This document shows positions 1 through 64,000 of a DNA stretch of 64,000 nucleotides, piece after piece. The stretch spans positions 577,535 to 641,534 of the forward strand of contig NZ_JACKUK010000023.1 of assembly GCF_025822765.1 (NCBI RefSeq), read 5' to 3'. Each line of letters opens with the position of its first letter. Position 1 is the first letter of the stretch. Origin of the DNA: Mycobacterium barrassiae. Lineage in GTDB: Bacteria; Actinomycetota; Actinomycetes; Mycobacteriales; Mycobacteriaceae. The notes beneath the pieces are model-generated. The model was given only the letters and a program-made list of their open reading frames with translations. It made no database searches and was not told where the DNA came from. The translations under genes were made by a program, and so were the position numbers.

Positions 1-565
1 TCACGTGAATGTGGAAGTACAGCGGCGCCTGGACCATCAGATCGCCCCGCGGCTGAAGCACCCAGATCGAGCGGAACCAGGGTGACACCGTTTCGCGGTA
101 GTCGTGCTCGGCGCCCTCCGGCGTCGCGCCGATCAGTGTGCAGCTGAACCCGGCGATGATCGCCAGCACCAGCACGAGGTACATCACCTTGTCGTTGACG
201 GTGGTCGCCATGAACACCGGGCCCGTGGTCCGGCGGCGATAGATGAGCAGTGCGATTCCGGTCAGCGTGGCGATCCCGGCGATCCCGCCGAGAATCACCG
301 CCTGCAGGTGGTACACGTGGTCGCTCATGATCGCGTTCGTCCAGGACTCGGGAATCACCAAACCGATGATGTGGCCGACGATGACCACCAGCATCCCGAA
401 ATGGAACAGCGGGCTGCCGATCCGCAGCAGCCGCGACTCGTAGAGCTGGGACGACCGGGTGGTCCAGCCGAACTTGTCGTACCGGTAGCGCCACCAGGTG
501 CCGACGGCGACGATCGCGAGCGTCACGTACGGCACCACGTCCCAGAAGATCTCCCACCCGGACAT
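1..565 (-). CDS. narI: Respiratory nitrate reductase gamma subunit NarI (partial)
   Basis: Membrane cytochrome b subunit of the NarGHI nitrate reductase, which takes electrons from quinol and passes them to NarH. The start is the ATG at 565, preceded by an AAGGAG ribosome-binding site and only 2 bases after the narJ stop. The visible 188 residues contain several hydrophobic segments, for example TLAIVAVGTWW, LFHFGMLVVIVGHIIGL and VMYLVLVLAIIAGF. Histidines in the FHFG and VGH pairs, and the one in YFHIHV at the window edge, sit where the NarI family carries haem b ligands. The C-terminal part lies beyond the left edge. It is the last visible gene of narK-narGHJI. Confidence 0.93.
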   Translation of the reverse strand, partial: MSGWEIFWDVVPYVTLAIVAVGTWWRYRYDKFGWTTRSSQLYESRLLRIGSPLFHFGMLVVIVGHIIGLVIPESWTNAIMSDHVYHLQAVILGGIAGIATLTGIALLIYRRRTTGPVFMATTVNDKVMYLVLVLAIIAGFSCTLIGATPEGAEHDYRETVSPWFRSIWVLQPRGDLMVQAPLYFHIHV

Positions 566-567
566 GG

Positions 568-1203
568 TCAGTGGTCTCCTTCCGCCCGGCGCGGTGGCAC
601 GGTCAACTGAAAGGGTTGCAGGCCAACCGCTTCGGAGGGCGGCCCGGCGTGCAGCAGTCGTCGGGCGTCGTGTTGCCCGACAGCGGGCAACGTCGAACTC
701 ACCGCGGTGACGGTGGGCGCGTACGGCGATGCGGCATCGACAAGCGCATGCCGCAACACATCGATCGGGACGCGATGCTCAGCCAACAGACGTCGTCCAC
801 CCTGCGGGTCGACGGTGGCGGCGAACTCCAGCACCACCGGAAGATGATCTGGCGCTTCGCCTTTCGGGGGCTGGACGCCGGCGGCGCGGTAGGTCTGTGA
901 GAACGCCAACATCTGCGCACCGCGGTTGCGGGTATCCCCCGCGGTCCAGTAGGTCAACAACATCGTCGAGCGTCGGCGCAGGTCGAATATCTCGACGTAG
1001 TGGGTTGCCGCCTGGGTCGGCCGCCAACCCCGCAGCACCTCGACGGTTTCCGCGAGCAGTGCGGAGGCCGGCCCTGTGATGTGTTCCCGCAGCCGGTCGA
1101 CGGTGTCGAGTCGACGGTCCTGCTGCCCGTCGGGGTATGCCAACAACAGTGACGCCGTCTGCCACACCAGGCGGTCCTGTAGCTCCCGATCGCGCCGTTT
1201 CAC
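568..1203 (-). CDS. narJ: Nitrate reductase molybdenum cofactor assembly chaperone NarJ
   Basis: A 211-residue cytoplasmic chaperone of the TorD/NarJ family, which helps insert the molybdenum cofactor and Fe-S cluster into NarG before membrane attachment. The family signature is visible: LLTYWTAGDTRNRG near residue 82, then a conserved Tyr/Gly segment and DHLPVVLEF near residue 119. The GTG start overlaps the narH stop by 4 bases (GTGA), which implies translational coupling. The stop lies 2 bases before the narI ATG. Length is normal for the family. Confidence 0.93.
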   Translation of the reverse strand: MKRRDRELQDRLVWQTASLLLAYPDGQQDRRLDTVDRLREHITGPASALLAETVEVLRGWRPTQAATHYVEIFDLRRRSTMLLTYWTAGDTRNRGAQMLAFSQTYRAAGVQPPKGEAPDHLPVVLEFAATVDPQGGRRLLAEHRVPIDVLRHALVDAASPYAPTVTAVSSTLPAVGQHDARRLLHAGPPSEAVGLQPFQLTVPPRRAEGDH

Positions 1204-2846
1204 GACTTCCCACCCGGGAACATTCCTGACGGCACTCCCCTGCCGTCCCAGTTGAGCAGATTCACCCGCGACGGGTTCTCGGAATTGGCGGCCATCCCCT
1301 CCTGGCTCTGCCGGTGTTGCAACGCGTGGAAGGTCTCCACCGCCACCGGCACCGGTCCCCCGCTGGCCTCACCGAACGGGCCTGACTCGTACATCCCGGG
1401 TCCGCCCTCGAAGGACAACGAACAGCTGGTCTCCTCGAGACGCCTGCCCTCCGCGATATATGCGGTCGGAATCACGTACCGCTCATCGTATTTCGCCAAG
1501 GCGAGCAGCCGGTACATCGAGTAGATCTGCTCTTCGGTCATCCCGACCGCTGCCGGGATGTGCGGCTGGGTTTCACGGCCGAGGTTGACGTCACGCATGT
1601 ACGAACGCATCGCCGCCAACCGCCGCAGCACACCCTCCACGACGCCGGTGTCCCCAGCGGTGAACAGTCCGGCCAGGTACTCCATCGGGATCCGCAGCGC
1701 GTCCAGCGCGCCGAACAGGTTGCCGACATCCTCGCCGTCGTGGCCGTCACGGCTGACGGCGTCGACGATCGGCGACAGCGGCGGGATGTACCACACCATC
1801 GGCACCGTGCGGAACTCCGGATGCAGCGGCAGCGCAACCTGATACGTGTTGATCAGGGCGTACACCGGCGACCGCTGTGCGGCCTCGATCCACTCGTCGG
1901 AGATGCCCTCCGCCCGCGCACCGGCGATGACCTGTGGATCGGTGGGGTCGAGCAGGATCCGACGTTGCGCCTCGTACAGGTCCTTCTCGTCTTCCACCGA
2001 GGCCGCCTCGAGCACGCGGTCGACGTCATAGAGCACCAGACCCAGGTAGCGCAGCCGACCGACGCAGGTTTCCGAACACACCGTGGGCAGCCCAACCTCG
2101 ATACGCGGGTAACAGAGCGTGCACTTCTCGGCCTTACCGGTCTTGTGGTTGAAGTACACCTTCTTGTACGGGCAGCCGGACACGCACATCCGCCAGCCGC
2201 GGCAGCGATCCTGGTCGACAAGCACGATGCCGTCCTCGCTGCGCTTGTACATCGCGCCAGAGGGACACGACGCCACGCACGACGGATTCAGGCAGTGCTC
2301 ACAGATCCGCGGCAGGTAGAACATGAACGTCTGTTCCAGCTGCAGCTTGACCTCCTCGCTGACCTTCGCCAAAACCGGGTCGCCGGGCACGATTTCGGGT
2401 GATCCCGCGAGGTCGTCGTCCCAGTTGGCCGACCAGGAGACCTTCATCGGCTTGCCGGTGATCAGGCTGCGCGGTGGCGCCACAGGCATCTGATCGCCGA
2501 GTGGTGCGGCGGTCAGGTTCTCGTAGTCGTACGTCCAGGGTTCGTAGTAGTCGTCGATGGAGGGCAATTTGGGGTTGGCGAAGATCCGGAACAGTTTCGA
2601 CAGTCGGCCACCGTCGCGCAATCGCAACCGACCCCGGCCGTCCAGACGCCATCCCCCGTGCCAGCGTTCCTGGTCCTCGTAGGTACGCGGATATCCCTGA
2701 CCCGGACGGGTTTCGACGTTGTTGAACCACACGTACTCGGTACCCGACCTGTTGGTCCACGCCTGCTTGCAAGTCACCGAGCAGGTATGGCAGCCGATGC
2801 ACTTGTCGAGGTTCATCACCATCGCCATCTGCGCCATGACTCTCAC
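1200..2846 (-). CDS. narH: Respiratory nitrate reductase beta subunit NarH
   Basis: Iron-sulfur electron-transfer subunit of nitrate reductase (548 aa), linking NarI haems to the NarG active site. Four cysteine groups are visible: C16/C19/C22/C26, C182/C185/C190/C194, C215/W218/C221/C225 and C242/C245/C257/C261. The Trp in place of one Cys in the third group is the normal NarH feature that gives a [3Fe-4S] cluster beside three [4Fe-4S] clusters. The GTG start at 2846 overlaps the narG stop by 4 bases and follows AGGAGGT at a good distance. An in-frame ATG three codons later is the alternative start. Confidence 0.96.
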   Translation of the reverse strand: MRVMAQMAMVMNLDKCIGCHTCSVTCKQAWTNRSGTEYVWFNNVETRPGQGYPRTYEDQERWHGGWRLDGRGRLRLRDGGRLSKLFRIFANPKLPSIDDYYEPWTYDYENLTAAPLGDQMPVAPPRSLITGKPMKVSWSANWDDDLAGSPEIVPGDPVLAKVSEEVKLQLEQTFMFYLPRICEHCLNPSCVASCPSGAMYKRSEDGIVLVDQDRCRGWRMCVSGCPYKKVYFNHKTGKAEKCTLCYPRIEVGLPTVCSETCVGRLRYLGLVLYDVDRVLEAASVEDEKDLYEAQRRILLDPTDPQVIAGARAEGISDEWIEAAQRSPVYALINTYQVALPLHPEFRTVPMVWYIPPLSPIVDAVSRDGHDGEDVGNLFGALDALRIPMEYLAGLFTAGDTGVVEGVLRRLAAMRSYMRDVNLGRETQPHIPAAVGMTEEQIYSMYRLLALAKYDERYVIPTAYIAEGRRLEETSCSLSFEGGPGMYESGPFGEASGGPVPVAVETFHALQHRQSQEGMAANSENPSRVNLLNWDGRGVPSGMFPGGKS

Positions 2847-5800
2847 CGGTACGTCACCTCCTGGGAGCGACGGCGCACCACCGTCACCTCGTCGCGCTGG
2901 TTACCGGTCGGACCGAGGTAGTTGAACGCGAAGGAATGCTGCGCGTAGCCGCCGGCGAGATGGCTGGGCTTGATCAGCAACCGAGTCAGCGAATTGTGAA
3001 TTCCGCCGCGGGTTCCCGTGGTCTCGGTGAGTGGCACGTCGATGGTGCGCTCCATGGCGTGGTACACGAAGACCACACCGTCGGGCATCCGGTGACTGAC
3101 GGCCGCGCGGCACACCACCACGCCGTTGCGGTTGACGGCCTCGACCCAATCGTTGTCGTTGACTTGGATTTTCGCCGCATCGGCCGGACTCATCCACATA
3201 ACCGGACCACCGCGGGACAGCGACAGCATGAACAGGTTGTCCTGATACTCGGAGTGGATGGACCACTTCGAATGCGGGGTCAGGTAGCGCACCGTGAGAC
3301 CGATGCCGTCGGCAGCACCGACCGCGGGCTCACCGAACAGCCGGGACATGTCCAACGGCGGCCGGTAGATGGGCAGTTGTTCGCCCAGTTCCTCCAGCCA
3401 GTCGTGGTCGACGTAGAAGTGCATCCGCCCTGTCAGGGTGTGGAACGGTTTGAGTTCCTCGATGTTCACCGTGAACGGGGCGTAGCGGCGGCCGCCGGTC
3501 TCGCTGCCCGACCACTCCGGGCTGGTGATCACCGGCACCGGACGCGCCTGCGTGTCGGCGTAGGTGATGCGGCGTTCCTCACTGCCCTCGGCCAGGTGCA
3601 CCAACTTGCGGCCCGTCCGCCGCTCCAGCTCCCGGAACCCCTCGACGGCGAGTCGGCCGTTGGACGTACCGGACAGTGCGAGGATCACGTCGGCCATCCG
3701 TTCCGCGGAGGTCATGGCCGGGCGACCCTGTGCCGCACCGGAATCCATCACACCGAACTTGGCTGCCAACTCACTCACTTCGGCATTCGGATGGGTCGTG
3801 ATGCCCTTGGTGGTGACGCCAAGACTGTCGACGAGCGGGCCGAGTGTGACCCATTTTTCGGCTATCGCCGCGTAGTCGCGCTCCACCACCGCGATCGGAC
3901 CCATGGTCTTGCCGGGGATCGGGGTCTCGCCCGTGGTGCGCCAGTCATGCTCGGTGCCACCGGGATACGCCATCGCGCCGGGGGTGTCGTGCTGCAGCGT
4001 GCCGAGCACCACGTCGGTACGGGTCCCGAGGTGTTTGGCGGCCAGCGCGCTGAACGCCCTGGCGATCGCCCCGAATGCCTCGTAGTCCGAGCGGGTTTCC
4101 CACGGCGGGTCGATCGCCGGGCTGAAGGCATGGACATACGGGTGCATGTCCGTGCTCGACAGGTCGGCCTTCTCGTACCAGGTCGCGGCGGGCAGCACCA
4201 CATCCGACAGCAGCGTCGTCGACGTCATCCGGAAGTCGATCGACATCAACAGGTCGAGCTTGCCCTCCGGAATCTCGTCGGTGTACGTGACGTCGCGCGC
4301 CCGCAACTCGCCGGGCTGGGCCTGCACGTTGGAGGTGGTGCCGAGCAGATGGCGCAGGAAGTACTCGTTGCCCTTGCTCGACGAGCCGAGCAGGTTGGCC
4401 CGCCAGACATTCAGTACGCGCGGCCAGTTCGACGGATTGTCGGGATCGGTGACGGCCAGCTTCAGTGCGCCGCTGGCGAGTTGTGCGGCCACGTAGCGCG
4501 GGATCTCGGATTTGTCATGGCCCGCGGCCAGCGCATCGTCGGCGACGTCGAGGCTCGAGCGGTCGAATTGGGGGAAGAACGGCGACCACCCCATCGCGGC
4601 GGCCGATGCCAGCACGTCCATGGTGTGTTTACCGGCGAAGCGGCCCCGGCCGAGCGGGCTGGCGAGCGTGTCGGCGCGATACCCGTCGTAGCGCCACTGG
4701 TCGGTGTGCACATACCAGTAGGACGTGCCTGCCATCTGCCGGGGCGGGCGCGACCAGTCGGTGCCCATCGCCAGTGTCGCCCAGCCGGTGATCGGCCGGC
4801 ATTTCTCCTGCCCGACGTAATGTGCCCAGCCGCCGCCGTTTCGGCCCATCGACCCGGTCAGCAGCAGCAGAGCCAGCACCGCGCGGTAGGTGGCGTCGCC
4901 GTGGAACCACTGGCAGATCCCGGCGCCCATGATGATCATCGACCGGCCGTTGGTGTCTTCGGCGTTGCGGGCGAACTCTCTGGCCACGCGGATGGCCTGC
5001 GAAGCGGCGACGCCGGTGATCGGTTCCTGCCAGGCAGGCGTGGATGGGACCTCGGCGTCGTCGTAGCCGGTGGGCCAGTCACCCGGCAACCCGGGCCGAG
5101 CCACCCCGTACTGCGCGAGCATCAGGTCGAACACGGTGCACACCAGGTGCTCGCCGACCCGGCGCACGGGCACACCGCGCTCCAGGACTTCGCCGTGCCC
5201 GTCGACGGTGTCGAAGCGCGGCAACCGGATCAGCGCGGACTCACCGATATCGGCGGCCACCGTCAACGAAGGCACCAGATCCTCGAGGTCGAGGTTCCAC
5301 TGGCCGACCCCGCCGTCGCCGAAGCGGAAGCCCAGCGAGCCCTGCGGCACCGCGACCGTGCCCGTCGCACCGTCGAGGATGGCTGGTTTGAAGGCGGCGT
5401 TCTCGACGTCCTGGCCGAGATCGGCGGCGGTGAGGTTCTTTCCGGGCACCAGCGCCCCGTCCCGTTCCTCCAGCTTCACCAGGAACGGCAGGTCGGTGAA
5501 CTTGCGCGCGTAGTCGACGAAGTACGGGACACGTTGACGCACAAAGCATTCGGTGAGGATGACATGGCCCATCGCCATGGCGAGCGCACCGTCGGTGCCG
5601 GCCGCGCACGGCATCCACTCGTCGGCGAACTTCGTGTTGTCGGCGTAGTCGGGGCTGACGCTGACGACTTTGGTGCCGCGGTAGCGCACCTCGGCCATCC
5701 AGTGTGCATCCGGTGTGCGGGTGACCGGGACGTTGGATCCCCACATCATCAAGTACGCGGCGTCCCACCAGTCCCCCGACTCCGGCACGTCGGTCTGGTC

Positions 5801-6529
5801 GCCGAACACCTGCGGTGAGGCCACCGGCAGGTCGGCGTACCAGTCGTAGAACGACGTCATCGCCCCACCGACCAGTTCGACGAACCGCGAACCCGCCGCG
5901 TGGCTGACCATCGACATGGCCGGTATGGGCGAGAATCCGGCGATCCGGTCGGGGCCGTACGTCTTGATGGTGTGCACGTGGGCGGCGGCGATCATCTCCG
6001 TCGCCTCGGCCCACGTCACGCGCACCAGCCCGCCCTTGCCTCGGGCGCGCTGGTATCGGCGGCGACGCTCGGGGTCCGCCTGGATGTCCGCCCACGCCAG
6101 CACCGGATCGCCGACGCGGGCCTTGGCTTCGCGATACATCTCGACCAGAACGCCGCGGGCATACGGGTAGCGCACCCGCGTCGGCGAGTAGGTGTACCAG
6201 GAGAACGCGGCGCCGCGCGGACAGCCGCGGGGTTCGTACTCGGGCCGGTCGGCCCCGACCGACGGGTAGTCGGTTTCCTGGGTCTCCCAGGTGATGATGC
6301 CGTCCTTGACGTAGATCTTCCACGAGCACGATCCGGTGCAGTTCACCCCGTGCGTGGAGCGCACCACCTTGTCGTGGCTCCAGCGGTCGCGGTAGAAGAC
6401 GTCGCCCTCACGCCCGCCGCGCCGGGTGACGGTGCGCAGGTCATCGGAGAACTCGCCGGGCGTGAAGAACCGCCCGCTGCGTTCGAGCAGTTCCTCGATC
6501 GGCCCACCGGTGCGCGGCGCCTGCGTCAT
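2843..6529 (-). CDS. narG: Respiratory nitrate reductase alpha subunit NarG
   Basis: Catalytic molybdo-bis-MGD subunit (1228 aa) that reduces nitrate to nitrite on the cytoplasmic side of the membrane. The N-terminal [4Fe-4S] ligands are H60, C64, C68 and C103, with the same spacing as the His/Cys set of E. coli NarG. D233, in YADLP, corresponds to the Asp that coordinates molybdenum. The downstream GDQTDVPESGDWW segment and the C-terminal molybdopterin-binding region are also family-typical. The ATG start overlaps the narK stop by 4 bases. No truncation is seen. Confidence 0.97.
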   Translation of the reverse strand: MTQAPRTGGPIEELLERSGRFFTPGEFSDDLRTVTRRGGREGDVFYRDRWSHDKVVRSTHGVNCTGSCSWKIYVKDGIITWETQETDYPSVGADRPEYEPRGCPRGAAFSWYTYSPTRVRYPYARGVLVEMYREAKARVGDPVLAWADIQADPERRRRYQRARGKGGLVRVTWAEATEMIAAAHVHTIKTYGPDRIAGFSPIPAMSMVSHAAGSRFVELVGGAMTSFYDWYADLPVASPQVFGDQTDVPESGDWWDAAYLMMWGSNVPVTRTPDAHWMAEVRYRGTKVVSVSPDYADNTKFADEWMPCAAGTDGALAMAMGHVILTECFVRQRVPYFVDYARKFTDLPFLVKLEERDGALVPGKNLTAADLGQDVENAAFKPAILDGATGTVAVPQGSLGFRFGDGGVGQWNLDLEDLVPSLTVAADIGESALIRLPRFDTVDGHGEVLERGVPVRRVGEHLVCTVFDLMLAQYGVARPGLPGDWPTGYDDAEVPSTPAWQEPITGVAASQAIRVAREFARNAEDTNGRSMIIMGAGICQWFHGDATYRAVLALLLLTGSMGRNGGGWAHYVGQEKCRPITGWATLAMGTDWSRPPRQMAGTSYWYVHTDQWRYDGYRADTLASPLGRGRFAGKHTMDVLASAAAMGWSPFFPQFDRSSLDVADDALAAGHDKSEIPRYVAAQLASGALKLAVTDPDNPSNWPRVLNVWRANLLGSSSKGNEYFLRHLLGTTSNVQAQPGELRARDVTYTDEIPEGKLDLLMSIDFRMTSTTLLSDVVLPAATWYEKADLSSTDMHPYVHAFSPAIDPPWETRSDYEAFGAIARAFSALAAKHLGTRTDVVLGTLQHDTPGAMAYPGGTEHDWRTTGETPIPGKTMGPIAVVERDYAAIAEKWVTLGPLVDSLGVTTKGITTHPNAEVSELAAKFGVMDSGAAQGRPAMTSAERMADVILALSGTSNGRLAVEGFRELERRTGRKLVHLAEGSEERRITYADTQARPVPVITSPEWSGSETGGRRYAPFTVNIEELKPFHTLTGRMHFYVDHDWLEELGEQLPIYRPPLDMSRLFGEPAVGAADGIGLTVRYLTPHSKWSIHSEYQDNLFMLSLSRGGPVMWMSPADAAKIQVNDNDWVEAVNRNGVVVCRAAVSHRMPDGVVFVYHAMERTIDVPLTETTGTRGGIHNSLTRLLIKPSHLAGGYAQHSFAFNYLGPTGNQRDEVTVVRRRSQEVTYR

Positions 6530-7752
6530 GGCGGGTCCTTACTGCGTTGAGGGTAGGGCTCGTGCGCGTGCAGCCGCAAAGCCGTGTACGCGAACGCGAT
6601 CGCGGCGGTGGCGACCAGAAGAAGTAGGCCGACGGTGTAGTCGTTGTCGACCGAGTCGTAGCTCGCACCCATCACCAGCGGCGGGAAGTAACCGCCGAGC
6701 CCGCCCGCCGCGGCCACGATTCCGGTCACCGAGCCCACCGACTGCGCGGGTGACCGACGCGCCACCCATGCGAAGACGCCGCCGGTACCGATTCCGAGGA
6801 AGATCGCCAACGTGATGAACGTGGCCGCCGACCAGACGTCCGGTGGCGGTTGGAACACCGCGACGAATGCCATCACCGCGGTGCCGGCGAAGGATGCCAG
6901 CACGACGTACTTGGGCGCGATCCTGTCGGCCAGTGCCCCACCGACCGGACGGGCCAACACCGCGGCCAAGGCGAAACCTGCCGTACGCGCGCCTGCGTCG
7001 ACCGCGCTGAAGCCGTAGATCGTCTTGATGTAGGTGGGCAGATAGTTGCTGAACGCGACGAATCCGCCGAACACCACCGCATAGAGGAACGACATCTCCC
7101 ACGTGACCGGAAGTTTCGCGGCGACGACCAGCTTGGGCACCACACGGTCGGTGTTCGGGGTGAAGTTCGGCGAATTACGCATCACCAGCACGCACGCCAC
7201 CGCGGTCAGCGCCAGCGCGATCGCGACGATGACATGGGTGGTGAAGAGGCCGAACCACCGCACAAAGCGCGGCGTGAAGAACGCCGAGAGCGCCGTCCCG
7301 ACCATCCCCATCCCGAAGACTCCGGTCGCGAACCCGCGGCGCGAGGCCTCATACCAGCTGTTGGCGAACGGGATGCCGACCGCGAAGATCGTCCCGGCGA
7401 TACCGAGGAAAAAACCGCATACCAGCAGGAACGGGTATGAGCCCGCCGCTCCTGCGGCGCCCACCGCAAGTACCGGCACGATGGACGCCACGGACACCGC
7501 GATGAACATGGTCCGGCCACCGAACCGGTCAGTCAGCGATCCGATGACGATGCGCCCCAGCGATCCGACCAGGATCGGTGTGGCAACCAGCATCGACGCC
7601 TCGGTACTGCTCAACGACAGGTCGCCGGCATAGGTGGTGGAAAGGGGCCCGATCATGTTCCAGGCCCAGAAGTTGATGGCCGACACCCACGTCGCCAACA
7701 CCAGATTCAAACCTCTGCTGGTGCTGGTGTCCGGCGTGGTCGCCGTGTTCAC
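6526..7752 (-). CDS. narK: Nitrate/nitrite transporter NarK (MFS)
   Basis: Major facilitator superfamily nitrate/nitrite transporter of about 408 aa with roughly 12 hydrophobic helices. The MFS loop motif GRIVIGSLTDRFGGR lies between helices 2 and 3. Two Gly-rich nitrate-porter signatures are visible, around FFLGIAGTIFAVGIPFANSW and around IVAAAGGLGGYFPPLVMG. It is the first gene of the nar operon and probably imports nitrate or exports nitrite for NarGHI. I chose the GTG at 7752, just before the first membrane helix. The same frame stays open up to 7959, but that extension is Arg-rich and unlike the family. The ribosome-binding site is weak, so the start is uncertain. Confidence 0.9.
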   Translation of the reverse strand: MNTATTPDTSTSRGLNLVLATWVSAINFWAWNMIGPLSTTYAGDLSLSSTEASMLVATPILVGSLGRIVIGSLTDRFGGRTMFIAVSVASIVPVLAVGAAGAAGSYPFLLVCGFFLGIAGTIFAVGIPFANSWYEASRRGFATGVFGMGMVGTALSAFFTPRFVRWFGLFTTHVIVAIALALTAVACVLVMRNSPNFTPNTDRVVPKLVVAAKLPVTWEMSFLYAVVFGGFVAFSNYLPTYIKTIYGFSAVDAGARTAGFALAAVLARPVGGALADRIAPKYVVLASFAGTAVMAFVAVFQPPPDVWSAATFITLAIFLGIGTGGVFAWVARRSPAQSVGSVTGIVAAAGGLGGYFPPLVMGASYDSVDNDYTVGLLLLVATAAIAFAYTALRLHAHEPYPQRSKDPP

Positions 7753-7990
7753 GTTCCCAGAAAACCACCCGGCAGCTAACGCGGTGCGGCTTTCACGGAA
7801 ACTGTTGCCGCCGAAGCACAACCGCAGCAGCAATGCAGCAAACAGGAGCCGCGCTCGGGCCCGCACGAGAATTGCCGATACCCACGCAATGGTGACGCAC
7901 CGCAAAGCCCAACGGTCCCCTGGTGACACGCGGACAGCCCAATGCCCTCGTTTTGACACCCCGCTCTAGGAGCGATGAAAAGATCGCCTC
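7753..7990. promoter_or_regulatory. Divergent narK / cstA intergenic region
   Basis: About 238 bases separate the narK and cstA starts and must hold both promoters. I looked for FNR/CRP-like TGTGA-N6-TCACA and DosR-like GGGAC-N-GTCCC palindromes and saw no convincing copy. No small gene, RNA gene or strong hairpin was recognised. Confidence 0.35.
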
Positions 7991-10279
<2,289 letters not shown>

Positions 10280-10422
10280 TGGGTGACAACCACTATCGGC
10301 GTTACGTCGCACATCGCAGGCAGACCCATCCCGGCGAGCCGGTGCTGTCTGAGCGGGAGTACTGGCGGATGCGCCACGCGGCGACGGAGTCCAGCCCGAA
10401 TCCGCGTTGCTGCTGACAGCGG

Positions 10423-11013
10423 CTACCCGGAAGCGACGACACCTGCTGAATCCCACGGCGCCAGAGTCGAACCCGACTCGGACCGGAAGGCGTCGGGCAC
10501 ATCGTCGGTGACCTGCCACGTCGCCGCCAGCCGGCCCATCCCCACGGCATACGCGCAGTGCACACCGAGTTCGACTAGTTCGTCCTCGCTGAAGTGCTCG
10601 CGCAGGTCGTCGTAGACCGCGTCGTCGATCGCCAGGTGATCGGTGGCGAAAAGATCCGCGTAGCGCAGCGCGCTGCGCTCGGCTTCGGTGAGATCGTCAG
10701 CCTCTGCGGGCCGTTGCAGCGAGCACACCAGATCCTCGGTGAGCCCGTCGTCGATGGCGCTCTGGTAGCGCACCGACATACAGCTGCGGCACTGGTTGTG
10801 GAAGGCGATCCGCAACCGCACCAATTCGACCAGCCGCGGCGGCAGCGTGCCGGTCGACGCGAGAGCCTGGCGCAGGGCTCCGAGCGCGCCCGCCACCTCC
10901 GGCCGATGGCCGAGTATCGACGCCACACCGAGGTTGATCCGGTCGCCCTGACCTAGGTCGTCCGCCGGGATCGAAGCGAAGGCTGCGGAGGGGGCGATTC
11001 GGGAATTCGTCAC
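10423..11013 (-). CDS. Carboxymuconolactone decarboxylase / AhpD-like protein
   Basis: About 196 aa with the AhpD-like fold of the carboxymuconolactone decarboxylase family. The diagnostic CRSCMSVR motif carries a CxxC pair near residue 80, as in peroxidase-type AhpD proteins. That suggests a thiol-dependent antioxidant or small-molecule-processing role rather than true lactone decarboxylation. I chose GTG 11013, behind GAGGTG; a GTG five codons upstream is also possible but has no ribosome-binding site. It is divergent from the amidohydrolase at 11124. The substrate is unknown. Confidence 0.8.
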   Translation of the reverse strand: MTNSRIAPSAAFASIPADDLGQGDRINLGVASILGHRPEVAGALGALRQALASTGTLPPRLVELVRLRIAFHNQCRSCMSVRYQSAIDDGLTEDLVCSLQRPAEADDLTEAERSALRYADLFATDHLAIDDAVYDDLREHFSEDELVELGVHCAYAVGMGRLAATWQVTDDVPDAFRSESGSTLAPWDSAGVVASG

Positions 11014-11081
11014 TTCCAAGCACCTCACATCGCCGTAGGTTAAGGCTGAGAAACCACCGTAACGCGCGGGCCGTGAGGACT

Positions 11082-11102
11082 AAACTGTTGCCCATACGGT
11101 AA
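11082..11102. promoter_or_regulatory. Weak relative of the ACTGTAA operator
   Basis: Lies between the divergent starts at 11013 and 11124. It carries ACTGT and ACGGTAA halves in the spacing of the 21-base repeat found at 21657 and matches it at 13 of 21 positions. The palindrome is poor, so this is only a candidate. Confidence 0.3.
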
Positions 11103-11123
11103 GCAACTACAAGGGGGTGCGCC

Positions 11124-12419
11124 GTGAACAAGGACGACATGATCCTGATCAGCGTCGACGACCACATCGTCGAGCCTCCCGACATGTTCCGTAACCATCT
11201 TCCGAAAAAGTATCTGGACGAGGCGCCGCGGCTGGTGCACAACCCAGACGGGTCCGACACGTGGCAGTTCCGCGATGTGGTCATCCCGAACGTCGCTTTG
11301 AACGCGGTGGCGGGCCGCCCGAAGGAGGAGTACGGACTGGAACCCCAGGGCCTCGACGAGATCCGGCCCGGGTGCTGGCAGGTCGACGAGCGGGTCAAGG
11401 ACATGAACGCCGGCGGCATCCTGGGGTCGATCTGCTTTCCCACCTTCCCCGGATTCGCGGGACGGCTGTTCGCGACCGAGGATCCCGAGTTCAGTCTGGC
11501 GCTGTTGCAGGCCTACAACGACTGGCACGTCGAGGAGTGGTGCGGCGCCTATCCCGCACGGTTCATCCCGATGACCCTGCCGGTGATCTGGGACGCCGAA
11601 GCATGCGCCAAGGAGATCCGCCGCAACGCCGAGCGCGGCGTGCACGCGCTGACATTCACCGAGAATCCCGCCGCGATGGGTTACCCGTCCTTCCACGACG
11701 ACTACTGGACGCCGGTGTGGGAAGCGCTGGTCGACACCGACACCGTGATGAACGTGCACATCGGCTCATCGGGGAAGCTCGCCATCACCGCCCCGGATGC
11801 GCCGATGGACGTGATGATCACCCTGCAGCCGATGAACATCGTGCAGGCGGCCGCGGATCTGTTGTGGTCCAAGCCCATCAAGAAATACCCCGACCTCAAG
11901 ATCGCGCTGAGCGAGGGTGGCACCGGGTGGATCCCCTACTTCCTGGAACGCGCGGATCGCACGTACGAGATGCACTCCACGTGGACGGGGCAGGACTTCA
12001 AGGGCAAGCTGCCCAGCGAGGTCTTCCGCGAGCACTTCCTGACCTGCTTCATCTCCGACCCGGTCGGGGTGGCGATGCGCAATCAGATCGGCATCGACAA
12101 CATCTGTTGGGAAGCCGACTACCCGCACTCCGACTCGATGTGGCCCGGCGCTCCCGAACAACTTCACGAGGTGCTCACCGAGCACAACGCGACCGACGCC
12201 GAGATCAACAAGATGACCTACGAGAACGCCATGCGGTGGTACCACTGGGACCCGTTCACCCACATCACCAAGGAACAGGCGACCGTCGGTGCGCTACGCA
12301 AGGCGGCAGAAGGCCACGATGTCTCCATCCGGGCGCTGTCTCACCACAAGAAGGACTCGAGTCTCGGCGCGACGACGCTGCAGGACCAGCTGAACAGGGC
12401 GACCGCGAACCAGAAGTGA
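11124..12419 (+). CDS. Amidohydrolase family protein (ACMSD-like TIM barrel) 1
   Basis: A 431-residue metal-dependent hydrolase or decarboxylase of the amidohydrolase-2 (ACMSD-like) family. Metal-binding landmarks are SVDDH near residue 10, a central His in MNVHIG, and the C-terminal Asp in WEADYPHSD. Studied members catalyse non-oxidative decarboxylation or hydrolysis of ring-derived acids; the substrate here is unknown. GTG start behind AGGGGG. The gene stands alone and is the first of four such genes in the window, the others at 35537, 40074 and 42526. Similar genes often sit in mycobacterial lipid or steroid catabolic clusters. Confidence 0.88.
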   Translation: MNKDDMILISVDDHIVEPPDMFRNHLPKKYLDEAPRLVHNPDGSDTWQFRDVVIPNVALNAVAGRPKEEYGLEPQGLDEIRPGCWQVDERVKDMNAGGILGSICFPTFPGFAGRLFATEDPEFSLALLQAYNDWHVEEWCGAYPARFIPMTLPVIWDAEACAKEIRRNAERGVHALTFTENPAAMGYPSFHDDYWTPVWEALVDTDTVMNVHIGSSGKLAITAPDAPMDVMITLQPMNIVQAAADLLWSKPIKKYPDLKIALSEGGTGWIPYFLERADRTYEMHSTWTGQDFKGKLPSEVFREHFLTCFISDPVGVAMRNQIGIDNICWEADYPHSDSMWPGAPEQLHEVLTEHNATDAEINKMTYENAMRWYHWDPFTHITKEQATVGALRKAAEGHDVSIRALSHHKKDSSLGATTLQDQLNRATANQK

Positions 12420-12432
12420 GCGTGCGCTCAGA

Positions 12433-13668
12433 TCACCTGAGCGAGTAGCGGATCGGCAGGTGCTTGGGCCCGCCGACGAAGATCGTCGCCATGTACTCCG
12501 GATCGCCGGTCAGTTCTATCGAGTCCAGCCGGGGTACCAGCTCGGAGAAGAAGCTGTTGACCTCCATCCGGGCCAGGGCTGCGCCCAGGCAGAAGTGCAC
12601 ACCGTAACCGAATGCGTTGTGCTTGTTGGGATCGCGTCCCACGTCGAACTTGAACGGTTCGTCGAAGACATCTTCGTCACGGTTCGACGACACATACGAC
12701 AGCAGCACCGACTCCCCCGCCGCGATCGGGACGCCGCGGACCTCGGTGTCCTGCTGCGCCGTGCGCATGAACTCCTTCACCGGCGTGACCCACCGGATCA
12801 TCTCCTCGGTGGCCAGCGGCATGAGGTCCATGTTGGCGCGGAGCCGCTCCCGTTGGTCGGGATGCTCGATGAGCGCATGCATTCCGCCTGAGATGACGTT
12901 GCTGGTGGTGTCGTGTCCGGCGGCGGCGAGAATCGCGTAGTACGACACGGTTTCGATGTCGTTGAGGGGCTCACCGTTGACGGTGGCGTTTGCGATCGCC
13001 GATGCCAGATCTTCGGTCGGGTTCTCGCGGCGCGAGGCGGTGACCGCGGTGAAGTACGCGAACATCTCGAGAAGCGCCGCCATCTGCTCCTCTTTGGTGG
13101 TCCCCCGCTGGAACTCCGCGTCGTCGTTACCGAACATCTCCTGGGTGTACTTGAGCATCTTCGGGAAGTCCTGCTCGGGAAGGCCGAGCATCGACATGAT
13201 CACGTACAGCGGATAGTTCACCGCGACCTGCTGGACGAAATCGCACTCCGGTCCCGCCTCTGCCATCTGGTCGACGAAGCGCTTCGCGAGCTCGTCGACG
13301 CGAACCTTCAACGCCCGCATGGCCTTCGGACGAAACCAGTCCGCGCCGATCGCCCGGATCACGCGGTGCTGGGGATCGTCCATGTGGATCAGCGTGTTGA
13401 TGCCGACGGCGGCCTGCTGCTCATCGCCTTCCTCCGTCATCAACACCGGACGGGGCGAGTTGGTGAAGATGTCGTTCGCACGTTCGATCGCCATGATGTC
13501 GGCGTGTTTCGTGATCGCCCAGAACGGCCGGTAGTTGGGTACCTCCACCCAGGACACCGGCGCATTGGCTCGCAGGTGAGTCAGCGCCGCGTGAAGTGCC
13601 TTCTCATCGGTGTAGGTCTCGGGATCTGCGAACACCTTCGCCGCTTCATCCATGATCCGGGTAGCCAC
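12433..13668 (-). CDS. Cytochrome P450 (1)
   Basis: Soluble bacterial-type cytochrome P450 of 411 aa. The oxygen-activation helix motif AGHDTT, the ExxR pair in EEMIRW and the haem loop FGYGVHFCLG with Cys about residue 360 are all present. It would hydroxylate a hydrophobic substrate using ferredoxin electrons; no ferredoxin gene is adjacent. The GTG start at 13668 follows GGAGGA by 7 bases. The open frame continues upstream to 14055 but only overlaps the neighbouring LLM gene. It lies 14 bases after that gene and is probably co-transcribed with it. Confidence 0.93.
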   Translation of the reverse strand: MATRIMDEAAKVFADPETYTDEKALHAALTHLRANAPVSWVEVPNYRPFWAITKHADIMAIERANDIFTNSPRPVLMTEEGDEQQAAVGINTLIHMDDPQHRVIRAIGADWFRPKAMRALKVRVDELAKRFVDQMAEAGPECDFVQQVAVNYPLYVIMSMLGLPEQDFPKMLKYTQEMFGNDDAEFQRGTTKEEQMAALLEMFAYFTAVTASRRENPTEDLASAIANATVNGEPLNDIETVSYYAILAAAGHDTTSNVISGGMHALIEHPDQRERLRANMDLMPLATEEMIRWVTPVKEFMRTAQQDTEVRGVPIAAGESVLLSYVSSNRDEDVFDEPFKFDVGRDPNKHNAFGYGVHFCLGAALARMEVNSFFSELVPRLDSIELTGDPEYMATIFVGGPKHLPIRYSLR

Positions 13669-13682
13669 TACCGGTTCCTCCA

Positions 13683-14717
13683 CTATGTGGTCGGCTCGCG
13701 CAGTTCTTGCAAAACCGCGGAGATGGTTGATTCCGAAATCGTGGTCGGGAAGCCCACCATGACGCGATCGATCAAGCCGTCGCACCGATCCCGAATCTTG
13801 GCCGCCAGCTTGTCGATCGGAGCGACCACCGCGAACGTGTCGAGGATCTCGTCGTCGATGAGCGCACCCATACCGTCCCAGTCGCCTTTGAGCGACAACC
13901 CGTGCAATTCGTCGTGCAGCGCACCCCAGCCGTGCAGATCGAGCACCTTCTTGTACGCCGGCGTCGAACCGTAGAACGCGATCTGCTTGCGGGTGCCGAC
14001 GGCTGCGGCGTTCAGTTCGGACTCGTCGTTGCCCGTGACGACGAACAGCGGGCACGACACCTGAAAGTCGCTGCGCTGCCGACCCGATCGGCTCATCCCC
14101 CGCATCAGGGCGGGCATGGTCACCTCTTCGAAGTACCGCTTCGTCGTGAAGGCATGCGCGAGGATGCCGTCGGCGACCTCACCCGTCATCTCCGTCATCG
14201 CCTCACCGACCGCGGCGATGAACACCTTCGGAATGCCGTAGTCATGCGGCTGCGGCATGAACATGGGTGTCATGAGTTTGTGCGTGTAGAACTCACCCTC
14301 GAAGCGCAGCTTCGTGCCGCCGTGCCAACACGCCCAGATCTCGCGCAGTGCGAGCACGAACTCGCGCATCCGGTGCACCGGGCGGCTCCACGGCATGCTG
14401 AACCGCTTCTCGATGTGCGGCTGGATCTGCGAGCCGAGTCCCAGGTTCAGCCGGCCCTTCGAGTACTCCTGCAGATCCCAGCCGACGTTCGCGACGGTCA
14501 TCGGGTTTCGGGCGAACGCCACCGCGATGCTGGTGCCCAGTTCGATGGTGTCGGTGTGTTCGGCGGCCAGCGTCAGCGGCAGGAACGGGTCGTGGTCGAC
14601 CTCGGCCGTCCAGCAGCCGTCATAGCCTCGACGTTCCAGGGTCACCGCGGCGTCGACCACCGCGTGGAGCTGGCTGAACACGCCGCCGTCGACCTTGAGG
14701 CCGGCGCCGCTTCCCAT
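13683..14717 (-). CDS. LLM-class F420-dependent oxidoreductase (1)
   Basis: About 344 aa with the luciferase-like monooxygenase TIM-barrel fold. Family features are an early YDGCWTAEVDHDPFLPLTLAA segment, GTSIAVAFARNPM, and the Gly-rich GRLNLGLGSQ. It resembles the mycobacterial F420-dependent group rather than FMN luciferases. It may oxidise or reduce a ketone, alcohol or imine. I placed the start at ATG 14717, where the protein opens with MGSGAGLKVDGG; a frame-open extension reaches 14741. The next gene downstream is the P450 at 12433, and the pair looks like an operon. Confidence 0.85.
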   Translation of the reverse strand: MGSGAGLKVDGGVFSQLHAVVDAAVTLERRGYDGCWTAEVDHDPFLPLTLAAEHTDTIELGTSIAVAFARNPMTVANVGWDLQEYSKGRLNLGLGSQIQPHIEKRFSMPWSRPVHRMREFVLALREIWACWHGGTKLRFEGEFYTHKLMTPMFMPQPHDYGIPKVFIAAVGEAMTEMTGEVADGILAHAFTTKRYFEEVTMPALMRGMSRSGRQRSDFQVSCPLFVVTGNDESELNAAAVGTRKQIAFYGSTPAYKKVLDLHGWGALHDELHGLSLKGDWDGMGALIDDEILDTFAVVAPIDKLAAKIRDRCDGLIDRVMVGFPTTISESTISAVLQELREPTT

Positions 14718-14728
14718 GACCGCAGACG

Positions 14729-14749
14729 CTACAGTAAGCAATTCAGTAT
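14729..14749. promoter_or_regulatory. Candidate ACTGTAA-type operator (weak)
   Basis: In the divergent gap between the LLM gene (14717) and the carboxyltransferase (14804). On the minus strand it reads ATACTGAA then TTACTGTA with the same spacing as the strong repeats and matches the 21657 repeat at 15 of 21 positions. The arms are imperfect. Confidence 0.4.
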
Positions 14750-14803
14750 GGTCAACGTGAACATGCCGGTGCGACGATCGCCTTTCGACGACAGGAAGAG
14801 CGC

Positions 14804-16300
14804 ATGACGAACGAGCAGGGCTGGAAGGAGACGCTCGAAGACCTCGAGCTTCGGCGTGAGCGTTCGCGAGCCATGGGTGGCCCGGAGCGGCTGGCCAAGC
14901 ATCGCGGGAAGGGCAAGCTCGATGCTCGGGCGCGCCTCGAGCATCTTCTCGACAAGGGCAGCTTCCGGGAGTTCGGCACCCTGGTGGGCGGCGACATCGC
15001 CGCCGATGGGATCGTCGCCGGTTCCGGGCTCATTAACGGCTCGCCGGTGATGGTCGGCGCCGAGGACTTCACGACGCTGGCGGGCAGCATCGGTCCTGGC
15101 GGGAATGCGAAGCGCTACCGGCTCGCCGAGTTGGCACTGAGAGACCGGATTCCGCTCGTGATGCTCCTCGAGGGCGCCGGCTTCCGGCCCAGCGGCGAGA
15201 ACTACGGCCGCACCCCCACCGATCTGCTGGCGCAGGCGCAGTGCTCCGGCAAGGTGCCGATGGTCGGCGGCCTGCTCGGCCCGTCGGCGGGCCACGGCGC
15301 GCTGGTGGCGCCGGTGTGCGACTGGACCATCATGAGCAACCAGGGCGCGATCTTCACCGCAGGGCCGCCGGTCGTGAAAGAGTCGACGGGCGAAGAGATT
15401 TCGAAGGAAGACCTGGGCGGCCCGTCGGTCGCGATCGCCAGCGGGGTGATCCACAACCTGGCCGAGGACGACGAGGCGGTGCTGGACGATATCCGCCGCT
15501 ACCTGTCGTACTTCCCGCCGAGCGCATGGTCGTATCCGGCGTCGCTGCCCGCGGACGAAGCGAGCGAACCGCGCACGACACCAGAGCTGCTCGACCTCGT
15601 GCCGCGCGGCAACCGGCGCGTCTACGACATGCGGGCCGTGCTCGACGTGGTGTTCGACGACCGGGGCTGGTTCGAGGTGCAGCCGAAGTTCGGCCAGGCG
15701 ATGATCTGCGCGCTGGCCCATCTCGGTGGCCACCCCGTCGCGGTGGTCGCCAATCAGCCCAAGGTGCTGGCGGGCTCGATCGACGCCGACGCCGCCGACA
15801 AGGCAGCGCATTTCATCAACGTCGCCGACTCGTTCCATCTGCCCATCGTGTTCCTCGCCGACAATCCGGGGATGCTTCCGGGAAGCCGGTCCGAGAAGGC
15901 CGGGGTGCTGCGCAGCGGCGCCCGTATGTTCGCCGCGCAGACCGCCGCCACAACGATCAAGCTGCATGTAACCCTGCGTAAGGCTTACGGATTCGGGTCG
16001 ATGGTGATGTCGCTGCTCGGCTTCGACAACCAAAGTGCGACGTTCGCCTATCCGGGCGCCACGATGGGTGCGATGAGCGCCTCCGCGCTCACCAAGGCCT
16101 CCCACGCCGGCGAGGACCTTGAGGCCAAGCTGCGCAAGGCCGAGGTCGACGCGTCATTCCGGTCGGCCGGCCACCTCGGCTTCGACGACCTCATCAGTCC
16201 CGAGGAGACGCGCAATGCGCTGCTGTCGGCGCTGCAGCGCGCGATCTACAGCAGGCAGGCGGCCGCAGAACCGGTGAGCCGCACCGTCATCACGCCCTAG
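14804..16300 (+). CDS. Acyl-CoA carboxylase carboxyltransferase (beta) subunit-like protein
   Basis: A 498-residue crotonase-fold carboxyltransferase of the AccD/PccB family, which moves CO2 from biotin to an acyl-CoA. Typical parts are RLAKHRGKGKLDARARLEHL near residue 30, the GAGFRPSG segment, GPSAGHGALVAP near residue 160, and the C-terminal FADNPG-like DNPGMLPGS and AYGFGSMVM. No biotin carboxylase, biotin carrier or epsilon subunit gene is adjacent, so the partner must be elsewhere or the protein has another role. ATG behind GGAAG. It ends just before a palindrome shared with the 47.5 kb region. Confidence 0.85.
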   Translation: MTNEQGWKETLEDLELRRERSRAMGGPERLAKHRGKGKLDARARLEHLLDKGSFREFGTLVGGDIAADGIVAGSGLINGSPVMVGAEDFTTLAGSIGPGGNAKRYRLAELALRDRIPLVMLLEGAGFRPSGENYGRTPTDLLAQAQCSGKVPMVGGLLGPSAGHGALVAPVCDWTIMSNQGAIFTAGPPVVKESTGEEISKEDLGGPSVAIASGVIHNLAEDDEAVLDDIRRYLSYFPPSAWSYPASLPADEASEPRTTPELLDLVPRGNRRVYDMRAVLDVVFDDRGWFEVQPKFGQAMICALAHLGGHPVAVVANQPKVLAGSIDADAADKAAHFINVADSFHLPIVFLADNPGMLPGSRSEKAGVLRSGARMFAAQTAATTIKLHVTLRKAYGFGSMVMSLLGFDNQSATFAYPGATMGAMSASALTKASHAGEDLEAKLRKAEVDASFRSAGHLGFDDLISPEETRNALLSALQRAIYSRQAAAEPVSRTVITP

Positions 16301-16309
16301 TTTCCGTGC

Positions 16310-16358
16310 GATTTGTGTGCGTTTAGGAGCGGTGAGCGCTCTCGAACGCACACAAATC
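16310..16358. terminator. Intergenic palindrome, family A copy 1
   Basis: Perfect 14-base arms (16310-16323 and 16345-16358; core ATTTGTGTGCG/CGCACACAAAT) enclose a second small hairpin, GAGCG-N5-CGCTC. It lies between convergent genes ending at 16300 and 16357, and the TGA of the minus-strand LLM gene is formed by its right end. A closely related copy lies at 47479. A bidirectional terminator or an interspersed repeat are both possible; there is no U-tract. Confidence 0.7.
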
Positions 16359-17400
16359 AGTCGGATGCGCGGTACTCCGCGACGATCGGTTCGAGTTCGT
16401 CGGGCGTGCAGCCGTGCATGATGACGGCGTCAGCCCCGTAGTCGAACTCCTTGCGGATGCGATCCACACACTGGCGCGCCGATCCGGTTGCCGACGGCTC
16501 GAGCCACTCGTCGGGAATGAGCGTGGCGATGTGCTCGATCTGCTCGGCGGTGGCCTTGTGATCGATACCCCCGGCGACGGACTGCACCACCGGGTCGTCC
16601 CGGAAGCGTTGCAGCACCGAGAGATCCCAGCCGTTGGTGTTGATGAGCAGTTCGCCGTAGCCCTGCAGGTACGTCGCCAGCCGCGCCACCGTCTTCTTCA
16701 GCCGCAGTTCCTCGGGCAGATGGTCGCCGACGGTCGCGAAACACGACCAGACCTTCACGTCGTCTGGGTTGCGGCCGGCCTGCTCGGCAGCGTCCTTCAC
16801 GGTCTTGACCGCACGCTGCAGGGTTTCGGGCGTGAAGTAGGTATGCAGGATGACATCGTCGAACTCGCGACCACCGAGCGCGAGCGTCTGCGGGCCGAAC
16901 GCGACGATCGCCAGTCGGATGTCCTCGTTGAAGTCCGGGTCGAGGAACAGCAACTGGTATTTCCCGATCGGCCCGTCGTGATTGAAGATCAGCTCGCCGT
17001 GCCAGAGCCTCCGCATCACCTGGGCGAAGTCCTCCATCTGCGCGGTCGTCACCGGCGGGACTCCGAACGCCGAGTACATCGCCGCCACCCCGCGGCCGAT
17101 GCCGAGCGTGAAGCGCCCCTTCGACAGCCGGTGCATCGTGGTCGCGTACGACCCGGTGATCAGCGGGTGACGGGTGTTGTGATTTGTTGCGGCGGTGGCG
17201 ATCTGCAGCCGATTGGTGACCGCCAACGCGGCGCCGGTCAACGATGATGCCTCTTTGACGTTCCAGCGTTCGGAGATGAACCCGGTGCCGAATCCGAGTT
17301 CCTCACCGCGACGCGCCTCGTCCATCAACCCGGCAGGACCCTCACCCCCCGCGCCGGCGAGCAGGTAGAAGCCGAGTTCGTCCAAGACGCGTTCACTCAC
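16357..17400 (-). CDS. LLM-class F420-dependent oxidoreductase (2)
   Basis: About 347 aa of the luciferase-like F420-dependent oxidoreductase family. Visible features are LGFGTGFISERWNVKEA near residue 38, IATAATNHNTRHPL, KGRFTLGIGRG near 95 and a C-terminal YGADAVIMHG. It is only distantly similar to the LLM protein at 13683. The GTG start at 17400 overlaps the stop of the SnoaL-like gene by 4 bases. It is the last gene of a minus-strand run that also contains a phosphotransferase, a hydrolase and a BVMO. The substrate is unknown. Confidence 0.86.
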   Translation of the reverse strand: MSERVLDELGFYLLAGAGGEGPAGLMDEARRGEELGFGTGFISERWNVKEASSLTGAALAVTNRLQIATAATNHNTRHPLITGSYATTMHRLSKGRFTLGIGRGVAAMYSAFGVPPVTTAQMEDFAQVMRRLWHGELIFNHDGPIGKYQLLFLDPDFNEDIRLAIVAFGPQTLALGGREFDDVILHTYFTPETLQRAVKTVKDAAEQAGRNPDDVKVWSCFATVGDHLPEELRLKKTVARLATYLQGYGELLINTNGWDLSVLQRFRDDPVVQSVAGGIDHKATAEQIEHIATLIPDEWLEPSATGSARQCVDRIRKEFDYGADAVIMHGCTPDELEPIVAEYRASD

Positions 17401-17771
17401 TGCCAGACCCCTTGTTTGTAGCCGCAATTCCACACTTCGACAATTCGACCGTCGACCACCCGGAAGATCTCCATACTGCCGACGTCGACCTTGGTGCCAT
17501 CCTTCATCACCATCGGTGATTGGTAGACGATCGCGACATGTTCACCGTCGTCGCCCGCCACCACCAGGTTGAGGTCGAAGCGAATCGTCTCGAACATGTC
17601 CCAGTGGTCGACGATGCGGGCCACCGCCTGCTCGTGGGTCAACGTCGTCGACTCGCCGACGTCATGGCGGATCACGCTGTCCCCCATCAACTCCTCGGCG
17701 AGCGCGAAGTCACGCTTGTTCCACACCACGAGGTTGTACAGTTCGACGACCGCTCGGGCTGTGCGCGTCAC
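17397..17771 (-). CDS. SnoaL-like / NTF2-fold small protein
   Basis: A 124-residue protein with the NTF2-like alpha+beta cone fold typical of SnoaL-like polyketide cyclases, limonene-epoxide-hydrolase-like proteins and ketosteroid isomerases. It begins with a helix (ARAVVELYNLVVWNKRD) and contains ELMGDSVIRHDVG, a strand-rich middle and MEIFRVVDGRIVEVWN near the end. No catalytic set can be assigned safely. It overlaps both neighbours by 4 bases, so it is translated together with the phosphotransferase-like gene and the LLM oxidoreductase. Confidence 0.78.
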   Translation of the reverse strand: MTRTARAVVELYNLVVWNKRDFALAEELMGDSVIRHDVGESTTLTHEQAVARIVDHWDMFETIRFDLNLVVAGDDGEHVAIVYQSPMVMKDGTKVDVGSMEIFRVVDGRIVEVWNCGYKQGVWQ

Positions 17772-18820
17772 GCGAACACCTCCAGTGCATCGATCTCGTC
17801 GATCGCGGCCACCGCACGATCAGTGAGCGTGAGGCACAACGCCCGCGACCGTTCGGGCAGCGCCTCCCAACCGTTCAACGTGATGACAGGAAGCACCATC
17901 AGATAGGCCGCGGCGAACCGGTAGTGCCGCCACGCGTGGTCGAACGAGTAGTCCTGCACACCCTGCTCCGCGAGAAGCGCCACATATTCCCGAACGAGCG
18001 CCTCGTCGTGGCCCCGCCGCAACTCGGTCGGCAGGCCTTGGCTCACCAAATACGCGATGTCGGCGGCGCCGGCGCCGATGGACGCGAACTGGAAGTCGAC
18101 GACCTTCAGCCGGTCGCCGTCGAAGAACATATTGTCCGCTCGGATATCGCCGTGTAGCAGCATCGAGCGTTCGGTCAGAGCCTCGAGCGCCTGGCCCGCG
18201 CTTTCGGCGAACCGTGCGGCGAAGTCGGCGACGGCGGCAGGTACCGGCGCCGACGAGTTATCGAGGTATACCTGCCAGCCCGGTCCGAACGCCGGCACCA
18301 GCAAGTCGCGCGCGATCGGCGTATCGATGCTCGGGAAGGCCTGGAGGGCACTCGGATTCGTCGTCGACCACGTATGCAGTCCGGCCAGCGCCGCGATGCA
18401 GACCCGCGCGCGATCCATCGACAGTCCGGCGAGGTGATCGGCATTGTCCCAGTCGGCGAGATCCTCCAGCAGCAGCACGAAATCCGCTGTGCCATCGGCC
18501 ATTCGCGCGGTGTAGACACGCGGGGTCTCCATCGGCGCCGCGCCTGCGACGTCCTGGTAGAACGCCAACTCGCGGCGGTACCCGCCGAGCAGTTCCATCG
18601 CTCCGCGGGCCTCGGACACCGCGGGCAGTTTCGCGATCAACGTCGACGGAACACCGTCACCGGTGAGGTGCAGCCGGTACAGCAGCGACGAGAACCCGCT
18701 GTCCTGGGCGATCTGCTCGGCACGGACCTCGGTCACCTCGCGGCCGAGCGCACTGGTCAGCCATTGCGGAGTCAGACCGTCGACGCCATCGGGGACCAGC
18801 GTCGTACCCGCACTCACCAT
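17768..18820 (-). CDS. Aminoglycoside phosphotransferase-family protein (APH/ACAD10-like kinase)
   Basis: About 350 aa with the kinase-like APH fold. The catalytic loop HGDIRADN (residues 223-230) and metal-binding VDFQ (241-244) are intact, so phosphoryl transfer is plausible. In catabolic clusters of actinobacteria and in eukaryotic ACAD10/11 such domains phosphorylate hydroxylated acyl compounds rather than antibiotics; that role is an inference here. The ATG at 18820 follows GGAGGAAC; an in-frame start 15 bases upstream would swallow that site. It overlaps the SnoaL-like gene by 4 bases. Confidence 0.83.
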   Translation of the reverse strand: MVSAGTTLVPDGVDGLTPQWLTSALGREVTEVRAEQIAQDSGFSSLLYRLHLTGDGVPSTLIAKLPAVSEARGAMELLGGYRRELAFYQDVAGAAPMETPRVYTARMADGTADFVLLLEDLADWDNADHLAGLSMDRARVCIAALAGLHTWSTTNPSALQAFPSIDTPIARDLLVPAFGPGWQVYLDNSSAPVPAAVADFAARFAESAGQALEALTERSMLLHGDIRADNMFFDGDRLKVVDFQFASIGAGAADIAYLVSQGLPTELRRGHDEALVREYVALLAEQGVQDYSFDHAWRHYRFAAAYLMVLPVITLNGWEALPERSRALCLTLTDRAVAAIDEIDALEVFA

Positions 18821-18880
18821 TGAGTTCCTCCGCACCTCATTCGACGCAACGCACCTAACATAGTTGCCAAGGCGCCCGGT

Positions 18881-20002
18881 TCATTCGGGAGTACGGGTCG
18901 ACTGGCTGATGCCCAGAAGGAATCGCTCCGAGGCGCGCTGGACGCCGCCGGCGAACAGGTGCCCGACATGGCTTCCCGGATGCCAGTACAACTCGCCGCC
19001 CCACTGTTCGTGCAGGCGCTGAGCGGGTTCACGCATCGCCATCCTGTCGTGCCAGGCACCCACGATCAGACGGTTCGGCGGAGGCGGTGTCGGCTCCACG
19101 TCGAGGTGGTCGACGACCGAGGACACCGCTGCGACCGTGCCGGACTGCAGCAGCTCGATGGTCTCCCGCACCGATGGCCCCCACCGACCCAGGTGCTGGG
19201 CGATCATGCCATTGAGTCCGAAGATCGGCGTGTAAACCGCTACGCCGTCGACCTTTTCGAGATGGGCCACCAGCGCCGCCACCGGACTTCCCATCGACAC
19301 CCCCGATACCGCGATCGCAGTGGACTGCGGCCGCAGCCACCGGACCACCGCGCGGACCTCCGACACCACCCGCATCATGCCCGCGACGTTGTTCAGCGGA
19401 TCCATATCGGGGTAGGTGAGCCACGCCCTGCGGCGGGCACCGTGGCCGGGCTGCACCGGCAACGCGATGTTGAAGCCCAGGTCCTCCTGAATTCGACGCG
19501 CGCGCGAGAACAGCAGATCGATCGGTTGTCCCTGGCCCGCACCGTGCACCCACACCAGCCACGGACGCTGGTCATCACCCGTGCGGCAGAGGTGCACCAC
19601 CGCCGTCGCGGGACCGCCCAGGCCCTCGACCGCCAGAGACTGCGGCAGCCGCGGATCGTGGTCGAATCTCACCTGCTCGTACGCCAGCCGCCCGATCCGG
19701 CGCCGTCGAACAGACTTGACCCGCAACGGTTCCGGCTCTGCATTGGCCTCGACTACAGTCAACCCGGACAGCTCGTCCGCCGCGGCGGTACAGGCGTCGA
19801 CGGTTCGCTCGAGTTTCGGCGGCGGCGCGGTTAACGTCATGCCGGACAAGGCGAGCTCGTCGAGCACCACCTCACCGAGTTGCCGCGCGCCGCGCCGCGA
19901 CACCGGCTTCCAGTCGTCTGAGCCCGCAGCCGCGGCATGTGCCCTGGGCAACACCCCGGCGAAATCGCGGCCGATGATCCTGGCGCGTTCGGACGCTTTC
20001 AT
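18881..20002 (-). CDS. Alpha/beta hydrolase
   Basis: A 373-residue alpha/beta hydrolase with the nucleophile elbow GVSMGS (Ser about 236), an oxyanion-type WVHGAGQG near residue 151 and a late His in SHVGH. About 130 N-terminal residues precede the core domain. The ATG overlaps the BVMO stop by 4 bases (ATGA). Paired with a Baeyer-Villiger enzyme, it would be expected to open the lactone or ester that the BVMO forms, though no direct evidence shows this. The frame runs open upstream to 20977, but that part only shadows the BVMO gene. Confidence 0.86.
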   Translation of the reverse strand: MKASERARIIGRDFAGVLPRAHAAAAGSDDWKPVSRRGARQLGEVVLDELALSGMTLTAPPPKLERTVDACTAAADELSGLTVVEANAEPEPLRVKSVRRRRIGRLAYEQVRFDHDPRLPQSLAVEGLGGPATAVVHLCRTGDDQRPWLVWVHGAGQGQPIDLLFSRARRIQEDLGFNIALPVQPGHGARRRAWLTYPDMDPLNNVAGMMRVVSEVRAVVRWLRPQSTAIAVSGVSMGSPVAALVAHLEKVDGVAVYTPIFGLNGMIAQHLGRWGPSVRETIELLQSGTVAAVSSVVDHLDVEPTPPPPNRLIVGAWHDRMAMREPAQRLHEQWGGELYWHPGSHVGHLFAGGVQRASERFLLGISQSTRTPE

Positions 20003-21624
20003 GCGAGCTTGAAACCGGTGTAGCCCGCGTCGGCGATCTCGTCGCACCGCCTCCGGTACTCCGGAATGCCCGCGGTGTAGCCCATGTACATCCGTTTCTT
20101 TCCCGGCACGTTGCCGCCGTTGTACCAGGAGTTGCACGACGGGTCGACAAGCACCGTGGGCGCCACGAGCTCTGTCGTGTGCTCGATCCATTCCCGCTGG
20201 GCATCCGGCAGCGCCTCGATGGTGCGGTATCCGTTGGCGCGCAGGTAATCGATGCAGCCGCCGATCCATTCCACATGCTGCTCCAGGGCGGCCACGAAAT
20301 TCGTTGCTGCCGAGGGACTTCCGGGTGCTTGCACGATGAACAGATTCGGAAAACCCGCGACGGCGATCCCGAGGTAGGTGTACGGGCCCTCCGACGTCCA
20401 GAAGTCGCCAAGCGACATTCCGTCGCGGCCATCGACGTTGATGCGAGTGAGCGCACCCGTCATCGCGTCGAAGCCGGTCGCGTAGATGATCACGTCGAGG
20501 TCGTGATGTCCCTCTTCGGTACGGATGCCCGTCGGCGTGATCTCGACGATCGGCCCCTTGCGAAGGTCGACCAGCGTCACGTTGTCGCGGTTGAACGTCT
20601 CGTAGTAACCCTGGTCGATGATCGGCCGCTTGCACCCGAACGGATGGCTCGGCGTCAGGGATGCCGCCGTCTCCGGGTCCTTCACGATGCGGGCGACGGC
20701 CTCGCCGTAAAGCTTCGCCGCCATCCGGTTGGCCTCGATGTCGAAGAAGACGTCGCCCCAGCTGAGCGCGCCCATCACGCCGTTCTCCTCGATCGCGCGA
20801 AGCTGGTCTTCCCGCGACGCCGACTTCAACGGTGGTTTGGCCATCATCTCGAACAGCACCGAGAAGGCGCTCAACCGCGCCGCCCCGACCGCGTGCGCAC
20901 GTTGGGCGGCCCGGATCTCGGCGTAGTTCGCTTTCAGTTCGTCCAGTTCGCCGTCGTCGAACGCGCGCACCTCCCACGGCAGCGTGTAGGCCGGTGAGCG
21001 CTGAAACACCGTGAGGTGCTCCGCCCGCTGCGCCACCACCGGGATCAGTTGCACGCCGGTCGAACCCGTGCCGATGACGCCGACGCGCTTACCCGACAGG
21101 TCGAACCCGTCCTTCGGCCAGCGGCCCGTGAACAACGATGCGCCTCCGAAGGTGTCCATCCCCGGGAAGTCCGGATCGATGGGCACCGACAGGATGCCGG
21201 TGGCGGCGACCACGTACGACGCGACAAAGGTTTCGCCTGATTGAGTTCGGACCACCCACTCGGCGGCCGCCTCGTCGAAGGTCATCGCCACGACCTTGGT
21301 GTTGAAGCGGATGTCGCGGCGCAGGTCGAGCTTGTCAGCCACGAAGTTCAGATACGCCTCGATCTCCGGTTGGGCCGGCATGGTCTCTGTCCACACCCAC
21401 TCCTGCTGGATCTCCTCGGAGAAGCTGTAGGAGTATTCGATGCTCTCGATGTCGCAGCGTGCACCCGGGTAGCGGTTGAACAGCCATGTGCCGCCGACAT
21501 TCTCCGCCGCCTCGAGCGCAAGGGTTCGAACACCGCGCTCGCGCAACAGATGTAGTGCGTACAGGCCGGAGAATCCGGCTCCGATGACGATCGCATCGAG
21601 TCGGACAGCACTGGGCATGGTCAC
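19999..21624 (-). CDS. Flavin-containing (Baeyer-Villiger-type) monooxygenase
   Basis: A 541-residue FAD/NADPH monooxygenase, close to the usual length of type I Baeyer-Villiger enzymes. It has GAGFSG (15-20) for FAD, GTGSTG (185-190) for NADPH and the BVMO segment GGTWLFNRYPGARCDIES near 44-61. The type I fingerprint FxGxxxHxxxWP is present at 159-170 except that the His is Phe165. GTG start behind GAGGTG. A strong 21-base operator-like palindrome lies 33 bases upstream. It would insert oxygen next to a ketone, or oxidise a heteroatom if the change alters chemistry. Confidence 0.9.
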   Translation of the reverse strand: MTMPSAVRLDAIVIGAGFSGLYALHLLRERGVRTLALEAAENVGGTWLFNRYPGARCDIESIEYSYSFSEEIQQEWVWTETMPAQPEIEAYLNFVADKLDLRRDIRFNTKVVAMTFDEAAAEWVVRTQSGETFVASYVVAATGILSVPIDPDFPGMDTFGGASLFTGRWPKDGFDLSGKRVGVIGTGSTGVQLIPVVAQRAEHLTVFQRSPAYTLPWEVRAFDDGELDELKANYAEIRAAQRAHAVGAARLSAFSVLFEMMAKPPLKSASREDQLRAIEENGVMGALSWGDVFFDIEANRMAAKLYGEAVARIVKDPETAASLTPSHPFGCKRPIIDQGYYETFNRDNVTLVDLRKGPIVEITPTGIRTEEGHHDLDVIIYATGFDAMTGALTRINVDGRDGMSLGDFWTSEGPYTYLGIAVAGFPNLFIVQAPGSPSAATNFVAALEQHVEWIGGCIDYLRANGYRTIEALPDAQREWIEHTTELVAPTVLVDPSCNSWYNGGNVPGKKRMYMGYTAGIPEYRRRCDEIADAGYTGFKLA

Positions 21625-21656
21625 GCGTCGGCACCTCGTGTTCGCTCCGGCGGGAG

Positions 21657-21677
21657 ATACTGTAACGGTTACAGTAT
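21657..21677. promoter_or_regulatory. ACTGTAA-type operator, best copy
   Basis: A 21-base palindrome, perfect except for its central base: ATACTGTAAC, G, GTTACAGTAT. It lies 33 bases upstream of the BVMO start and fits a TetR-type dimer site. It is the reference for the related sites at 27186, 30688 and 34240. Confidence 0.8.
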
Positions 21678-21735
21678 CAGGCGTAGGCCGAGGCGTTGAG
21701 TCAATTGGATGCCGGTTGTCTCCAGCCGAACGGAG

Positions 21736-22659
21736 CTAGTGCACGCCCGCGCCGGCCAACCGTGCTTCGCGCCGTTGCTCGTAGTGGCGGGCCCTGTCCT
21801 CGACTAGATCGAGGAAGGCTGCCAACTCCTCCCGCGCACGCTCCCCTTCACCATCGAGGTCGTCGCGTTCGAACACCCGCCAGAACCGCAACACCGGACG
21901 CACAACGTCGTCGAGATGCGAACGGAGATCGTAGATACCGGCCTTGGCGATCGTCACCGCGTTCTCCGCGAAACCGGGCATGGTACTGCCGGGCATCTGG
22001 AAGTTGATGACCTCGTGAGCGACTGCGGCCATGGTCGCGCTCGGCGCGATGTCGAACGCGGCCTCGACGAGGTTGCGGTAGAAGACCATGTGCAGGTTCT
22101 CGTCGGTCGCCACCCGGGTGAGGAGTTGCTCGGCGACCGGACAGCCCGACGCCCTGCCGGTGTTGCGATGACTGATCCGCGTCGCCAGTTCCTGAAAGGA
22201 CACGTAGGCCAGCGCTTCGAGCATCGACTTGTCGCCCGAGTCGTAGCCGGCCTTCATGTGCACCATGCGGGCCTCTTCGAGCGCGACAGGATCGACGCCG
22301 CGGGTGACGATGAGGTAGTCGCGAATCGCGATGCTGTGCCGCGCCTCTTCGGCCGTCCACTGACCGACCCATTGCCCCCAGGCGCCGTCCGGCCCGAAGC
22401 GCAGCGCGATCTCCCGGTGGTAGGAGGGCAAGTTGTCCTCGGTCAGGAGGTTGACGAACAGGGCCGCCTTCGCAACCTCATCGAGGGGAGAATCCTCCGG
22501 AACCCAGTCCTGCCCACCGAGTAATGCGAAGTCACGCCCGCGGCTCCACGGCACGTAGTCGTGCGGATTCCACGGTTTGGCCTTCTCGAAGTGGCGGTTC
22601 AGATTGGCTTCCACCACCGGTTCCAGCTCGGTGAGCAATGCAGTTTGGGTTGACGTCAT
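21736..22659 (-). CDS. Acyl-[acyl-carrier-protein] desaturase, DesA family
   Basis: A 307-residue soluble di-iron desaturase that introduces a double bond into ACP-bound fatty acyl chains in the cytoplasm. The diiron ligand pattern is clear: E74 in TEDNLP, E105-x-x-H108 in EEARH, E157 in FQELATR and E187-x-x-H190 in DENLH. It resembles mycobacterial DesA1/DesA2. The ATG follows GGAAG. A separate palindrome (ACCTACG) lies 42-59 bases upstream, so it probably has its own lipid-responsive promoter rather than belonging to the BVMO unit. Confidence 0.9.
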   Translation of the reverse strand: MTSTQTALLTELEPVVEANLNRHFEKAKPWNPHDYVPWSRGRDFALLGGQDWVPEDSPLDEVAKAALFVNLLTEDNLPSYHREIALRFGPDGAWGQWVGQWTAEEARHSIAIRDYLIVTRGVDPVALEEARMVHMKAGYDSGDKSMLEALAYVSFQELATRISHRNTGRASGCPVAEQLLTRVATDENLHMVFYRNLVEAAFDIAPSATMAAVAHEVINFQMPGSTMPGFAENAVTIAKAGIYDLRSHLDDVVRPVLRFWRVFERDDLDGEGERAREELAAFLDLVEDRARHYEQRREARLAGAGVH

Positions 22660-22685
22660 AGAGGGTCTTCCAATACTCAGGCTTT

Positions 22686-22718
22686 ACCTACGGCTGCGTA
22701 ACCTACGCTACCGTAGGT
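22686..22718. promoter_or_regulatory. ACCTACG inverted/direct repeats upstream of desaturase
   Basis: Palindrome at 22701-22718, with arms ACCTACG and CGTAGGT around a CTAC centre, pairing at 8 of 9 positions. A further direct copy, ACCTACGG, lies at 22686-22693, 15 bases away. It is 27-59 bases upstream of the desaturase ATG, the right place for a repressor of a lipid-synthesis gene. One isolated arm, CCGTAGGTT, also occurs at 11033-11041. Confidence 0.65.
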
Positions 22719-22826
22719 TGGCGGAAATGCAAGCGAATCGCATTTCGGCCCGATCTGCCTGAAAGTCAGCCTTTTTCACGGCGAACCGCCGTTCTACCTG
22801 TCGGCTCAGTCCCACTGCCGAAACCT

Positions 22827-22847
22827 CTACTGTAATATCTTCCGTTA
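22827..22847. promoter_or_regulatory. Degenerate ACTGTAA operator half-site
   Basis: TACTGTAATAT upstream of the Rieske gene is identical to the left part of the site at 27186. The right arm is degraded (about half the positions match), so binding is doubtful. Confidence 0.3.
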
Positions 22848-22873
22848 CCCACGCTGGCGTCAGAGGAGGCAAC

Positions 22874-23872
22874 GTGAAAGTCCCGTTCACCTGGAAAGTC
22901 ACCGGCTGGTTCATGGTGGGATGGTCGGCCGAGTTTCCGCAGGGCGAGACGCGTCCCCTTCGCTACTTCGGCGAGGATCTTGTCGCCTACCGCGACGAGT
23001 CGGGCGAACTGCACGTGCTGTCAGCGCACTGCAAGCACCTCGGCGCGCACATCGGACACGGCGGCAAGGTCGTCGGCGACTGTGTCGAATGCCCGTTCCA
23101 CGGCTGGCGCTGGGGCCCCGACGGGACCAACCGCTACATCCCGTATCAACCGGACCGGCCCAACCGCGCACTGAAGCTCCGGGTGTTCCCCGTCAACGAA
23201 CAGCACGGCTGCGTGTTCGTCTGGCACCAACCACAGGGCAAGGAGCCGCAGTGGGAGATGCCTGACATCTTCCTGTCGTTCCCGCAGTTCGAGACCGACC
23301 CGTCGGCGTATTACCGCCCGTACCCGGAGTTCTCACGGCGGACCGAGAACGAACCGGTACATCCCCAGATCGTGGCCGAAAACGGCCCGGACAGTTCACA
23401 TTTCCGCTACGTACACGGCGCCTCCGTGACACCGGTCAACCTGGAGTGGCGGATCGTCGACGAGCAGTGGCAGTTCCTCACCGGATGGCCGGATGCACGC
23501 AGCGACGACCCGAACAAGATGGCGCTGCACATCCATAGCCACATGTTCGGCCTTGGCGGCGCGATCAGCGTGTTCGAGGGATCGTCGAATCACCGGCTGA
23601 TCTTCGCCGTCACTCCTGTCGAGGACGGGCTTTCGACGATGTTCTACTCCATCTGGTGGCCCAAGCGCGACGGCGAGACGTCGGACATACCGCCGGACGA
23701 CGTCCGCGAACGCGTCGAGAAGCAGTTCCTGGGCACAGTGTGGGAGGACCTCGACATCTGGCGCTACCAGGAGTACATCGAGAATCCCCCGCTGGCGAAG
23801 ATCGATGCGAAACCCTATATGGCGCTGCGCAAGTGGGCGCAGCAGTTTTATGACGTCGCCGCGTCGGTATGA
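22874..23872 (+). CDS. Rieske non-haem iron oxygenase, KshA-like
   Basis: A 332-residue oxygenase component. The Rieske [2Fe-2S] ligands are C53, H55, C73 and H76 (CxH then CxxH, in CPFHGWRWGPDG). The mononuclear iron site is suggested by N170, D173, H176 and H181 in NGPDSSHFRYVH, with D292 in WEDLDIW as the third ligand. The layout resembles 3-ketosteroid 9-alpha-hydroxylase KshA and related sterol oxygenases, though it is shorter than the usual KshA of about 380 aa. No reductase gene is near. GTG start behind AGAGGAGG. It heads a plus-strand run to the TetR gene. Confidence 0.9.
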   Translation: MKVPFTWKVTGWFMVGWSAEFPQGETRPLRYFGEDLVAYRDESGELHVLSAHCKHLGAHIGHGGKVVGDCVECPFHGWRWGPDGTNRYIPYQPDRPNRALKLRVFPVNEQHGCVFVWHQPQGKEPQWEMPDIFLSFPQFETDPSAYYRPYPEFSRRTENEPVHPQIVAENGPDSSHFRYVHGASVTPVNLEWRIVDEQWQFLTGWPDARSDDPNKMALHIHSHMFGLGGAISVFEGSSNHRLIFAVTPVEDGLSTMFYSIWWPKRDGETSDIPPDDVRERVEKQFLGTVWEDLDIWRYQEYIENPPLAKIDAKPYMALRKWAQQFYDVAASV

Positions 23873-24008
23873 GAATCGACCTCGCCGACCATCACGACCA
23901 CCGAGAACCTGATCGAGGTATGGAAGCAGCCGTGACCGAAACCGACCGCCAGAGCACGGCCTTCCCGAGATCGAACCCGCCGAGACCAGCCCGGAGCTCG
24001 GCCGGTTC

Positions 24009-24545
24009 ATGACCGCCATGCGGCGCCTGCAGGACATCGTCGTGTCGACGAACCCCGACGACTCGCTGTGGGCCGACTCGGCCGACCGGATCGAAGACCT
24101 GTGTGCGCGCCTGGAAGCACACCGCGCTCCGCAGGGGGTCGCGCCCGCAGGTCGCGGCCCCCACCTGCCGGGCCTGGGCCATCCGTTGATGCCGCCGTGG
24201 ACGATGTCGGAGTACGGGCCCGACGGCGTCGTCATGGAAGGCCACTTCAGCCGCTTCCACGTCGGTGGCAACAACGCTGTGCACGGCGGCGTCATACCGC
24301 TGTTCTTCGACTGGCATTTCGGGATGATCGTGTCCGCCGCGGGCCGCGCCAACAGCCGCACCGCCTACCTCCACGTCGACTACCGCAAGATCACGCCGAT
24401 CGACCAACCACTGGTTTCGCACGGTCGGATAGATTCCATCGATGGGCGGAAGGCCTTCGTCACCGCAACGATGACAGACTCTGACGGCAACGTCCTGAGT
24501 GAAGCCAACGGCCTGATGGTCCGCCTGCTTCCGCACCAGCCATGA
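24009..24545 (+). CDS. PaaI-type hotdog thioesterase (5' end probably frameshifted)
   Basis: As read from ATG 24009, a 178-residue hotdog-fold acyl-CoA thioesterase. NAVHGGVIPLFFDWHFG is the PaaI-type active-site helix, and AYLHVDYRKITPI follows. No ribosome-binding site precedes that ATG. The same frame stays open back to 23913 without a start codon and encodes PEIEPAETSPELGRF immediately upstream. In the next frame, GTG 23932 (MTETDRQSTA) has GGAAGC before it and runs to a stop at 24010. Joining the two with one base between about 23955 and 23967 gives a normal N-terminus. This is either a sequencing error or a real 1-base change. Confidence 0.8.
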   Translation: MTAMRRLQDIVVSTNPDDSLWADSADRIEDLCARLEAHRAPQGVAPAGRGPHLPGLGHPLMPPWTMSEYGPDGVVMEGHFSRFHVGGNNAVHGGVIPLFFDWHFGMIVSAAGRANSRTAYLHVDYRKITPIDQPLVSHGRIDSIDGRKAFVTATMTDSDGNVLSEANGLMVRLLPHQP

Positions 24546-24553
24546 GAGGCACG

Positions 24554-26212
24554 ATGTCCGACTCCGCCACACAGTTCACCGTTCCGGCCGCCTTGGAAAC
24601 TGTCGCCGCCGTGATCGGTGACCGTGATTATGTCGTCCAGGGCAACCGCCGCTACACCTACGCCCAGATTCTGGAACGGTCGAACCGACTTGCCGCCTAC
24701 CTGCACTCCCGCGGATTGGGCGTCAAGACCGAACGCTCGGCGCTGGCCGGCCATGAGGTGGGCCAGGATCTGCTCGGCATCTACGCCTACAACGGGCCCG
24801 AATACATCGAGTCGATGCTCGGTTCATGGCGGGCCCGGGTCGCCCCCTTCAACGTCAACTACCGCTACGTGAAGAACGAGCTGCACTACCTGCTCAACGA
24901 TTCCGGTGCGACCGCACTGGTCTACCACGCGACGTTCGCGCCCCGGGTCGCCGAGGTACTCCCCCAGCTACCGCACCTGCGGGTGCTCATCCAGATCGCC
25001 GATGACTCGGGCAACGACCTCGTGCACGGGGCGGTCGACTACGACTCGATCGTCACATCGGGGCCTTCCGAGCCGCCGCCGCTCGAGCCGTCGCCCGACG
25101 ACCTCTACGTCCTCTACACCGGCGGCACCACCGGTATGCCCAAGGGCGTCCTCTGGCGCCAGCACGACATCTTCATGACGTCGTTCGGCGGCCGCAACAT
25201 GGCCACCGGCGAACTCACCCGGTCCTACGACGAGATCGCCCAGCGCTCCCAAGAAAACCCTGGCACCAAGATCTTCACCCTGCCGCCGCTGATGCACGGT
25301 GCCGCACAGTGGGCAGTGATGACCGCGCTCACCACCGGGCAGACAGTCGTGTTCGCGGAGACACCGCATCGATTCGATGCCGAGGAGGTCGTGCGCACGG
25401 TCGAACGGGAGAAGGTGCTCGCCGTGCAGGTGGTCGGCGATGCGATGGCGCGCCCGCTGGCCGACGCCATCGAACGCTTATCTGCGGATCTGTCGTCGAT
25501 GGCCGTGGTGGCCAACGGCGGGGCGCTGCTGACCCCCACCGCGAAACAGCGGCTGATCGACGTCAAGCCCGGCCTGATCGTCATGGACGGCGTCGGGTCC
25601 TCGGAGACCGGGATCCAGATGAACCACATGTCCGCCCCCGGCGCCGTGTCGACCGGCAAATTCACCGCGGGCCCGGACACCTTCGTCGCGTCCGAGGAAC
25701 TCGATGCGATTCTGGAGCCCGGCCATGAGGGCATCGGCTGGTTGGCCCAGCGCGGTTATGTGCCGCTGGGCTACAAGGGTGATGCGGCCAAGACGGCCAA
25801 GACATTTCCGGTCATCGACGGCGTGCGGTTCTCGATACCGGGCGACCGCGCGCGCCATCTCGCCGACGGCGGTATCGAACTGCTCGGCCGCGAGTCGCAG
25901 ACCATCAACTCGGGCGGGGAGAAGATCTTCGTCGAGGAGGTGGAGACCGCGCTGCTGTCCCACCCCGCGGTTGCCGACGTCGTGGTCTCCGGCCGTCCGA
26001 GCGAACGGTGGGGGCAGGAGGTGGTCGCGATCGTGGCCCTCGTCGACGGCGCCAGCGCCGACGCCCAGGAGTTGATCGACCACGCATCGACGTCCATCGC
26101 CCGGTACAAGCTGCCGAAGGCGGTGGTCTTCCGGCCCGTCATCGAGCGCAGTCCCGCGGGCAAGGCCGACTACCGCTGGGCGCGCGAGCAGGCCATCAGC
26201 GGCAACGCTTGA
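24554..26212 (+). CDS. Acyl-CoA synthetase (AMP-forming), FadD17/FadD19-like
   Basis: About 552 aa of the ANL superfamily, activating a carboxylate to its CoA thioester. The P-loop TGGTTGMPKGVLWRQ near residue 190, GVGSSETG near 350, the hinge and the C-terminal catalytic Lys in SPAGKADYRW are intact. The GVLWRQ-D variant is shared with the ligase at 40907 and with the mycobacterial FadD17/FadD19 group, some of which act on steroid side chains. I prefer ATG 24554, 5 bases after GAGAGG. An in-frame ATG at 24542 overlaps the thioesterase stop. Confidence 0.9.
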   Translation: MSDSATQFTVPAALETVAAVIGDRDYVVQGNRRYTYAQILERSNRLAAYLHSRGLGVKTERSALAGHEVGQDLLGIYAYNGPEYIESMLGSWRARVAPFNVNYRYVKNELHYLLNDSGATALVYHATFAPRVAEVLPQLPHLRVLIQIADDSGNDLVHGAVDYDSIVTSGPSEPPPLEPSPDDLYVLYTGGTTGMPKGVLWRQHDIFMTSFGGRNMATGELTRSYDEIAQRSQENPGTKIFTLPPLMHGAAQWAVMTALTTGQTVVFAETPHRFDAEEVVRTVEREKVLAVQVVGDAMARPLADAIERLSADLSSMAVVANGGALLTPTAKQRLIDVKPGLIVMDGVGSSETGIQMNHMSAPGAVSTGKFTAGPDTFVASEELDAILEPGHEGIGWLAQRGYVPLGYKGDAAKTAKTFPVIDGVRFSIPGDRARHLADGGIELLGRESQTINSGGEKIFVEEVETALLSHPAVADVVVSGRPSERWGQEVVAIVALVDGASADAQELIDHASTSIARYKLPKAVVFRPVIERSPAGKADYRWAREQAISGNA

Positions 26213-26406
26213 GCCGACGGAATCAACTGCGCGCCAGCGTAATTCCGGGTTGACGGCGCTGCGCATTCATTAACCGGACGTTGTCTGCCAGGGCGGCTCG
26301 CGGCGGCTCGGTTCATCGGCGAACCTTTGGAAGGTCATTGTCTGGCCCACCAGAATTGTTTACTGTCGGCCATTCGATGGGATGGCGGCCGGAAGGACTG
26401 GTGCAG

Positions 26407-27183
26407 ATGAGCAGAATCGTCGTCGTCGGTGCGGGATCGGGAATCGGTGCGGCCGTTGCCAAACACTTCTACGACCGCGGCGACCACGTGCTGGCGGTCG
26501 ACGTCCGGGAGCAGCAGACGCCCGCCTCCGAGTATCGGCGCTGCGACCTTCGCGACCCCTCCGACATCGACGCGCTGCTCGCCGGAATCAGCTCGGGCTG
26601 GGACATGCTCGCCCATGTCGCGGGAATCCCCGGCACGGCGCCGGCCGCCGATGTGTTGAACGTCAACTACCTCGGCATGCGATTGATGGTCGAGGGCATG
26701 CTGCCCCTGCTGCGTGAGGGCGGGTCAATCGTCACGGTGGCGTCGACAGCGGCGCTCGGCTGGGACCAGCGGATCGAAATCCTCGACGGGCTCCTCGAAC
26801 TCACCGACAGCGATGCCGTCGCGCGTTGGCAGGATCAACAGGATCCGGCGTATCCGGTGTACAGCACCTCCAAGCAGGCGGCGATCCTCTACACCAAACG
26901 CCTTGCCGGCCCCGCGTGGGCCAAGTACGGAGTGCGGGTCAACACCGTCAGCCCGGGACCCGTCGAAACACCGATCCTCGCCGACTTCGAGCAGACGATG
27001 GGCAAGAAAGTCCTCGACATGTGTCGCGCCACGGTGGGCAGACACGCGAGCGTCGACGACATCGTCCCGGTCATCGCGTTCCTCGGTTCACCGGAGGCGC
27101 GCTGGATCACCGGCCAGGACATTCACGTCGACGCAGGCTTCATCGCCTCAATGACCGCCGGGCCACCTGTCCAGCTGGTATAG
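26407..27183 (+). CDS. Short-chain dehydrogenase/reductase (1)
   Basis: A classical SDR of 258 aa that oxidises or reduces an alcohol/ketone with NAD(P). The nucleotide motif GAGSGIG lies near residue 8, a shortened HVAGIPG replaces the usual NNAG, and the catalytic Tyr and Lys are in YSTSK near 157. The C-terminal ITGQDIHVDAGF is typical. It has about 25 extra residues between the Ser strand and the Tyr, as in some hydroxysteroid dehydrogenases. ATG follows GGAAGG. A 194-base gap separates it from the ligase, with no other gene seen there. Confidence 0.88.
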   Translation: MSRIVVVGAGSGIGAAVAKHFYDRGDHVLAVDVREQQTPASEYRRCDLRDPSDIDALLAGISSGWDMLAHVAGIPGTAPAADVLNVNYLGMRLMVEGMLPLLREGGSIVTVASTAALGWDQRIEILDGLLELTDSDAVARWQDQQDPAYPVYSTSKQAAILYTKRLAGPAWAKYGVRVNTVSPGPVETPILADFEQTMGKKVLDMCRATVGRHASVDDIVPVIAFLGSPEARWITGQDIHVDAGFIASMTAGPPVQLV

Positions 27184-27185
27184 TC

Positions 27186-27204
27186 TACTGTAATATTTAC
27201 AGTA
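27186..27204. promoter_or_regulatory. ACTGTAA-type operator
   Basis: Perfect 8-base arms TACTGTAA and TTACAGTA separated by TAT. It starts 3 bases after the SDR stop and lies 44 bases before the P450 GTG. It probably controls the P450-TetR pair, which would give autoregulation of the TetR gene at 28460. Confidence 0.75.
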
Positions 27205-27247
27205 CCGTTCGCAGGACCGAGCCGGACCCGGAGATGCTGGAGCAATC

Positions 27248-28456
27248 GTGGAGAGCTCAGTGCACAACGTGACGGTCGAAGAGGCGGCCGACCTCCTCCG
27301 CGACCCCTATTCCCTGTTCGCCAGGAGACGGCACGAGTTCGGTGTCTTCAAGGGCAGCGTCATGGACTGGTCCAAGACGCCGGAGTCCATGCTTCCTGAA
27401 AACCTCTACGCCGCGGTCTCCTTCGATGCGGTCAACAGGGTGTTCCGGGACAGCAAGTCGTTCAACTCCCACATCTACGACAGCACCATCGGCCTGTTCA
27501 TCGGCCCCACGATCCTGGCCATGGAAGGCAAAAAGCACTGGGAGCACCGCAATCTGGTGTCCGCGGCGTTCAAGACGCGTTCGCTGGCGCGATGGGAACC
27601 CGAGATCGTCCGTCCGGTCGTCAACGGGCTGATCGACGAGTTCATCGATGTCGGCCACGCCGACCTCGTCAAGCAGTTCACCCTCGAGTTCCCCACCCGG
27701 GTCATCTCCCGACTGCTGGGCCTGCCCGAGGAGGACCTGCCGTGGTTCCGCAAGCGCGCGGTGGAGTTGATCAGCTACCACGTCAAATGGAAGCGCGCGT
27801 TCGAGGCATCCGCGGCGCTGAAAGACTATTTCCTGCAACAGATCGAGCTGCGTCGCAGTAAACCGACCGAGGACATCATCGGCGACCTGGTGACCGCCGA
27901 GATCGACGGCGAGAAGCTCTCCGATGAAGCCATCTACTCGTTCCTGCGGCTACTGCTGCCTGCCGGGCTGGAAACCACTTTCCGGTCCTCGGGGAATCTG
28001 CTTTTCCTGCTGCTCACTCATCCCGAGCAGTTCCGCGCGGTGCAGGCCGACCGCAACCTCGTCGCACCCGCGATCGAGGAGGGCCTGCGGTACGAGACCC
28101 CGCTGACGACGGTTCAGCGCTACGCCACCGAGGAGACCGAACTCGAGGGTGTCACTATTCCGCAGGGCGCGGTCATCGACGTGTGCATCGGATCGGCCAA
28201 CCGTGACGAACGGCGGTGGGAACGCTCCGAGGAGTTCGACATCCACCGGAAACGCGTGCCGCACATCTCCTTTGCCGCAGGCGAACACACCTGCATGGGA
28301 CTGCATCTCGCGCGCATGGAGACGCGCGTCGCCCTGGAGTGCCTGTTGGATCGACTGACCGATATCCAACTCGTCACCGACGACAATCCCCACATCCACG
28401 GGCAACCCTTCCGCTCCCCCACAGCCATTCCCGTGACATTCGCCGCCGCCGGTTGA
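27248..28456 (+). CDS. Cytochrome P450 (2)
   Basis: A 402-residue soluble P450. The I-helix motif is AGLETT (Glu instead of the usual Asp), the ExxR motif is in EEGLRYETP, and the haem loop FAAGEHTCMG places the Cys ligand at about residue 349. GTG start behind a GGAG. It is different from the P450 at 12433. An ACTGTAA palindrome sits just upstream, and the TetR gene follows after 3 bases. This arrangement suggests substrate-inducible expression of a hydroxylase for the first oxidation step. Confidence 0.92.
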   Translation: MESSVHNVTVEEAADLLRDPYSLFARRRHEFGVFKGSVMDWSKTPESMLPENLYAAVSFDAVNRVFRDSKSFNSHIYDSTIGLFIGPTILAMEGKKHWEHRNLVSAAFKTRSLARWEPEIVRPVVNGLIDEFIDVGHADLVKQFTLEFPTRVISRLLGLPEEDLPWFRKRAVELISYHVKWKRAFEASAALKDYFLQQIELRRSKPTEDIIGDLVTAEIDGEKLSDEAIYSFLRLLLPAGLETTFRSSGNLLFLLLTHPEQFRAVQADRNLVAPAIEEGLRYETPLTTVQRYATEETELEGVTIPQGAVIDVCIGSANRDERRWERSEEFDIHRKRVPHISFAAGEHTCMGLHLARMETRVALECLLDRLTDIQLVTDDNPHIHGQPFRSPTAIPVTFAAAG

Positions 28457-28459
28457 GTC

Positions 28460-29101
28460 GTGGCCACCAACACGAAGACCGATGTCCGCAAGCGACGAGA
28501 CCGCGGATCGATCAGCGCCGACGAAATCATCTCCGGTGCATTCGAAGTCGCCGATCAGGTGTCGATCGACAATCTGAGCATGCCGGTGCTGGCCAAGCAT
28601 CTCGATGTCGGAGTCACGAGCATCTACTGGTATTTCCGACGCAAGGACGATCTGCTCGACGCCATGGCCGATCGCGCGCTGGAGCAGTTCGAGTTCACCG
28701 TGCCGACCATTGACGCGTCCAATTGGCGCACGTCGCTTCGCGATCATGCGCGGACCATGCGCGCGCACTTCCGCGACAATCCGACCCTCTGCGATCTCGT
28801 GCTCATCCGCGGCCAGTTCAGCGGGCGCGCGGTGCGCGGGGCGCTCCACAAGATCGAACAGCCGATCACGGCGCTCATCGAGGCCGGCCTCGATGCCCGA
28901 CAGGCCGCCGACACCTACGGAGCGATCTCAGTGCACACCCGCGGGTCCGCGGTGCTGGAGCGCATCCAGGCGAAGACCGAAGGCTTTCCCGCCCAGCGCT
29001 CGAACGGTAAGCGCTACATCGGTTTTGCCGATGACATCGACTACGACTACATCCTCGAAAGCATCCTGGACCACGCCCAGACGCTCATCGACGCGTCGTG
29101 A
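28460..29101 (+). CDS. TetR/AcrR-family regulator (1)
   Basis: A 213-residue TetR-type repressor. The N-terminal helix-turn-helix covers about residues 36-66 and ends in GVTSIYWYFRRKDDLL; the C-terminal ligand-binding part is unassigned. It follows the P450 by 3 bases. The paralogue at 46740 has the same recognition helix in the same register (residues 51-60 identical), so both should read the same DNA site. The ACTGTAA-N3-TTACAGT repeats beside both units are the natural candidates. GTG start, aligned with the paralogue's start. Confidence 0.9.
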   Translation: MATNTKTDVRKRRDRGSISADEIISGAFEVADQVSIDNLSMPVLAKHLDVGVTSIYWYFRRKDDLLDAMADRALEQFEFTVPTIDASNWRTSLRDHARTMRAHFRDNPTLCDLVLIRGQFSGRAVRGALHKIEQPITALIEAGLDARQAADTYGAISVHTRGSAVLERIQAKTEGFPAQRSNGKRYIGFADDIDYDYILESILDHAQTLIDAS

Positions 29102-30652
29102 TCATTTCTGCCGAGGTATTCGGCAACCGATGGTCTTGGTTTCGAGGTACTGCTGAAAGCCCTCGATGCCGCACTGGCGCCCCACGCCGCTGCTCTTGTA
29201 ACCGCCGAATGGCGCGTCGGCGCCGTAGAACATCCCGCCGTTGACGCCGAAAGACCCGGTGCGGATGCGGCGGGCGATATTCATACCCCGCTCCATCGAC
29301 CGCGAGATCACCGCTCCCGCCAAACCGTACGAGCTGTCGTTGGCGATGCGCACGGCGTGATCGTCGTCGTCGAACGGCATCACGATCAGCACCGGTCCGA
29401 AGACCTCCTCCTGGGCGATCGCAGCGCTGTTGTCGACCCCGACGATCACCGTCGGCTGCACGTAGTAACCGCCGGACAGGTGTTCGGGCAGATCGACGAC
29501 CGCGCCTCCGCCGGTGGTGATCTCGGCGCCCTCGGCGCGCGCCCGCTCCACGGCGGTGAGCACCCGGTCCTTCTGCGCGGCGCTGATCACCGGCCCGACA
29601 AGGGTTTCCGGCAGTACCGGATCGCCGACCGGCACACCCTGGTACGCGGCGGTGACGGTGGCGACGGCCTCGTCGTACAACGAGCGGTGCACGAGCATGC
29701 GGGTGGTCGCCGCGCACGCCTGCCCGGCGTGGACGCACACCCCGATCGCGGCTCCCAGGATCGCGGCGGGGTTGGCGTCGTCGAGCACGATGGCCACGGA
29801 CTTGCCGCCGAGTTCCAAGAACATCCGCTTCATCGTGTCGGCGCCCTGACGCATCAGCAGCTTGCCGACGGCCGTCGAACCGGTGAACGAAATCATGTCA
29901 ACGCGGGGATCGGTGCCCAGCAGACCGGCGACGTCGTTGGACGGGGTGGTGACCACGTTGAGCACGCCCGCTGGAATGTCGGTGCGCTCGGCGACGAGCC
30001 TGCCGAGCCGCGTCGCATTCCACGGTGTGTTCGGATCCGGCTTCAGGACAACGGTATTGCCCGCCGCCAGCGCGGGTCCCAGCTTGTTGAGGATGACTTC
30101 GATCGGGAAGTTGGACGGGGTGATCGCGGCGACGACGCCGACCGGTTCCTTGACGACGGTGCGGACGTTGCGCTCACCGAACAGCCCACCGCCGTCGAGG
30201 GTGCGCTCCCACTCGAAGTCGTCGATCAGTCCCGCGGGATAGCGCAGCGATTCGGCGAGCGGCCATTCCAACTGTGCCGTCTGCGTCGTCATCAGCGGAG
30301 CGCCGACCTCGGCGATCAACTCCTCACGCAGGTCTTCCTTCTCGGCCTCGATCGCCTCCTGCAGTTGGGCCAGACACCGCTTGCGCAGCTCGCGGTTGGT
30401 CGCCCAGTCGGTTTCGTCGAACGCGCGGCGGGCGGAGGCGATCGCGCGGTCCATGTCGTCGGCACCGGCGGCGGCCGTCGCGCCCAGCAGCAGTCCGGTC
30501 GCGGGGCTGAAGTTGTCGAAGGTTTCGCCCGAGGCGGCGGCGACGAGCTCGCCGTCGATCAGCAGACGCGACTCGGCGCGCGTCGCCGCCCGCAGGCCGA
30601 CATCGACGCTGGTTTCGGTCCGCTCTACTTGGTCCTCGGTGAGGCTCACCAT
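29102..30652 (-). CDS. NAD(P)-dependent aldehyde dehydrogenase
   Basis: A 516-residue aldehyde dehydrogenase oxidising an aldehyde to a carboxylate. Family motifs are complete: TPSNFPIEV near 179, SFTGSTAVG near 255, general-base E280 in LELGGK and catalytic C313 in GQACAATTR. The start is the ATG at 30652, three bases after GAGG. Its stop abuts the TetR gene end-to-end (convergent). It is divergent from the CoA-transferase with an ACTGTAA operator between. With the P450 and ligase genes it would convert a hydroxylated methyl group to an acid ready for CoA activation. Confidence 0.93.
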   Translation of the reverse strand: MVSLTEDQVERTETSVDVGLRAATRAESRLLIDGELVAAASGETFDNFSPATGLLLGATAAAGADDMDRAIASARRAFDETDWATNRELRKRCLAQLQEAIEAEKEDLREELIAEVGAPLMTTQTAQLEWPLAESLRYPAGLIDDFEWERTLDGGGLFGERNVRTVVKEPVGVVAAITPSNFPIEVILNKLGPALAAGNTVVLKPDPNTPWNATRLGRLVAERTDIPAGVLNVVTTPSNDVAGLLGTDPRVDMISFTGSTAVGKLLMRQGADTMKRMFLELGGKSVAIVLDDANPAAILGAAIGVCVHAGQACAATTRMLVHRSLYDEAVATVTAAYQGVPVGDPVLPETLVGPVISAAQKDRVLTAVERARAEGAEITTGGGAVVDLPEHLSGGYYVQPTVIVGVDNSAAIAQEEVFGPVLIVMPFDDDDHAVRIANDSSYGLAGAVISRSMERGMNIARRIRTGSFGVNGGMFYGADAPFGGYKSSGVGRQCGIEGFQQYLETKTIGCRIPRQK

Positions 30653-30687
30653 TTACCTCGTACAATCAGATCAATGCTGGACGCTCA

Positions 30688-30704
30688 ACTGTAACGATTA
30701 CAGT
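30688..30704. promoter_or_regulatory. ACTGTAA-type operator
   Basis: Perfect 7-base arms ACTGTAA and TTACAGT separated by CGA, between the divergent aldehyde dehydrogenase (30652) and CoA-transferase (30744) genes. It could regulate both. Confidence 0.75.
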
Positions 30705-30743
30705 AGGCGATTACAACGACGAGACGGGCTGGAGAGAGTCGAC

Positions 30744-31970
30744 TTGATCAAGGTGATGGACGGCGTTCGCGTCCTGGAGGTTGCGCAGTTCACGTTCGTC
30801 CCGGCCGCGGGGGCGATCCTCGCCGATTGGGGCGCGGACGTCATCAAGGTCGAACATCCGGTGCGCGGTGACACGCAACGCGGCTTCGTCAATATGGGCG
30901 GCTTCCAGTTGGATCCGAACCGGCATCCCTTGATCGAGCACCCCAATCGCGGCAAGCGCAGCGTCGGCATCGACGTATCCACCGCCGGCGGCCAGGAGGT
31001 CCTCTATGAGATCGCCAAGACCGCGGACGTGTTCCTCACCAACTACATGCCCGCGCAGCGGCAGAAGAACAAGTTCGACGTCGAACACATCCGTGCGGTC
31101 AACCCGAACATCATCTACGCGCGCGGCAGTGCCTACGGAGACAAGGGCGCCGAACGCGACACCGGCGGCTTCGACGGCACCGCGTTCTGGACACGTAGCG
31201 GCGTCGGCCATGCGCTGACCCCTGAAGAACTCGGTGGGGCGCTGTCGCAGGGCATCCCGGCGTTCGGCGATTCCATCGGCGGGATGAACATCGCGGGCGG
31301 CATCTCGGCGGCGCTGTTCCATCGCGAACGCACCGGCGAGGCAGTCGAACTCGACGTCTCGCTGCTGAGCACCGCGTGGTGGGCCGCGGGCGCCAGTGTC
31401 ACCCAGGGCATGGAGACGGGCGAGACCATGCGCTCGTTGATGCCCGACTCCATCGGCCCGACCGTGAACCCGTTCCTCGGCAACTACCTGACCTCCGACG
31501 GCGGCACCATCAATCTGTGCATCGTCAGCCCCACCGGCTACATCCGTGATGCATTCGAACATCTGGGACTGCCCGACCTGGCCGACGATCCTAGGTTCTG
31601 TGACGTCATGCCGCTCATCGAAAACGCCGCGGCCGCAGCGGAACTGATCGCCGAATCCATCCGCAGCAAGCCCTTCGACTACTGGCGTCAGCATCTGAAA
31701 ACCATGAAGGGTCAGTGGGCGCCGTTCCAGAGCCTGGTCGATCTCGCCTCCGACGAGCAGGCGATCGCCAACGACATGATCGTCGAGGTGGAGGCCGCCG
31801 ACGGCGGAGCGCCATTCAAGGTCGTGCGCGGTCCCGTCCAGTTCAACCACGAACCGCTCGAGACGACGCGCGCGCCACAGGCATCCGAGCACACCGAGAT
31901 CGTGCTGATGGAACTCGGGATGGACTGGGATCGCATCGAGGCGCTCAAGGACGCCGGCGCCATCGCCTAG
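30744..31970 (+). CDS. Class III CoA-transferase (CaiB/BaiF family)
   Basis: About 408 aa transferring CoA between acyl groups via a mixed anhydride on an Asp. VRVLEVAQFTFVPAAGAILADWGADVIKVEHP opens the protein in the family style, though split here for reading: VLEVAQFTF then LADWGADVIKVEHP. The candidate nucleophile Asp is in FGDSIGG near residue 180. I chose the TTG at 30744, 6 bases after GGAGAGA; GTG 30753 and ATG 30756 are alternatives. The upstream extension of this frame overlaps the aldehyde dehydrogenase and is not coding. It offers ATP-free CoA activation beside the ligases. Confidence 0.88.
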   Translation: MIKVMDGVRVLEVAQFTFVPAAGAILADWGADVIKVEHPVRGDTQRGFVNMGGFQLDPNRHPLIEHPNRGKRSVGIDVSTAGGQEVLYEIAKTADVFLTNYMPAQRQKNKFDVEHIRAVNPNIIYARGSAYGDKGAERDTGGFDGTAFWTRSGVGHALTPEELGGALSQGIPAFGDSIGGMNIAGGISAALFHRERTGEAVELDVSLLSTAWWAAGASVTQGMETGETMRSLMPDSIGPTVNPFLGNYLTSDGGTINLCIVSPTGYIRDAFEHLGLPDLADDPRFCDVMPLIENAAAAAELIAESIRSKPFDYWRQHLKTMKGQWAPFQSLVDLASDEQAIANDMIVEVEAADGGAPFKVVRGPVQFNHEPLETTRAPQASEHTEIVLMELGMDWDRIEALKDAGAIA

Positions 31971-32019
31971 TTGACTTCCCCCGCTGCGCGTGGGCCCAGC
32001 GCCCCGGGCTTCGTTCGCT

Positions 32020-34227
32020 CTACTTTTGCGGCGTGGACGCAGAGTCGATGCGGTCGACGCGCACGGGTACGCCTGTCAGCCAAGCCATTCCGGACACCGC
32101 TTCGACGTCGTCGGGCTCACTCGAGGTCAGGCGGTTCACGTTCGCTCCCCCGGCGCGGTTGGCCAGCTGCCAGCCGCCGGTGCCTTTGTGACCCCAGCCA
32201 TGCGGAATGGCGACGACGCCGGCGACCAGGTTCTTCGTCGAGGTCACCGGAACGGTGATCTGGCCGTACGGCGAGCTGATCTGCACGACGTCGCCGTCGG
32301 CGATCTGCAGCTCGGCCGCATCGTCGACGTGCATCAGCGCGTGGTGGCGACGCTCGCCGCGCATCAGCAACGGCGAGTTGTGCATCCACGAGTTCTCCGA
32401 GCGCGGCTCTCGCATGCCGATCATCCGCAGCGGGTAGTCCACCGGATGTTCGCTGCTCGTCAGCTTGGCGACCTCGTCGGCGATCTCGGAATGGACCAGC
32501 TGTACGCGTCGCGACAGATAGCCGACGACATCACGCAGCACGCCGGTGCGGATGTGCGGTGCCACCACCACACCGTGCGGATGCTGTTCGGTCAAACGAC
32601 GCAACGACAGTCCGCCGCGGCGCAGTCCGTAACGATCGCCGCCCTGCGACATTCGGACGAGGCCATCCATCATGAGGCGCGGCGTCAGCGTGGTTCCTAA
32701 GGTGCTCAATGCCTTTCGCGCGGCGGCGAATACCGCGAATGCCGGCACCCGTCGTCCGAGTCGACACGCCAGATCCTCGACGATGTTCCATTCCGAGCGC
32801 GCCTCGCCCGCGGGAGCGACCACGGCCTCGGTGGCCTGACGAAACGGCGTCGCCTGAAATCCCTGGAACGTATAGGGGAAGTCGTCGCGCTCGTACATCG
32901 TGGTGACAGGCAGGATGTAGTCGCATCGCGCGGTGGTCTCGGTGATGTAGAAATCGAGCGCCACCGACAGTTCCAGGGTGTCGAACGCGGCCTCGAGTTC
33001 GTCGCCGTTGGGTACCGAGAGCACCGGGTTGCCCGCGGACACGAACATCGCCTTGATCTGGCGATCGCCGGGTGTCGTGATCTCCTTGGCCATCAGTGCG
33101 GCGGGCTCGGAGCCGATTGCACTGGGAATTCCGTTGATCCGCGAGCGCTTCCGTTGTCGTGAGCGTCGCATCACGGCACCCATCATGGTGTTCTGCCATT
33201 TCTGGCCAACGGTCTGCATCGAGCTGAACACCGAACCGCCCGGCACGTCGAGGTTTCCCGCGACCAGGTTGACGGCGTCGATCAGATAGGTGGTCAGCGT
33301 GCCGTACCGACCCACGCAGGTGCCGAGTCGTCCGTAGATGGCGGCGCGTGGCGTGCGGACGAGGTCACGGGCCAATGCCCTCACGCTCGCCGGATCGATG
33401 CCGGTCCGGGCCGCCGTCGCCTCCGGGGTGAACGGTTCGCACAGCGAGCGCAGCCAATCCACCCCGTCGGCGACGCGACTCACTCGCGCGACATCGACGA
33501 GGTGCTCGGCGAACATCACCTGCAGCAGGGACAACAGCAGGAAGGAGTCGGAGTCGGGCACGATGCCGAGCCACTCGAATGCGACCGCGGTTTCGGTCCG
33601 GCGTGGATCGACAACCACCACGCGGCCACCGCGCTTGACGACGTCGTGCATGCGGTCTTTGATCCGGGGCGCCGTCAGGAAGCTGCCGTGGGAAACGACG
33701 GGATTGGCGCCCATCAGCACCAAGAGTTCGGTCCGCGTGAGATCGGGAATCGGCACCGACGTCGGCACGCCGTAGAGCAGTTGGCTGGCGATCAACCGGC
33801 TGTTGGTGTCCTGCGACGAGGCGGTGAAGTAGTGCCCGTGACGGCCCAGGCCCTTGGTGAACAGCAGCGCCGCGAAGGTGTGCGCGTAACTGAACGCACC
33901 GGGATTACCCATGTACCAGCCGACGCCGCCGGACCCGTGACGGCGCAGCACCGCCGACAACCGCGCCGCGATATCGGACATCGCGGCGTCCCACGTGACC
34001 GGTTCGAAGCCGTTAGGTCCGCGGCGCAGTGGCGTGATGACCCGGTCGGGATCGTTCTGCACCTCGGTGAACGCGATGCCCTTCTGGCACGCAAACCCCG
34101 CCGACAGTGGATGTTCCTTGTCGGGCCGCAACGCGACCAGACGGCCGTCTTCGACGGTCGCGATCATGCCGCAGAGCGGCTCACATATCCGGCAGAACGT
34201 GGGCTTGTGCTCGATCACCGGGGCCAC
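32020..34227 (-). CDS. Molybdopterin oxidoreductase (DMSO reductase superfamily)
   Basis: About 735 aa with an N-terminal [4Fe-4S] site C12/C15/C19/C47 (CxxCxxxC then C), two molybdopterin domains and a C-terminal molydop-binding domain (QISSPYGQITVPV, then GWGHKG). It resembles formate-dehydrogenase/assimilatory-reductase-like proteins such as Rv0197 of M. tuberculosis. I could not identify the metal-ligating side chain. No partner subunit is adjacent. GTG 34227 is preferred; there is no ribosome-binding site, but a TATCGT box lies 8-13 bases before it, suggesting a leaderless message. The frame stays open to 35490 only as a shadow of the thiolase gene. Confidence 0.86.
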   Translation of the reverse strand: MAPVIEHKPTFCRICEPLCGMIATVEDGRLVALRPDKEHPLSAGFACQKGIAFTEVQNDPDRVITPLRRGPNGFEPVTWDAAMSDIAARLSAVLRRHGSGGVGWYMGNPGAFSYAHTFAALLFTKGLGRHGHYFTASSQDTNSRLIASQLLYGVPTSVPIPDLTRTELLVLMGANPVVSHGSFLTAPRIKDRMHDVVKRGGRVVVVDPRRTETAVAFEWLGIVPDSDSFLLLSLLQVMFAEHLVDVARVSRVADGVDWLRSLCEPFTPEATAARTGIDPASVRALARDLVRTPRAAIYGRLGTCVGRYGTLTTYLIDAVNLVAGNLDVPGGSVFSSMQTVGQKWQNTMMGAVMRRSRQRKRSRINGIPSAIGSEPAALMAKEITTPGDRQIKAMFVSAGNPVLSVPNGDELEAAFDTLELSVALDFYITETTARCDYILPVTTMYERDDFPYTFQGFQATPFRQATEAVVAPAGEARSEWNIVEDLACRLGRRVPAFAVFAAARKALSTLGTTLTPRLMMDGLVRMSQGGDRYGLRRGGLSLRRLTEQHPHGVVVAPHIRTGVLRDVVGYLSRRVQLVHSEIADEVAKLTSSEHPVDYPLRMIGMREPRSENSWMHNSPLLMRGERRHHALMHVDDAAELQIADGDVVQISSPYGQITVPVTSTKNLVAGVVAIPHGWGHKGTGGWQLANRAGGANVNRLTSSEPDDVEAVSGMAWLTGVPVRVDRIDSASTPQK

Positions 34228-34239
34228 GTCGACTACGAT

Positions 34240-34256
34240 ACTGTAATCATTACAGT
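34240..34256. promoter_or_regulatory. ACTGTAA-type operator
   Basis: Arms ACTGTAAT and ATTACAGT around a single central base form a near-perfect palindrome between the divergent molybdopterin oxidoreductase (34227) and thiolase-like (34300) genes. It overlaps the likely -10 region of the former, consistent with repression. Confidence 0.75.
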
Positions 34257-34299
34257 TGGGATAGCCTGATGGCCCGACTAGGGAGGAAAGGCCTCGCAC

Positions 34300-35448
34300 A
34301 TGACCAACGACGTCGCCATCATCGGTGTCGGACTGCACCCGTTCGGCCGCTTCGAGGGTAAGTCGGCGATGGAGATGGGCGTCGACGCCATCTTCGCCGC
34401 GGTCGCCGACGCCGGGGTGGAGTGGAAAGACATCCAGGCGGCCACCGGCGGCAGCTGGACGGTCGCGAACCCCGACGCCATCGTCGGGATGGTCGGTCTG
34501 TCCGGTATCCCGTTCACGAATGTGTTCAACGCGTGCGCCACCGCCGCGAGTGCCGCCAAGGCCTGCGCCGACGGCATCCGGCTCGGCGACTACGACATCG
34601 GCATCGCGGTCGGGTTGGACAAGCACCCGCGGGGCGCTTTCACCGAAGACCCGGCGCTGGTGGGCATGCCCCGCTGGTACGCCGAGAACGGCCAGTACCT
34701 CACCACGCAGTTCTTCGGCATGAAGGCGAACAAGTACCTGCACGACCACGGCATCTCGCAGGAGACGCTGGCCAAGGTCGCGGCCAAGAATTTCCGCAAC
34801 GGCGCGCTGAACCCGAATGCGTTCCGCCGCAAGCCCATTCCTGAGGAAGACATCCTCAACTCGCCGGTGCTGAACTATCCCCTGACCCAGTACATGTTCT
34901 GCGCACCCGACGAGGGCGCGGCCGCCGTGGTCATGTGTCGCGCCGACATCGCACACAAGTACAGCAAGAAACCGGTGTATCTCAAGGCGGTCGAGGTTCG
35001 GACGCGTCGATACGGCGCCTACGAGGTCAACACGACGTTCGCACCGGTCGAGGAGGACGTGGCGCCCACGGTCTACGCCGCCAGGTCCGCGTTCGAAAAG
35101 GCCGGGGTCGCACCGGAGGACGTCGATGTGATCCAACTGCAGGACACCGACGCCGGCGCCGAGATCATCCACATGGCGGAGTGCGGGTTCTGCGCCGATG
35201 GCGACCAGGAGAAGCTGCTCGCCGACGGCGCCACTGAGATCCACGGTGCGCTGCCCATCAACACCGACGGCGGGCTGATCGCCAACGGCGAACCCATCGG
35301 CGCGTCGGGTCTGCGTCAGATCCACGAGTTGGTGCGCCAACTCCGCGGCGAGGCCGGCGACCGGCAGGTGCCCGGTGAACCCAAGGTCGGCTTCGCTCAG
35401 CTCTACGGTGCCCCCGGCACCGCGGCGGCGACGATCCTCACGCTCTAG
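34300..35448 (+). CDS. SCP2-type thiolase-like protein with altered active site
   Basis: A 382-residue thiolase-fold protein of the lipid-transfer/SCP2 group. The nucleophile C79 is kept in FNACATAASA. The other catalytic positions differ: the usual HD in HDxF is Q281-D282 (LQDTDAGAE), the GHP His is E331 (NGEPIGASG), and the C-terminal region reads QLYGAPGTAA with no Cys. Normal Claisen chemistry is therefore doubtful. Related Ltp proteins act as retro-aldolases with a DUF35 partner, but none is encoded here. It is followed by an amidohydrolase on the same strand. Confidence 0.87.
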   Translation: MTNDVAIIGVGLHPFGRFEGKSAMEMGVDAIFAAVADAGVEWKDIQAATGGSWTVANPDAIVGMVGLSGIPFTNVFNACATAASAAKACADGIRLGDYDIGIAVGLDKHPRGAFTEDPALVGMPRWYAENGQYLTTQFFGMKANKYLHDHGISQETLAKVAAKNFRNGALNPNAFRRKPIPEEDILNSPVLNYPLTQYMFCAPDEGAAAVVMCRADIAHKYSKKPVYLKAVEVRTRRYGAYEVNTTFAPVEEDVAPTVYAARSAFEKAGVAPEDVDVIQLQDTDAGAEIIHMAECGFCADGDQEKLLADGATEIHGALPINTDGGLIANGEPIGASGLRQIHELVRQLRGEAGDRQVPGEPKVGFAQLYGAPGTAAATILTL

Positions 35449-35456
35449 CACATCGC

Positions 35457-35514
35457 CGAGCAGACGCGAACTCCCCCAAAATCGGTCCATTTAAGGGGTT
35501 TTAACGTCTGCTCG
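35457..35514. repeat. Intergenic palindrome, family B copy 1
   Basis: 10-base arms CGAGCAGACG (35457-35466) and CGTCTGCTCG (35505-35514) enclose 38 bases containing CCCCCAAAA and AAGGGGTTTT. It lies between two same-strand genes, 8 bases after one stop and 22 before the next ATG. Copy 2 at 58027 has matching arms and the same 38-base interior length. Confidence 0.7.
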
Positions 35515-35536
35515 CCGGAGAAGGGTAACCCAACTC

Positions 35537-36772
35537 ATGTCCATGACACAGTTCACCGAGGCGCCGATCTTCGACGCCGACCAGCACATGTACGAGACTC
35601 CGGAGTCGCTGACCAAGTATCTGCCCGAGAAGTACTCGCGTGCTGTGCAATTCGCGCAGCTCGGCCGGCACACCCGGATCGTGATCAACAACAGGGTCAA
35701 CGACTTCATCCCCAACCCGACGTTCGAACGTGTCGCTGCGCCTGGCGCACACGAGAAGTTCTTCGCAGGCGAGAACACAGAAGGCCTCACACTTCGCGAG
35801 ATGCAGGGGCCGGCGATCGAAGCGCCCGCCGCGACCCGCAACCCCGTGGACCGGGTGGCCGAACTCGATCGTCAGGGTGTCGTCGAGGCGTTGAACTACC
35901 CGACGCTGGCCAGCCTCATCGAGCACGCGACCGCGGACGACCCCGAGCTGTCGCTGGCCGTCATCCATGCGCTGAACCAGTGGATGCTGGAGCAGTGGAC
36001 GTTCAACTACGAGAACCGCGTGTTCTCGACGCCCATCATCAACCTCTCTGAGGTCGACGGCGCCCAGCGCGAACTCGAGTATCTGCTGGACAACGGCGTC
36101 AAGGTGGTGCTGATCAAACCCGGCCCGGTCAACGGCATCCGGGGCTGGCGGTCACCGGCGTTACCCGAGTTCGACCCGTTCTGGCGTGACGTCGAGGCCG
36201 CTGGTCTTCCCGTCGTGCTCCACGCCAGCTATCCCCCGCTCGACGACTACGTCGGCAAGTGGGAGCCGCCGTATACGCAGAACTTCATGGCCCAGAGCGC
36301 ATTCCGATGGATGGTGCTCGGCCACCGGGAGATCGCCGACATGATCACCGCGCTGATCTGCCACGGCACGTTGACCCGCTTTCCGAAGCTGCGTATCGCC
36401 AGTGTCGAGAACGGTAGCTCGTGGATCTTCCCGTTGTTCAATGACTTCGACGAGCTCTACAAGAAGATGCCGCAGAACTTCCCGGAGCATCCGCACGACG
36501 TGTTCCGCCGCAACATCTGGGTCAGCCCGTTCTGGGAGGGCTGTGTCTCCGACGTCGTGAACACCGTCGGCTGGGACAAGGTGCTGTTCGGTTCCGACTA
36601 TCCGCATCCCGAGGGACTGGCGGAGCCCAAAGGATTCTGGAAGTACGCCGAGGGCATGGATGTGCGGCGCACGTACGACTTCATGGGCGACAACGCGCGG
36701 CGGTTCATGGGACTGCCGATCGCCAACCCGGACCCTGACGCGGTCAAGCCACCCGCACTGACGAACGCCTGA
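35537..36772 (+). CDS. Amidohydrolase family protein (ACMSD-like) 2
   Basis: A 411-residue amidohydrolase-2 protein. The metal site is indicated by FDADQH (D13, D15, H17), the His in VVLHAS, the His in ICHGTLTRFP and the Asp in LFGSDYPHPEG. It is a clear paralogue of the protein at 42526, sharing FIPNPTF, NQW, RRNIWVSPFWE and LFGSDxPH blocks. It probably acts on a ring-derived CoA ester or acid, as the neighbouring genes are acyl-CoA enzymes, but the reaction is unknown. The family B palindrome lies between it and the thiolase-like gene. Confidence 0.88.
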   Translation: MSMTQFTEAPIFDADQHMYETPESLTKYLPEKYSRAVQFAQLGRHTRIVINNRVNDFIPNPTFERVAAPGAHEKFFAGENTEGLTLREMQGPAIEAPAATRNPVDRVAELDRQGVVEALNYPTLASLIEHATADDPELSLAVIHALNQWMLEQWTFNYENRVFSTPIINLSEVDGAQRELEYLLDNGVKVVLIKPGPVNGIRGWRSPALPEFDPFWRDVEAAGLPVVLHASYPPLDDYVGKWEPPYTQNFMAQSAFRWMVLGHREIADMITALICHGTLTRFPKLRIASVENGSSWIFPLFNDFDELYKKMPQNFPEHPHDVFRRNIWVSPFWEGCVSDVVNTVGWDKVLFGSDYPHPEGLAEPKGFWKYAEGMDVRRTYDFMGDNARRFMGLPIANPDPDAVKPPALTNA

Positions 36773-36804
36773 CAGGCCGGTGCTCTTGCCTTGCGCCGAT
36801 GGTG

Positions 36805-37833
36805 TCAGCGCAGTATGCGGGCCGCAACCTGTCCGTCGGTCTGCTCGACATAGAACTGGGCGGCCTTGCGTATCGACTCGGCGGCCGGACGGGGCTGCCA
36901 TCCGAGTTCGCGCCTGGCTTTTCCGTTGTCGGCCTCCGACATGATGTGCAGCAGCCGCACCCCGGTCACGTTCATCGGCAGGTCGCGTCGTAGCAGTCGG
37001 CTCGCCACCGACAATGCCCCGCCGAAGGCGTACGCGGCGGCGAGCGGCACGCCGAACCGCGGCGGCTTGGCTCCGACCGCGATTGCCGCCGTCTCCAACA
37101 TCTCGCGCATCGACATGTAGGTCTCGGAGATGATGTAGCGCTCCCCGATGCCGCCACGTTCACCGGCCAGCAGGAACGCGTCGGCCACATCCTCTACGCC
37201 GACGACCTCGGTGAACACTCCCTTGATGTAGGCGGGCATCTTGCCGAGCGCCGCGTACTGCACCATCAGCCCCTGGGTCGGCTGCCAGTCGCGAGGACCG
37301 TACGGATTGGAGACGCACATCGCGACGGCGGGCAGCGCCCGCTCTCGCGCATAACGCAACACCAGATCCTCTGCCGCACGGCGAGACTCGATGTAGGGGC
37401 CGCCCTTGCCCGCCCAGTCGAACGGCATGTCCTCGGTCACCGGCGTACGGCCATCACCGAGCGCGATCGTTCCGATGGTGCTGCAGAAGACGAATCGATG
37501 AAGGTCCGCATCGACGGCGACGTCGAGCACGCGACGCAGGCTTTCGACGTTGGTCTCGAACAACGGGGATGGATCGCGCAGGTAGAAGCGCGTATCCACG
37601 ATGCAGTAGAACACCACGTCGCAGCCGGACATCGCCGCCCGCAGTGCCGCTTCGTCATTCAGGTCGCCGTAGTGACGTTCGACGTCGAGGTCGTCGATCG
37701 CCACCGTCAGGCTGGACTTCCGTAGAGACACCCGCACGTCGTCGCCGCGTTCGACGAGCTTTCGCACCACGTGCGATCCGACGAACCCGCTGGCCCCCAT
37801 CACCAACGACGTGCGCCGTGTCGGCGATGCCAA
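36805..37833 (-). CDS. NAD-dependent epimerase / 3-beta-HSD-like extended SDR
   Basis: A 342-residue extended SDR of the dihydroflavonol-reductase/3-beta-hydroxysteroid-dehydrogenase type. GASGFVGSHVVRKL near residue 13 binds NAD(P), with STIG near 128. The catalytic Tyr is in GPYIESRRAAED, so the YxxxK motif reads YxxxR; the nucleotides confirm Arg. It directly abuts the acyl-CoA dehydrogenase upstream and is the last gene of a seven-gene minus-strand operon starting at 44636. It could oxidise a beta-hydroxyacyl or alicyclic alcohol if active. Confidence 0.86.
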   Translation of the reverse strand: MASPTRRTSLVMGASGFVGSHVVRKLVERGDDVRVSLRKSSLTVAIDDLDVERHYGDLNDEAALRAAMSGCDVVFYCIVDTRFYLRDPSPLFETNVESLRRVLDVAVDADLHRFVFCSTIGTIALGDGRTPVTEDMPFDWAGKGGPYIESRRAAEDLVLRYARERALPAVAMCVSNPYGPRDWQPTQGLMVQYAALGKMPAYIKGVFTEVVGVEDVADAFLLAGERGGIGERYIISETYMSMREMLETAAIAVGAKPPRFGVPLAAAYAFGGALSVASRLLRRDLPMNVTGVRLLHIMSEADNGKARRELGWQPRPAAESIRKAAQFYVEQTDGQVAARILR

Positions 37834-39027
37834 CTACGACGCCTTCTTCGCGACGGGTGCGTACGCCGGCTTACCGAGACCAAGCACGTACTGCGCGATC
37901 ATGTTCCGGAACACCTCGAGGGTGCCGCCGTAGATGCCGACCAGCGGCGCGAAGCGGTACACGTACTCCGCGGCGCCGTCGTCGGCGGCACCGTCGGTGC
38001 CGATGGGCAGCGACGCGGCCGTGCCAAGGAGGTCCATCAGGTCCGGCGAGATGTCGCGCATGGTCTGGGCGAGCGCCACGCGGCCGAAGATACTTGTCGC
38101 GCTGAGCGCCGCCTCCATCCGGGCGACGCTTCGGCCGAGGCGGTACGCGACGGCGCCGTCGTCGATCAGGCGGCGACCGTCGGGACGTACCTCGGCGACC
38201 TTGGCGGCGGCCTTGTCCACGGCGGCGGCCATGAATCCGGCCTGATGCATCATGATCGAGACGTCCTGCAGACCGTCCTTAGCGGCCTCCACCGCACCGT
38301 GCTCGACGTTGAGGGGCTCGCGCACCACGGTCCAGCCGTCGTTCACCTCACCCAGTCGATACTTGTCGTCGACGCGCACGTCGCTGTAGTAGACGATGTT
38401 CGTGCGGTCACCGTCGACGGTGCGGACGCCCTGGATCTCGATGCCCGGCGAATCGAGCGGGACCAGAAACATGGTCAGGCTCTTGTGTTTCGGCGCGGTG
38501 GGGTCGGTGTTGGTGATCAGGAACACGTACTGGCAGTTGTGCGCACCGGTGGTGAACATCTTCGAACCGTTGATCACCCACCCGTCGCCGTCGCGCACCG
38601 CACGGGTCTTGCAGGTGGCGACGTCAGAGCCGCCCTCTGGTTCGGTGTACCCGAGGCACAGTCGGACGTGGCCACTGTAAACCCCTGGCATCACTTCGGC
38701 TTTCAGTTCCGGCGAGCCGAACTTCTCGACCGACCGCGCGATCATTGCGGTGGTGCCCGAGGTGACCCACGGAACGTGCGCCCGCCGCTTCTCCAACTGC
38801 CAGATGCGATTGCGGAGACGGTTGAAGCCGCCCTCGGACTCCGGCTTCCACTCCTTTTCCAGATAACCCGCCGCACCGAGCGCCAAATGCACACCCTCGT
38901 CGAAGTTGTCGCCCGTCTCGCGGTCGCGGCGGATGACCTCCTCGGTGACGTGGGTACGCAGGAACGTGCGCACCTCGTCGAGGAAGTCCTGATCGTCGTC
39001 GGAGAGTTCGACCCGTGAGAAATCCAT
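37834..39027 (-). CDS. Acyl-CoA dehydrogenase, large partner (FadE-type)
   Basis: A 397-residue flavin acyl-CoA dehydrogenase. LGYTEPEGGSDVATCKTRAV near residue 125 is the FAD/substrate loop. The usual YEGTSEIQ near the C-terminus reads IYGGTLEVFRN, so the classical Glu base at that point is Gly. The second FadE gene lies 6 bases upstream, so this is probably half of an alpha2beta2 heterotetramer like the mycobacterial steroid FadE pairs, which complete the active site between subunits. It abuts the extended SDR gene. Confidence 0.9.
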   Translation of the reverse strand: MDFSRVELSDDDQDFLDEVRTFLRTHVTEEVIRRDRETGDNFDEGVHLALGAAGYLEKEWKPESEGGFNRLRNRIWQLEKRRAHVPWVTSGTTAMIARSVEKFGSPELKAEVMPGVYSGHVRLCLGYTEPEGGSDVATCKTRAVRDGDGWVINGSKMFTTGAHNCQYVFLITNTDPTAPKHKSLTMFLVPLDSPGIEIQGVRTVDGDRTNIVYYSDVRVDDKYRLGEVNDGWTVVREPLNVEHGAVEAAKDGLQDVSIMMHQAGFMAAAVDKAAAKVAEVRPDGRRLIDDGAVAYRLGRSVARMEAALSATSIFGRVALAQTMRDISPDLMDLLGTAASLPIGTDGAADDGAAEYVYRFAPLVGIYGGTLEVFRNMIAQYVLGLGKPAYAPVAKKAS

Positions 39028-39033
39028 TGCGAA

Positions 39034-40077
39034 TTACCTGCTTTCCCGAGCGGAGACGATCTCAGCGATGTACTTCGCGGTGACCCCGGGATCGCCGCCG
39101 GCCAGCGCCCAGCCCCGCGCACGCACCAAGTAAGCGGTGGCGGCGGCCTCCGCCGAAACACCGAGCCCGCCCTGAACGTGTACCGCCATCGTCGCGGCCT
39201 TCGACGCTTCTTCGGCCATGAACACGAACGCCGATGGCGCCAGTTCCGGGCGCTCGTCGGGTTCGTTGTCGAGAAACCACGCGGCCCGCCGCGCCAGGTT
39301 CCGTCCCGCCTGCACGGTGATGGCGATGTTGGCCAGAGGATGCGAGATACCCTGCAACGTCGAGATCGGGACGCCGAGCGTGTAGCGGGTCTTGGCGAAC
39401 TCCGCAGCGATGGTCATCGTCTCCTCGACCAGGCCGACCAACGCCGCGGCGGTCAGTACCCGCCATTCATCCAGTGCCCGTTGATATTCGGCCAACGCCT
39501 GCGGACCGCTGCCCAGCACGGTGCGGTCGTCGGCGGTGGCGGGATCGACCCAGGCCATCGGCAGCTTACCGATGTTGTCGACCTTGACCGGCCTGGTCCC
39601 GAACGTCAGCCGCACGACGTCGTCACCGTCACGCACGATGATGTGGTCGGCGATCGACCCGGTCGGGATCAGCCGGACGCCCGACACGTTGTCGTGTTGG
39701 GGATCGATCGCCACCAGTTGCTTGCCGTTGACGACATCCGGCTCGACGGTGCCGAGCCGCCCCAGCAGTCGCGCCGCGCACACGTGGTCGATCCACGGGA
39801 CCGGGCCCAGCGCCCGACCGAGTTCCTCGGCCACCAGCGTCAAGTCGACGAGCGTGGCCCCGTCACCGCCGCTGGACTCGGGCAACGCCATGCTCGTTGC
39901 ACCCATGGCGCACAGGCGTTCCCACAGGCTCTTGTCGAATCCGGATTCCTCGGCGGCGCGCACGGTCTCGATCGGGCAGTGCGTCTTGAAGAACTCCCGA
40001 TAGGCCGACTGCACCGCCTCGTGGTCCTCGGAGAGGCTGTAGTCCAGCCTCCGCAGTTCGTAACGGTCCATCGTCAC
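39034..40077 (-). CDS. Acyl-CoA dehydrogenase, short partner (FadE-type)
   Basis: A 347-residue acyl-CoA dehydrogenase-like protein, shorter than the family norm of about 380-400. It keeps the N-terminal helical domain and HVQGGLGVSAEA near the end but has no YEGTSEIQ Glu segment. This is typical of the second subunit of heteromeric FadE enzymes. The GTG start overlaps the amidohydrolase stop by 4 bases. Together with the neighbouring FadE it would desaturate a bulky acyl-CoA. Confidence 0.87.
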   Translation of the reverse strand: MTMDRYELRRLDYSLSEDHEAVQSAYREFFKTHCPIETVRAAEESGFDKSLWERLCAMGATSMALPESSGGDGATLVDLTLVAEELGRALGPVPWIDHVCAARLLGRLGTVEPDVVNGKQLVAIDPQHDNVSGVRLIPTGSIADHIIVRDGDDVVRLTFGTRPVKVDNIGKLPMAWVDPATADDRTVLGSGPQALAEYQRALDEWRVLTAAALVGLVEETMTIAAEFAKTRYTLGVPISTLQGISHPLANIAITVQAGRNLARRAAWFLDNEPDERPELAPSAFVFMAEEASKAATMAVHVQGGLGVSAEAAATAYLVRARGWALAGGDPGVTAKYIAEIVSARESR

Positions 40078-40910
40078 AGCTCCTCTCGAGGGCCGAAGAA
40101 GAAGTCATTCGCGTTGTTGAAGAGGTAGTTGTCGAGTACGTCGGCAGGCAGGTCCAGCGCCAAAGCTTCTGGCACCACACGGTGCATCCTCAGCACCGGC
40201 CAGTCGGAGGCGAAGATCACCTTGTCCGGTCCGCGGGTGCGCATGTAGTGCAGCAGGCTCTCCGGCAGTCGCTTGGGCGACCACGCCGACGTCATCAGGC
40301 GCAGGTTCTTGTACTTGATCAACAGGCGGATCGCGACATCCCACCACGGGTCGGCGCCGTGGATCATGCAGAGCTTCAGTTCCGGGAACCGCACACAGAC
40401 GCGGTCGAGGTGGATCGGGTTCTGCGCCTCACCGGGAATGGGCGGTCCCGGCAGGCCGGTGTTGATGCACAACGGCAGCCCGATCTCCGCGCATTTGGTG
40501 TACAGCGGGTAGTAGACGGCGTCGCTCGGCGGGTACTGGCCGTCGCCCCAAAAGCTCGGTCCCACTGCGGTGTAGGCGACCGGCAGGTCGCGCACGACGG
40601 CGCTGAGCTCGCGCAGCGAGGGCATCGGCCGCAGCAGGTTGACACCACCCATGGCGAGTGCGAACTTGTCGGGTCGCTGGTCGACGAACTTGCGGGCCGT
40701 CACCGATGGTTTGGCGATGCTGTCCATCAGGATGGCCTTCTCGACGCCGCGCTCCTCCATCTCCTCGAGCAGCTGGGGCAGCTCGACCTGGTCGTAGAGC
40801 GACTGCGGGCCCTTGAAGTAGTCGTCGCGCACCTTGAGCATGAACTCGGGCTGCTTCTCGGTCTCGCCGAAGTGGACGTTGACCAGACAATCAATCGCTT
40901 TGTGGCTCAT
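40074..40910 (-). CDS. Amidohydrolase family protein (ACMSD-like, short) 3
   Basis: A 278-residue amidohydrolase-2 protein, shorter than the three others here. The N-terminal motif is altered to AIDCLVNVH. A central LCMIHGADPWWD and the late IFASDWPVLRMHR (Asp ligand) remain. It overlaps the ligase upstream and the FadE gene downstream by 4 bases each, so it is fully embedded in the operon. Its job is probably hydrolysis or decarboxylation of an intermediate formed by those enzymes; the substrate is unknown. Confidence 0.85.
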   Translation of the reverse strand: MSHKAIDCLVNVHFGETEKQPEFMLKVRDDYFKGPQSLYDQVELPQLLEEMEERGVEKAILMDSIAKPSVTARKFVDQRPDKFALAMGGVNLLRPMPSLRELSAVVRDLPVAYTAVGPSFWGDGQYPPSDAVYYPLYTKCAEIGLPLCINTGLPGPPIPGEAQNPIHLDRVCVRFPELKLCMIHGADPWWDVAIRLLIKYKNLRLMTSAWSPKRLPESLLHYMRTRGPDKVIFASDWPVLRMHRVVPEALALDLPADVLDNYLFNNANDFFFGPREEL

Positions 40911-42523
40911 GTCAGTGATGCCTCTTGCGCCGCAGTGGTTTTCGCCCAGCGGTAGTCCGGTTTTCCGTTACCGAGTCGGCGTACCTGGTCGACGATGATG
41001 AACTCCTTCGGCGCCTTGAACCGCGCGAGTTGCGAGGTGCACTGGTCGTGCATCTGTTCAGCGGTGATATCAACACCTGGTTGCAGCGCGACAAGGGCGA
41101 CCAGCTCTTCACCCCAGCGCTCACTGGGTCGTCCGACCACCAATGCGTCAGCCACGCCGGCGTATGCGCGCAACACTTCCTCGACCTCTTCGACGAACAC
41201 CTTCTCGCCGCCGGTGTTGACGACAAGCGAGTCCCGGCCGAACAACCGCAACGTGCCGTCGGGCGCGAGCGAGCCGCGGTCCCCGGAGATCACGACGCGT
41301 CGCCCGTCGACGACGGGAAACGTCTTGCGGGTGGCGGCCTCGTCGTCGAAATAGCCGAGCGGGATGCGCCCCGCACGCGCCACGAAGCCGACCTCGGGCT
41401 CCCCCGGTTCGAGGAAGCGACTGTAGTCCTCGGAAAGGACGAGCGCGCCTTCCCGAAGGACGAACGTGTCCTTCTGCTCCCCGACCTGGCTGCGACCGAA
41501 GCCGACGTTTCCGGTCTCCGACGATCCGTAGCCGTTGATCAGCGTAATCTGCGGCAGCAGTTCGAGAAGCGCCTGTTGATGTTTCGGATTGGTGGCCGCT
41601 CCGCCGGTGCCGATCGCGTACATCGATGACAGGTCGTAGTTGCCGCTGCGGAGTTCGTCGACCAGCGGTCCCGCGTAGGCGTCGCCGACCATCGTCATCA
41701 TGCCGACCTCCTCACGCTCCGCGGTCTCGAGCACCGCGCGCGGGTCGAAGCGTGTCTTGTCGTAGAGGACTATCGGCAGCCCGTTGAGGAGCCCGGCGAA
41801 CGCCGTCCACATGCCTGCGGCATGCATCAGCGGCGATACGGCGAACCACGGTTGACCCTCGAATCCGAGCTTGGCGTGAATCTCGTCGACGGACTCGTGG
41901 TCGGCGCCGTTCATCGACACCACGTACGTGTCGCTCTGCCGCCACATGACGCCCTTGGGGCGGCCTGTCGTCCCGCCGGTGCACACCATCATCACATCGT
42001 CGGGCGACGGTGTGATGTCGTGATCCGTATCGCCTAGTGCCAGCGCCTCTTCCAGGCTGATGGCACCCGGTAACAACGGCTCTGTGCCGCCGTCGTCGAC
42101 CGCGATCAGCACGTCGGCGGTGGCGGGCGGAAGCACGTCGGCGAACTTCGGACCGAGCGAGCGGTGGTAGATCACCGCCCGTGGCCGCAGGTAGTCCAGG
42201 AGTTCGGCCACCTCGCGCGGCGCGTAGTTGTAGTTCACATTCACCGGCACGGTCCGCGCCTTCAGCGATCCGATCACCATGTCGGGATAGAGATCGTTGT
42301 GCATGACCAGCGCGACGCGGTCCTGACCGCACTCCCAGTTCGCGAGTTCAGCGCGTTCCCGGTGTGCGCCCAATCCCTGTCCGGCAAGGAAATTGGCCAG
42401 TCGGCGGGTGCGCTCCGCAGACTCGGAGAACGTGCTGCGCCGCGAGCCGCAGATGGTCATCAACCGGTCGGGTGCGGCGTCGGCGATGGCGTCGAGCACC
42501 GCCCCGATGGTCCATTCCCCCAT
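40907..42523 (-). CDS. Acyl-CoA synthetase (AMP-forming), FadD17/FadD19-like
   Basis: A 538-residue ANL ligase with the P-loop TGGTTGRPKGVMWRQ, GYGSSETGNVG, SGDRG in the hinge and the catalytic Lys in LGNGKPDYRW. It shares the GVxWRQxD variant with the ligase at 24554, pointing to a common substrate class. It is placed after an amidohydrolase (2-base gap) and before another (4-base overlap), so activation and the amidohydrolase steps are probably linked. It forms acyl-CoA from the free acid with ATP. Confidence 0.9.
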   Translation of the reverse strand: MGEWTIGAVLDAIADAAPDRLMTICGSRRSTFSESAERTRRLANFLAGQGLGAHRERAELANWECGQDRVALVMHNDLYPDMVIGSLKARTVPVNVNYNYAPREVAELLDYLRPRAVIYHRSLGPKFADVLPPATADVLIAVDDGGTEPLLPGAISLEEALALGDTDHDITPSPDDVMMVCTGGTTGRPKGVMWRQSDTYVVSMNGADHESVDEIHAKLGFEGQPWFAVSPLMHAAGMWTAFAGLLNGLPIVLYDKTRFDPRAVLETAEREEVGMMTMVGDAYAGPLVDELRSGNYDLSSMYAIGTGGAATNPKHQQALLELLPQITLINGYGSSETGNVGFGRSQVGEQKDTFVLREGALVLSEDYSRFLEPGEPEVGFVARAGRIPLGYFDDEAATRKTFPVVDGRRVVISGDRGSLAPDGTLRLFGRDSLVVNTGGEKVFVEEVEEVLRAYAGVADALVVGRPSERWGEELVALVALQPGVDITAEQMHDQCTSQLARFKAPKEFIIVDQVRRLGNGKPDYRWAKTTAAQEASLT

Positions 42524-42525
42524 GA

Positions 42526-43734
42526 CTAGGCGGAGGCCGTCACGTTCGCACCAAGCAGCTCGAGTGCGTTGTCGCGCATGACCTTCCGGGTGTCCTCGTG
42601 GCTGAATTCTGGGAATTGCGGGATGTCGGCGGTGAACGACGTGGGATCCGCCAACCCCTCTCCGTGTGGCCAGTCCGACCCAAACAGGATCTTGTCCACG
42701 CCGATGGTGTCGGCCAGCAGCTTCACGTCGTCCTCGTAGTACGGCGCAATCCAGACGTTGTTGCGCAGCTGCTCGACCGGATCCTCCTTGTAGTGGTACG
42801 GCGCGTTGTTGGCGGACTTCTTGAGCCGCTTGATGAGCCGATAAACGAAGTAGGAACCGTTCTCGATGCTGACCACTCTGAGCTTCGGGTGCCGGGTGAA
42901 CACCTGATGGACGATCATCGCGGCAATGGTGTCGTGGATAGCGCGGTCGTCCATGATCACCATGTCGAGCGGGTCGCGCTTACCGAAGCCCTTGAACACA
43001 CCGCTGCCGCCCCACAGTGCGGGGATCGCCATGTAGCCGGAGTCGGACAGGTGAAAGACCACCGGAACTCCAGCCTCGGCCAGACGGGCCCATACCGGGT
43101 CGTGCACCGGATCGCCGAGCGAGCGGGGCCTCACCTCACCCGGCACCGGTGCCGGCCGCACGCACACAAGTTTCGCGCCCCTTTCCAGGACGAACTCGAC
43201 CTCCTCGATGGCCTTCTCGGGGTCGGCCAGCGAGATGATCGGCGCGGCGATGATGCGGTGATCGGGCCTGTCGAATCCCCAGTCATCGTCGAGCCACTGG
43301 TTGAAGGCGTGGACCGAGGCCATGGTGGCCGGGATGTCATGCTTGAGGCCCTCTTCGACACCGCACGCGAAAGTCGGCAGCATGAACACGGTTTCGAGGT
43401 TCTGCTTGTCGAGGATCTTCACGCGGGCGTCGCGGTTCTGGTACTCGGGATGGTCGGCCAGGCGGTCGACCTTCATCAGCGACGCCGGATCGACGCCCTC
43501 GGGGATCTCGCCTCGGAATAGCAGGTCCAGGCAGCCGGGTTCGATGATCGGGTCGAAGGTCGGGTTCGGAATGAAGTGGTTGATCACCCCACCGAACACC
43601 GCGTAGGTGCGCTTTCCGTCGGTGAGCATCTGCACGCCGCGGCTGCGGAACTCCTTGGGCAGGTGCCGGGTAAAGGCGTCCAGCGGCTCGTAGTAATGGT
43701 TGTCGACGTCGATGGCCATGTAGTCCAAAGTCAT
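42526..43734 (-). CDS. Amidohydrolase family protein (ACMSD-like) 4
   Basis: A 402-residue amidohydrolase-2 protein with IDVDNH near residue 8, a central VVFHLSDSG and the late LFGSDWPHGEGL Asp motif. It is paralogous to the protein at 35537. The ATG overlaps the hydratase stop by 4 bases, and the ligase follows after 2 bases. The operon context places it in acyl-CoA breakdown, perhaps opening a ring or removing a carboxyl group. No metal-binding residue is missing. Confidence 0.88.
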   Translation of the reverse strand: MTLDYMAIDVDNHYYEPLDAFTRHLPKEFRSRGVQMLTDGKRTYAVFGGVINHFIPNPTFDPIIEPGCLDLLFRGEIPEGVDPASLMKVDRLADHPEYQNRDARVKILDKQNLETVFMLPTFACGVEEGLKHDIPATMASVHAFNQWLDDDWGFDRPDHRIIAAPIISLADPEKAIEEVEFVLERGAKLVCVRPAPVPGEVRPRSLGDPVHDPVWARLAEAGVPVVFHLSDSGYMAIPALWGGSGVFKGFGKRDPLDMVIMDDRAIHDTIAAMIVHQVFTRHPKLRVVSIENGSYFVYRLIKRLKKSANNAPYHYKEDPVEQLRNNVWIAPYYEDDVKLLADTIGVDKILFGSDWPHGEGLADPTSFTADIPQFPEFSHEDTRKVMRDNALELLGANVTASA

Positions 43735-44636
43735 GAGTCCTGTCCTTTCGGAAGTCCTTGGGCCGGCCCTTGGACCGGCGGAAAGTTCGGCGGGCGCTTC
43801 TCGAAAAAGCTCGTGATGCCCTCGATGAAATCGGGGCGCTGCATCGATTCGTGCATCAACTTCTCGGCATCGTCGCTGGCAACGAAAACGTCGCGCATGG
43901 TGTCTGCGTACACCTGTTGTTTGATCACCGCCAGCGAGTTGGGCGCACAGTTGGCGGCGATGTCCTCCGCGTAAGCGATCGCGCGCGGCAGCAGTTCGTC
44001 AAGTGCGACGACCTCTTTGACCAGACCCAGTTGCTGTGCCTCGTCGGCCAGGAACACCCGCCCGGACAGCAGTAGATCCAGCGCGACCCCCTGCCCGACG
44101 ATGCGCGGCAGGATCCACGAGATCCCGTACTCCGCGATCAGACCGCGGCGGGCGAACGACGTGGTGAACTTCGCGCCGTCGGCGGCGAACCGTACGTCGC
44201 ACATCAGCGCCATCGTTAGGCCCATACCGGCACACGCGCCATTGATCGCCGCGATGACGGGTTTGCGCATCGACGTGGTGAAGTGCGGATGACGCGCACC
44301 GACGAGCTTGCCTACGTCGGTGTCCGCGGCGGCGTTGACGGTGGTGGCGCTGATCGATGTGAGGTCGCCCATGTCAGCGCCTGCGCAAAACGCACGGCCC
44401 TTCCCGGTCACCACGATGACCCGGACGTCGGGATCGGCCTCCGCGGCGTCGAGATACAGGTAGAACGCGGTCGCGAGGCCACCGCCCCAGCCGTTCATCC
44501 GGTCGGGCCTGTTGAGCGTGAGAACCGCGACGCCGGTGTCGAGGACCTCGTAGAGCACCGGTTCGTCCGGCCCGGCGGCCTCGGAGTCGGCCTCGGAGTC
44601 GGCCTCGGAGTCGACGATGCGGTCTCCAACGCTCAC
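43731..44636 (-). CDS. Enoyl-CoA hydratase/isomerase family protein with repeat-bearing N-terminus
   Basis: A 301-residue crotonase-fold protein. LTLNRPDRMNGW, GRAFCAGADMGDL and the oxyanion-hole segment INGACAGMGLTMALMCD are family-typical. The N-terminus carries a tandem Asp-Ser-Glu-Ala repeat before the fold begins near residue 25; it is acidic and probably disordered. GTG 44636 follows GAGGAGG by 7 bases, so the repeat is translated. It heads the seven-gene operon down to 36805. Hydration of an unsaturated acyl-CoA is likely, though isomerase or ring-hydrolase members also exist. Confidence 0.88.
   Translation of the reverse strand: MSVGDRIVDSEADSEADSEAAGPDEPVLYEVLDTGVAVLTLNRPDRMNGWGGGLATAFYLYLDAAEADPDVRVIVVTGKGRAFCAGADMGDLTSISATTVNAAADTDVGKLVGARHPHFTTSMRKPVIAAINGACAGMGLTMALMCDVRFAADGAKFTTSFARRGLIAEYGISWILPRIVGQGVALDLLLSGRVFLADEAQQLGLVKEVVALDELLPRAIAYAEDIAANCAPNSLAVIKQQVYADTMRDVFVASDDAEKLMHESMQRPDFIEGITSFFEKRPPNFPPVQGPAQGLPKGQDS
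44578..44613 (-). repeat. 12-base tandem repeat, three copies, in coding sequence
   Basis: Three exact copies of GCCTCGGAGTCG (plus-strand reading) encode (DSEA)x3 near the N-terminus of the hydratase. The unit is a multiple of three, so copy-number changes would preserve the frame. Confidence 0.85.
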
Positions 44637-44675
44637 CCGTCAGCCTCCTCAGGCGTTCGAACTGGATGTATGTCC

Positions 44676-44696
44676 ATACTGTACACCTATCGGTAG
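44676..44696. promoter_or_regulatory. Weak relative of the ACTGTAA operator
   Basis: ATACTGTA followed by a poor right arm (TATCGGTA), 40-60 bases upstream of the hydratase operon start at 44636. It matches the best copy at 13 of 21 positions. Confidence 0.35.
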
Positions 44697-44720
44697 CGTC
44701 TTCCGCAACCGTCTGGCGAC

Positions 44721-45728
44721 TCAGCCCGCGACCAGTCCGTACCGCCGATACGCAGCGTCGATGGTGTCTTTCGCCTCCCGTGGTAGCTCGGCCTGCGGGG
44801 GCCGCGAATGGGGATATGACCCGATGGGCAACCCGAGCACCGACGCGGCGTACTTGAACGCGCCGCCCCAATGGGTGAAATAGTCGGCCCGGCCCGGGTA
44901 ACACGTGAACCACGAGCGCATGTCGACGCCGAACTGGTCCATGCCGGACTTCTCGGCGTAATCCATCGCCTCGGACAGCTTGTCGCTCCACACCAGCTCC
45001 CAGTATTCGGAGAGCACAGGGTGTTGCGGGGTTTCGTACAGGTAGCCCGACGTGCCCAGTTGTGCGGGCCCGACGATGCCCGCGCGTAGCCAGCCCGCGC
45101 GGTAGACCGTCGTATCGCATTCCCAGATCGTCAGATCCGGCGCGAGGTCGTGCAGCAGTCGGCTGGCCATGGGCCGGAAGGCGCCCTCTTTCGTCGCGCA
45201 CACCGCCGGGACCTCTTCGTAGATCCGCGCGCCCTCCGCGGGCGTCAACACGTATCCAGAGGAGGGCGAGTTGAACATTCCCAGTGCGATATCGCTGCGC
45301 CCGGCGACGTACTTGAAGAACCTCAGGACGCCTTCGCCGCCATGGGCTTCCATCATCGGCGTCTGGATGTAGGCGATGTCGGCCCCGGCATCCTGGGCGT
45401 GCAACGTCAGTTCAAGACAGTCCTTCGCCGACATGGCCGCAGTGCAGGCCTGCACCACGACATTGGGATCGGCCGCCTGGCCCTCCTCGATCGCGACCTC
45501 CAACAACCGCTTTCGCTCATCCATGGTCAACGACCAGAACTCCGCGATCCCGCTGGTGCACCAGAGCATTGGGTGACGCAACTCGCCGACGCAGTAGCGC
45601 ACCAACGTCCGGTAGGCGTCCCAGTCGATGTCGTCGCCGTCCCTGCCGCAGAACGGCGTGTAGAGCGAATTGCCGATGCCGCGCAGGTTGGTGCGGGCCC
45701 ACTCACGCGCCTCTTTGGCCGTCGCCAC
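44721..45728 (-). CDS. Dihydrodipicolinate synthase (DapA/NAL) family lyase
   Basis: A 335-residue class I aldolase-type protein. The Schiff-base Lys is probably K180 in VCATKEGAF. The NSPSSGY segment near 153 corresponds to the YNxPxxTG motif with changes. It is unlikely to be the lysine-biosynthesis enzyme, because it diverges and lies in a catabolic cluster. Family members also include hydratase-aldolases that release pyruvate from aromatic or unsaturated acids. GTG start behind GAGGAGG. It follows the SDR gene by 24 bases on the same strand. Confidence 0.82.
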   Translation of the reverse strand: MATAKEAREWARTNLRGIGNSLYTPFCGRDGDDIDWDAYRTLVRYCVGELRHPMLWCTSGIAEFWSLTMDERKRLLEVAIEEGQAADPNVVVQACTAAMSAKDCLELTLHAQDAGADIAYIQTPMMEAHGGEGVLRFFKYVAGRSDIALGMFNSPSSGYVLTPAEGARIYEEVPAVCATKEGAFRPMASRLLHDLAPDLTIWECDTTVYRAGWLRAGIVGPAQLGTSGYLYETPQHPVLSEYWELVWSDKLSEAMDYAEKSGMDQFGVDMRSWFTCYPGRADYFTHWGGAFKYAASVLGLPIGSYPHSRPPQAELPREAKDTIDAAYRRYGLVAG

Positions 45729-45752
45729 TGCCGCCTCCTCCAGGTGAAACCG

Positions 45753-46550
45753 CTAGGTGAAGTCGCTACCGCCGTCGACATTGATGTTGGCACCAGTCAT
45801 GTACGAATTTCGCCGAGACGCGAGAAACGCCACGACGGGACCCATTTCGTCGGGAAGACCCGCGCGCGGGAGGTGTGCGGGATGCCCGAAGTGCTCGTCG
45901 ATCGCCGACATCAACGCGTAGGGATCATTGCCGTCCACGCCGACCGTGGCGGCCCAGCCGATCAGCGCCTCCGACGCTATGCTGCCCGGCGAGACGACGT
46001 TGACCATGATCTCGTCCTTGGCCAGAACCAGCGAGAGGTTCTTCGAGATGCTTGTCACCGCCGCCTTGGCAGCGGTGTAGGCCGGCAGAATCGCGCTCTG
46101 ACGTTGCGTCGAGTGGGCGGAGAAGTTGACGATGCGGGCCCACTGGGCTTTTCGCAATAGCGGCAGCGCGGACCGCACGCAGTGCACCATGCCCATCACG
46201 CCGGCGTCGAACGCGGCGCGCCATTGGTCGTCGGTGAGATCCTCGAAGGCGCCGACGGACTCGGGCCCGACCGCATTGACGAGGATGTTGAGTTCACCGC
46301 CCCACCGCGCGCCCAATTCGTCGAACACCCGTCGCACTTGGTTGGCATCAGTGGTGTCGGCGACGAGCCCGAGCGCATCAGGGCTGCCCCGGTCGGCCAA
46401 ATCCTTTGCGGCAACGTCGAGTACGGTCGCCGTTCTGCCGACGACGGCCACCCGCGCACCGTCCTCGGCGAGGCAGCGGGCAGAAGCAAGCCCCATCCCG
46501 CGGCCGCCCCCGACGACGACGTCCGCCGCACCCTTCAATCCGAGATCCAC
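45753..46550 (-). CDS. Short-chain dehydrogenase/reductase (2)
   Basis: A 265-residue classical SDR with GGGRGMG for NAD(P) near residue 14, NAVG in place of NNAG, and the catalytic Tyr/Lys in YTAAKAA. The C-terminal MTGANINVDGG is standard. GTG 46550 follows GGAAGG. The frame is open to 46601, but that would run into the operator-like palindrome. It is divergent from the TetR gene at 46740 and probably co-transcribed with the DapA-family gene. Likely oxidises a hydroxyacyl intermediate. Confidence 0.87.
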   Translation of the reverse strand: MDLGLKGAADVVVGGGRGMGLASARCLAEDGARVAVVGRTATVLDVAAKDLADRGSPDALGLVADTTDANQVRRVFDELGARWGGELNILVNAVGPESVGAFEDLTDDQWRAAFDAGVMGMVHCVRSALPLLRKAQWARIVNFSAHSTQRQSAILPAYTAAKAAVTSISKNLSLVLAKDEIMVNVVSPGSIASEALIGWAATVGVDGNDPYALMSAIDEHFGHPAHLPRAGLPDEMGPVVAFLASRRNSYMTGANINVDGGSDFT

Positions 46551-46601
46551 CGTGAGCCTTCCGTGAGGATCGCGTTCCTCCGCTTCTCCTGCTAGAAACA
46601 C

Positions 46602-46622
46602 TTACTATAGGACTTACAGTAA
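46602..46622. promoter_or_regulatory. ACTGTAA-type operator, imperfect
   Basis: TTACTATA on the left and TTACAGTAA on the right give 8 of 10 paired positions around the centre. It lies between the divergent SDR (46550) and TetR (46740) genes, the classic position for an autoregulated TetR site. Confidence 0.6.
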
Positions 46623-46739
46623 AGAACCGAAACGGTGGACACGGCATCGGTCGAATGGCGACACATCTGCGAAGATGCAGATCAGCGTGCAATTGCCGGT
46701 ACATTCAAGCCACCAGTCGATCTGATGGAGGTGCCAACC

Positions 46740-47471
46740 GTGGCTAGGCAGGCGACCGCCGAGAAGCGCCCAAGGCGCGAACGGGGGTCCATCAATCCCG
46801 ACGACATCATCAAGGGCGCGTTCGACCTGGCCGAAGAGGTGGGCATCGACAACCTGTCCATGCCGCTGCTCGGTAAGCACCTCGGGGTCGGCGTGACCAG
46901 CATCTACTGGTACTTCCGCAAGAAGGACGACCTGCTCAATGCGATGACCGACCGGGCGCTGCGTCAATACGTGTTCGCGACGCCCTACGTCGAGGCGAAA
47001 GACTGGCGCGAGACGCTGCGCAACCACGCCCGCTCGATGCGAAAGACGTTCCTGGGTAACCCGATTCTGTGCGACCTGATTCTCATTCGGTCGGCGCTGA
47101 GTCCGCGTGCGGCGCGAGTCGGTGTCCAGGAGGTGGAGAAGGCGATCGCCAGTCTGACCGAGGCGGGCCTGTCGCCCGACGACGCGTTCGACACCTATTC
47201 CGCGGTTTCGGTGCACGTACGCGGTTCGGTGGTGCTGCAGCGGCTGCGCGAGAAGAACCGGGCGGCCAACGAGGGTCCCAGCGACATCGATGAAGCCATG
47301 TCGATCGACAGCGAGTCGACGCCGTTGCTCGCGTTGGTCACCGAAAAAGGCCATCACCTGGGCGTGGCCGACGAGAAGAACTTCGAGTTCGGTCTCGAGT
47401 GCATCCTCGACCACGCCGAGCGGCTGATCGAAGACGCCAAGGGCGCCAAAAAGCCGACGCGCAAGCGCTAA
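46740..47471 (+). CDS. TetR/AcrR-family regulator (2)
   Basis: A 243-residue TetR-type repressor, paralogous to the one at 28460 over its whole DNA-binding domain; SIDNLSMP-like IDNLSMP and GVTSIYWYFRKKDDLL occur at the same residue numbers. The C-terminus is about 30 residues longer, with an inserted segment after residue 180. I chose GTG 46740, 7 bases after GGAGGT; longer frames from 46635 or 46725 are less likely because they would absorb that site. It is divergent from the SDR and probably autoregulated. Confidence 0.9.
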   Translation: MARQATAEKRPRRERGSINPDDIIKGAFDLAEEVGIDNLSMPLLGKHLGVGVTSIYWYFRKKDDLLNAMTDRALRQYVFATPYVEAKDWRETLRNHARSMRKTFLGNPILCDLILIRSALSPRAARVGVQEVEKAIASLTEAGLSPDDAFDTYSAVSVHVRGSVVLQRLREKNRAANEGPSDIDEAMSIDSESTPLLALVTEKGHHLGVADEKNFEFGLECILDHAERLIEDAKGAKKPTRKR

Positions 47472-47478
47472 CCAGTGC

Positions 47479-47527
47479 GATTTGTGTGCGTTTTGGAGCG
47501 CTCACCGCTCCTCGATGCACACAAATC
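47479..47527. terminator. Intergenic palindrome, family A copy 2
   Basis: 11-base arms GATTTGTGTGC (47479-47489) and GCACACAAATC (47517-47527) enclose a hairpin GGAGCG-CTCAC-CGCTCC. It separates convergent genes ending at 47471 and 47526. As in copy 1, the minus-strand gene's TGA is made by the right end. The inner loop is the reverse complement of the loop in copy 1. Confidence 0.7.
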
Positions 47528-48701
47528 AGACCTCGACGACGACCGCGCCGCCCTGGCCACCGCCTGCGCACATCGCGGCGACACCGATGCCGCCGCCGCG
47601 CCGCTGCAGCTCGTAGAGCAGCGTCGTCACCATGCGAGCGCCCGACGCCGCGATCGGATGGCCGAGGCTGCAGCCGCTTCCGGAGAAGTTGACCAGCTCC
47701 TCGTCCAGGCCGTACTCGCGGCAAGCCGCGATCGGCACCGACGCGAACGCCTCGTTGATCTCCCACAACGTCACATCCGACGGCTTCAGGCCGGCACGGT
47801 CGAGCACCTTGCCGATCACCTTCACCGCGCCCAAGCCGCAGTCGCGGGCGGGGACACCCGCTGCCGCCCAAGCCTTCACCGTGCCCAGCACCGACAGGTT
47901 GTTCGACTCGGCGTAGGCACGTTCGACGAGCGCGACACCCGCCGCGGCGTCATTGGTGCCGCTGCTGTTGCCCGCGGTGATCGAGAAGCCCTCGATCTCG
48001 GGGTGCAGGACCTTCAGACCGGCTAGCTTCTCGACGGTGGTGTCGCGACGCGGATGCTCGTCGACGCTGAAATCGACGACCGATCCGTCGAACTGCTGGA
48101 TCTTCATCGGGATGATCTCGTCGAGGAACTTGCCGGCGTCCTGCGCGGCGACGGCGCGCTGGTGCGACCGCGCCGCCCACTCGTCCATCTCCTCGCGCGT
48201 GATGCCAACCGCCTGCGCGGTGTTCCAGCCGACCGTGATCGACATGTCCTTGGCAGGCGCGTCGGGCGTTTCGACGTGCGTCGGCGGCATCCACCGCTCC
48301 TCGAACTTGAGCTCGGGGCCCGGGATCCGCCAGTTCGTCAGTGGCGTCATCGACAGCGATTGGACGCCGCCCGCGATCAGGACCCGCTCCATACCCGAGC
48401 CGATCTGCGCGGCTGCGTTGCCGATCGCGGTCAGGCTGCCGGCGCAGTGCCTGTTCACCGACTGCCCCGGAACGTGGTCCAGCCCTGCGGCGTCGGCGGC
48501 ATAGCGCGCGAGATCGCCACCGCCGTAATGCGATTCGGCGAAGATGATGTCGTCGATGTCGGCGGGATCCACACCAGACCGGCGGATCACCTCGGGCAGC
48601 ACGGTGGTGATCAGCGTCTCGGGCGGGGTGTTGACCAAGGTCCCCTTGAAGGAACGGCCGATGGCCGTCCTGGCTGCACCGACGATGACGGGTGTTGACA
48701 T
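47526..48701 (-). CDS. Acetyl-CoA acetyltransferase / thiolase (FadA-type) 1
   Basis: A 391-residue degradative thiolase cleaving a 3-ketoacyl-CoA. All catalytic elements are present: C86 in SVNRHCAGS, NEAFAS, the His in GCSLGHPIAASG and the C-terminal Cys in CAGGGQGG near 378. It is the last gene of the minus-strand run thioesterase-GntR-hydratase-thiolase, with a 78-base gap before the hydratase that may hold an extra promoter. The stop codon lies in a palindrome. The acyl specificity is unknown. Confidence 0.93.
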   Translation of the reverse strand: MSTPVIVGAARTAIGRSFKGTLVNTPPETLITTVLPEVIRRSGVDPADIDDIIFAESHYGGGDLARYAADAAGLDHVPGQSVNRHCAGSLTAIGNAAAQIGSGMERVLIAGGVQSLSMTPLTNWRIPGPELKFEERWMPPTHVETPDAPAKDMSITVGWNTAQAVGITREEMDEWAARSHQRAVAAQDAGKFLDEIIPMKIQQFDGSVVDFSVDEHPRRDTTVEKLAGLKVLHPEIEGFSITAGNSSGTNDAAAGVALVERAYAESNNLSVLGTVKAWAAAGVPARDCGLGAVKVIGKVLDRAGLKPSDVTLWEINEAFASVPIAACREYGLDEELVNFSGSGCSLGHPIAASGARMVTTLLYELQRRGGGIGVAAMCAGGGQGGAVVVEV

Positions 48702-48779
48702 GGTTTCGACCTCGGGTTTCGGCTTAGGTGACTTTACAAAAGTAGCAGATATTGTTGCGTTCCCAGAAGGTGAGGGTAC

Positions 48780-49652
48780 TCACTCCGGCTCGGGCACGAA
48801 GAAGTGCTCGTCACGCAGCCGGAACGCCTCCTTGGTGCCGTGCTGGGCGCGGGTCTTGACGAAGTTGAATTCACCCGGGGCGAACTGCAGGTTCGTCCCG
48901 TAGGCGTGGAACAGGTAGCTGGCCACTTCCTCGCCCTGGTATGCCTGACTCTGCTCGACGAGACGGAACGCCTCCTTGGCGATGACGACACCGTCGGCGG
49001 GCATCTTCGCGGCCTTCTCCGCCCAGTACCGCGCCCGCGCCGTCACCGAACCCGGATCACAGGTATCGGTGAACACACCGAGGTGTTCGACGTCGCCGGC
49101 TTCGATGATGTCGCCGGTCAGCAGGAGTCGCCGCGCCAGCACCGGTCCGAGCCGATGGAAGAACATGTGCAGACTGCCCAGCGCGGGGCCGAGGAACCGT
49201 GTCGCGGGCATACCGATCTTGGTGTTGCGGCCGATCACGGAGATGTCGGTCATCAACGCCATCTCGAAGCCACCGCCGAGCGCGTAGCCGCTGATCTCGC
49301 CGACCGTGACCTTCGGAAACCCCATGAAGTTGTGGTAGAAGCTGAACGACTTGCGGTCGACGGTCAGGCGCCGCCGCTGGCTGGGGCGACGTTTGGCCTC
49401 GGGCGCATTTTTGTCGCCGTACCAGCCGTACGCGTTGTTCATATCCGCCCCGGTGCTGAAGACACCCTCGGCGCCGCGCAGCAGCACCACGGTCAGATCG
49501 TCGTCCTCGGCCACCTGGTCGAGATAGCGGGCGACGGTCTCGCGCATCGCCGCGTCGTAGGAGTTGCGTTGGCTCGGGTTGTTCAGCGTGATCGTGGCGA
49601 TGCGCTTGTCACGGTCGACGTCGAAAAGTACCCGGTCATCGGTGGTGGTCAT
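48780..49652 (-). CDS. Enoyl-CoA hydratase/isomerase family protein
   Basis: About 290 aa of the crotonase superfamily. ITLNNPSQRNSYD, VFSTGADMNNAYG and the oxyanion-hole segment ISGYALGGGFEMALMTD are clear. A basic insert (AKRRPSQRRR) lies between the first two conserved blocks. The start at ATG 49652 follows GAAGGA; an in-frame ATG 21 bases upstream lacks one. It lies 10 bases after the GntR gene. Hydratase or ring-hydrolase function are both possible. Confidence 0.87.
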   Translation of the reverse strand: MTTTDDRVLFDVDRDKRIATITLNNPSQRNSYDAAMRETVARYLDQVAEDDDLTVVLLRGAEGVFSTGADMNNAYGWYGDKNAPEAKRRPSQRRRLTVDRKSFSFYHNFMGFPKVTVGEISGYALGGGFEMALMTDISVIGRNTKIGMPATRFLGPALGSLHMFFHRLGPVLARRLLLTGDIIEAGDVEHLGVFTDTCDPGSVTARARYWAEKAAKMPADGVVIAKEAFRLVEQSQAYQGEEVASYLFHAYGTNLQFAPGEFNFVKTRAQHGTKEAFRLRDEHFFVPEPE

Positions 49653-49662
49653 CGCAAGTCCT

Positions 49663-50430
49663 TCACTCGACATTGGAAATCAGTTTGGCCTCAATGGTTT
49701 TGTCCGCTCCGACGGCGAGCGTGTTGCGCCGCGCGACGGCTAGGTGATCCTTGGCGAGTTTCACCGCACGCGCCTCGTTGCCGTCGCGGATGGCGTCCAG
49801 CAGCCGTTGGTGATCTCGCAGCGCGGCTCGCATGGTCTTGTGTTCCATCGGATCACCTTCGTCGCTCCACACCGACGATTCGTGTGCCGACCAAATCAGC
49901 TCCAACGACCCGATCAGCAGAATCATCGGCTCGTTCCCGCATCGCGACACGATGGCCTCGTGGAAGCGACGGGCGTTGGGCACGTATCTCGAGAGGTTGT
50001 CGAATTGCTCTGTCTGCGTTTTGATTTCCGCTTCGAGATACGGAACGACCTCGGTCATCCGGTCTTCGCGGGCGGCGCACATACCTGCGCAGATCGGCTC
50101 CAGATGCATCAGCGCGAGACTGACATCTGCGGGCTTGGCCGATCGCGTCTGCAACACCATGCTGATCATGTGCGCGGTGCGCTCGGCCGAGGGCGGATGC
50201 ACGATCGCTCCGCCCATGTTTCCGCGACGCACCGATATCAACCCGTCGGTCTCGAGGATGTGGATGGCCTCGCGCAGCGCGGGCGGACTGACGCCGAACT
50301 CGGCGAGCAGGACGTCCTGCGACGGGAGCACGTCGCCTTCCTTGATGCGTCCGGACAGAATCTCGTCGCGCAGCCGCGATGCGACGATCTCGGCGACGCG
50401 CGGCTGACGAATCCGCTGGACGCTGGTCAT
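49663..50430 (-). CDS. GntR-family regulator, FCD (FadR) subfamily (1)
   Basis: A 255-residue regulator with an N-terminal winged helix (about residues 13-75: LPSQDVLLAEFGVSPPALREA) and a C-terminal all-helical FCD effector domain with its metal-site residues (LEPICAGM, RFHEAIV, HQRLLDA). The ATG overlaps the stop of the thioesterase by one base (TGATG). It sits inside the run it probably controls; the palindrome CTTGTACAAG at 51127 is a plausible operator. Effectors of this subfamily are often organic acids or acyl-CoAs. Confidence 0.88.
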   Translation of the reverse strand: MTSVQRIRQPRVAEIVASRLRDEILSGRIKEGDVLPSQDVLLAEFGVSPPALREAIHILETDGLISVRRGNMGGAIVHPPSAERTAHMISMVLQTRSAKPADVSLALMHLEPICAGMCAAREDRMTEVVPYLEAEIKTQTEQFDNLSRYVPNARRFHEAIVSRCGNEPMILLIGSLELIWSAHESSVWSDEGDPMEHKTMRAALRDHQRLLDAIRDGNEARAVKLAKDHLAVARRNTLAVGADKTIEAKLISNVE

Positions 50431-51083
50431 CAGCTGGTCGCTCTCCGATGACCGAAATCGAAGACGCTGAGTTTGTCGGGTGACGAAGCGGCGGTGCTGA
50501 ATTCGCCGATGCACAACACCTCGTCGCCGAGCAGCAGGCGTGCCGTCGAGGTGACCCGGCCGTCGGCTTCGACGCGAGCGACGTCAAAGGCGAGCTCCAC
50601 CAGAACCGGGGTCGGACGGCGAAAGGTCACCGTCAGCGAACGGGTCTTGCCGGTGCGTCCCGACGCGCAACTCTGGTGTTGAGTGACGCAGTCGAAGAAC
50701 ACCGCCAGAAAGCCACCGTTGACCAACCCCGGCGGGCCTTCGTACACGACGGGGAACGTGACGCGGCCGGACGCGGTATCGGCGTCGAGATGGTCGAAGG
50801 TGTACTCGGGAAAGCATGGGTTATAGGCGCCGACATTGAAGGCGTGGTCCAGATACACCCGTTGGGAATCGGTGCTCTGCGGCCCGATCCGCGGTGTGGG
50901 GTCAGGCGGCGCCGCGGCAGCCAGTTGCCGTTCCCACTCGGCGATCTGGTCGACCATGGCATCCACGGTCGGGTGCCCGTGTTCCAGTGACAACAACAAC
51001 CCGGTCAGTCGCCGCAACGCCCCGGCGGCGGCCACCGTCTGCGGCAGCGGCTGCTCACCGAATCGGGGTGTGCCCTCGGCCAT
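50430..51083 (-). CDS. Hotdog-fold (PaaI-like) thioesterase or acyl-CoA-binding protein
   Basis: A 217-residue protein whose C-terminal half has a hotdog fold: GPPGLVNGGFLAVFFDCVTQH is the likely active-site helix region (read as two parts, GPPGLVNGG and FLAVFFDC), followed by SLTVTFRRPTPV. The N-terminal 80 residues are helical and unassigned. It is the first gene of the run to 47526 and is divergent from the hydratase at 51188. It would hydrolyse an acyl-CoA, but the standard catalytic Asp/Glu cannot be placed confidently. Confidence 0.78.
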   Translation of the reverse strand: MAEGTPRFGEQPLPQTVAAAGALRRLTGLLLSLEHGHPTVDAMVDQIAEWERQLAAAAPPDPTPRIGPQSTDSQRVYLDHAFNVGAYNPCFPEYTFDHLDADTASGRVTFPVVYEGPPGLVNGGFLAVFFDCVTQHQSCASGRTGKTRSLTVTFRRPTPVLVELAFDVARVEADGRVTSTARLLLGDEVLCIGEFSTAASSPDKLSVFDFGHRRATS

Positions 51084-51126
51084 GGGTCCCCTTTCGGCGG
51101 TTCCGTCGAGGCGCTTTCCTTGCTAA

Positions 51127-51136
51127 CTTGTACAAG
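51127..51136. promoter_or_regulatory. CTTGTACAAG palindrome, candidate GntR (FCD) operator
   Basis: Perfect 10-base palindrome in the divergent gap between 51083 and 51188. FCD-type GntR proteins commonly bind short sites with a GT/AC core like this one, and such a regulator is encoded at 49663 in the leftward unit. Confidence 0.5.
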
Positions 51137-51142
51137 ATAGCA

Positions 51143-51163
51143 ATACTGTATCCCTAACCGTAT
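51143..51163. promoter_or_regulatory. ACTGTAA-type operator, imperfect
   Basis: ATACTGTA and AACCGTAT arms match the best copy (21657) at 16 of 21 positions and pair at 6 of 10. It lies 25 bases before the GTG of the three-hydratase operon. Confidence 0.45.
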
Positions 51164-51187
51164 AGCGAGGGAAGTGCGGAGGCAACG

Positions 51188-51982
51188 GTGGCTGACGATG
51201 GGGCGGTGAAGACCTCACGCGCGGACGGCATCCTGCACGTCACCCTCGACCGACCGGCTCGGCGCAACTCACTGAGCCCGTCGATGGTGAAGACGTTCGT
51301 CGACACGCTGACCGCAGCCGCGAGCGACGACTCACTTCGAGCGGTCCACATCCGCGGCGCCGGAACCGATTTCTGCGCGGGCGTCGACTGGTCCACCAAC
51401 ACCACCGCCGAACGACCCCGCACCGGCGATCTCGTACGTCGCGTCCCCCACGGCTCGCACCGCGTGATCGAACTCGTCCATACCATCCAACTGCCCGTCG
51501 TATGCAGTGTGCGTGGTTGGGCCGCCGGACTCGGCTGCAACCTCGCGCTAGCCGCCGATTTCACGGTGGCAGCGCCGGATTCGGTGTTCTGGGAGCCGTT
51601 CCTGGACCGCGGTTTCAGCCCCGACTCGGGGTCGACGTGGCTCTTGCCCCGCTTGGTCGGTCTGGCGCGGGCGAAGAGCATGTTGCTGCTCGGAGAAAAG
51701 GTCAGCGGATCAGACGCGGCGGACTGGGGGCTGATCCACCAATGTGTGAGCGACGACGAACTCGACGACGTCGCCGCAGAACTGCTGGCGCGACTGGCAT
51801 CCGGCCCCACCGTCGCCATCGGGCTCGCCAAGCAGGCCATCCACTACGGCCAGCATGCGACGCTGCCAGAGTCGATGAACCAGGAACTGTTCAACCTGGA
51901 ATTGTCGTCGCGTACGAAGGATTTCAAGGAAGGACTCGCGGCGTTCCGCGAGAAGCGCACGCCGGACTTCGGTGGCCGGTGA
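51188..51982 (+). CDS. Enoyl-CoA hydratase/isomerase family protein (tandem 1)
   Basis: A 264-residue crotonase-fold protein with VTLDRPARRNSLS, TDFCAGVDW, the oxyanion-hole segment RGWAAGLGCNLALAAD and the C-terminal EGLAAFREKRTPDF. The substrate-binding GADW/GVDW variation is within family range. GTG start behind GGAGGC. It is the first of three consecutive hydratase-family genes, suggesting several double-bond or ring-opening steps on one substrate. The divergent gap upstream carries two operator candidates. Confidence 0.88.
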   Translation: MADDGAVKTSRADGILHVTLDRPARRNSLSPSMVKTFVDTLTAAASDDSLRAVHIRGAGTDFCAGVDWSTNTTAERPRTGDLVRRVPHGSHRVIELVHTIQLPVVCSVRGWAAGLGCNLALAADFTVAAPDSVFWEPFLDRGFSPDSGSTWLLPRLVGLARAKSMLLLGEKVSGSDAADWGLIHQCVSDDELDDVAAELLARLASGPTVAIGLAKQAIHYGQHATLPESMNQELFNLELSSRTKDFKEGLAAFREKRTPDFGGR

Positions 51983-52005
51983 CCCGGACGGAAGAGGACG
52001 AAACC

Positions 52006-52809
52006 ATGTCATTTGACGACATCACCTACGAGGTCGACGGGCACAAGGCCACGATCACGCTGAACCGGCCCAACGCGCTCAACGCGCTCAGTCCCGCGAT
52101 GATCACCGAGCTTCGCACCGCGTATGACGAGGCGGAGAGCGACGACAACGTCTGGATTGTGATCGTGACCGGCACCGGTCGCGCGTTCTGCACCGGCGCC
52201 GATGTCGGCGAGATTCCCGAGGACGGCAGGGTGATCTACGAACGGCCGTACCTGACCACCTATGACCAGTGGGAAGCGCCGCAGGAGGGCACACCACCGT
52301 TTCGCCGCATGGCGAAGCCCGTGCTGACGGCGGTCAACGGACTGTGCTGCGGCGCAGGCCTGGACTGGATCACCACCGGCGACATCGCGATCGCGTCCGA
52401 GAAGGCGACGTTCTTCGATCCGCATGTGAGCATCGGCCTGGTCGCGGGCCGTGAAATGGTGCGCTTGGCCCGCGTACTCCCCCGCAATATCGCACTGCGG
52501 ATGGCGCTGATGGGTAAGCACGAACGGATGAGCGCTCAGCGGGCCTACGAGCTCGGCATGATCAGCGAGGTCGTCGAACACGACAAACTCCTCGACCGCG
52601 CCCACGAGATCGCCGACATCGTGAACTCCAATGCACCGCTGGCAGTTCGGGGCACCCGGCTGGCGATCCACAAGACCCTCGACCTGCCGCTGCACGAAGC
52701 CGAGATTCTGGCCGAGACCTTCCGCGAACGTGTGGTTCGCACCGAGGACGCCGACGAGGGCCCGAAGGCGTTCATGGAGAAGCGCGCCCCGAACTGGCAG
52801 TGCCGATGA
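52006..52809 (+). CDS. Enoyl-CoA hydratase/isomerase family protein (tandem 2)
   Basis: About 267 aa. ITLNRPNALNALSPAM, GRAFCTGADVGEI and the oxyanion-hole segment NGLCCGAGLDWITTGDIAIA define the family, and EGPKAFMEKRAPNW closes it. The ATG at 52006 follows GGAAGAGGA, 23 bases after the previous stop. The frame is open far upstream, but that part only shadows the first hydratase. Its stop overlaps the start of the third hydratase by 4 bases (ATGA). Confidence 0.89.
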   Translation: MSFDDITYEVDGHKATITLNRPNALNALSPAMITELRTAYDEAESDDNVWIVIVTGTGRAFCTGADVGEIPEDGRVIYERPYLTTYDQWEAPQEGTPPFRRMAKPVLTAVNGLCCGAGLDWITTGDIAIASEKATFFDPHVSIGLVAGREMVRLARVLPRNIALRMALMGKHERMSAQRAYELGMISEVVEHDKLLDRAHEIADIVNSNAPLAVRGTRLAIHKTLDLPLHEAEILAETFRERVVRTEDADEGPKAFMEKRAPNWQCR

Positions 52810-53597
52810 CCGCGCCGGCTTTCGAGACGATCCTGCTCGACGTGGACGCGGTCGACCACGTCGCCACCATCACATTGAACCGGCCGGATTCGCTCAACTC
52901 GTTCAACAGGACGATGTGCGAGGAGATGGCAGAGGCGTGGCGGACGGTCAAACTCGACGATTCGGTCAACGCCGTGGTGGTACGCGCGGCGGGCGACAGG
53001 GCGTTCTCCGCGGGTCTCGACATCAAATCGCCCTACGGGCAGCCGGACAACGTCTGGAACCACGAGGATCCCGGAGAACTCCTCAGCCCCAAGTGGCAGA
53101 AGATGTGGAAACCCGTCGTATGTGCCGTGCAGGGCATGTGCACTGCGGGCGCCTTCTATTTCGTCAACGAGTCCGACGTCGTCATCTGCAGCGACGATGC
53201 GACGTTCTTCGACTCGCACGTCAGTGCCGGCCTGGTGTGCGCCTTGGAGCCCATCGGCCTGATGCGCCGCGTGGGCTTGGGTGAAACGCTGCGAATCGCG
53301 TTGATGGGCAACGACGAACGGGTCAGCGCCGAGACCGCGCGCCAGATCGGGCTGGTGACCGAAGTCGTTCCCGCGGAGCGCCTCTGGGCGCGTGCTCACG
53401 AGATCGCGGCATCGATCGCGGCCAAACCGCCGTCGGCGACGCAGGGCACCGTCAAGGCGATCTGGGAGTCGCTGGACAAGCCCTATCGCGCGGCGATGGA
53501 GCAGAACCTGATCTACACGAGGTTGGGCAACCCGATCGGACAGGCCGAACTCGCCGCCCGCTCCCCCGGCGACAGGCCGGCGCCGAGGCTGCGCTGA
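52806..53597 (+). CDS. Enoyl-CoA hydratase/isomerase family protein (tandem 3)
   Basis: About 263 aa with ITLNRPDSLNSFN, DRAFSAGLDIKSPYG and the segment QGMCTAGAFYFVNESDVVI. In the oxyanion-hole region the usual Gly-Gly is Ala-Gly-Ala, and a Phe-Tyr-Phe stretch follows, so activity may differ from a standard hydratase. The ATG overlaps the previous stop by 4 bases. The stop overlaps the first ligase start by one base (TGATG). The C-terminus is Pro/Arg rich. Confidence 0.87.
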   Translation: MTAPAFETILLDVDAVDHVATITLNRPDSLNSFNRTMCEEMAEAWRTVKLDDSVNAVVVRAAGDRAFSAGLDIKSPYGQPDNVWNHEDPGELLSPKWQKMWKPVVCAVQGMCTAGAFYFVNESDVVICSDDATFFDSHVSAGLVCALEPIGLMRRVGLGETLRIALMGNDERVSAETARQIGLVTEVVPAERLWARAHEIAASIAAKPPSATQGTVKAIWESLDKPYRAAMEQNLIYTRLGNPIGQAELAARSPGDRPAPRLR

Positions 53598-55057
53598 TGG
53601 CCGGGCACGCCCTGAGCCGACGTATCCGCACCGTCCTCGAGCTACGGCCCGACGGGCCCGCCGTCGAGTACGAGGGTCGGTGGCTGACGCGGGGTGAGAT
53701 CGCCGCTCTGGCGCGGCGCATCGAGGCGCTCGACGTGACCGGGCGCCAGGTCGGAATCCTATTGCGTAACACACCGGCTCACATAGCGACATTCCTCGGC
53801 GTGCTGATGAGCGGCGGCACCGTCGTCGTCATCAACCCGTCCCGCGGCGACGAGCGCATCAGAGCCGACATCGAATCGCTACGCCTGCCGGTGGTCATCG
53901 GTACCGGCGAGGATCTGACGACGCTGGTGACGCCCGCGGCGCACACGACCACCGTGGCTCTTGGGCGTCTCGCCGACGCACCCGACGTGAGCACGGCGTC
54001 GGAGCAGAACCCGGACGCCGGGCGTCCCGAGGTGGCGGTGCGAATGCTGACCAGCGGCACGACCGGCCCGCCCAAGAGAATCGACCTGACCTACGACATG
54101 CTGGCGCGCAGCGTGATCGGCACCGACTTCGACGTCGCCCCACCGCCGACCGAATCGCGGCGCGGGGTCGCGATCGTCAACGCACCCCTGGTGCACATCG
54201 GTGGCGTGTTCCGTGTTCTTCAATGTGTCTGTGAAGCACGGTCGTTCGCGCTACTGGATCGGTTCGACCTCGATCGGTGGGCCGATGCCGTACGCAGGCA
54301 CCGACCCCAAGCGGTGTCGTTGGTCCCCGCCGCGCTGCGCACTGTGCTTCACTCCGACCTGACCCGCGACGATCTCCAGAGCATCCGCGCGGTCACCTCG
54401 GGGACGGCACCGCTGTCGGCCGACGATGCCGACGCGTTCACCGAGAAGTTCGGTATCCCGGTCCTCACGTCGTACGCCGCAACGGAATTCGGCGGCGGTG
54501 TCGCGGGATGGACGCTGCGGGATTATCAAGAGTACTGGCAGACAAAGCGCGGCAGCGTGGGCAGAGCGACACTGGGTGCGCAGCTGCGCGTCGTCGACGA
54601 CAACGGCACACCCGTCGGCGTCGACCAGCCGGGACTGCTCGAGGTCAAGCCGGGTCAGCTCGGGCCCGGCGGGGAGTGGATGCGGACCACGGACATGGCG
54701 CGCATCGACACGGACGGATTCCTGTGGATCCTGGGCCGCGCAGATCAGGCGATCATCCGGGGCGGCTTCAAGGTCATGCCCGATGACGTGCGCACCGCGC
54801 TGGAGAGCCACCCGGCGGTGCGGGGCGCCGCAGTCGTGGGCAGGCCCGACGCGCGGCTCGGCGAGACACCGGTGGCCATGGTCGAACTGCGGGCACCAGT
54901 CGAGGTGGACGCGCTGCTCGACCACATCCGAACACGTCTGGCCGGCTACGAGATTCCCACTGACATCGCGGTGGTCGACGAGATCCCGAGAACGCCGTCC
55001 GGCAAGGCCGACCTGACCGCTGTCCGCAGTCACTTCACCTCCGTCGAACATGCCTGA
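53597..55057 (+). CDS. AMP-dependent ligase (ANL superfamily), tandem 1
   Basis: A 486-residue ANL enzyme. The P-loop is MLTSGTTGPPKRIDLTYD, with Arg where PKG is usual. YAATEFGGG near 300, TDMARIDTDGFLWILGR in the hinge and the catalytic Lys in TPSGKADLT are present. It starts with a one-base overlap after the hydratase and overlaps the next ligase by 8 bases. It is more divergent than its two neighbours, so its substrate probably differs. Confidence 0.87.
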   Translation: MAGHALSRRIRTVLELRPDGPAVEYEGRWLTRGEIAALARRIEALDVTGRQVGILLRNTPAHIATFLGVLMSGGTVVVINPSRGDERIRADIESLRLPVVIGTGEDLTTLVTPAAHTTTVALGRLADAPDVSTASEQNPDAGRPEVAVRMLTSGTTGPPKRIDLTYDMLARSVIGTDFDVAPPPTESRRGVAIVNAPLVHIGGVFRVLQCVCEARSFALLDRFDLDRWADAVRRHRPQAVSLVPAALRTVLHSDLTRDDLQSIRAVTSGTAPLSADDADAFTEKFGIPVLTSYAATEFGGGVAGWTLRDYQEYWQTKRGSVGRATLGAQLRVVDDNGTPVGVDQPGLLEVKPGQLGPGGEWMRTTDMARIDTDGFLWILGRADQAIIRGGFKVMPDDVRTALESHPAVRGAAVVGRPDARLGETPVAMVELRAPVEVDALLDHIRTRLAGYEIPTDIAVVDEIPRTPSGKADLTAVRSHFTSVEHA

Positions 55058-56561
55058 CACTGTCGCTGACGTTCTGCGCAACCAGGCGCGCCGTCGCGGC
55101 GACCATCCGCTGCTGGTGTGCGACACCGACAGACTCAGCTACGCGGAGGCGGATCGTCGCTCGGCCGAGTTGGCCCGCGGCCTCCTCGCCCTAAGCGCCG
55201 GCAAGGGCACGCACGTCGGAGTGCTGTATCCGAACGGTGCCGACTGGATCGTCGCGATGCTGGCCGCCGCACGCATCGGCGCGGTCGTGGTTCCGGTGTC
55301 GACGTTCTCGACCGCTCCGGAAATGGCGACGCAGCTTGCCCACGCCGACGTCGAGATCCTGCTCTCCGCAGCGTCTTACCGCGGCCACGACTACCGGAGG
55401 CGATTGGGCGACATCGACAGGTCGAGCCTTCCCCTGCTCCGTCACGTGTTGATCGAGTCCGAACCGGAGAGCGTCGTCGATGAGACGATGTTCGAGGCGA
55501 TGGAGGCCGACGTCGACGCCTCGGACGTGCTGGCGATCATCTACACGTCGGGATCCACCAGTGCCCCCAAGGGTGTCGTGCACACACACGCGTCGCTGCT
55601 CGAGCATCAGCGGGTGCTCAACGAGATCCGCGGGCTCACCGAAGATGACAAGTTGTTCTGCAACTCCCCCTTCTTCTGGGTGGGCGGGATAGCGTTCTCG
55701 ATACTGGCCTGCCTGCTCGCCGGCGCGACGCTGGTGTGCTCCAACGCCGTCGATCCGGCAGACACCCTCGACCTGCTGGAGGCCGAGAAGCCGACCATGA
55801 CCAACGGATTCGTCGCAGGCATCGCGCATCTGGCCCGTCATCCCAGCCTTCCGCAGCGCGATCTGTCGTCAATGCGCCGCGGCAACCTATACCCGATCAT
55901 GGCGCCCGACGTACGTCCGGCCGATCCTGAGCTGCGGCACGGCATGCTCGGCATGACGGAGACCGGCAGCGTCATCACGATCAGCGACGACGAGACCGAC
56001 CAACCCGAGCATCGGCGGGGATCGTTCGGCAAGCCGGCACCGGGCTTCGAGACGGCGGTCGTCGACCCCGACACCGGTGCGAGCGTAGAGGTAGGGCAGG
56101 TCGGCGAACTGTGGGTCAGAGGGCCGTTCCTGATGCAGCGCTACTACAAGCGCAGCCGCGAGGAGTCCTTCGACACCGACGGCTGGTTCCACACAGGCGA
56201 TCTCGTCCGCACCGATGCCGACGGCTTCGTGTACTTCATCGGCCGTCGCGGCGCCATGATCAAAACCGCGGGGGCGAACGTCGCACCGGCGGAGGTGGAG
56301 AAGGCCATCGCCAAGGTCTCCGGTCTCGTGGCGCACGTCGTCGCCCTGCCCGACCCGGAGCGCGGGCAGGTGGTGGCGGCGGTCGTCGTGCTCGACGACG
56401 GCGTCGACTTCGATGAAGCCACCCTGCGGGAGCGACTCAAGGCCGAGCTGTCCGCGTACAAGATTCCGCGGCGCTTCGCCGCCATACGCGCTTCGAATGT
56501 CCCCTTGATGTCGAGCGGCAAGATCGACATCCCGCGTCTGACAAAGGTGTTCGATGCCTGA
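55050..56561 (+). CDS. AMP-dependent ligase (ANL superfamily), tandem 2
   Basis: A 503-residue acyl-CoA synthetase-like protein. IIYTSGSTSAPKGVVHTH (P-loop), GMTETGSV, FHTGDLVRTDADGFVYFIGR (hinge) and the Lys in MSSGKIDIPRL are intact. The ATG lies 8 bases inside the previous gene, and its own stop overlaps the next ligase by 8 bases. It is closely similar in layout to the third ligase (both have CNSPFFWVGG / LPMPFFWVGG), which suggests duplication. Confidence 0.89.
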   Translation: MPDTVADVLRNQARRRGDHPLLVCDTDRLSYAEADRRSAELARGLLALSAGKGTHVGVLYPNGADWIVAMLAAARIGAVVVPVSTFSTAPEMATQLAHADVEILLSAASYRGHDYRRRLGDIDRSSLPLLRHVLIESEPESVVDETMFEAMEADVDASDVLAIIYTSGSTSAPKGVVHTHASLLEHQRVLNEIRGLTEDDKLFCNSPFFWVGGIAFSILACLLAGATLVCSNAVDPADTLDLLEAEKPTMTNGFVAGIAHLARHPSLPQRDLSSMRRGNLYPIMAPDVRPADPELRHGMLGMTETGSVITISDDETDQPEHRRGSFGKPAPGFETAVVDPDTGASVEVGQVGELWVRGPFLMQRYYKRSREESFDTDGWFHTGDLVRTDADGFVYFIGRRGAMIKTAGANVAPAEVEKAIAKVSGLVAHVVALPDPERGQVVAAVVVLDDGVDFDEATLRERLKAELSAYKIPRRFAAIRASNVPLMSSGKIDIPRLTKVFDA

Positions 56562-58041
56562 CACGATCGACGACCTGATGCGGCTGCACGCGGCACGCAA
56601 CGCCGACAAGCCGATGGTGATCGACACGGACACCAGGATGACCTACGCCGAACTGGACGTGGTGACCCGCGATCTGGCGGCGGCATTCTTTGCCGCGGGT
56701 GTCACCAAGGGCACCCGCGTCGGGCTGATCATGCCGAACTGCGTGCAGTGGGTTCAGATCGCTCTCGCGCTGACCCGTATCGGGGCTGTGTTGGTGCCGT
56801 TGAGCACCCTGCTGCAGGCACCCGAACTCGTCGCCCAGTTGCGCTTCGCCTCCGTCCAATACCTCATCGCGGTGCAGGAGTTCCGCGGCCACCGCTATCT
56901 CGATGACGTGGCTGCGGAATGGTCGAATCTTCCTGCGCTGCGCCATGTGTGGGATGCATCCGATCTGCCGAAGGGTGCAGGCGGTGACGTGGACGCGGTG
57001 GCCGCTACAGTCACCCCCAGCGACACGCTGGCCATCATGTTCACCTCAGGCAGCAGTGGCCCGCCGAAGGGCGTGATCCACTCGCACGGCAACGCGCTCG
57101 GCGCGGTCCGGTCGGGCCTGGCGGCCCGCTGCATCGACGCCGACACGAGGCTGTATCTGCCGATGCCCTTCTTCTGGGTCGGCGGGTTCGGCAGCGGTGT
57201 GCTGTCCGCGCTGCTGGCCGGCGCCACCCTGGTGACGGAGCAGATACCCCGCCCGGAGACGACGCTGCGGTTGCTCGAGCGTGAACACGTCACGCTGTTC
57301 CGCGGCTGGCCGGACCAGGCAGAGGCGCTCGCACGCCAAACCGACTCCGTGGCAGCCGATCTGTCGTCGCTGCGACCAGGCAGCCTCGAGGCGCTGTTGC
57401 CCGCCGATCAGCGGTCCGAGCCCGGGGCACGGGCGCGGCTGTTCGGGATGACCGAGTCGTTCGGCCCGTACTGCGGCTATCCGGCCGACACCGACATGCC
57501 ACGGTCGGCTTGGGGCAGCTGCGGAAAACCGTTCGACGGCATGGAAGTTCGCATCGTCGACACCGACACCGGTACACCCGTCGCGCCGGGCACGATCGGC
57601 GAGATCCAGATCCGCGGGCCCCACGTCATGCGGATTATCTGTCGTCGCAGTCGCGAAGACCTGTTCACGCCTGACGGCTTCTACCCCACCGGCGACCTCG
57701 GCCACCTGGACGACGAGGGGTTCATGTTCTATCACGGTCGCTCCGACGACATGTTCAAGGTCAGCGGCGCGACGGTCTATCCGAGCGAGGTGGAAACGGC
57801 GCTGCGCACGATCGACGGCGTTGACGGCGCTTTCGTGACCGAGGTGGCCGGAGCCGTCGGCGCCGTCGTGATATCCGCGATGGCGGTGGACGAGCTGCGC
57901 GCCGCGGCGCGTAAGCGGCTAAGCGCGTTCAAGGTTCCGACCGTGTGGCTGACGGTCGACTCCGACGATGCGATTCCGCGCAAGGCGACGGGCAAGGTCG
58001 ACGTCCGCGCCCTGCGCGACTTATTGCGCGAGCAGACGTGA
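56554..58041 (+). CDS. AMP-dependent ligase (ANL superfamily), tandem 3
   Basis: A 495-residue acyl-CoA synthetase-like protein with IMFTSGSSGPPKGVIHSH, FGMTESFG, FYPTGDLGHLDDEGFMFYHG and the catalytic Lys in RKATGKVDVRAL. It is the last gene of the six-gene plus-strand operon beginning at 51188. Its TGA stop at 58039-58041 lies just inside the family B palindrome. It shares the PFFWVGG block with the second ligase and probably arose from it by duplication. Confidence 0.89.
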   Translation: MPDTIDDLMRLHAARNADKPMVIDTDTRMTYAELDVVTRDLAAAFFAAGVTKGTRVGLIMPNCVQWVQIALALTRIGAVLVPLSTLLQAPELVAQLRFASVQYLIAVQEFRGHRYLDDVAAEWSNLPALRHVWDASDLPKGAGGDVDAVAATVTPSDTLAIMFTSGSSGPPKGVIHSHGNALGAVRSGLAARCIDADTRLYLPMPFFWVGGFGSGVLSALLAGATLVTEQIPRPETTLRLLEREHVTLFRGWPDQAEALARQTDSVAADLSSLRPGSLEALLPADQRSEPGARARLFGMTESFGPYCGYPADTDMPRSAWGSCGKPFDGMEVRIVDTDTGTPVAPGTIGEIQIRGPHVMRIICRRSREDLFTPDGFYPTGDLGHLDDEGFMFYHGRSDDMFKVSGATVYPSEVETALRTIDGVDGAFVTEVAGAVGAVVISAMAVDELRAAARKRLSAFKVPTVWLTVDSDDAIPRKATGKVDVRALRDLLREQT

Positions 58042-58088
58042 ACACCCCCAAAATGGGGTCAAAATGGGGGGTTTCGCGTCTGCTCGCG
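58027..58088. terminator. Intergenic palindrome, family B copy 2
   Basis: Perfect 12-base arms CGCGAGCAGACG (58027-58038) and CGTCTGCTCGCG (58077-58088) enclose 38 bases with CACCCCC and GGGGGG blocks that can pair inside. It sits between convergent genes and includes the stop of the ligase. Its arms match copy 1 at 35457. Confidence 0.72.
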
Positions 58089-58092
58089 ACGC

Positions 58093-58770
58093 TTAGGTGA
58101 CCACTCCCCGCGCCGTGAGGTGCTCGATCAGCGGCTGCGCGCCCTCCGCGAGATGCTCCGACATCGCCGTGCGAGCGAGGTTTTCGTCGCGCTTCTCCAA
58201 GGCGTCCAGCACTCGACGGTGGTGCTTGTTCGACTTCTCCGGCCAGCCCGCGATGATCGGGAACACCGACTCCGGCGCGTATCGGGTGATCTGCGACATC
58301 AGCTGGGCGAGCTTCGGCGAATCCGAGGCGACGTTGATCGCACGGTGAAACTCGTGATTGAGCTTGACCGCGCGCTCGTCGTCGTCCGCCGCATACGCAT
58401 CTTCCAGATCGGACTGGATCCGTTGCAGTTCACGCAGTTGCTCGTCGGTGATGTTCGCCGCCGCGCGGGCGGCGAGTTCGCCTCCGATGTAGGCCTGCAC
58501 ATCGGACACATCGGTCAGATCGCGACCCGTCACCGGCAGCACCACGAAGCCGCGATGCGGCTTCTGCGCCAGCAACCCCTCGGCCTTCAGCTCGAACAGC
58601 GCCTCGCGCACCGGCGTCACGCTGATACCCAGATCCGCCGCCAGTTGGTCCAGCCGCACGTATGTGCCTGCGGCATAGGTGCCGTCGAAGATGCGCTTGC
58701 GCACGATGCGCGCAACATCTTCGGCCAGTTGCGTCCTGGCCAGGGCCTGCGGGATCTCGGGAAGGGACAC
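58093..58770 (-). CDS. GntR-family regulator, FCD (FadR) subfamily (2)
   Basis: A 225-residue regulator with an N-terminal winged helix (VRLDQLAADLGISVTPVREA near residue 38) and an FCD effector domain whose metal-type His/Asp positions appear in LNHEFHRAI and HHRRVLDAL. It lies 3 bases after the acyl-CoA dehydrogenase and is the last gene of the operon from 61921. The AT-rich palindrome upstream of that operon is its most likely target. It is only distantly similar to the GntR at 49663. Confidence 0.89.
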   Translation of the reverse strand: MSLPEIPQALARTQLAEDVARIVRKRIFDGTYAAGTYVRLDQLAADLGISVTPVREALFELKAEGLLAQKPHRGFVVLPVTGRDLTDVSDVQAYIGGELAARAAANITDEQLRELQRIQSDLEDAYAADDDERAVKLNHEFHRAINVASDSPKLAQLMSQITRYAPESVFPIIAGWPEKSNKHHRRVLDALEKRDENLARTAMSEHLAEGAQPLIEHLTARGVVT

Positions 58771-58773
58771 GGG

Positions 58774-59967
58774 TCAGATCCGATAGTCGGCGAGCAGTCG
58801 CTTGCTGATGATCTGCTTCTGGATCTCGCTCGTGCCCTCGCCGATCAGCAGGAACGGGGCGTCGCGCATCAGCCGCTCGATCTCGTACTCCTTCGAGTAG
58901 CCGTAACCGCCGTGGATCCTGAAGCTCTGCTGGGTGACCTCGGCGCAGAACTCGCTCGCAAGGTACTTCGCCATGCCCGCCGCAACGTCGTTGCGTTCGC
59001 CGGAGTCCTTCAGCCGTGCAGCGTTGACCATCATCAGATGCGCCGCTTCGACTTTGGTCGCCATCTCGGCCAACTGGAACGCGATCGCCTGATGCTCTGA
59101 GATCGGCTTGCCGAACGTCTGCCGCTGCTGCGCATACTTCACCGCGAGCTCGAACGCGCGGATCCCGACGCCGCAGGCCCTTGCGGACACGTTGACGCGC
59201 CCCACCTCGATGCCGTCCATCATCTGGAAGAAACCCTGGCCGGGTGCTTCACCCAAAATGTCGCCGGCCTGCGCCACGTAGCCGTCGAAGATCAGCTCCG
59301 TCGTGTCGATGCCCTTGTATCCGAGCTTGTCGATCTTCCCCGGAATGGTCAGACCCGGCGCGACTTCACCGAAACCCGTTGGCTTTTCGACCAGAAACGC
59401 TGTCAGGTTCCGGTGCGGCTTCTCGGCACCCTCGTCGGTGCGCACCAGCGCGGCGACCAGTGTCGAGCTGCCGCCGTTGGTCAGCCACATCTTCTGGCCG
59501 TCGATGGTGTAAGTGCCGTCGTCGTTGCGCTTGGCCTTGGTGCGGATCGCGGCGACATCGGACCCGAGCTCGGGCTCGGACATCGAGAACGCGCCGCGCG
59601 TCTCGCCGGTCGCCATCCGCGGCAGGTAATGCTGCTTCTGCGCATCGGTGCCGTGCTGGCGGATCATGTACGCGACGATGAAATGCGTGTTGATCACCCC
59701 GGAGATGCTCATCCAGCCACGCGCGAGTTCCTCGACGCACAGCGCATAGGTGAGCAGCGACTCCCCGAGCCCGCCGTACTCCTCGGGAATCATGAGCCCG
59801 AACAGGCCCATCTCCTTCATCTGGTCGACGATCGCCTGCGGGTAGGTGTCGGCGTGTTCGAGCTCCTGGGCGGCGGGAATGATCTCCTTGTCGACGAATT
59901 GCCGTACGTTGGCGACGATCTCGGTCTGAAACTCCGTCAGGCCGAGCGTCTGGGCAAGTCTGGTCAC
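58774..59967 (-). CDS. Acyl-CoA dehydrogenase (FadE-type) 3
   Basis: A 397-residue flavin acyl-CoA dehydrogenase with standard length. SMSEPELGSDVAAIRTKA is the FAD loop, KMWLTNGG follows, RQTFGKPI carries the FAD-binding Arg, and the catalytic Glu is E377 in IGEGTSEIQKQ. It should work as a homotetramer and introduce the alpha-beta double bond. The GTG start overlaps the thiolase stop by 4 bases. It forms an operon with FabG-like, thiolase and GntR genes. Confidence 0.93.
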   Translation of the reverse strand: MTRLAQTLGLTEFQTEIVANVRQFVDKEIIPAAQELEHADTYPQAIVDQMKEMGLFGLMIPEEYGGLGESLLTYALCVEELARGWMSISGVINTHFIVAYMIRQHGTDAQKQHYLPRMATGETRGAFSMSEPELGSDVAAIRTKAKRNDDGTYTIDGQKMWLTNGGSSTLVAALVRTDEGAEKPHRNLTAFLVEKPTGFGEVAPGLTIPGKIDKLGYKGIDTTELIFDGYVAQAGDILGEAPGQGFFQMMDGIEVGRVNVSARACGVGIRAFELAVKYAQQRQTFGKPISEHQAIAFQLAEMATKVEAAHLMMVNAARLKDSGERNDVAAGMAKYLASEFCAEVTQQSFRIHGGYGYSKEYEIERLMRDAPFLLIGEGTSEIQKQIISKRLLADYRI

Positions 59968-61184
59968 GCTCCGATCCTCTCGAAGACCGCGGCCAGGCCC
60001 TGCCCACCGCCGATGCACATCGTCTCCAGCCCGTAGCGGGCCTCGCGCCGCTGAAGCTCCCGCGCGAGCGTGGCCAGCATCCGCCCACCGGTCGCACCCA
60101 CCGGGTGACCCAACGAAATACCCGAGCCGTGCACGTTGGTGCGGTCCAGGTCGGCGGGGCCGAACTTCCACTCCTTCATCACCGCGAGCGCCTGCGCGGC
60201 GAACGCCTCGTTGAGCTCGATCAGATCGATGTCACTCAGTGACAGGCCCGCCTTGGCGAGCGCGACCTCCGTCGCGGGCACCGGGCCGATGCCCATCACG
60301 TTGGGCGCGACTCCCGCCGAACCCCACGACACCAGCCGCACCAGCGGAGTCAAGCCGAGTTGCTCGGCCTTCTCCGGGGTGGTGACGATGCACATGGACG
60401 CGGCGTCGTTCTGCCCACTGGCGTTGCCCGCCGTGACGGTCGCGTCTGGATCATCTTTGATCAGAACGGGTTTCAGCTTCCCCAACGACTCCACCGACGT
60501 GTCGGCGCGGGGGTGCTCGTCGGTGTCGATGATCTCCTCGCCCTGGCGGGTGCGGACCGCGACGGGGATGATCTCCTCAGCGAGGATGCCGTCCTTCTGC
60601 GCCGCGACCGCCCGCTGGTGCGACGTCACCGCCAGCTCGTCCTGCTCCTGCCGCGAGATTCCGTACTGCTTGCGCAGGTTCTCGGCCGTCTCCAGCATGC
60701 CGCCGGGGACCGGGTAGTGCCGCCCACCCGCGGTGGTCCGTCCACGCGCGAGCGCGTCGTGCACCTTGACGCCCGATCGCGCTCCGCCCCAACGCATATC
60801 CGTCGAGTAGAAGGGGACATTGCTCATGCTCTCCGCACCACCTGCCACGACGAGATCGTTGTCGCCGCTGGCGATCTGAAGGCAGGCCTGAATCACGGCC
60901 TGCAGACCCGATCCGCATCGGCGGTCGACCTGCATACCGGGCACGGTCACCGGGAGACCGGCATCGAGCGCGACGACGCGGCCGATGGCCGGCGCCTCGC
61001 TGCTCGGATAGCAGTGGCCCAGAATGACATCCTGCACTGCGTCGAGTGCGATGCCGCTGCGCTCCAGCAAGCCCTTGAGCGCCGTGACGCCGAGGTCCAC
61101 CGCCGTCAGCGGTTTGAACATCCCGCCGTACCGCCCGATGGGCGTGCGCACCGGTTCACAGATGACGGCCTCGCGTGTGCTCAC
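59964..61184 (-). CDS. Acetyl-CoA acetyltransferase / thiolase 2
   Basis: A 406-residue thiolase with C90 in [19 protein letters not shown], the His in [12 protein letters not shown] and the C-terminal Cys in [10 protein letters not shown]. All catalytic residues are present. It overlaps the SDR gene by 4 bases at its start and the acyl-CoA dehydrogenase at its end. It would release acetyl- or propionyl-CoA in the final step of a beta-oxidation round. It is more typical than the thiolase-like protein at 34300. Confidence 0.94.
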
Positions 61185-61921
61185 AGGTGCCGCCCGCCGG
61201 TGACCTCGAGCACGGTGCCCGTCATGTAGGACGACAGATCGCTGGCGAGGAACAACGCCACCTTGGCGACCTCCGACGGTTCACCCGCCCGTCCCATTGG
61301 CACCTCGGCGACCTTTGAGTCCCAAATCCGTTGCGGCATAGCCTCGGTCATCGCGGACCTGATCAGCCCCGGCTGGATCGCGTTCACCCGCACGCCGAGG
61401 TGCGCCAGCTCCTTGGAGGCTGCCTTCGTCATGCCAACGATGCCCGCCTTGGCAGCCGAGTAGTTCGTCTGCCCGATCATCCCGACCTTGCCGGAGATCG
61501 ACGACATGTTGACGATCGCGCCACGCTTGTTCTCCCGCATGATCGGCGCCGCCGCCTTCAACCCGTTCCACGTGCCCTTGAGGTGGACCGAGATCACCTG
61601 GTCGAACTGTTCCTCGGTCATTTTGCGCAGCGTCGCGTCGCGGGTGATGCCTGCGTTGTTGACCATGATGTCGAGAGCGCCGAACTGTTCGACGGCGGCG
61701 GCGACCAGCCCGTCGACCTCATCGGCTTTGGTCACATCGCAGCGCACCGCGAGTGCGACCTGATCGCCGCCCAGTTGTTTCACCGCGGCCTCGGTGGTAC
61801 CGAGGTCCAGATCGCCGAGCACCACACGTGCACCCTCGGCGATGAACTGTTCCGCGATCGCGTACCCGAGGCCCTGCGCCCCTCCTGTGATGACGGCGGT
61901 CTGACCGGTCAGCAATGACAC
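61181..61921 (-). CDS. FabG-like 3-oxoacyl reductase / SDR (3)
   Basis: A 246-residue classical [16 protein letters not shown] near residue 11, [31 protein letters not shown] with catalytic Ser, Tyr and Lys, and [11 protein letters not shown] at the end match FabG-type 3-hydroxyacyl dehydrogenases. The GTG at 61921 follows AGAGGAG by 8 bases; the frame open to 62047 overlaps the divergent promoter. It is the first gene of the four-gene operon ending with GntR and probably acts on 3-hydroxyacyl-CoA there. Confidence 0.91.
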
Positions 61922-61975
61922 CTGATCACTCCTCTTGGCTGGCGGAAGCCCCGGTAGGGGGCCCATCGGTCGCAC

Positions 61976-61994
61976 ATCATATTTCATATATGAT
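61976..61994. promoter_or_regulatory. AT-rich palindrome, candidate operator of GntR (58093)
   Basis: Arms ATCATAT and ATATGAT with a 5-base spacer, containing the perfect palindrome TCATATATGA, stand out in GC-rich DNA. It lies between the divergent FabG-like (61921) and acyl-CoA dehydrogenase (62038) genes, where one regulator could control both units. Confidence 0.5.
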
Positions 61995-62037
61995 TTGCCG
62001 GTCCATGGGCCCACTCGCCGGAGAGGAACGTCCCCCG

Positions 62038-63222
62038 ATGACGACATCCGAGGTCAGCGATGAGGATTTCCAGGAGATCCTGGCGCAGACACGACACTTC
62101 GTCCGCACCGCCGTCGTCCCCCGCGAGCAGGAGATCCTCGCCGACGACCGGGTGCCCGACGATCTGCGCGAGCAGGCCAAGAAGATGGGGCTTTTCGGTT
62201 ACGCGATCCCTCAGGAATGGGGCGGGCTCGGTCTGAATCTCGCGCAGGACGTCGAGCTCGCGATGGAGCTGGGCTATACCTCGCTGGCGCTGCGTTCGAT
62301 GTTCGGCACCAACAACGGCATCGCCGGACAGGTGCTCGTCGGGTTCGGCACCGATGAGCAGAAGTCGCGGTGGCTCGAGCCGATGGCCACCGGCGACGTG
62401 GTCGCCTCCTTCGCGCTGACCGAACCGGGCGCCGGGTCCAACCCGTCGGGGTTACGCACGAAGGCCGTCCGTGACGGCTCCGAAGATGACGCAGATTGGA
62501 TCATCAACGGCCAGAAGCGTTTTATCACCAACGCGCCGACGGCCAACCTCTTCGTCGTCTTCGCGCGGACCCGCCCGGCCGACGACAAGGGTGCGGGCAT
62601 TGCGGTGTTCCTCGTCCCCGCCGACACCGACGGAGTGGTGGTCGGCGCCAAGGACGCCAAGATGGGCCAGGAAGGCGCCTGGACGTCCGACGTCAGCTTC
62701 GACGACGTTCGCGTACCCGCGAGCGCACTCATCGGCGGCAGCGAGGACATCGGATACCGGGCGGCGATGACCTCGCTGGCGCGGGGCCGCGTCCACATCG
62801 CGGCGCTGGCCGTCGGCACCGCACAGCGCGCGCTCGACGAGTCGGTCGCGTACGCGGCCACCGCCACGCAGGGCGGTACCCCGATCGGCAACTTCCAGCT
62901 CGTGCAGGCGATGATCGCCGACCAGCAGACCGGCGTGCTCGCCGGGCGGGCGCTGGTGCGCGACACCGCCAAGCTGTGGGTCAGTGGCGAGGACCGCCGG
63001 ATCGCACCGTCGGCCGCGAAGCTGTTCTGCACCGAAATGGTCGGTCAGGTAGCCGATCTCGCGGTGCAGATCCACGGCGGCAGCGGATACATGCGGGAGG
63101 TCCCCGTCGAGCGCATCTACCGTGATGTCCGTCTGCTGCGCCTCTACGAGGGCACCAGTGAGATCCAGCGACTCATCATCGGGGGCAACCTCGTCAAAGC
63201 CGCACAAAGGGAGAGCAAATGA
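62038..63222 (+). CDS. Acyl-CoA dehydrogenase (FadE-type) 4
   Basis: A 394-residue acyl-CoA dehydrogenase with [19 protein letters not shown] as FAD loop, FITNAP, and the catalytic Glu in [11 protein letters not shown] (about E371). Standard length and complete. The ATG at 62038 follows GAGAGGAA; an in-frame ATG at 62005 is an alternative. It is divergent from the FabG-thiolase-FadE-GntR operon. Its stop overlaps the next SDR by 4 bases (ATGA). Confidence 0.93.
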
Positions 63223-64000
63223 GCGGGCGCCTAGCCGGCAGGGTCGCATTCATCACCGGAGCAGCACGCGGGCAGGGCCGCGCGCATGCGGTCCGCATGG
63301 CCACCGAGGGCGCCGACATCATCGCCGTCGACATCGCGGGGCCACTGCCTGAATGTGTCCCCTACCCGTCGGCGACGCCGGAGGATCTCAAGGAGACGGT
63401 GCGACTGGTCGAGGCCACCGGGCAGCGCGTCCTGTCCTACGCCGTGGACACCCGCGACCACGACGGGTTGCGCAAGGCCGTCGACGACGGCGTCGCCGAG
63501 TTGGGCCGGCTCGACATCATCGTCGCCAACGCGGGCATCACCGCGCCGCACGCCTGGAACGCGATCACCCCGGACGAGTGGCGCGACGTCATCGACGTCA
63601 ACCTCACCGGTACCTGGAACACGGTGATGGCCGGTGCTCAGCACATCGTCGACGGCGGCCGCGGCGGGTCGATCATCCTGATCAGCTCGGCCGCCGGAGT
63701 CAAGCTGCAGCCGTTCATGATTCACTACACGGCCAGCAAGCACGCCGTCACGGGGATGGCGCGCGCGTTCGCCGCCGAACTCGGCACGCATTCGATTCGC
63801 GTCAACAGCGTGCACCCCGGCCCCGTCGTCACCGAGATGGGGTCGCCGGAGATGGTCGAGGCGATCGCCAAGGCTGCCGAGGTCGTCGGCAACAGCGCCC
63901 TGCTGAACGTGCTGACGCCCTTCCTGCCGTCCTGGGTGGCGCAGCCCGAAGACATCGCCGACGCCGTCTGTTGGCTGGCCAGTGACGAGTCGAAAATGGT
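63219..64000 (+). CDS. Mycofactocin-coupled-type SDR (partial)
   Basis: N-terminal 260 residues of an SDR cut by the right edge. ITGAARGQGRAHAVRMATEG and the longer-than-usual insert after the second strand (PLPECVPYPSATPEDLKET) mark the mycofactocin-associated SDR group, whose members keep NAD bound and pass electrons to mycofactocin. ANAGI, ISSAAG and the catalytic Tyr/Lys in HYTASKHAV are present. It is translationally coupled to the acyl-CoA dehydrogenase and would oxidise a hydroxyl group of the same substrate series. Confidence 0.9.
   Translation, partial: MSGRLAGRVAFITGAARGQGRAHAVRMATEGADIIAVDIAGPLPECVPYPSATPEDLKETVRLVEATGQRVLSYAVDTRDHDGLRKAVDDGVAELGRLDIIVANAGITAPHAWNAITPDEWRDVIDVNLTGTWNTVMAGAQHIVDGGRGGSIILISSAAGVKLQPFMIHYTASKHAVTGMARAFAAELGTHSIRVNSVHPGPVVTEMGSPEMVEAIAKAAEVVGNSALLNVLTPFLPSWVAQPEDIADAVCWLASDESKM

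Follow-up and report, generated by a model that had tools for sequence, protein, structure and literature searches.

A conserved palindrome very probably defines a TetR-family regulon in a mycobacterial catabolic gene cluster

The gene cluster and its palindromic sites

The window analysed here, a 64,000-nt stretch of Mycobacterium barrassiae DNA, carries a cluster of about 40 kb that encodes a Baeyer–Villiger monooxygenase (BVMO), a KshA-like Rieske oxygenase, a cytochrome P450 and further catabolic enzymes, together with two TetR-family proteins, TetR1 and TetR2 (Table 1). The cluster probably degrades a compound. The BVMO, the KshA-like oxygenase and steroid-type model matches far below cut-off (IpdE2 for the gene at 39034 and steroid-24-oyl-CoA synthetase for that at 40907) suggest that the substrate is a lipid-like compound, cyclic or branched, and it is from this enzyme content that we infer induction by substrate.

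Table 1 Candidate operators and genes of the cluster. Bits are weight-matrix scores; fractions are orthologous upstream regions with a site, with the reversed-matrix control in brackets. Counts for the P450, ALDH, BVMO, thiolase, Mo-oxidoreductase and CoA-transferase groups are partly circular because their sites built the matrix.
Feature	Position	Strand	Context or description	Orthologue counts and scores
Operator, exact	21658..21676		before BVMO gene	BVMO 15/26 (0)
Operator, exact	27186..27204		before P450–TetR1 operon	P450 55/58 (1)
Operator, exact	30687..30705		between ALDH (-) and CoA-transferase (+)	ALDH 39/44 (0); CoA-transferase 18/23 (2)
Operator, exact	34239..34257		between Mo-oxidoreductase (-) and thiolase-like (+)	Mo-oxidoreductase 30/31 (0); thiolase 17/39 (1)
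Operator, imperfect, asymmetric, ACTATAGGNCTTACAGT	46603..46621		between SDR45753 (-) and TetR2 (+)	TetR2 56/68 (1); SDR45753 18/45 (0)
Weaker operator	22828..22846		before KshA-like Rieske oxygenase gene	17.4 bits; 38/45 (1)
Weaker operator	14730..14748		before carboxyltransferase-like gene 14804	17.1 bits; 10/13 (0)
Weaker operator	51144..51162		before gene 50430-51083 (-)	16.1 bits; 7/8, all 8 from other genera (0)
Weak operator	44677..44695		before seven-gene run ECH43731 to HSD36805 (-)	8.9 bits; 14/15 (0)
Possible very weak operator	11083..11101		between 10423 (-) and amidohydrolase gene 11124 (+)	8.2 bits
BVMO	19999..21624	-	close to phenylacetone and steroid monooxygenases
KshA-like Rieske oxygenase	22874..23872	+
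Cytochrome P450	27248..28456	+
TetR1	28460..29101	+	gene after P450; PF00440
Aldehyde dehydrogenase (ALDH)	29102..30652	-
Family III CoA-transferase	30744..31970	+
Molybdopterin oxidoreductase (Mo-oxidoreductase)	32020..34230	-	start provisional
Thiolase-like protein	34300..35448	+
Seven-gene run	36805..44636	-	HSD-like, two acyl-CoA dehydrogenases, two amidohydrolases, acyl-CoA synthetase, enoyl-CoA hydratase
Short-chain dehydrogenase SDR45753	45753..46601	-	divergent from TetR2; start provisional
TetR2	46740..47471	+	longest frame from 46635; PF00440 and PF02909
GntR-type regulator	49663-50514		within cluster

A pattern search of the window found ACTGTAANNNTTACAGT exactly at 21659-21675, 27187-27203, 30688-30704 and 34240-34256, and a fifth site of this type, with two mismatches, at 46604-46620; these are the five places where the initial annotation had reported palindromes. 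Allowing up to three mismatches gave 10 matches against 0.16 expected (100 shuffles, largest count 1), an enrichment over shuffled sequence that agrees with that annotation. The ten highest weight-matrix scores in the window belong to these five sites and to the five weaker relatives that it had listed. The next site scored 6.1 bits and a reversed-matrix control at most 6.7 bits, and the scores at 44677 and 11083 are scarcely above this background. The main sites occupy promoter gaps as described, with those at 30688, 34240 and 46604 between divergent genes; the site at 21659 is flanked by two minus-strand genes and the one at 27187 by two on the plus strand, and each of these sites precedes a gene start.

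Across the 5.9-Mb genome, ACTGTAANNNTTACAGT occurs exactly only at the same four places in the window. Up to two mismatches adds 46604 and one site on another contig (C35:75319), which we rejected as a target outside the cluster; it falls within an open coding frame (L212 1080-1724) and was taken as a chance match. At up to three mismatches there are 28 sites, 8 of them within 14.7-51.2 kb of the window (reversed pattern, 72).

Conservation of the sites and co-occurrence with TetR homologues

For the orthologue counts, the loci were not fetched by pattern, the reversed matrix served as control, and the matrix was built from the BVMO, P450, ALDH, CoA-transferase, Mo-oxidoreductase and thiolase gene groups. 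Operators precede the same orthologous genes across species, including the groups outside matrix building (TetR2, Rieske, ECH43731, carboxyltransferase and SDR26398). Upstream regions of SDR26398 carried a site in 30/32 cases (reversed-matrix control 0 or 1). The Mo-oxidoreductase query matched at 85%, and its locus count was 27/29. Genes internal to runs were without sites (ACAD37834 0/30, ACAD39034 0/22, F420 0/14 and AMI35537 0/24), and scattered matches were found at genes that have no site in the window (THIO47526 10/37, AMI42526 4/17 and ACS24542 4/42).

Several imperfect sites are conserved in their own right. The site at 46603 shows an identical deviation in many species, that at 44677 reads TACCGATAGGTRTACAGTA in most species examined, and the 19-mer at 14730 recurs in three more genomes (L113, L115 and L117). 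Rieske sites over all loci (n=41) lie at most 65 bp from the start in 32 cases and farther upstream in 9. The operator at 51144..51162 overlaps the 3' end of 51154-51840. Thus four of the weak sites (22828, 14730, 51144 and 44677) have counterparts before the same genes elsewhere; 11083 does not, with a site in 1/5 orthologous upstream regions, equal to the reversed-matrix control of 1. That several promoters keep their own imperfect versions across species suggests graded repression.

Exact sites are present in 172/297 genomes of the genus (reversed pattern, 2/297). All 172 are among the 241 genomes with a TetR homologue (E up to 1e-20), leaving 69/241 homologue-bearing genomes without an exact site, and none is among the 56 genomes without one. 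At up to one mismatch, compared by eye, sites were found in 204/241 genomes with a homologue versus 3/56 without (reversed control, 35/241 and 5/56). Because the genomes are related, such counts are not independent events. Exact sites lie within 50 kb of a TetR homologue in 63/67 cases from 31 genomes including the window, a count that leaves out G028 and G007 (4 sites, no homologue place listed) and G124. In 10 genomes of other genera, the number of sites was 10 with up to one mismatch, 17 with up to two and 40 with up to three, where permuted half-sites averaged 0.07, 0.33 and 3.3; one permuted half-site gave 23 matches at three mismatches.

These patterns also bear on the GntR-type regulator within the cluster as the real binder, a reading that we consider very improbable. 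Exact sites occur in 91/98 GntR-bearing genomes, but such a GntR (E up to 1e-60) is absent from 81/172 site-bearing genomes, whereas a TetR homologue is absent from none of the 172, and we rejected GntR as sole binder on these grounds. As the operator is conserved before orthologues and co-occurs with the TetR family, a TetR regulon is very probably real. The initial annotation's proposal of one operator-defined catabolic regulon thus has strong support, except that the regulon is not scattered and forms a single cluster of about 40 kb.

TetR1 and TetR2 as candidate regulators

Both proteins contain a TetR_N helix-turn-helix (39.6 bits for TetR1 and 48.8 bits for TetR2; Pfam cut-off 24) and, as first noticed in the annotation, the same recognition helix, GVTSIYWYFR. 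They share 41/56 positions in the DNA-binding part and 68/143 in the rest. The further claim that each sits beside an operator copy holds for TetR2, whose promoter has its own imperfect, conserved site, and fails for TetR1, which follows the P450 gene 1.26 kb from 27187. A site directly upstream of TetR1 was found in 0/31 cases; an exact site upstream of the preceding P450 gene was found in 22/22 TetR1-type loci (L034-L055).

TetR2 is most likely the widespread regulator of the regulon. Its clade (SH-aLRT 99) takes in other genera, and TetR1 falls in a P450-linked homologue set of fewer species. Among plasmid records, the match was one Rhodococcus TetR at only 40%. The exact sites kept in 114/179 single-homologue genomes lend good support to control by TetR2-type proteins. 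The same count indicates that one TetR2-type protein suffices, and so speaks for TetR2 alone using the operators, with TetR1 drifted to another role or only fine-tuning the P450 operon. Identity of the helix is moreover insufficient to guarantee the operator, since GVTSIYWYFR homologues occur in G050, G161 and G205, genomes with no site at up to one mismatch. Against this, TetR1 stands behind an exact site in every TetR1-type locus and shares with TetR2 the helix and most DNA-binding residues, and we regard sole use by TetR2 as rather unlikely. That TetR1 also binds the operators is plausible, given its identical recognition helix and its operon behind a perfect site. Genomes with two homologues have a mean of 2.79 sites versus 1.06 with one, which is no proof of a role for TetR1 because such genomes may keep more of the cluster.

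A proposed regulatory mechanism and known systems

We consider it likely that the palindrome TACTGTAANNNTTACAGTA is a TetR-family repressor operator whose copies mark one catabolic regulon of about 40 kb, with TetR2 as main repressor, TetR1 as a second input and graded promoter strengths. In this proposal a dimer of TetR2, the older repressor, would occupy the site and keep RNA polymerase out. At many promoters it would do so through a half-site that may double as -10 box (TANNNT) for the adjoining gene. A pathway intermediate or the substrate would release TetR2, and TetR1 would bind the same operators and add its input through a different ligand pocket. Perfect sites would serve the BVMO, P450, ALDH/CoA-transferase and Mo-oxidoreductase/thiolase promoters, and imperfect conserved ones TetR2 itself, the Rieske oxygenase, the carboxyltransferase and the ECH–ACAD run. 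More tentatively, and at somewhat less than even odds, two homologous TetR proteins with the same DNA specificity and different ligand pockets may compete for one operator set, and the cluster would in this way respond jointly to two chemical signals. Operator strengths, kept at each promoter across species, would set the order in which oxygenases, regulator and lower pathway are released.

The -10 reading fails at 10/10 carboxyltransferase sites and, among the sites listed, at 22/33 Rieske and 10/24 SDR26398 sites; inspection of the site flanks by eye revealed no -35 box at constant spacing. Gene-proximal half-sites nevertheless often match TANNNT, a motif that appears in the accessible part of PMC3898074, as they would if the palindromes were bidirectional promoter cores or some other non-TetR element. 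We give this explanation very little weight: a promoter core leaves unexplained the 17-19 bp dyad symmetry, the confinement to one cluster and the absence of exact sites wherever the TetR family is missing.

As putative repressor sites, the palindromes resemble the TetR/tetO system of tetracycline resistance. tetO is an odd-centred palindrome, as here, and the PDB matches of TetR2 include TetR chains such as 1qpi_A. The half-site differs, however, and the targets are catabolic here and efflux in TetR/tetO.

Another likeness is to KstR of mycobacterial cholesterol catabolism, described in the accessible parts of PMC1995591 and PMC3068626 as one TetR repressor acting through one palindrome on a large lipid-catabolic gene set. 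As in the KstR regulon, one palindrome recurs at many, often divergent, promoters; unlike it, this cluster has a second homologous TetR. KstR sites have a AGAACNNGTTC-type core, which is absent from the ACTGTAANNNTTACAGT sites of the window when compared with the motif instances in the accessible part of PMC1995591. Cross-talk with KstR is conceivable because a few of those instances contain one ACTGTAA half. A possible parallel is the Rv1255c–CYP130 operon of M. tuberculosis, although the motif table of the paper concerned has no Rv1255c entry. No published description of the present regulon was found among the literature matches listed, and we class it as a new regulon of the TetR catabolic kind, organised like that of KstR.

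These results give a large oxidative cluster of many mycobacteria and some related genera a defined operator and a defined set of genes. The operator and TetR2 are directly usable to seek the inducer, and hence the compound. If TetR1 and TetR2 do act on one operator, they would offer a compact natural case for site sharing by related repressors.

Distribution of the operator

A pattern scan of the window found exact copies of the ACTGTAANNNTTACAGT palindrome at 21659, 27187, 30688 and 34240 and a copy with two mismatches at 46604, bearing out the recurrent palindrome described in the initial annotation; the rest of the 5.9-Mb genome has no further exact copy. At up to three mismatches, the window holds 10 matches against 0.16 expected, and the genome holds 28, 8 of them within the 14.7–51.2 kb stretch of the window. 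Because the reversed pattern gives 72 sites in the same genome at this threshold, more than the true pattern, three-mismatch sites say little unless their position and conservation are taken into account. A 19-bp matrix (TACTGTAANNNTTACAGTA), made from 80 sites of related promoters, placed the same five sites and the five weaker relatives proposed with them as the top ten of the window (35.0 to 8.2 bits), the relatives taking ranks 6–10. Since the eleventh site scores 6.1 bits and the reversed-matrix control at most 6.7 bits, the lowest two, 44677 (8.9 bits) and 11083 (8.2 bits), barely exceed background on score alone.

Across the genus, 172 of 297 genomes carry an exact site and 2 of 297 carry the reversed pattern. 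Around exact sites of other genomes, 27 of 29 loci of 3 kb (L005–L033) contain an orthologue of a window gene at 50% identity or more; L016 and L029 contain none at that identity. Among 34 named loci around relatives of TetR1 (the TetR-family gene after the P450 gene, 28460 (+)), the P450-upstream site is exact in 30, has one mismatch in L081 and L092 and two in L095, and is absent from the Nocardia locus L096.

Of 186 genomes from outside the genus, 15 encode a TetR homologue at E up to 1e-40. The exact site occurs there in one genome only, G439 (as does the reversed pattern, in G350), where it adjoins an ALDH orthologue (75% identity) and lies 7 kb from one of two TetR homologues. Ten of the 15 homologue-bearing genomes hold 40 sites at up to three mismatches, whereas 30 permuted half-sites averaged 3.3, although one of them reached 23; many of the 40 looser sites precede the same genes as in the window cluster.

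Sites upstream of orthologous genes

The orthologue sets consist of related sequences. The score threshold for a match was the reversed matrix's 98th percentile; loci retrieved through the pattern were excluded, and upstreams identical over 120 bp entered the count a single time. Counts for the matrix-building genes are partly circular because the matrix was built from their sites with at most one mismatch; with the reversed matrix as control, each gene had between 0 and 4 matches. The scan found no match upstream of ACAD37834 (0/30), ACAD39034 (0/22), F420 (0/14), AMI35537 (0/24), APH (0/7), g23892 (0/4), g51154 (0/8) or TetR1 (0/30).

Matrix matches upstream of orthologues (numbers in gene names are window coordinates)
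Gene	Matches	Matrix-building	Remark
P450	55/58	yes	
ALDH	39/44	yes	
Mo-oxidoreductase	30/31	yes	
BVMO	15/26	yes	
CoA-transferase	18/23	yes	
Thiolase 34300	17/39	yes	
TetR2	56/68	no	46740 (+), divergent from SDR45753
Rieske	38/45	no	
ECH43731	14/15	no	
Carboxyltransferase	10/13	no	
SDR26398	30/32	no	window copy without site (-4.1)
Gene 50430	7/8	no	all other-genus orthologues
SDR45753	18/45	no	
HSD	11/20	no	window copy without site
Desaturase	5/6	no	Rieske site from opposite side
THIO47526	10/37	no	
AMI42526	4/17	no	
ACS24542	4/42	no	
ECH48780	2/14	no	
ACS40907	2/20	no	
Amidohydrolase 11124	1/5	no	
DapA	1/31	no	
g40074	1/22	no	

Of the 41 Rieske matches across all loci, 32 are no more than 65 bp from the start, as in the window, and 9 are farther upstream; several of the latter correspond to the BVMO site, common to both genes. 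An HSD-like gene (61–65% to window gene 36805) has a strong site in L007, L014, L018, L033, L088, L089 and L097.

For the majority of gene groups, the half-site nearest the gene holds TANNNT (TACAGT, TACCGT or TATAGT), which a passage of PMC3898074 gives as the -10 motif of M. tuberculosis starts; the exceptions are 10/10 carboxyltransferase sites, 22/33 Rieske sites shown and 10/24 SDR26398 sites shown. A repressor would block by covering the -10 box. Imperfect forms recur upstream of TetR2 (ACTATAGGNCTTACAGT), the carboxyltransferase (TACAGTAAGCAATTCAGTA) and the seven-gene ECH run (TACCGATAGGTRTACAGTA), whereas the Rieske site varies from weak to perfect depending on species. The recurrence of these imperfections suggests that operator strength is set promoter by promoter. 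At the TetR2 promoter (46603–46621) the asymmetric deviation ACTATAGG is kept in many species (L125–L128, L130–L133, L139, L112 and L114), and is replaced by the half-site ACTATATG in L135. Read from the opposite strand, the deviation gives TATAGT, which resembles a -10 box for the SDR gene transcribed divergently.

Candidate regulators

A homologue of the TetR1/TetR2 family is present in all 172 site-bearing genomes, and the 56 homologue-free genomes all lack an exact site; at up to one mismatch, 3 of the 56 have a site and 5 the reversed control. Exact sites occur in 114 of 179 single-homologue genomes and in 58 of the 62 that have at least two homologues. The cluster also includes a GntR-type gene (49663–50514), 2.2 kb from TetR2, with orthologues in 98 of 297 genomes; 81 of the 172 genomes with an exact site lack it. 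Some exact sites are distant from, or on another contig than, the listed TetR homologues (G020:C1:3889397, G049:C24:329242, G264:C20:9431 and G280:C3:185116); that of G264 adjoins an 85% Mo-oxidoreductase orthologue (L025).

In a quick midpoint-rooted tree of 112 rows with SH-aLRT support only, the TetR2 clade (99) takes in proteins of other genera; the TetR1 clade (99) falls apart from it, as do additional groups with support of 100, 99 and 89, their mutual branching not settled by the tree. The TetR gene lies immediately 3' of the P450 gene in 33 of 34 named loci. Given the co-occurrence, the tree and this gene order, TetR2 appears to be the older regulator and the general one. In G132 (L167, L173 and L175), TetR2 appears as two separate matches (a split frame) and TetR1 and the exact P450 site are kept, so that this genome offers a natural system in which to ask if TetR1 alone is enough.

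The helix GVTSIYWYFR is present in all 90 TetR-homologue rows read. Because it also occurs in homologues of G050, G161 and G205, genomes without a site at up to one mismatch, its identity permits, but does not prove, an operator common to TetR1 and TetR2; in G055, likewise without a site, the homologue's helix differs. TetR1 and TetR2 are identical at 41 of the 56 positions that make up the DNA-binding region and at 68 of the remaining 143, a pattern that would fit the same site with different ligands.

Pathway and standing of the regulon

The BVMO is close to phenylacetone and steroid monooxygenases, and the cluster codes for a KshA-like oxygenase, P450, ALDH, CoA-transferase, acyl-CoA synthetases and dehydrogenases, hydratases, thiolases and several amidohydrolases. 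The substrate is likely cyclic or branched and lipid-like. In the motif tables of PMC1995591, a few KstR sites hold the ACTGTAA half, in places the same half-site as here. No published description of the regulon was found among the literature matches listed.

Conserved sites before orthologues and TetR co-occurrence uphold the catabolic regulon with a common operator proposed in the initial annotation; its argument from the shared helix is no proof that both proteins use it. This is very probably a conserved TetR-family catabolic regulon of an ordinary kind, with predicted operators. The use of one operator by two TetR proteins, if true, is the more interesting point.
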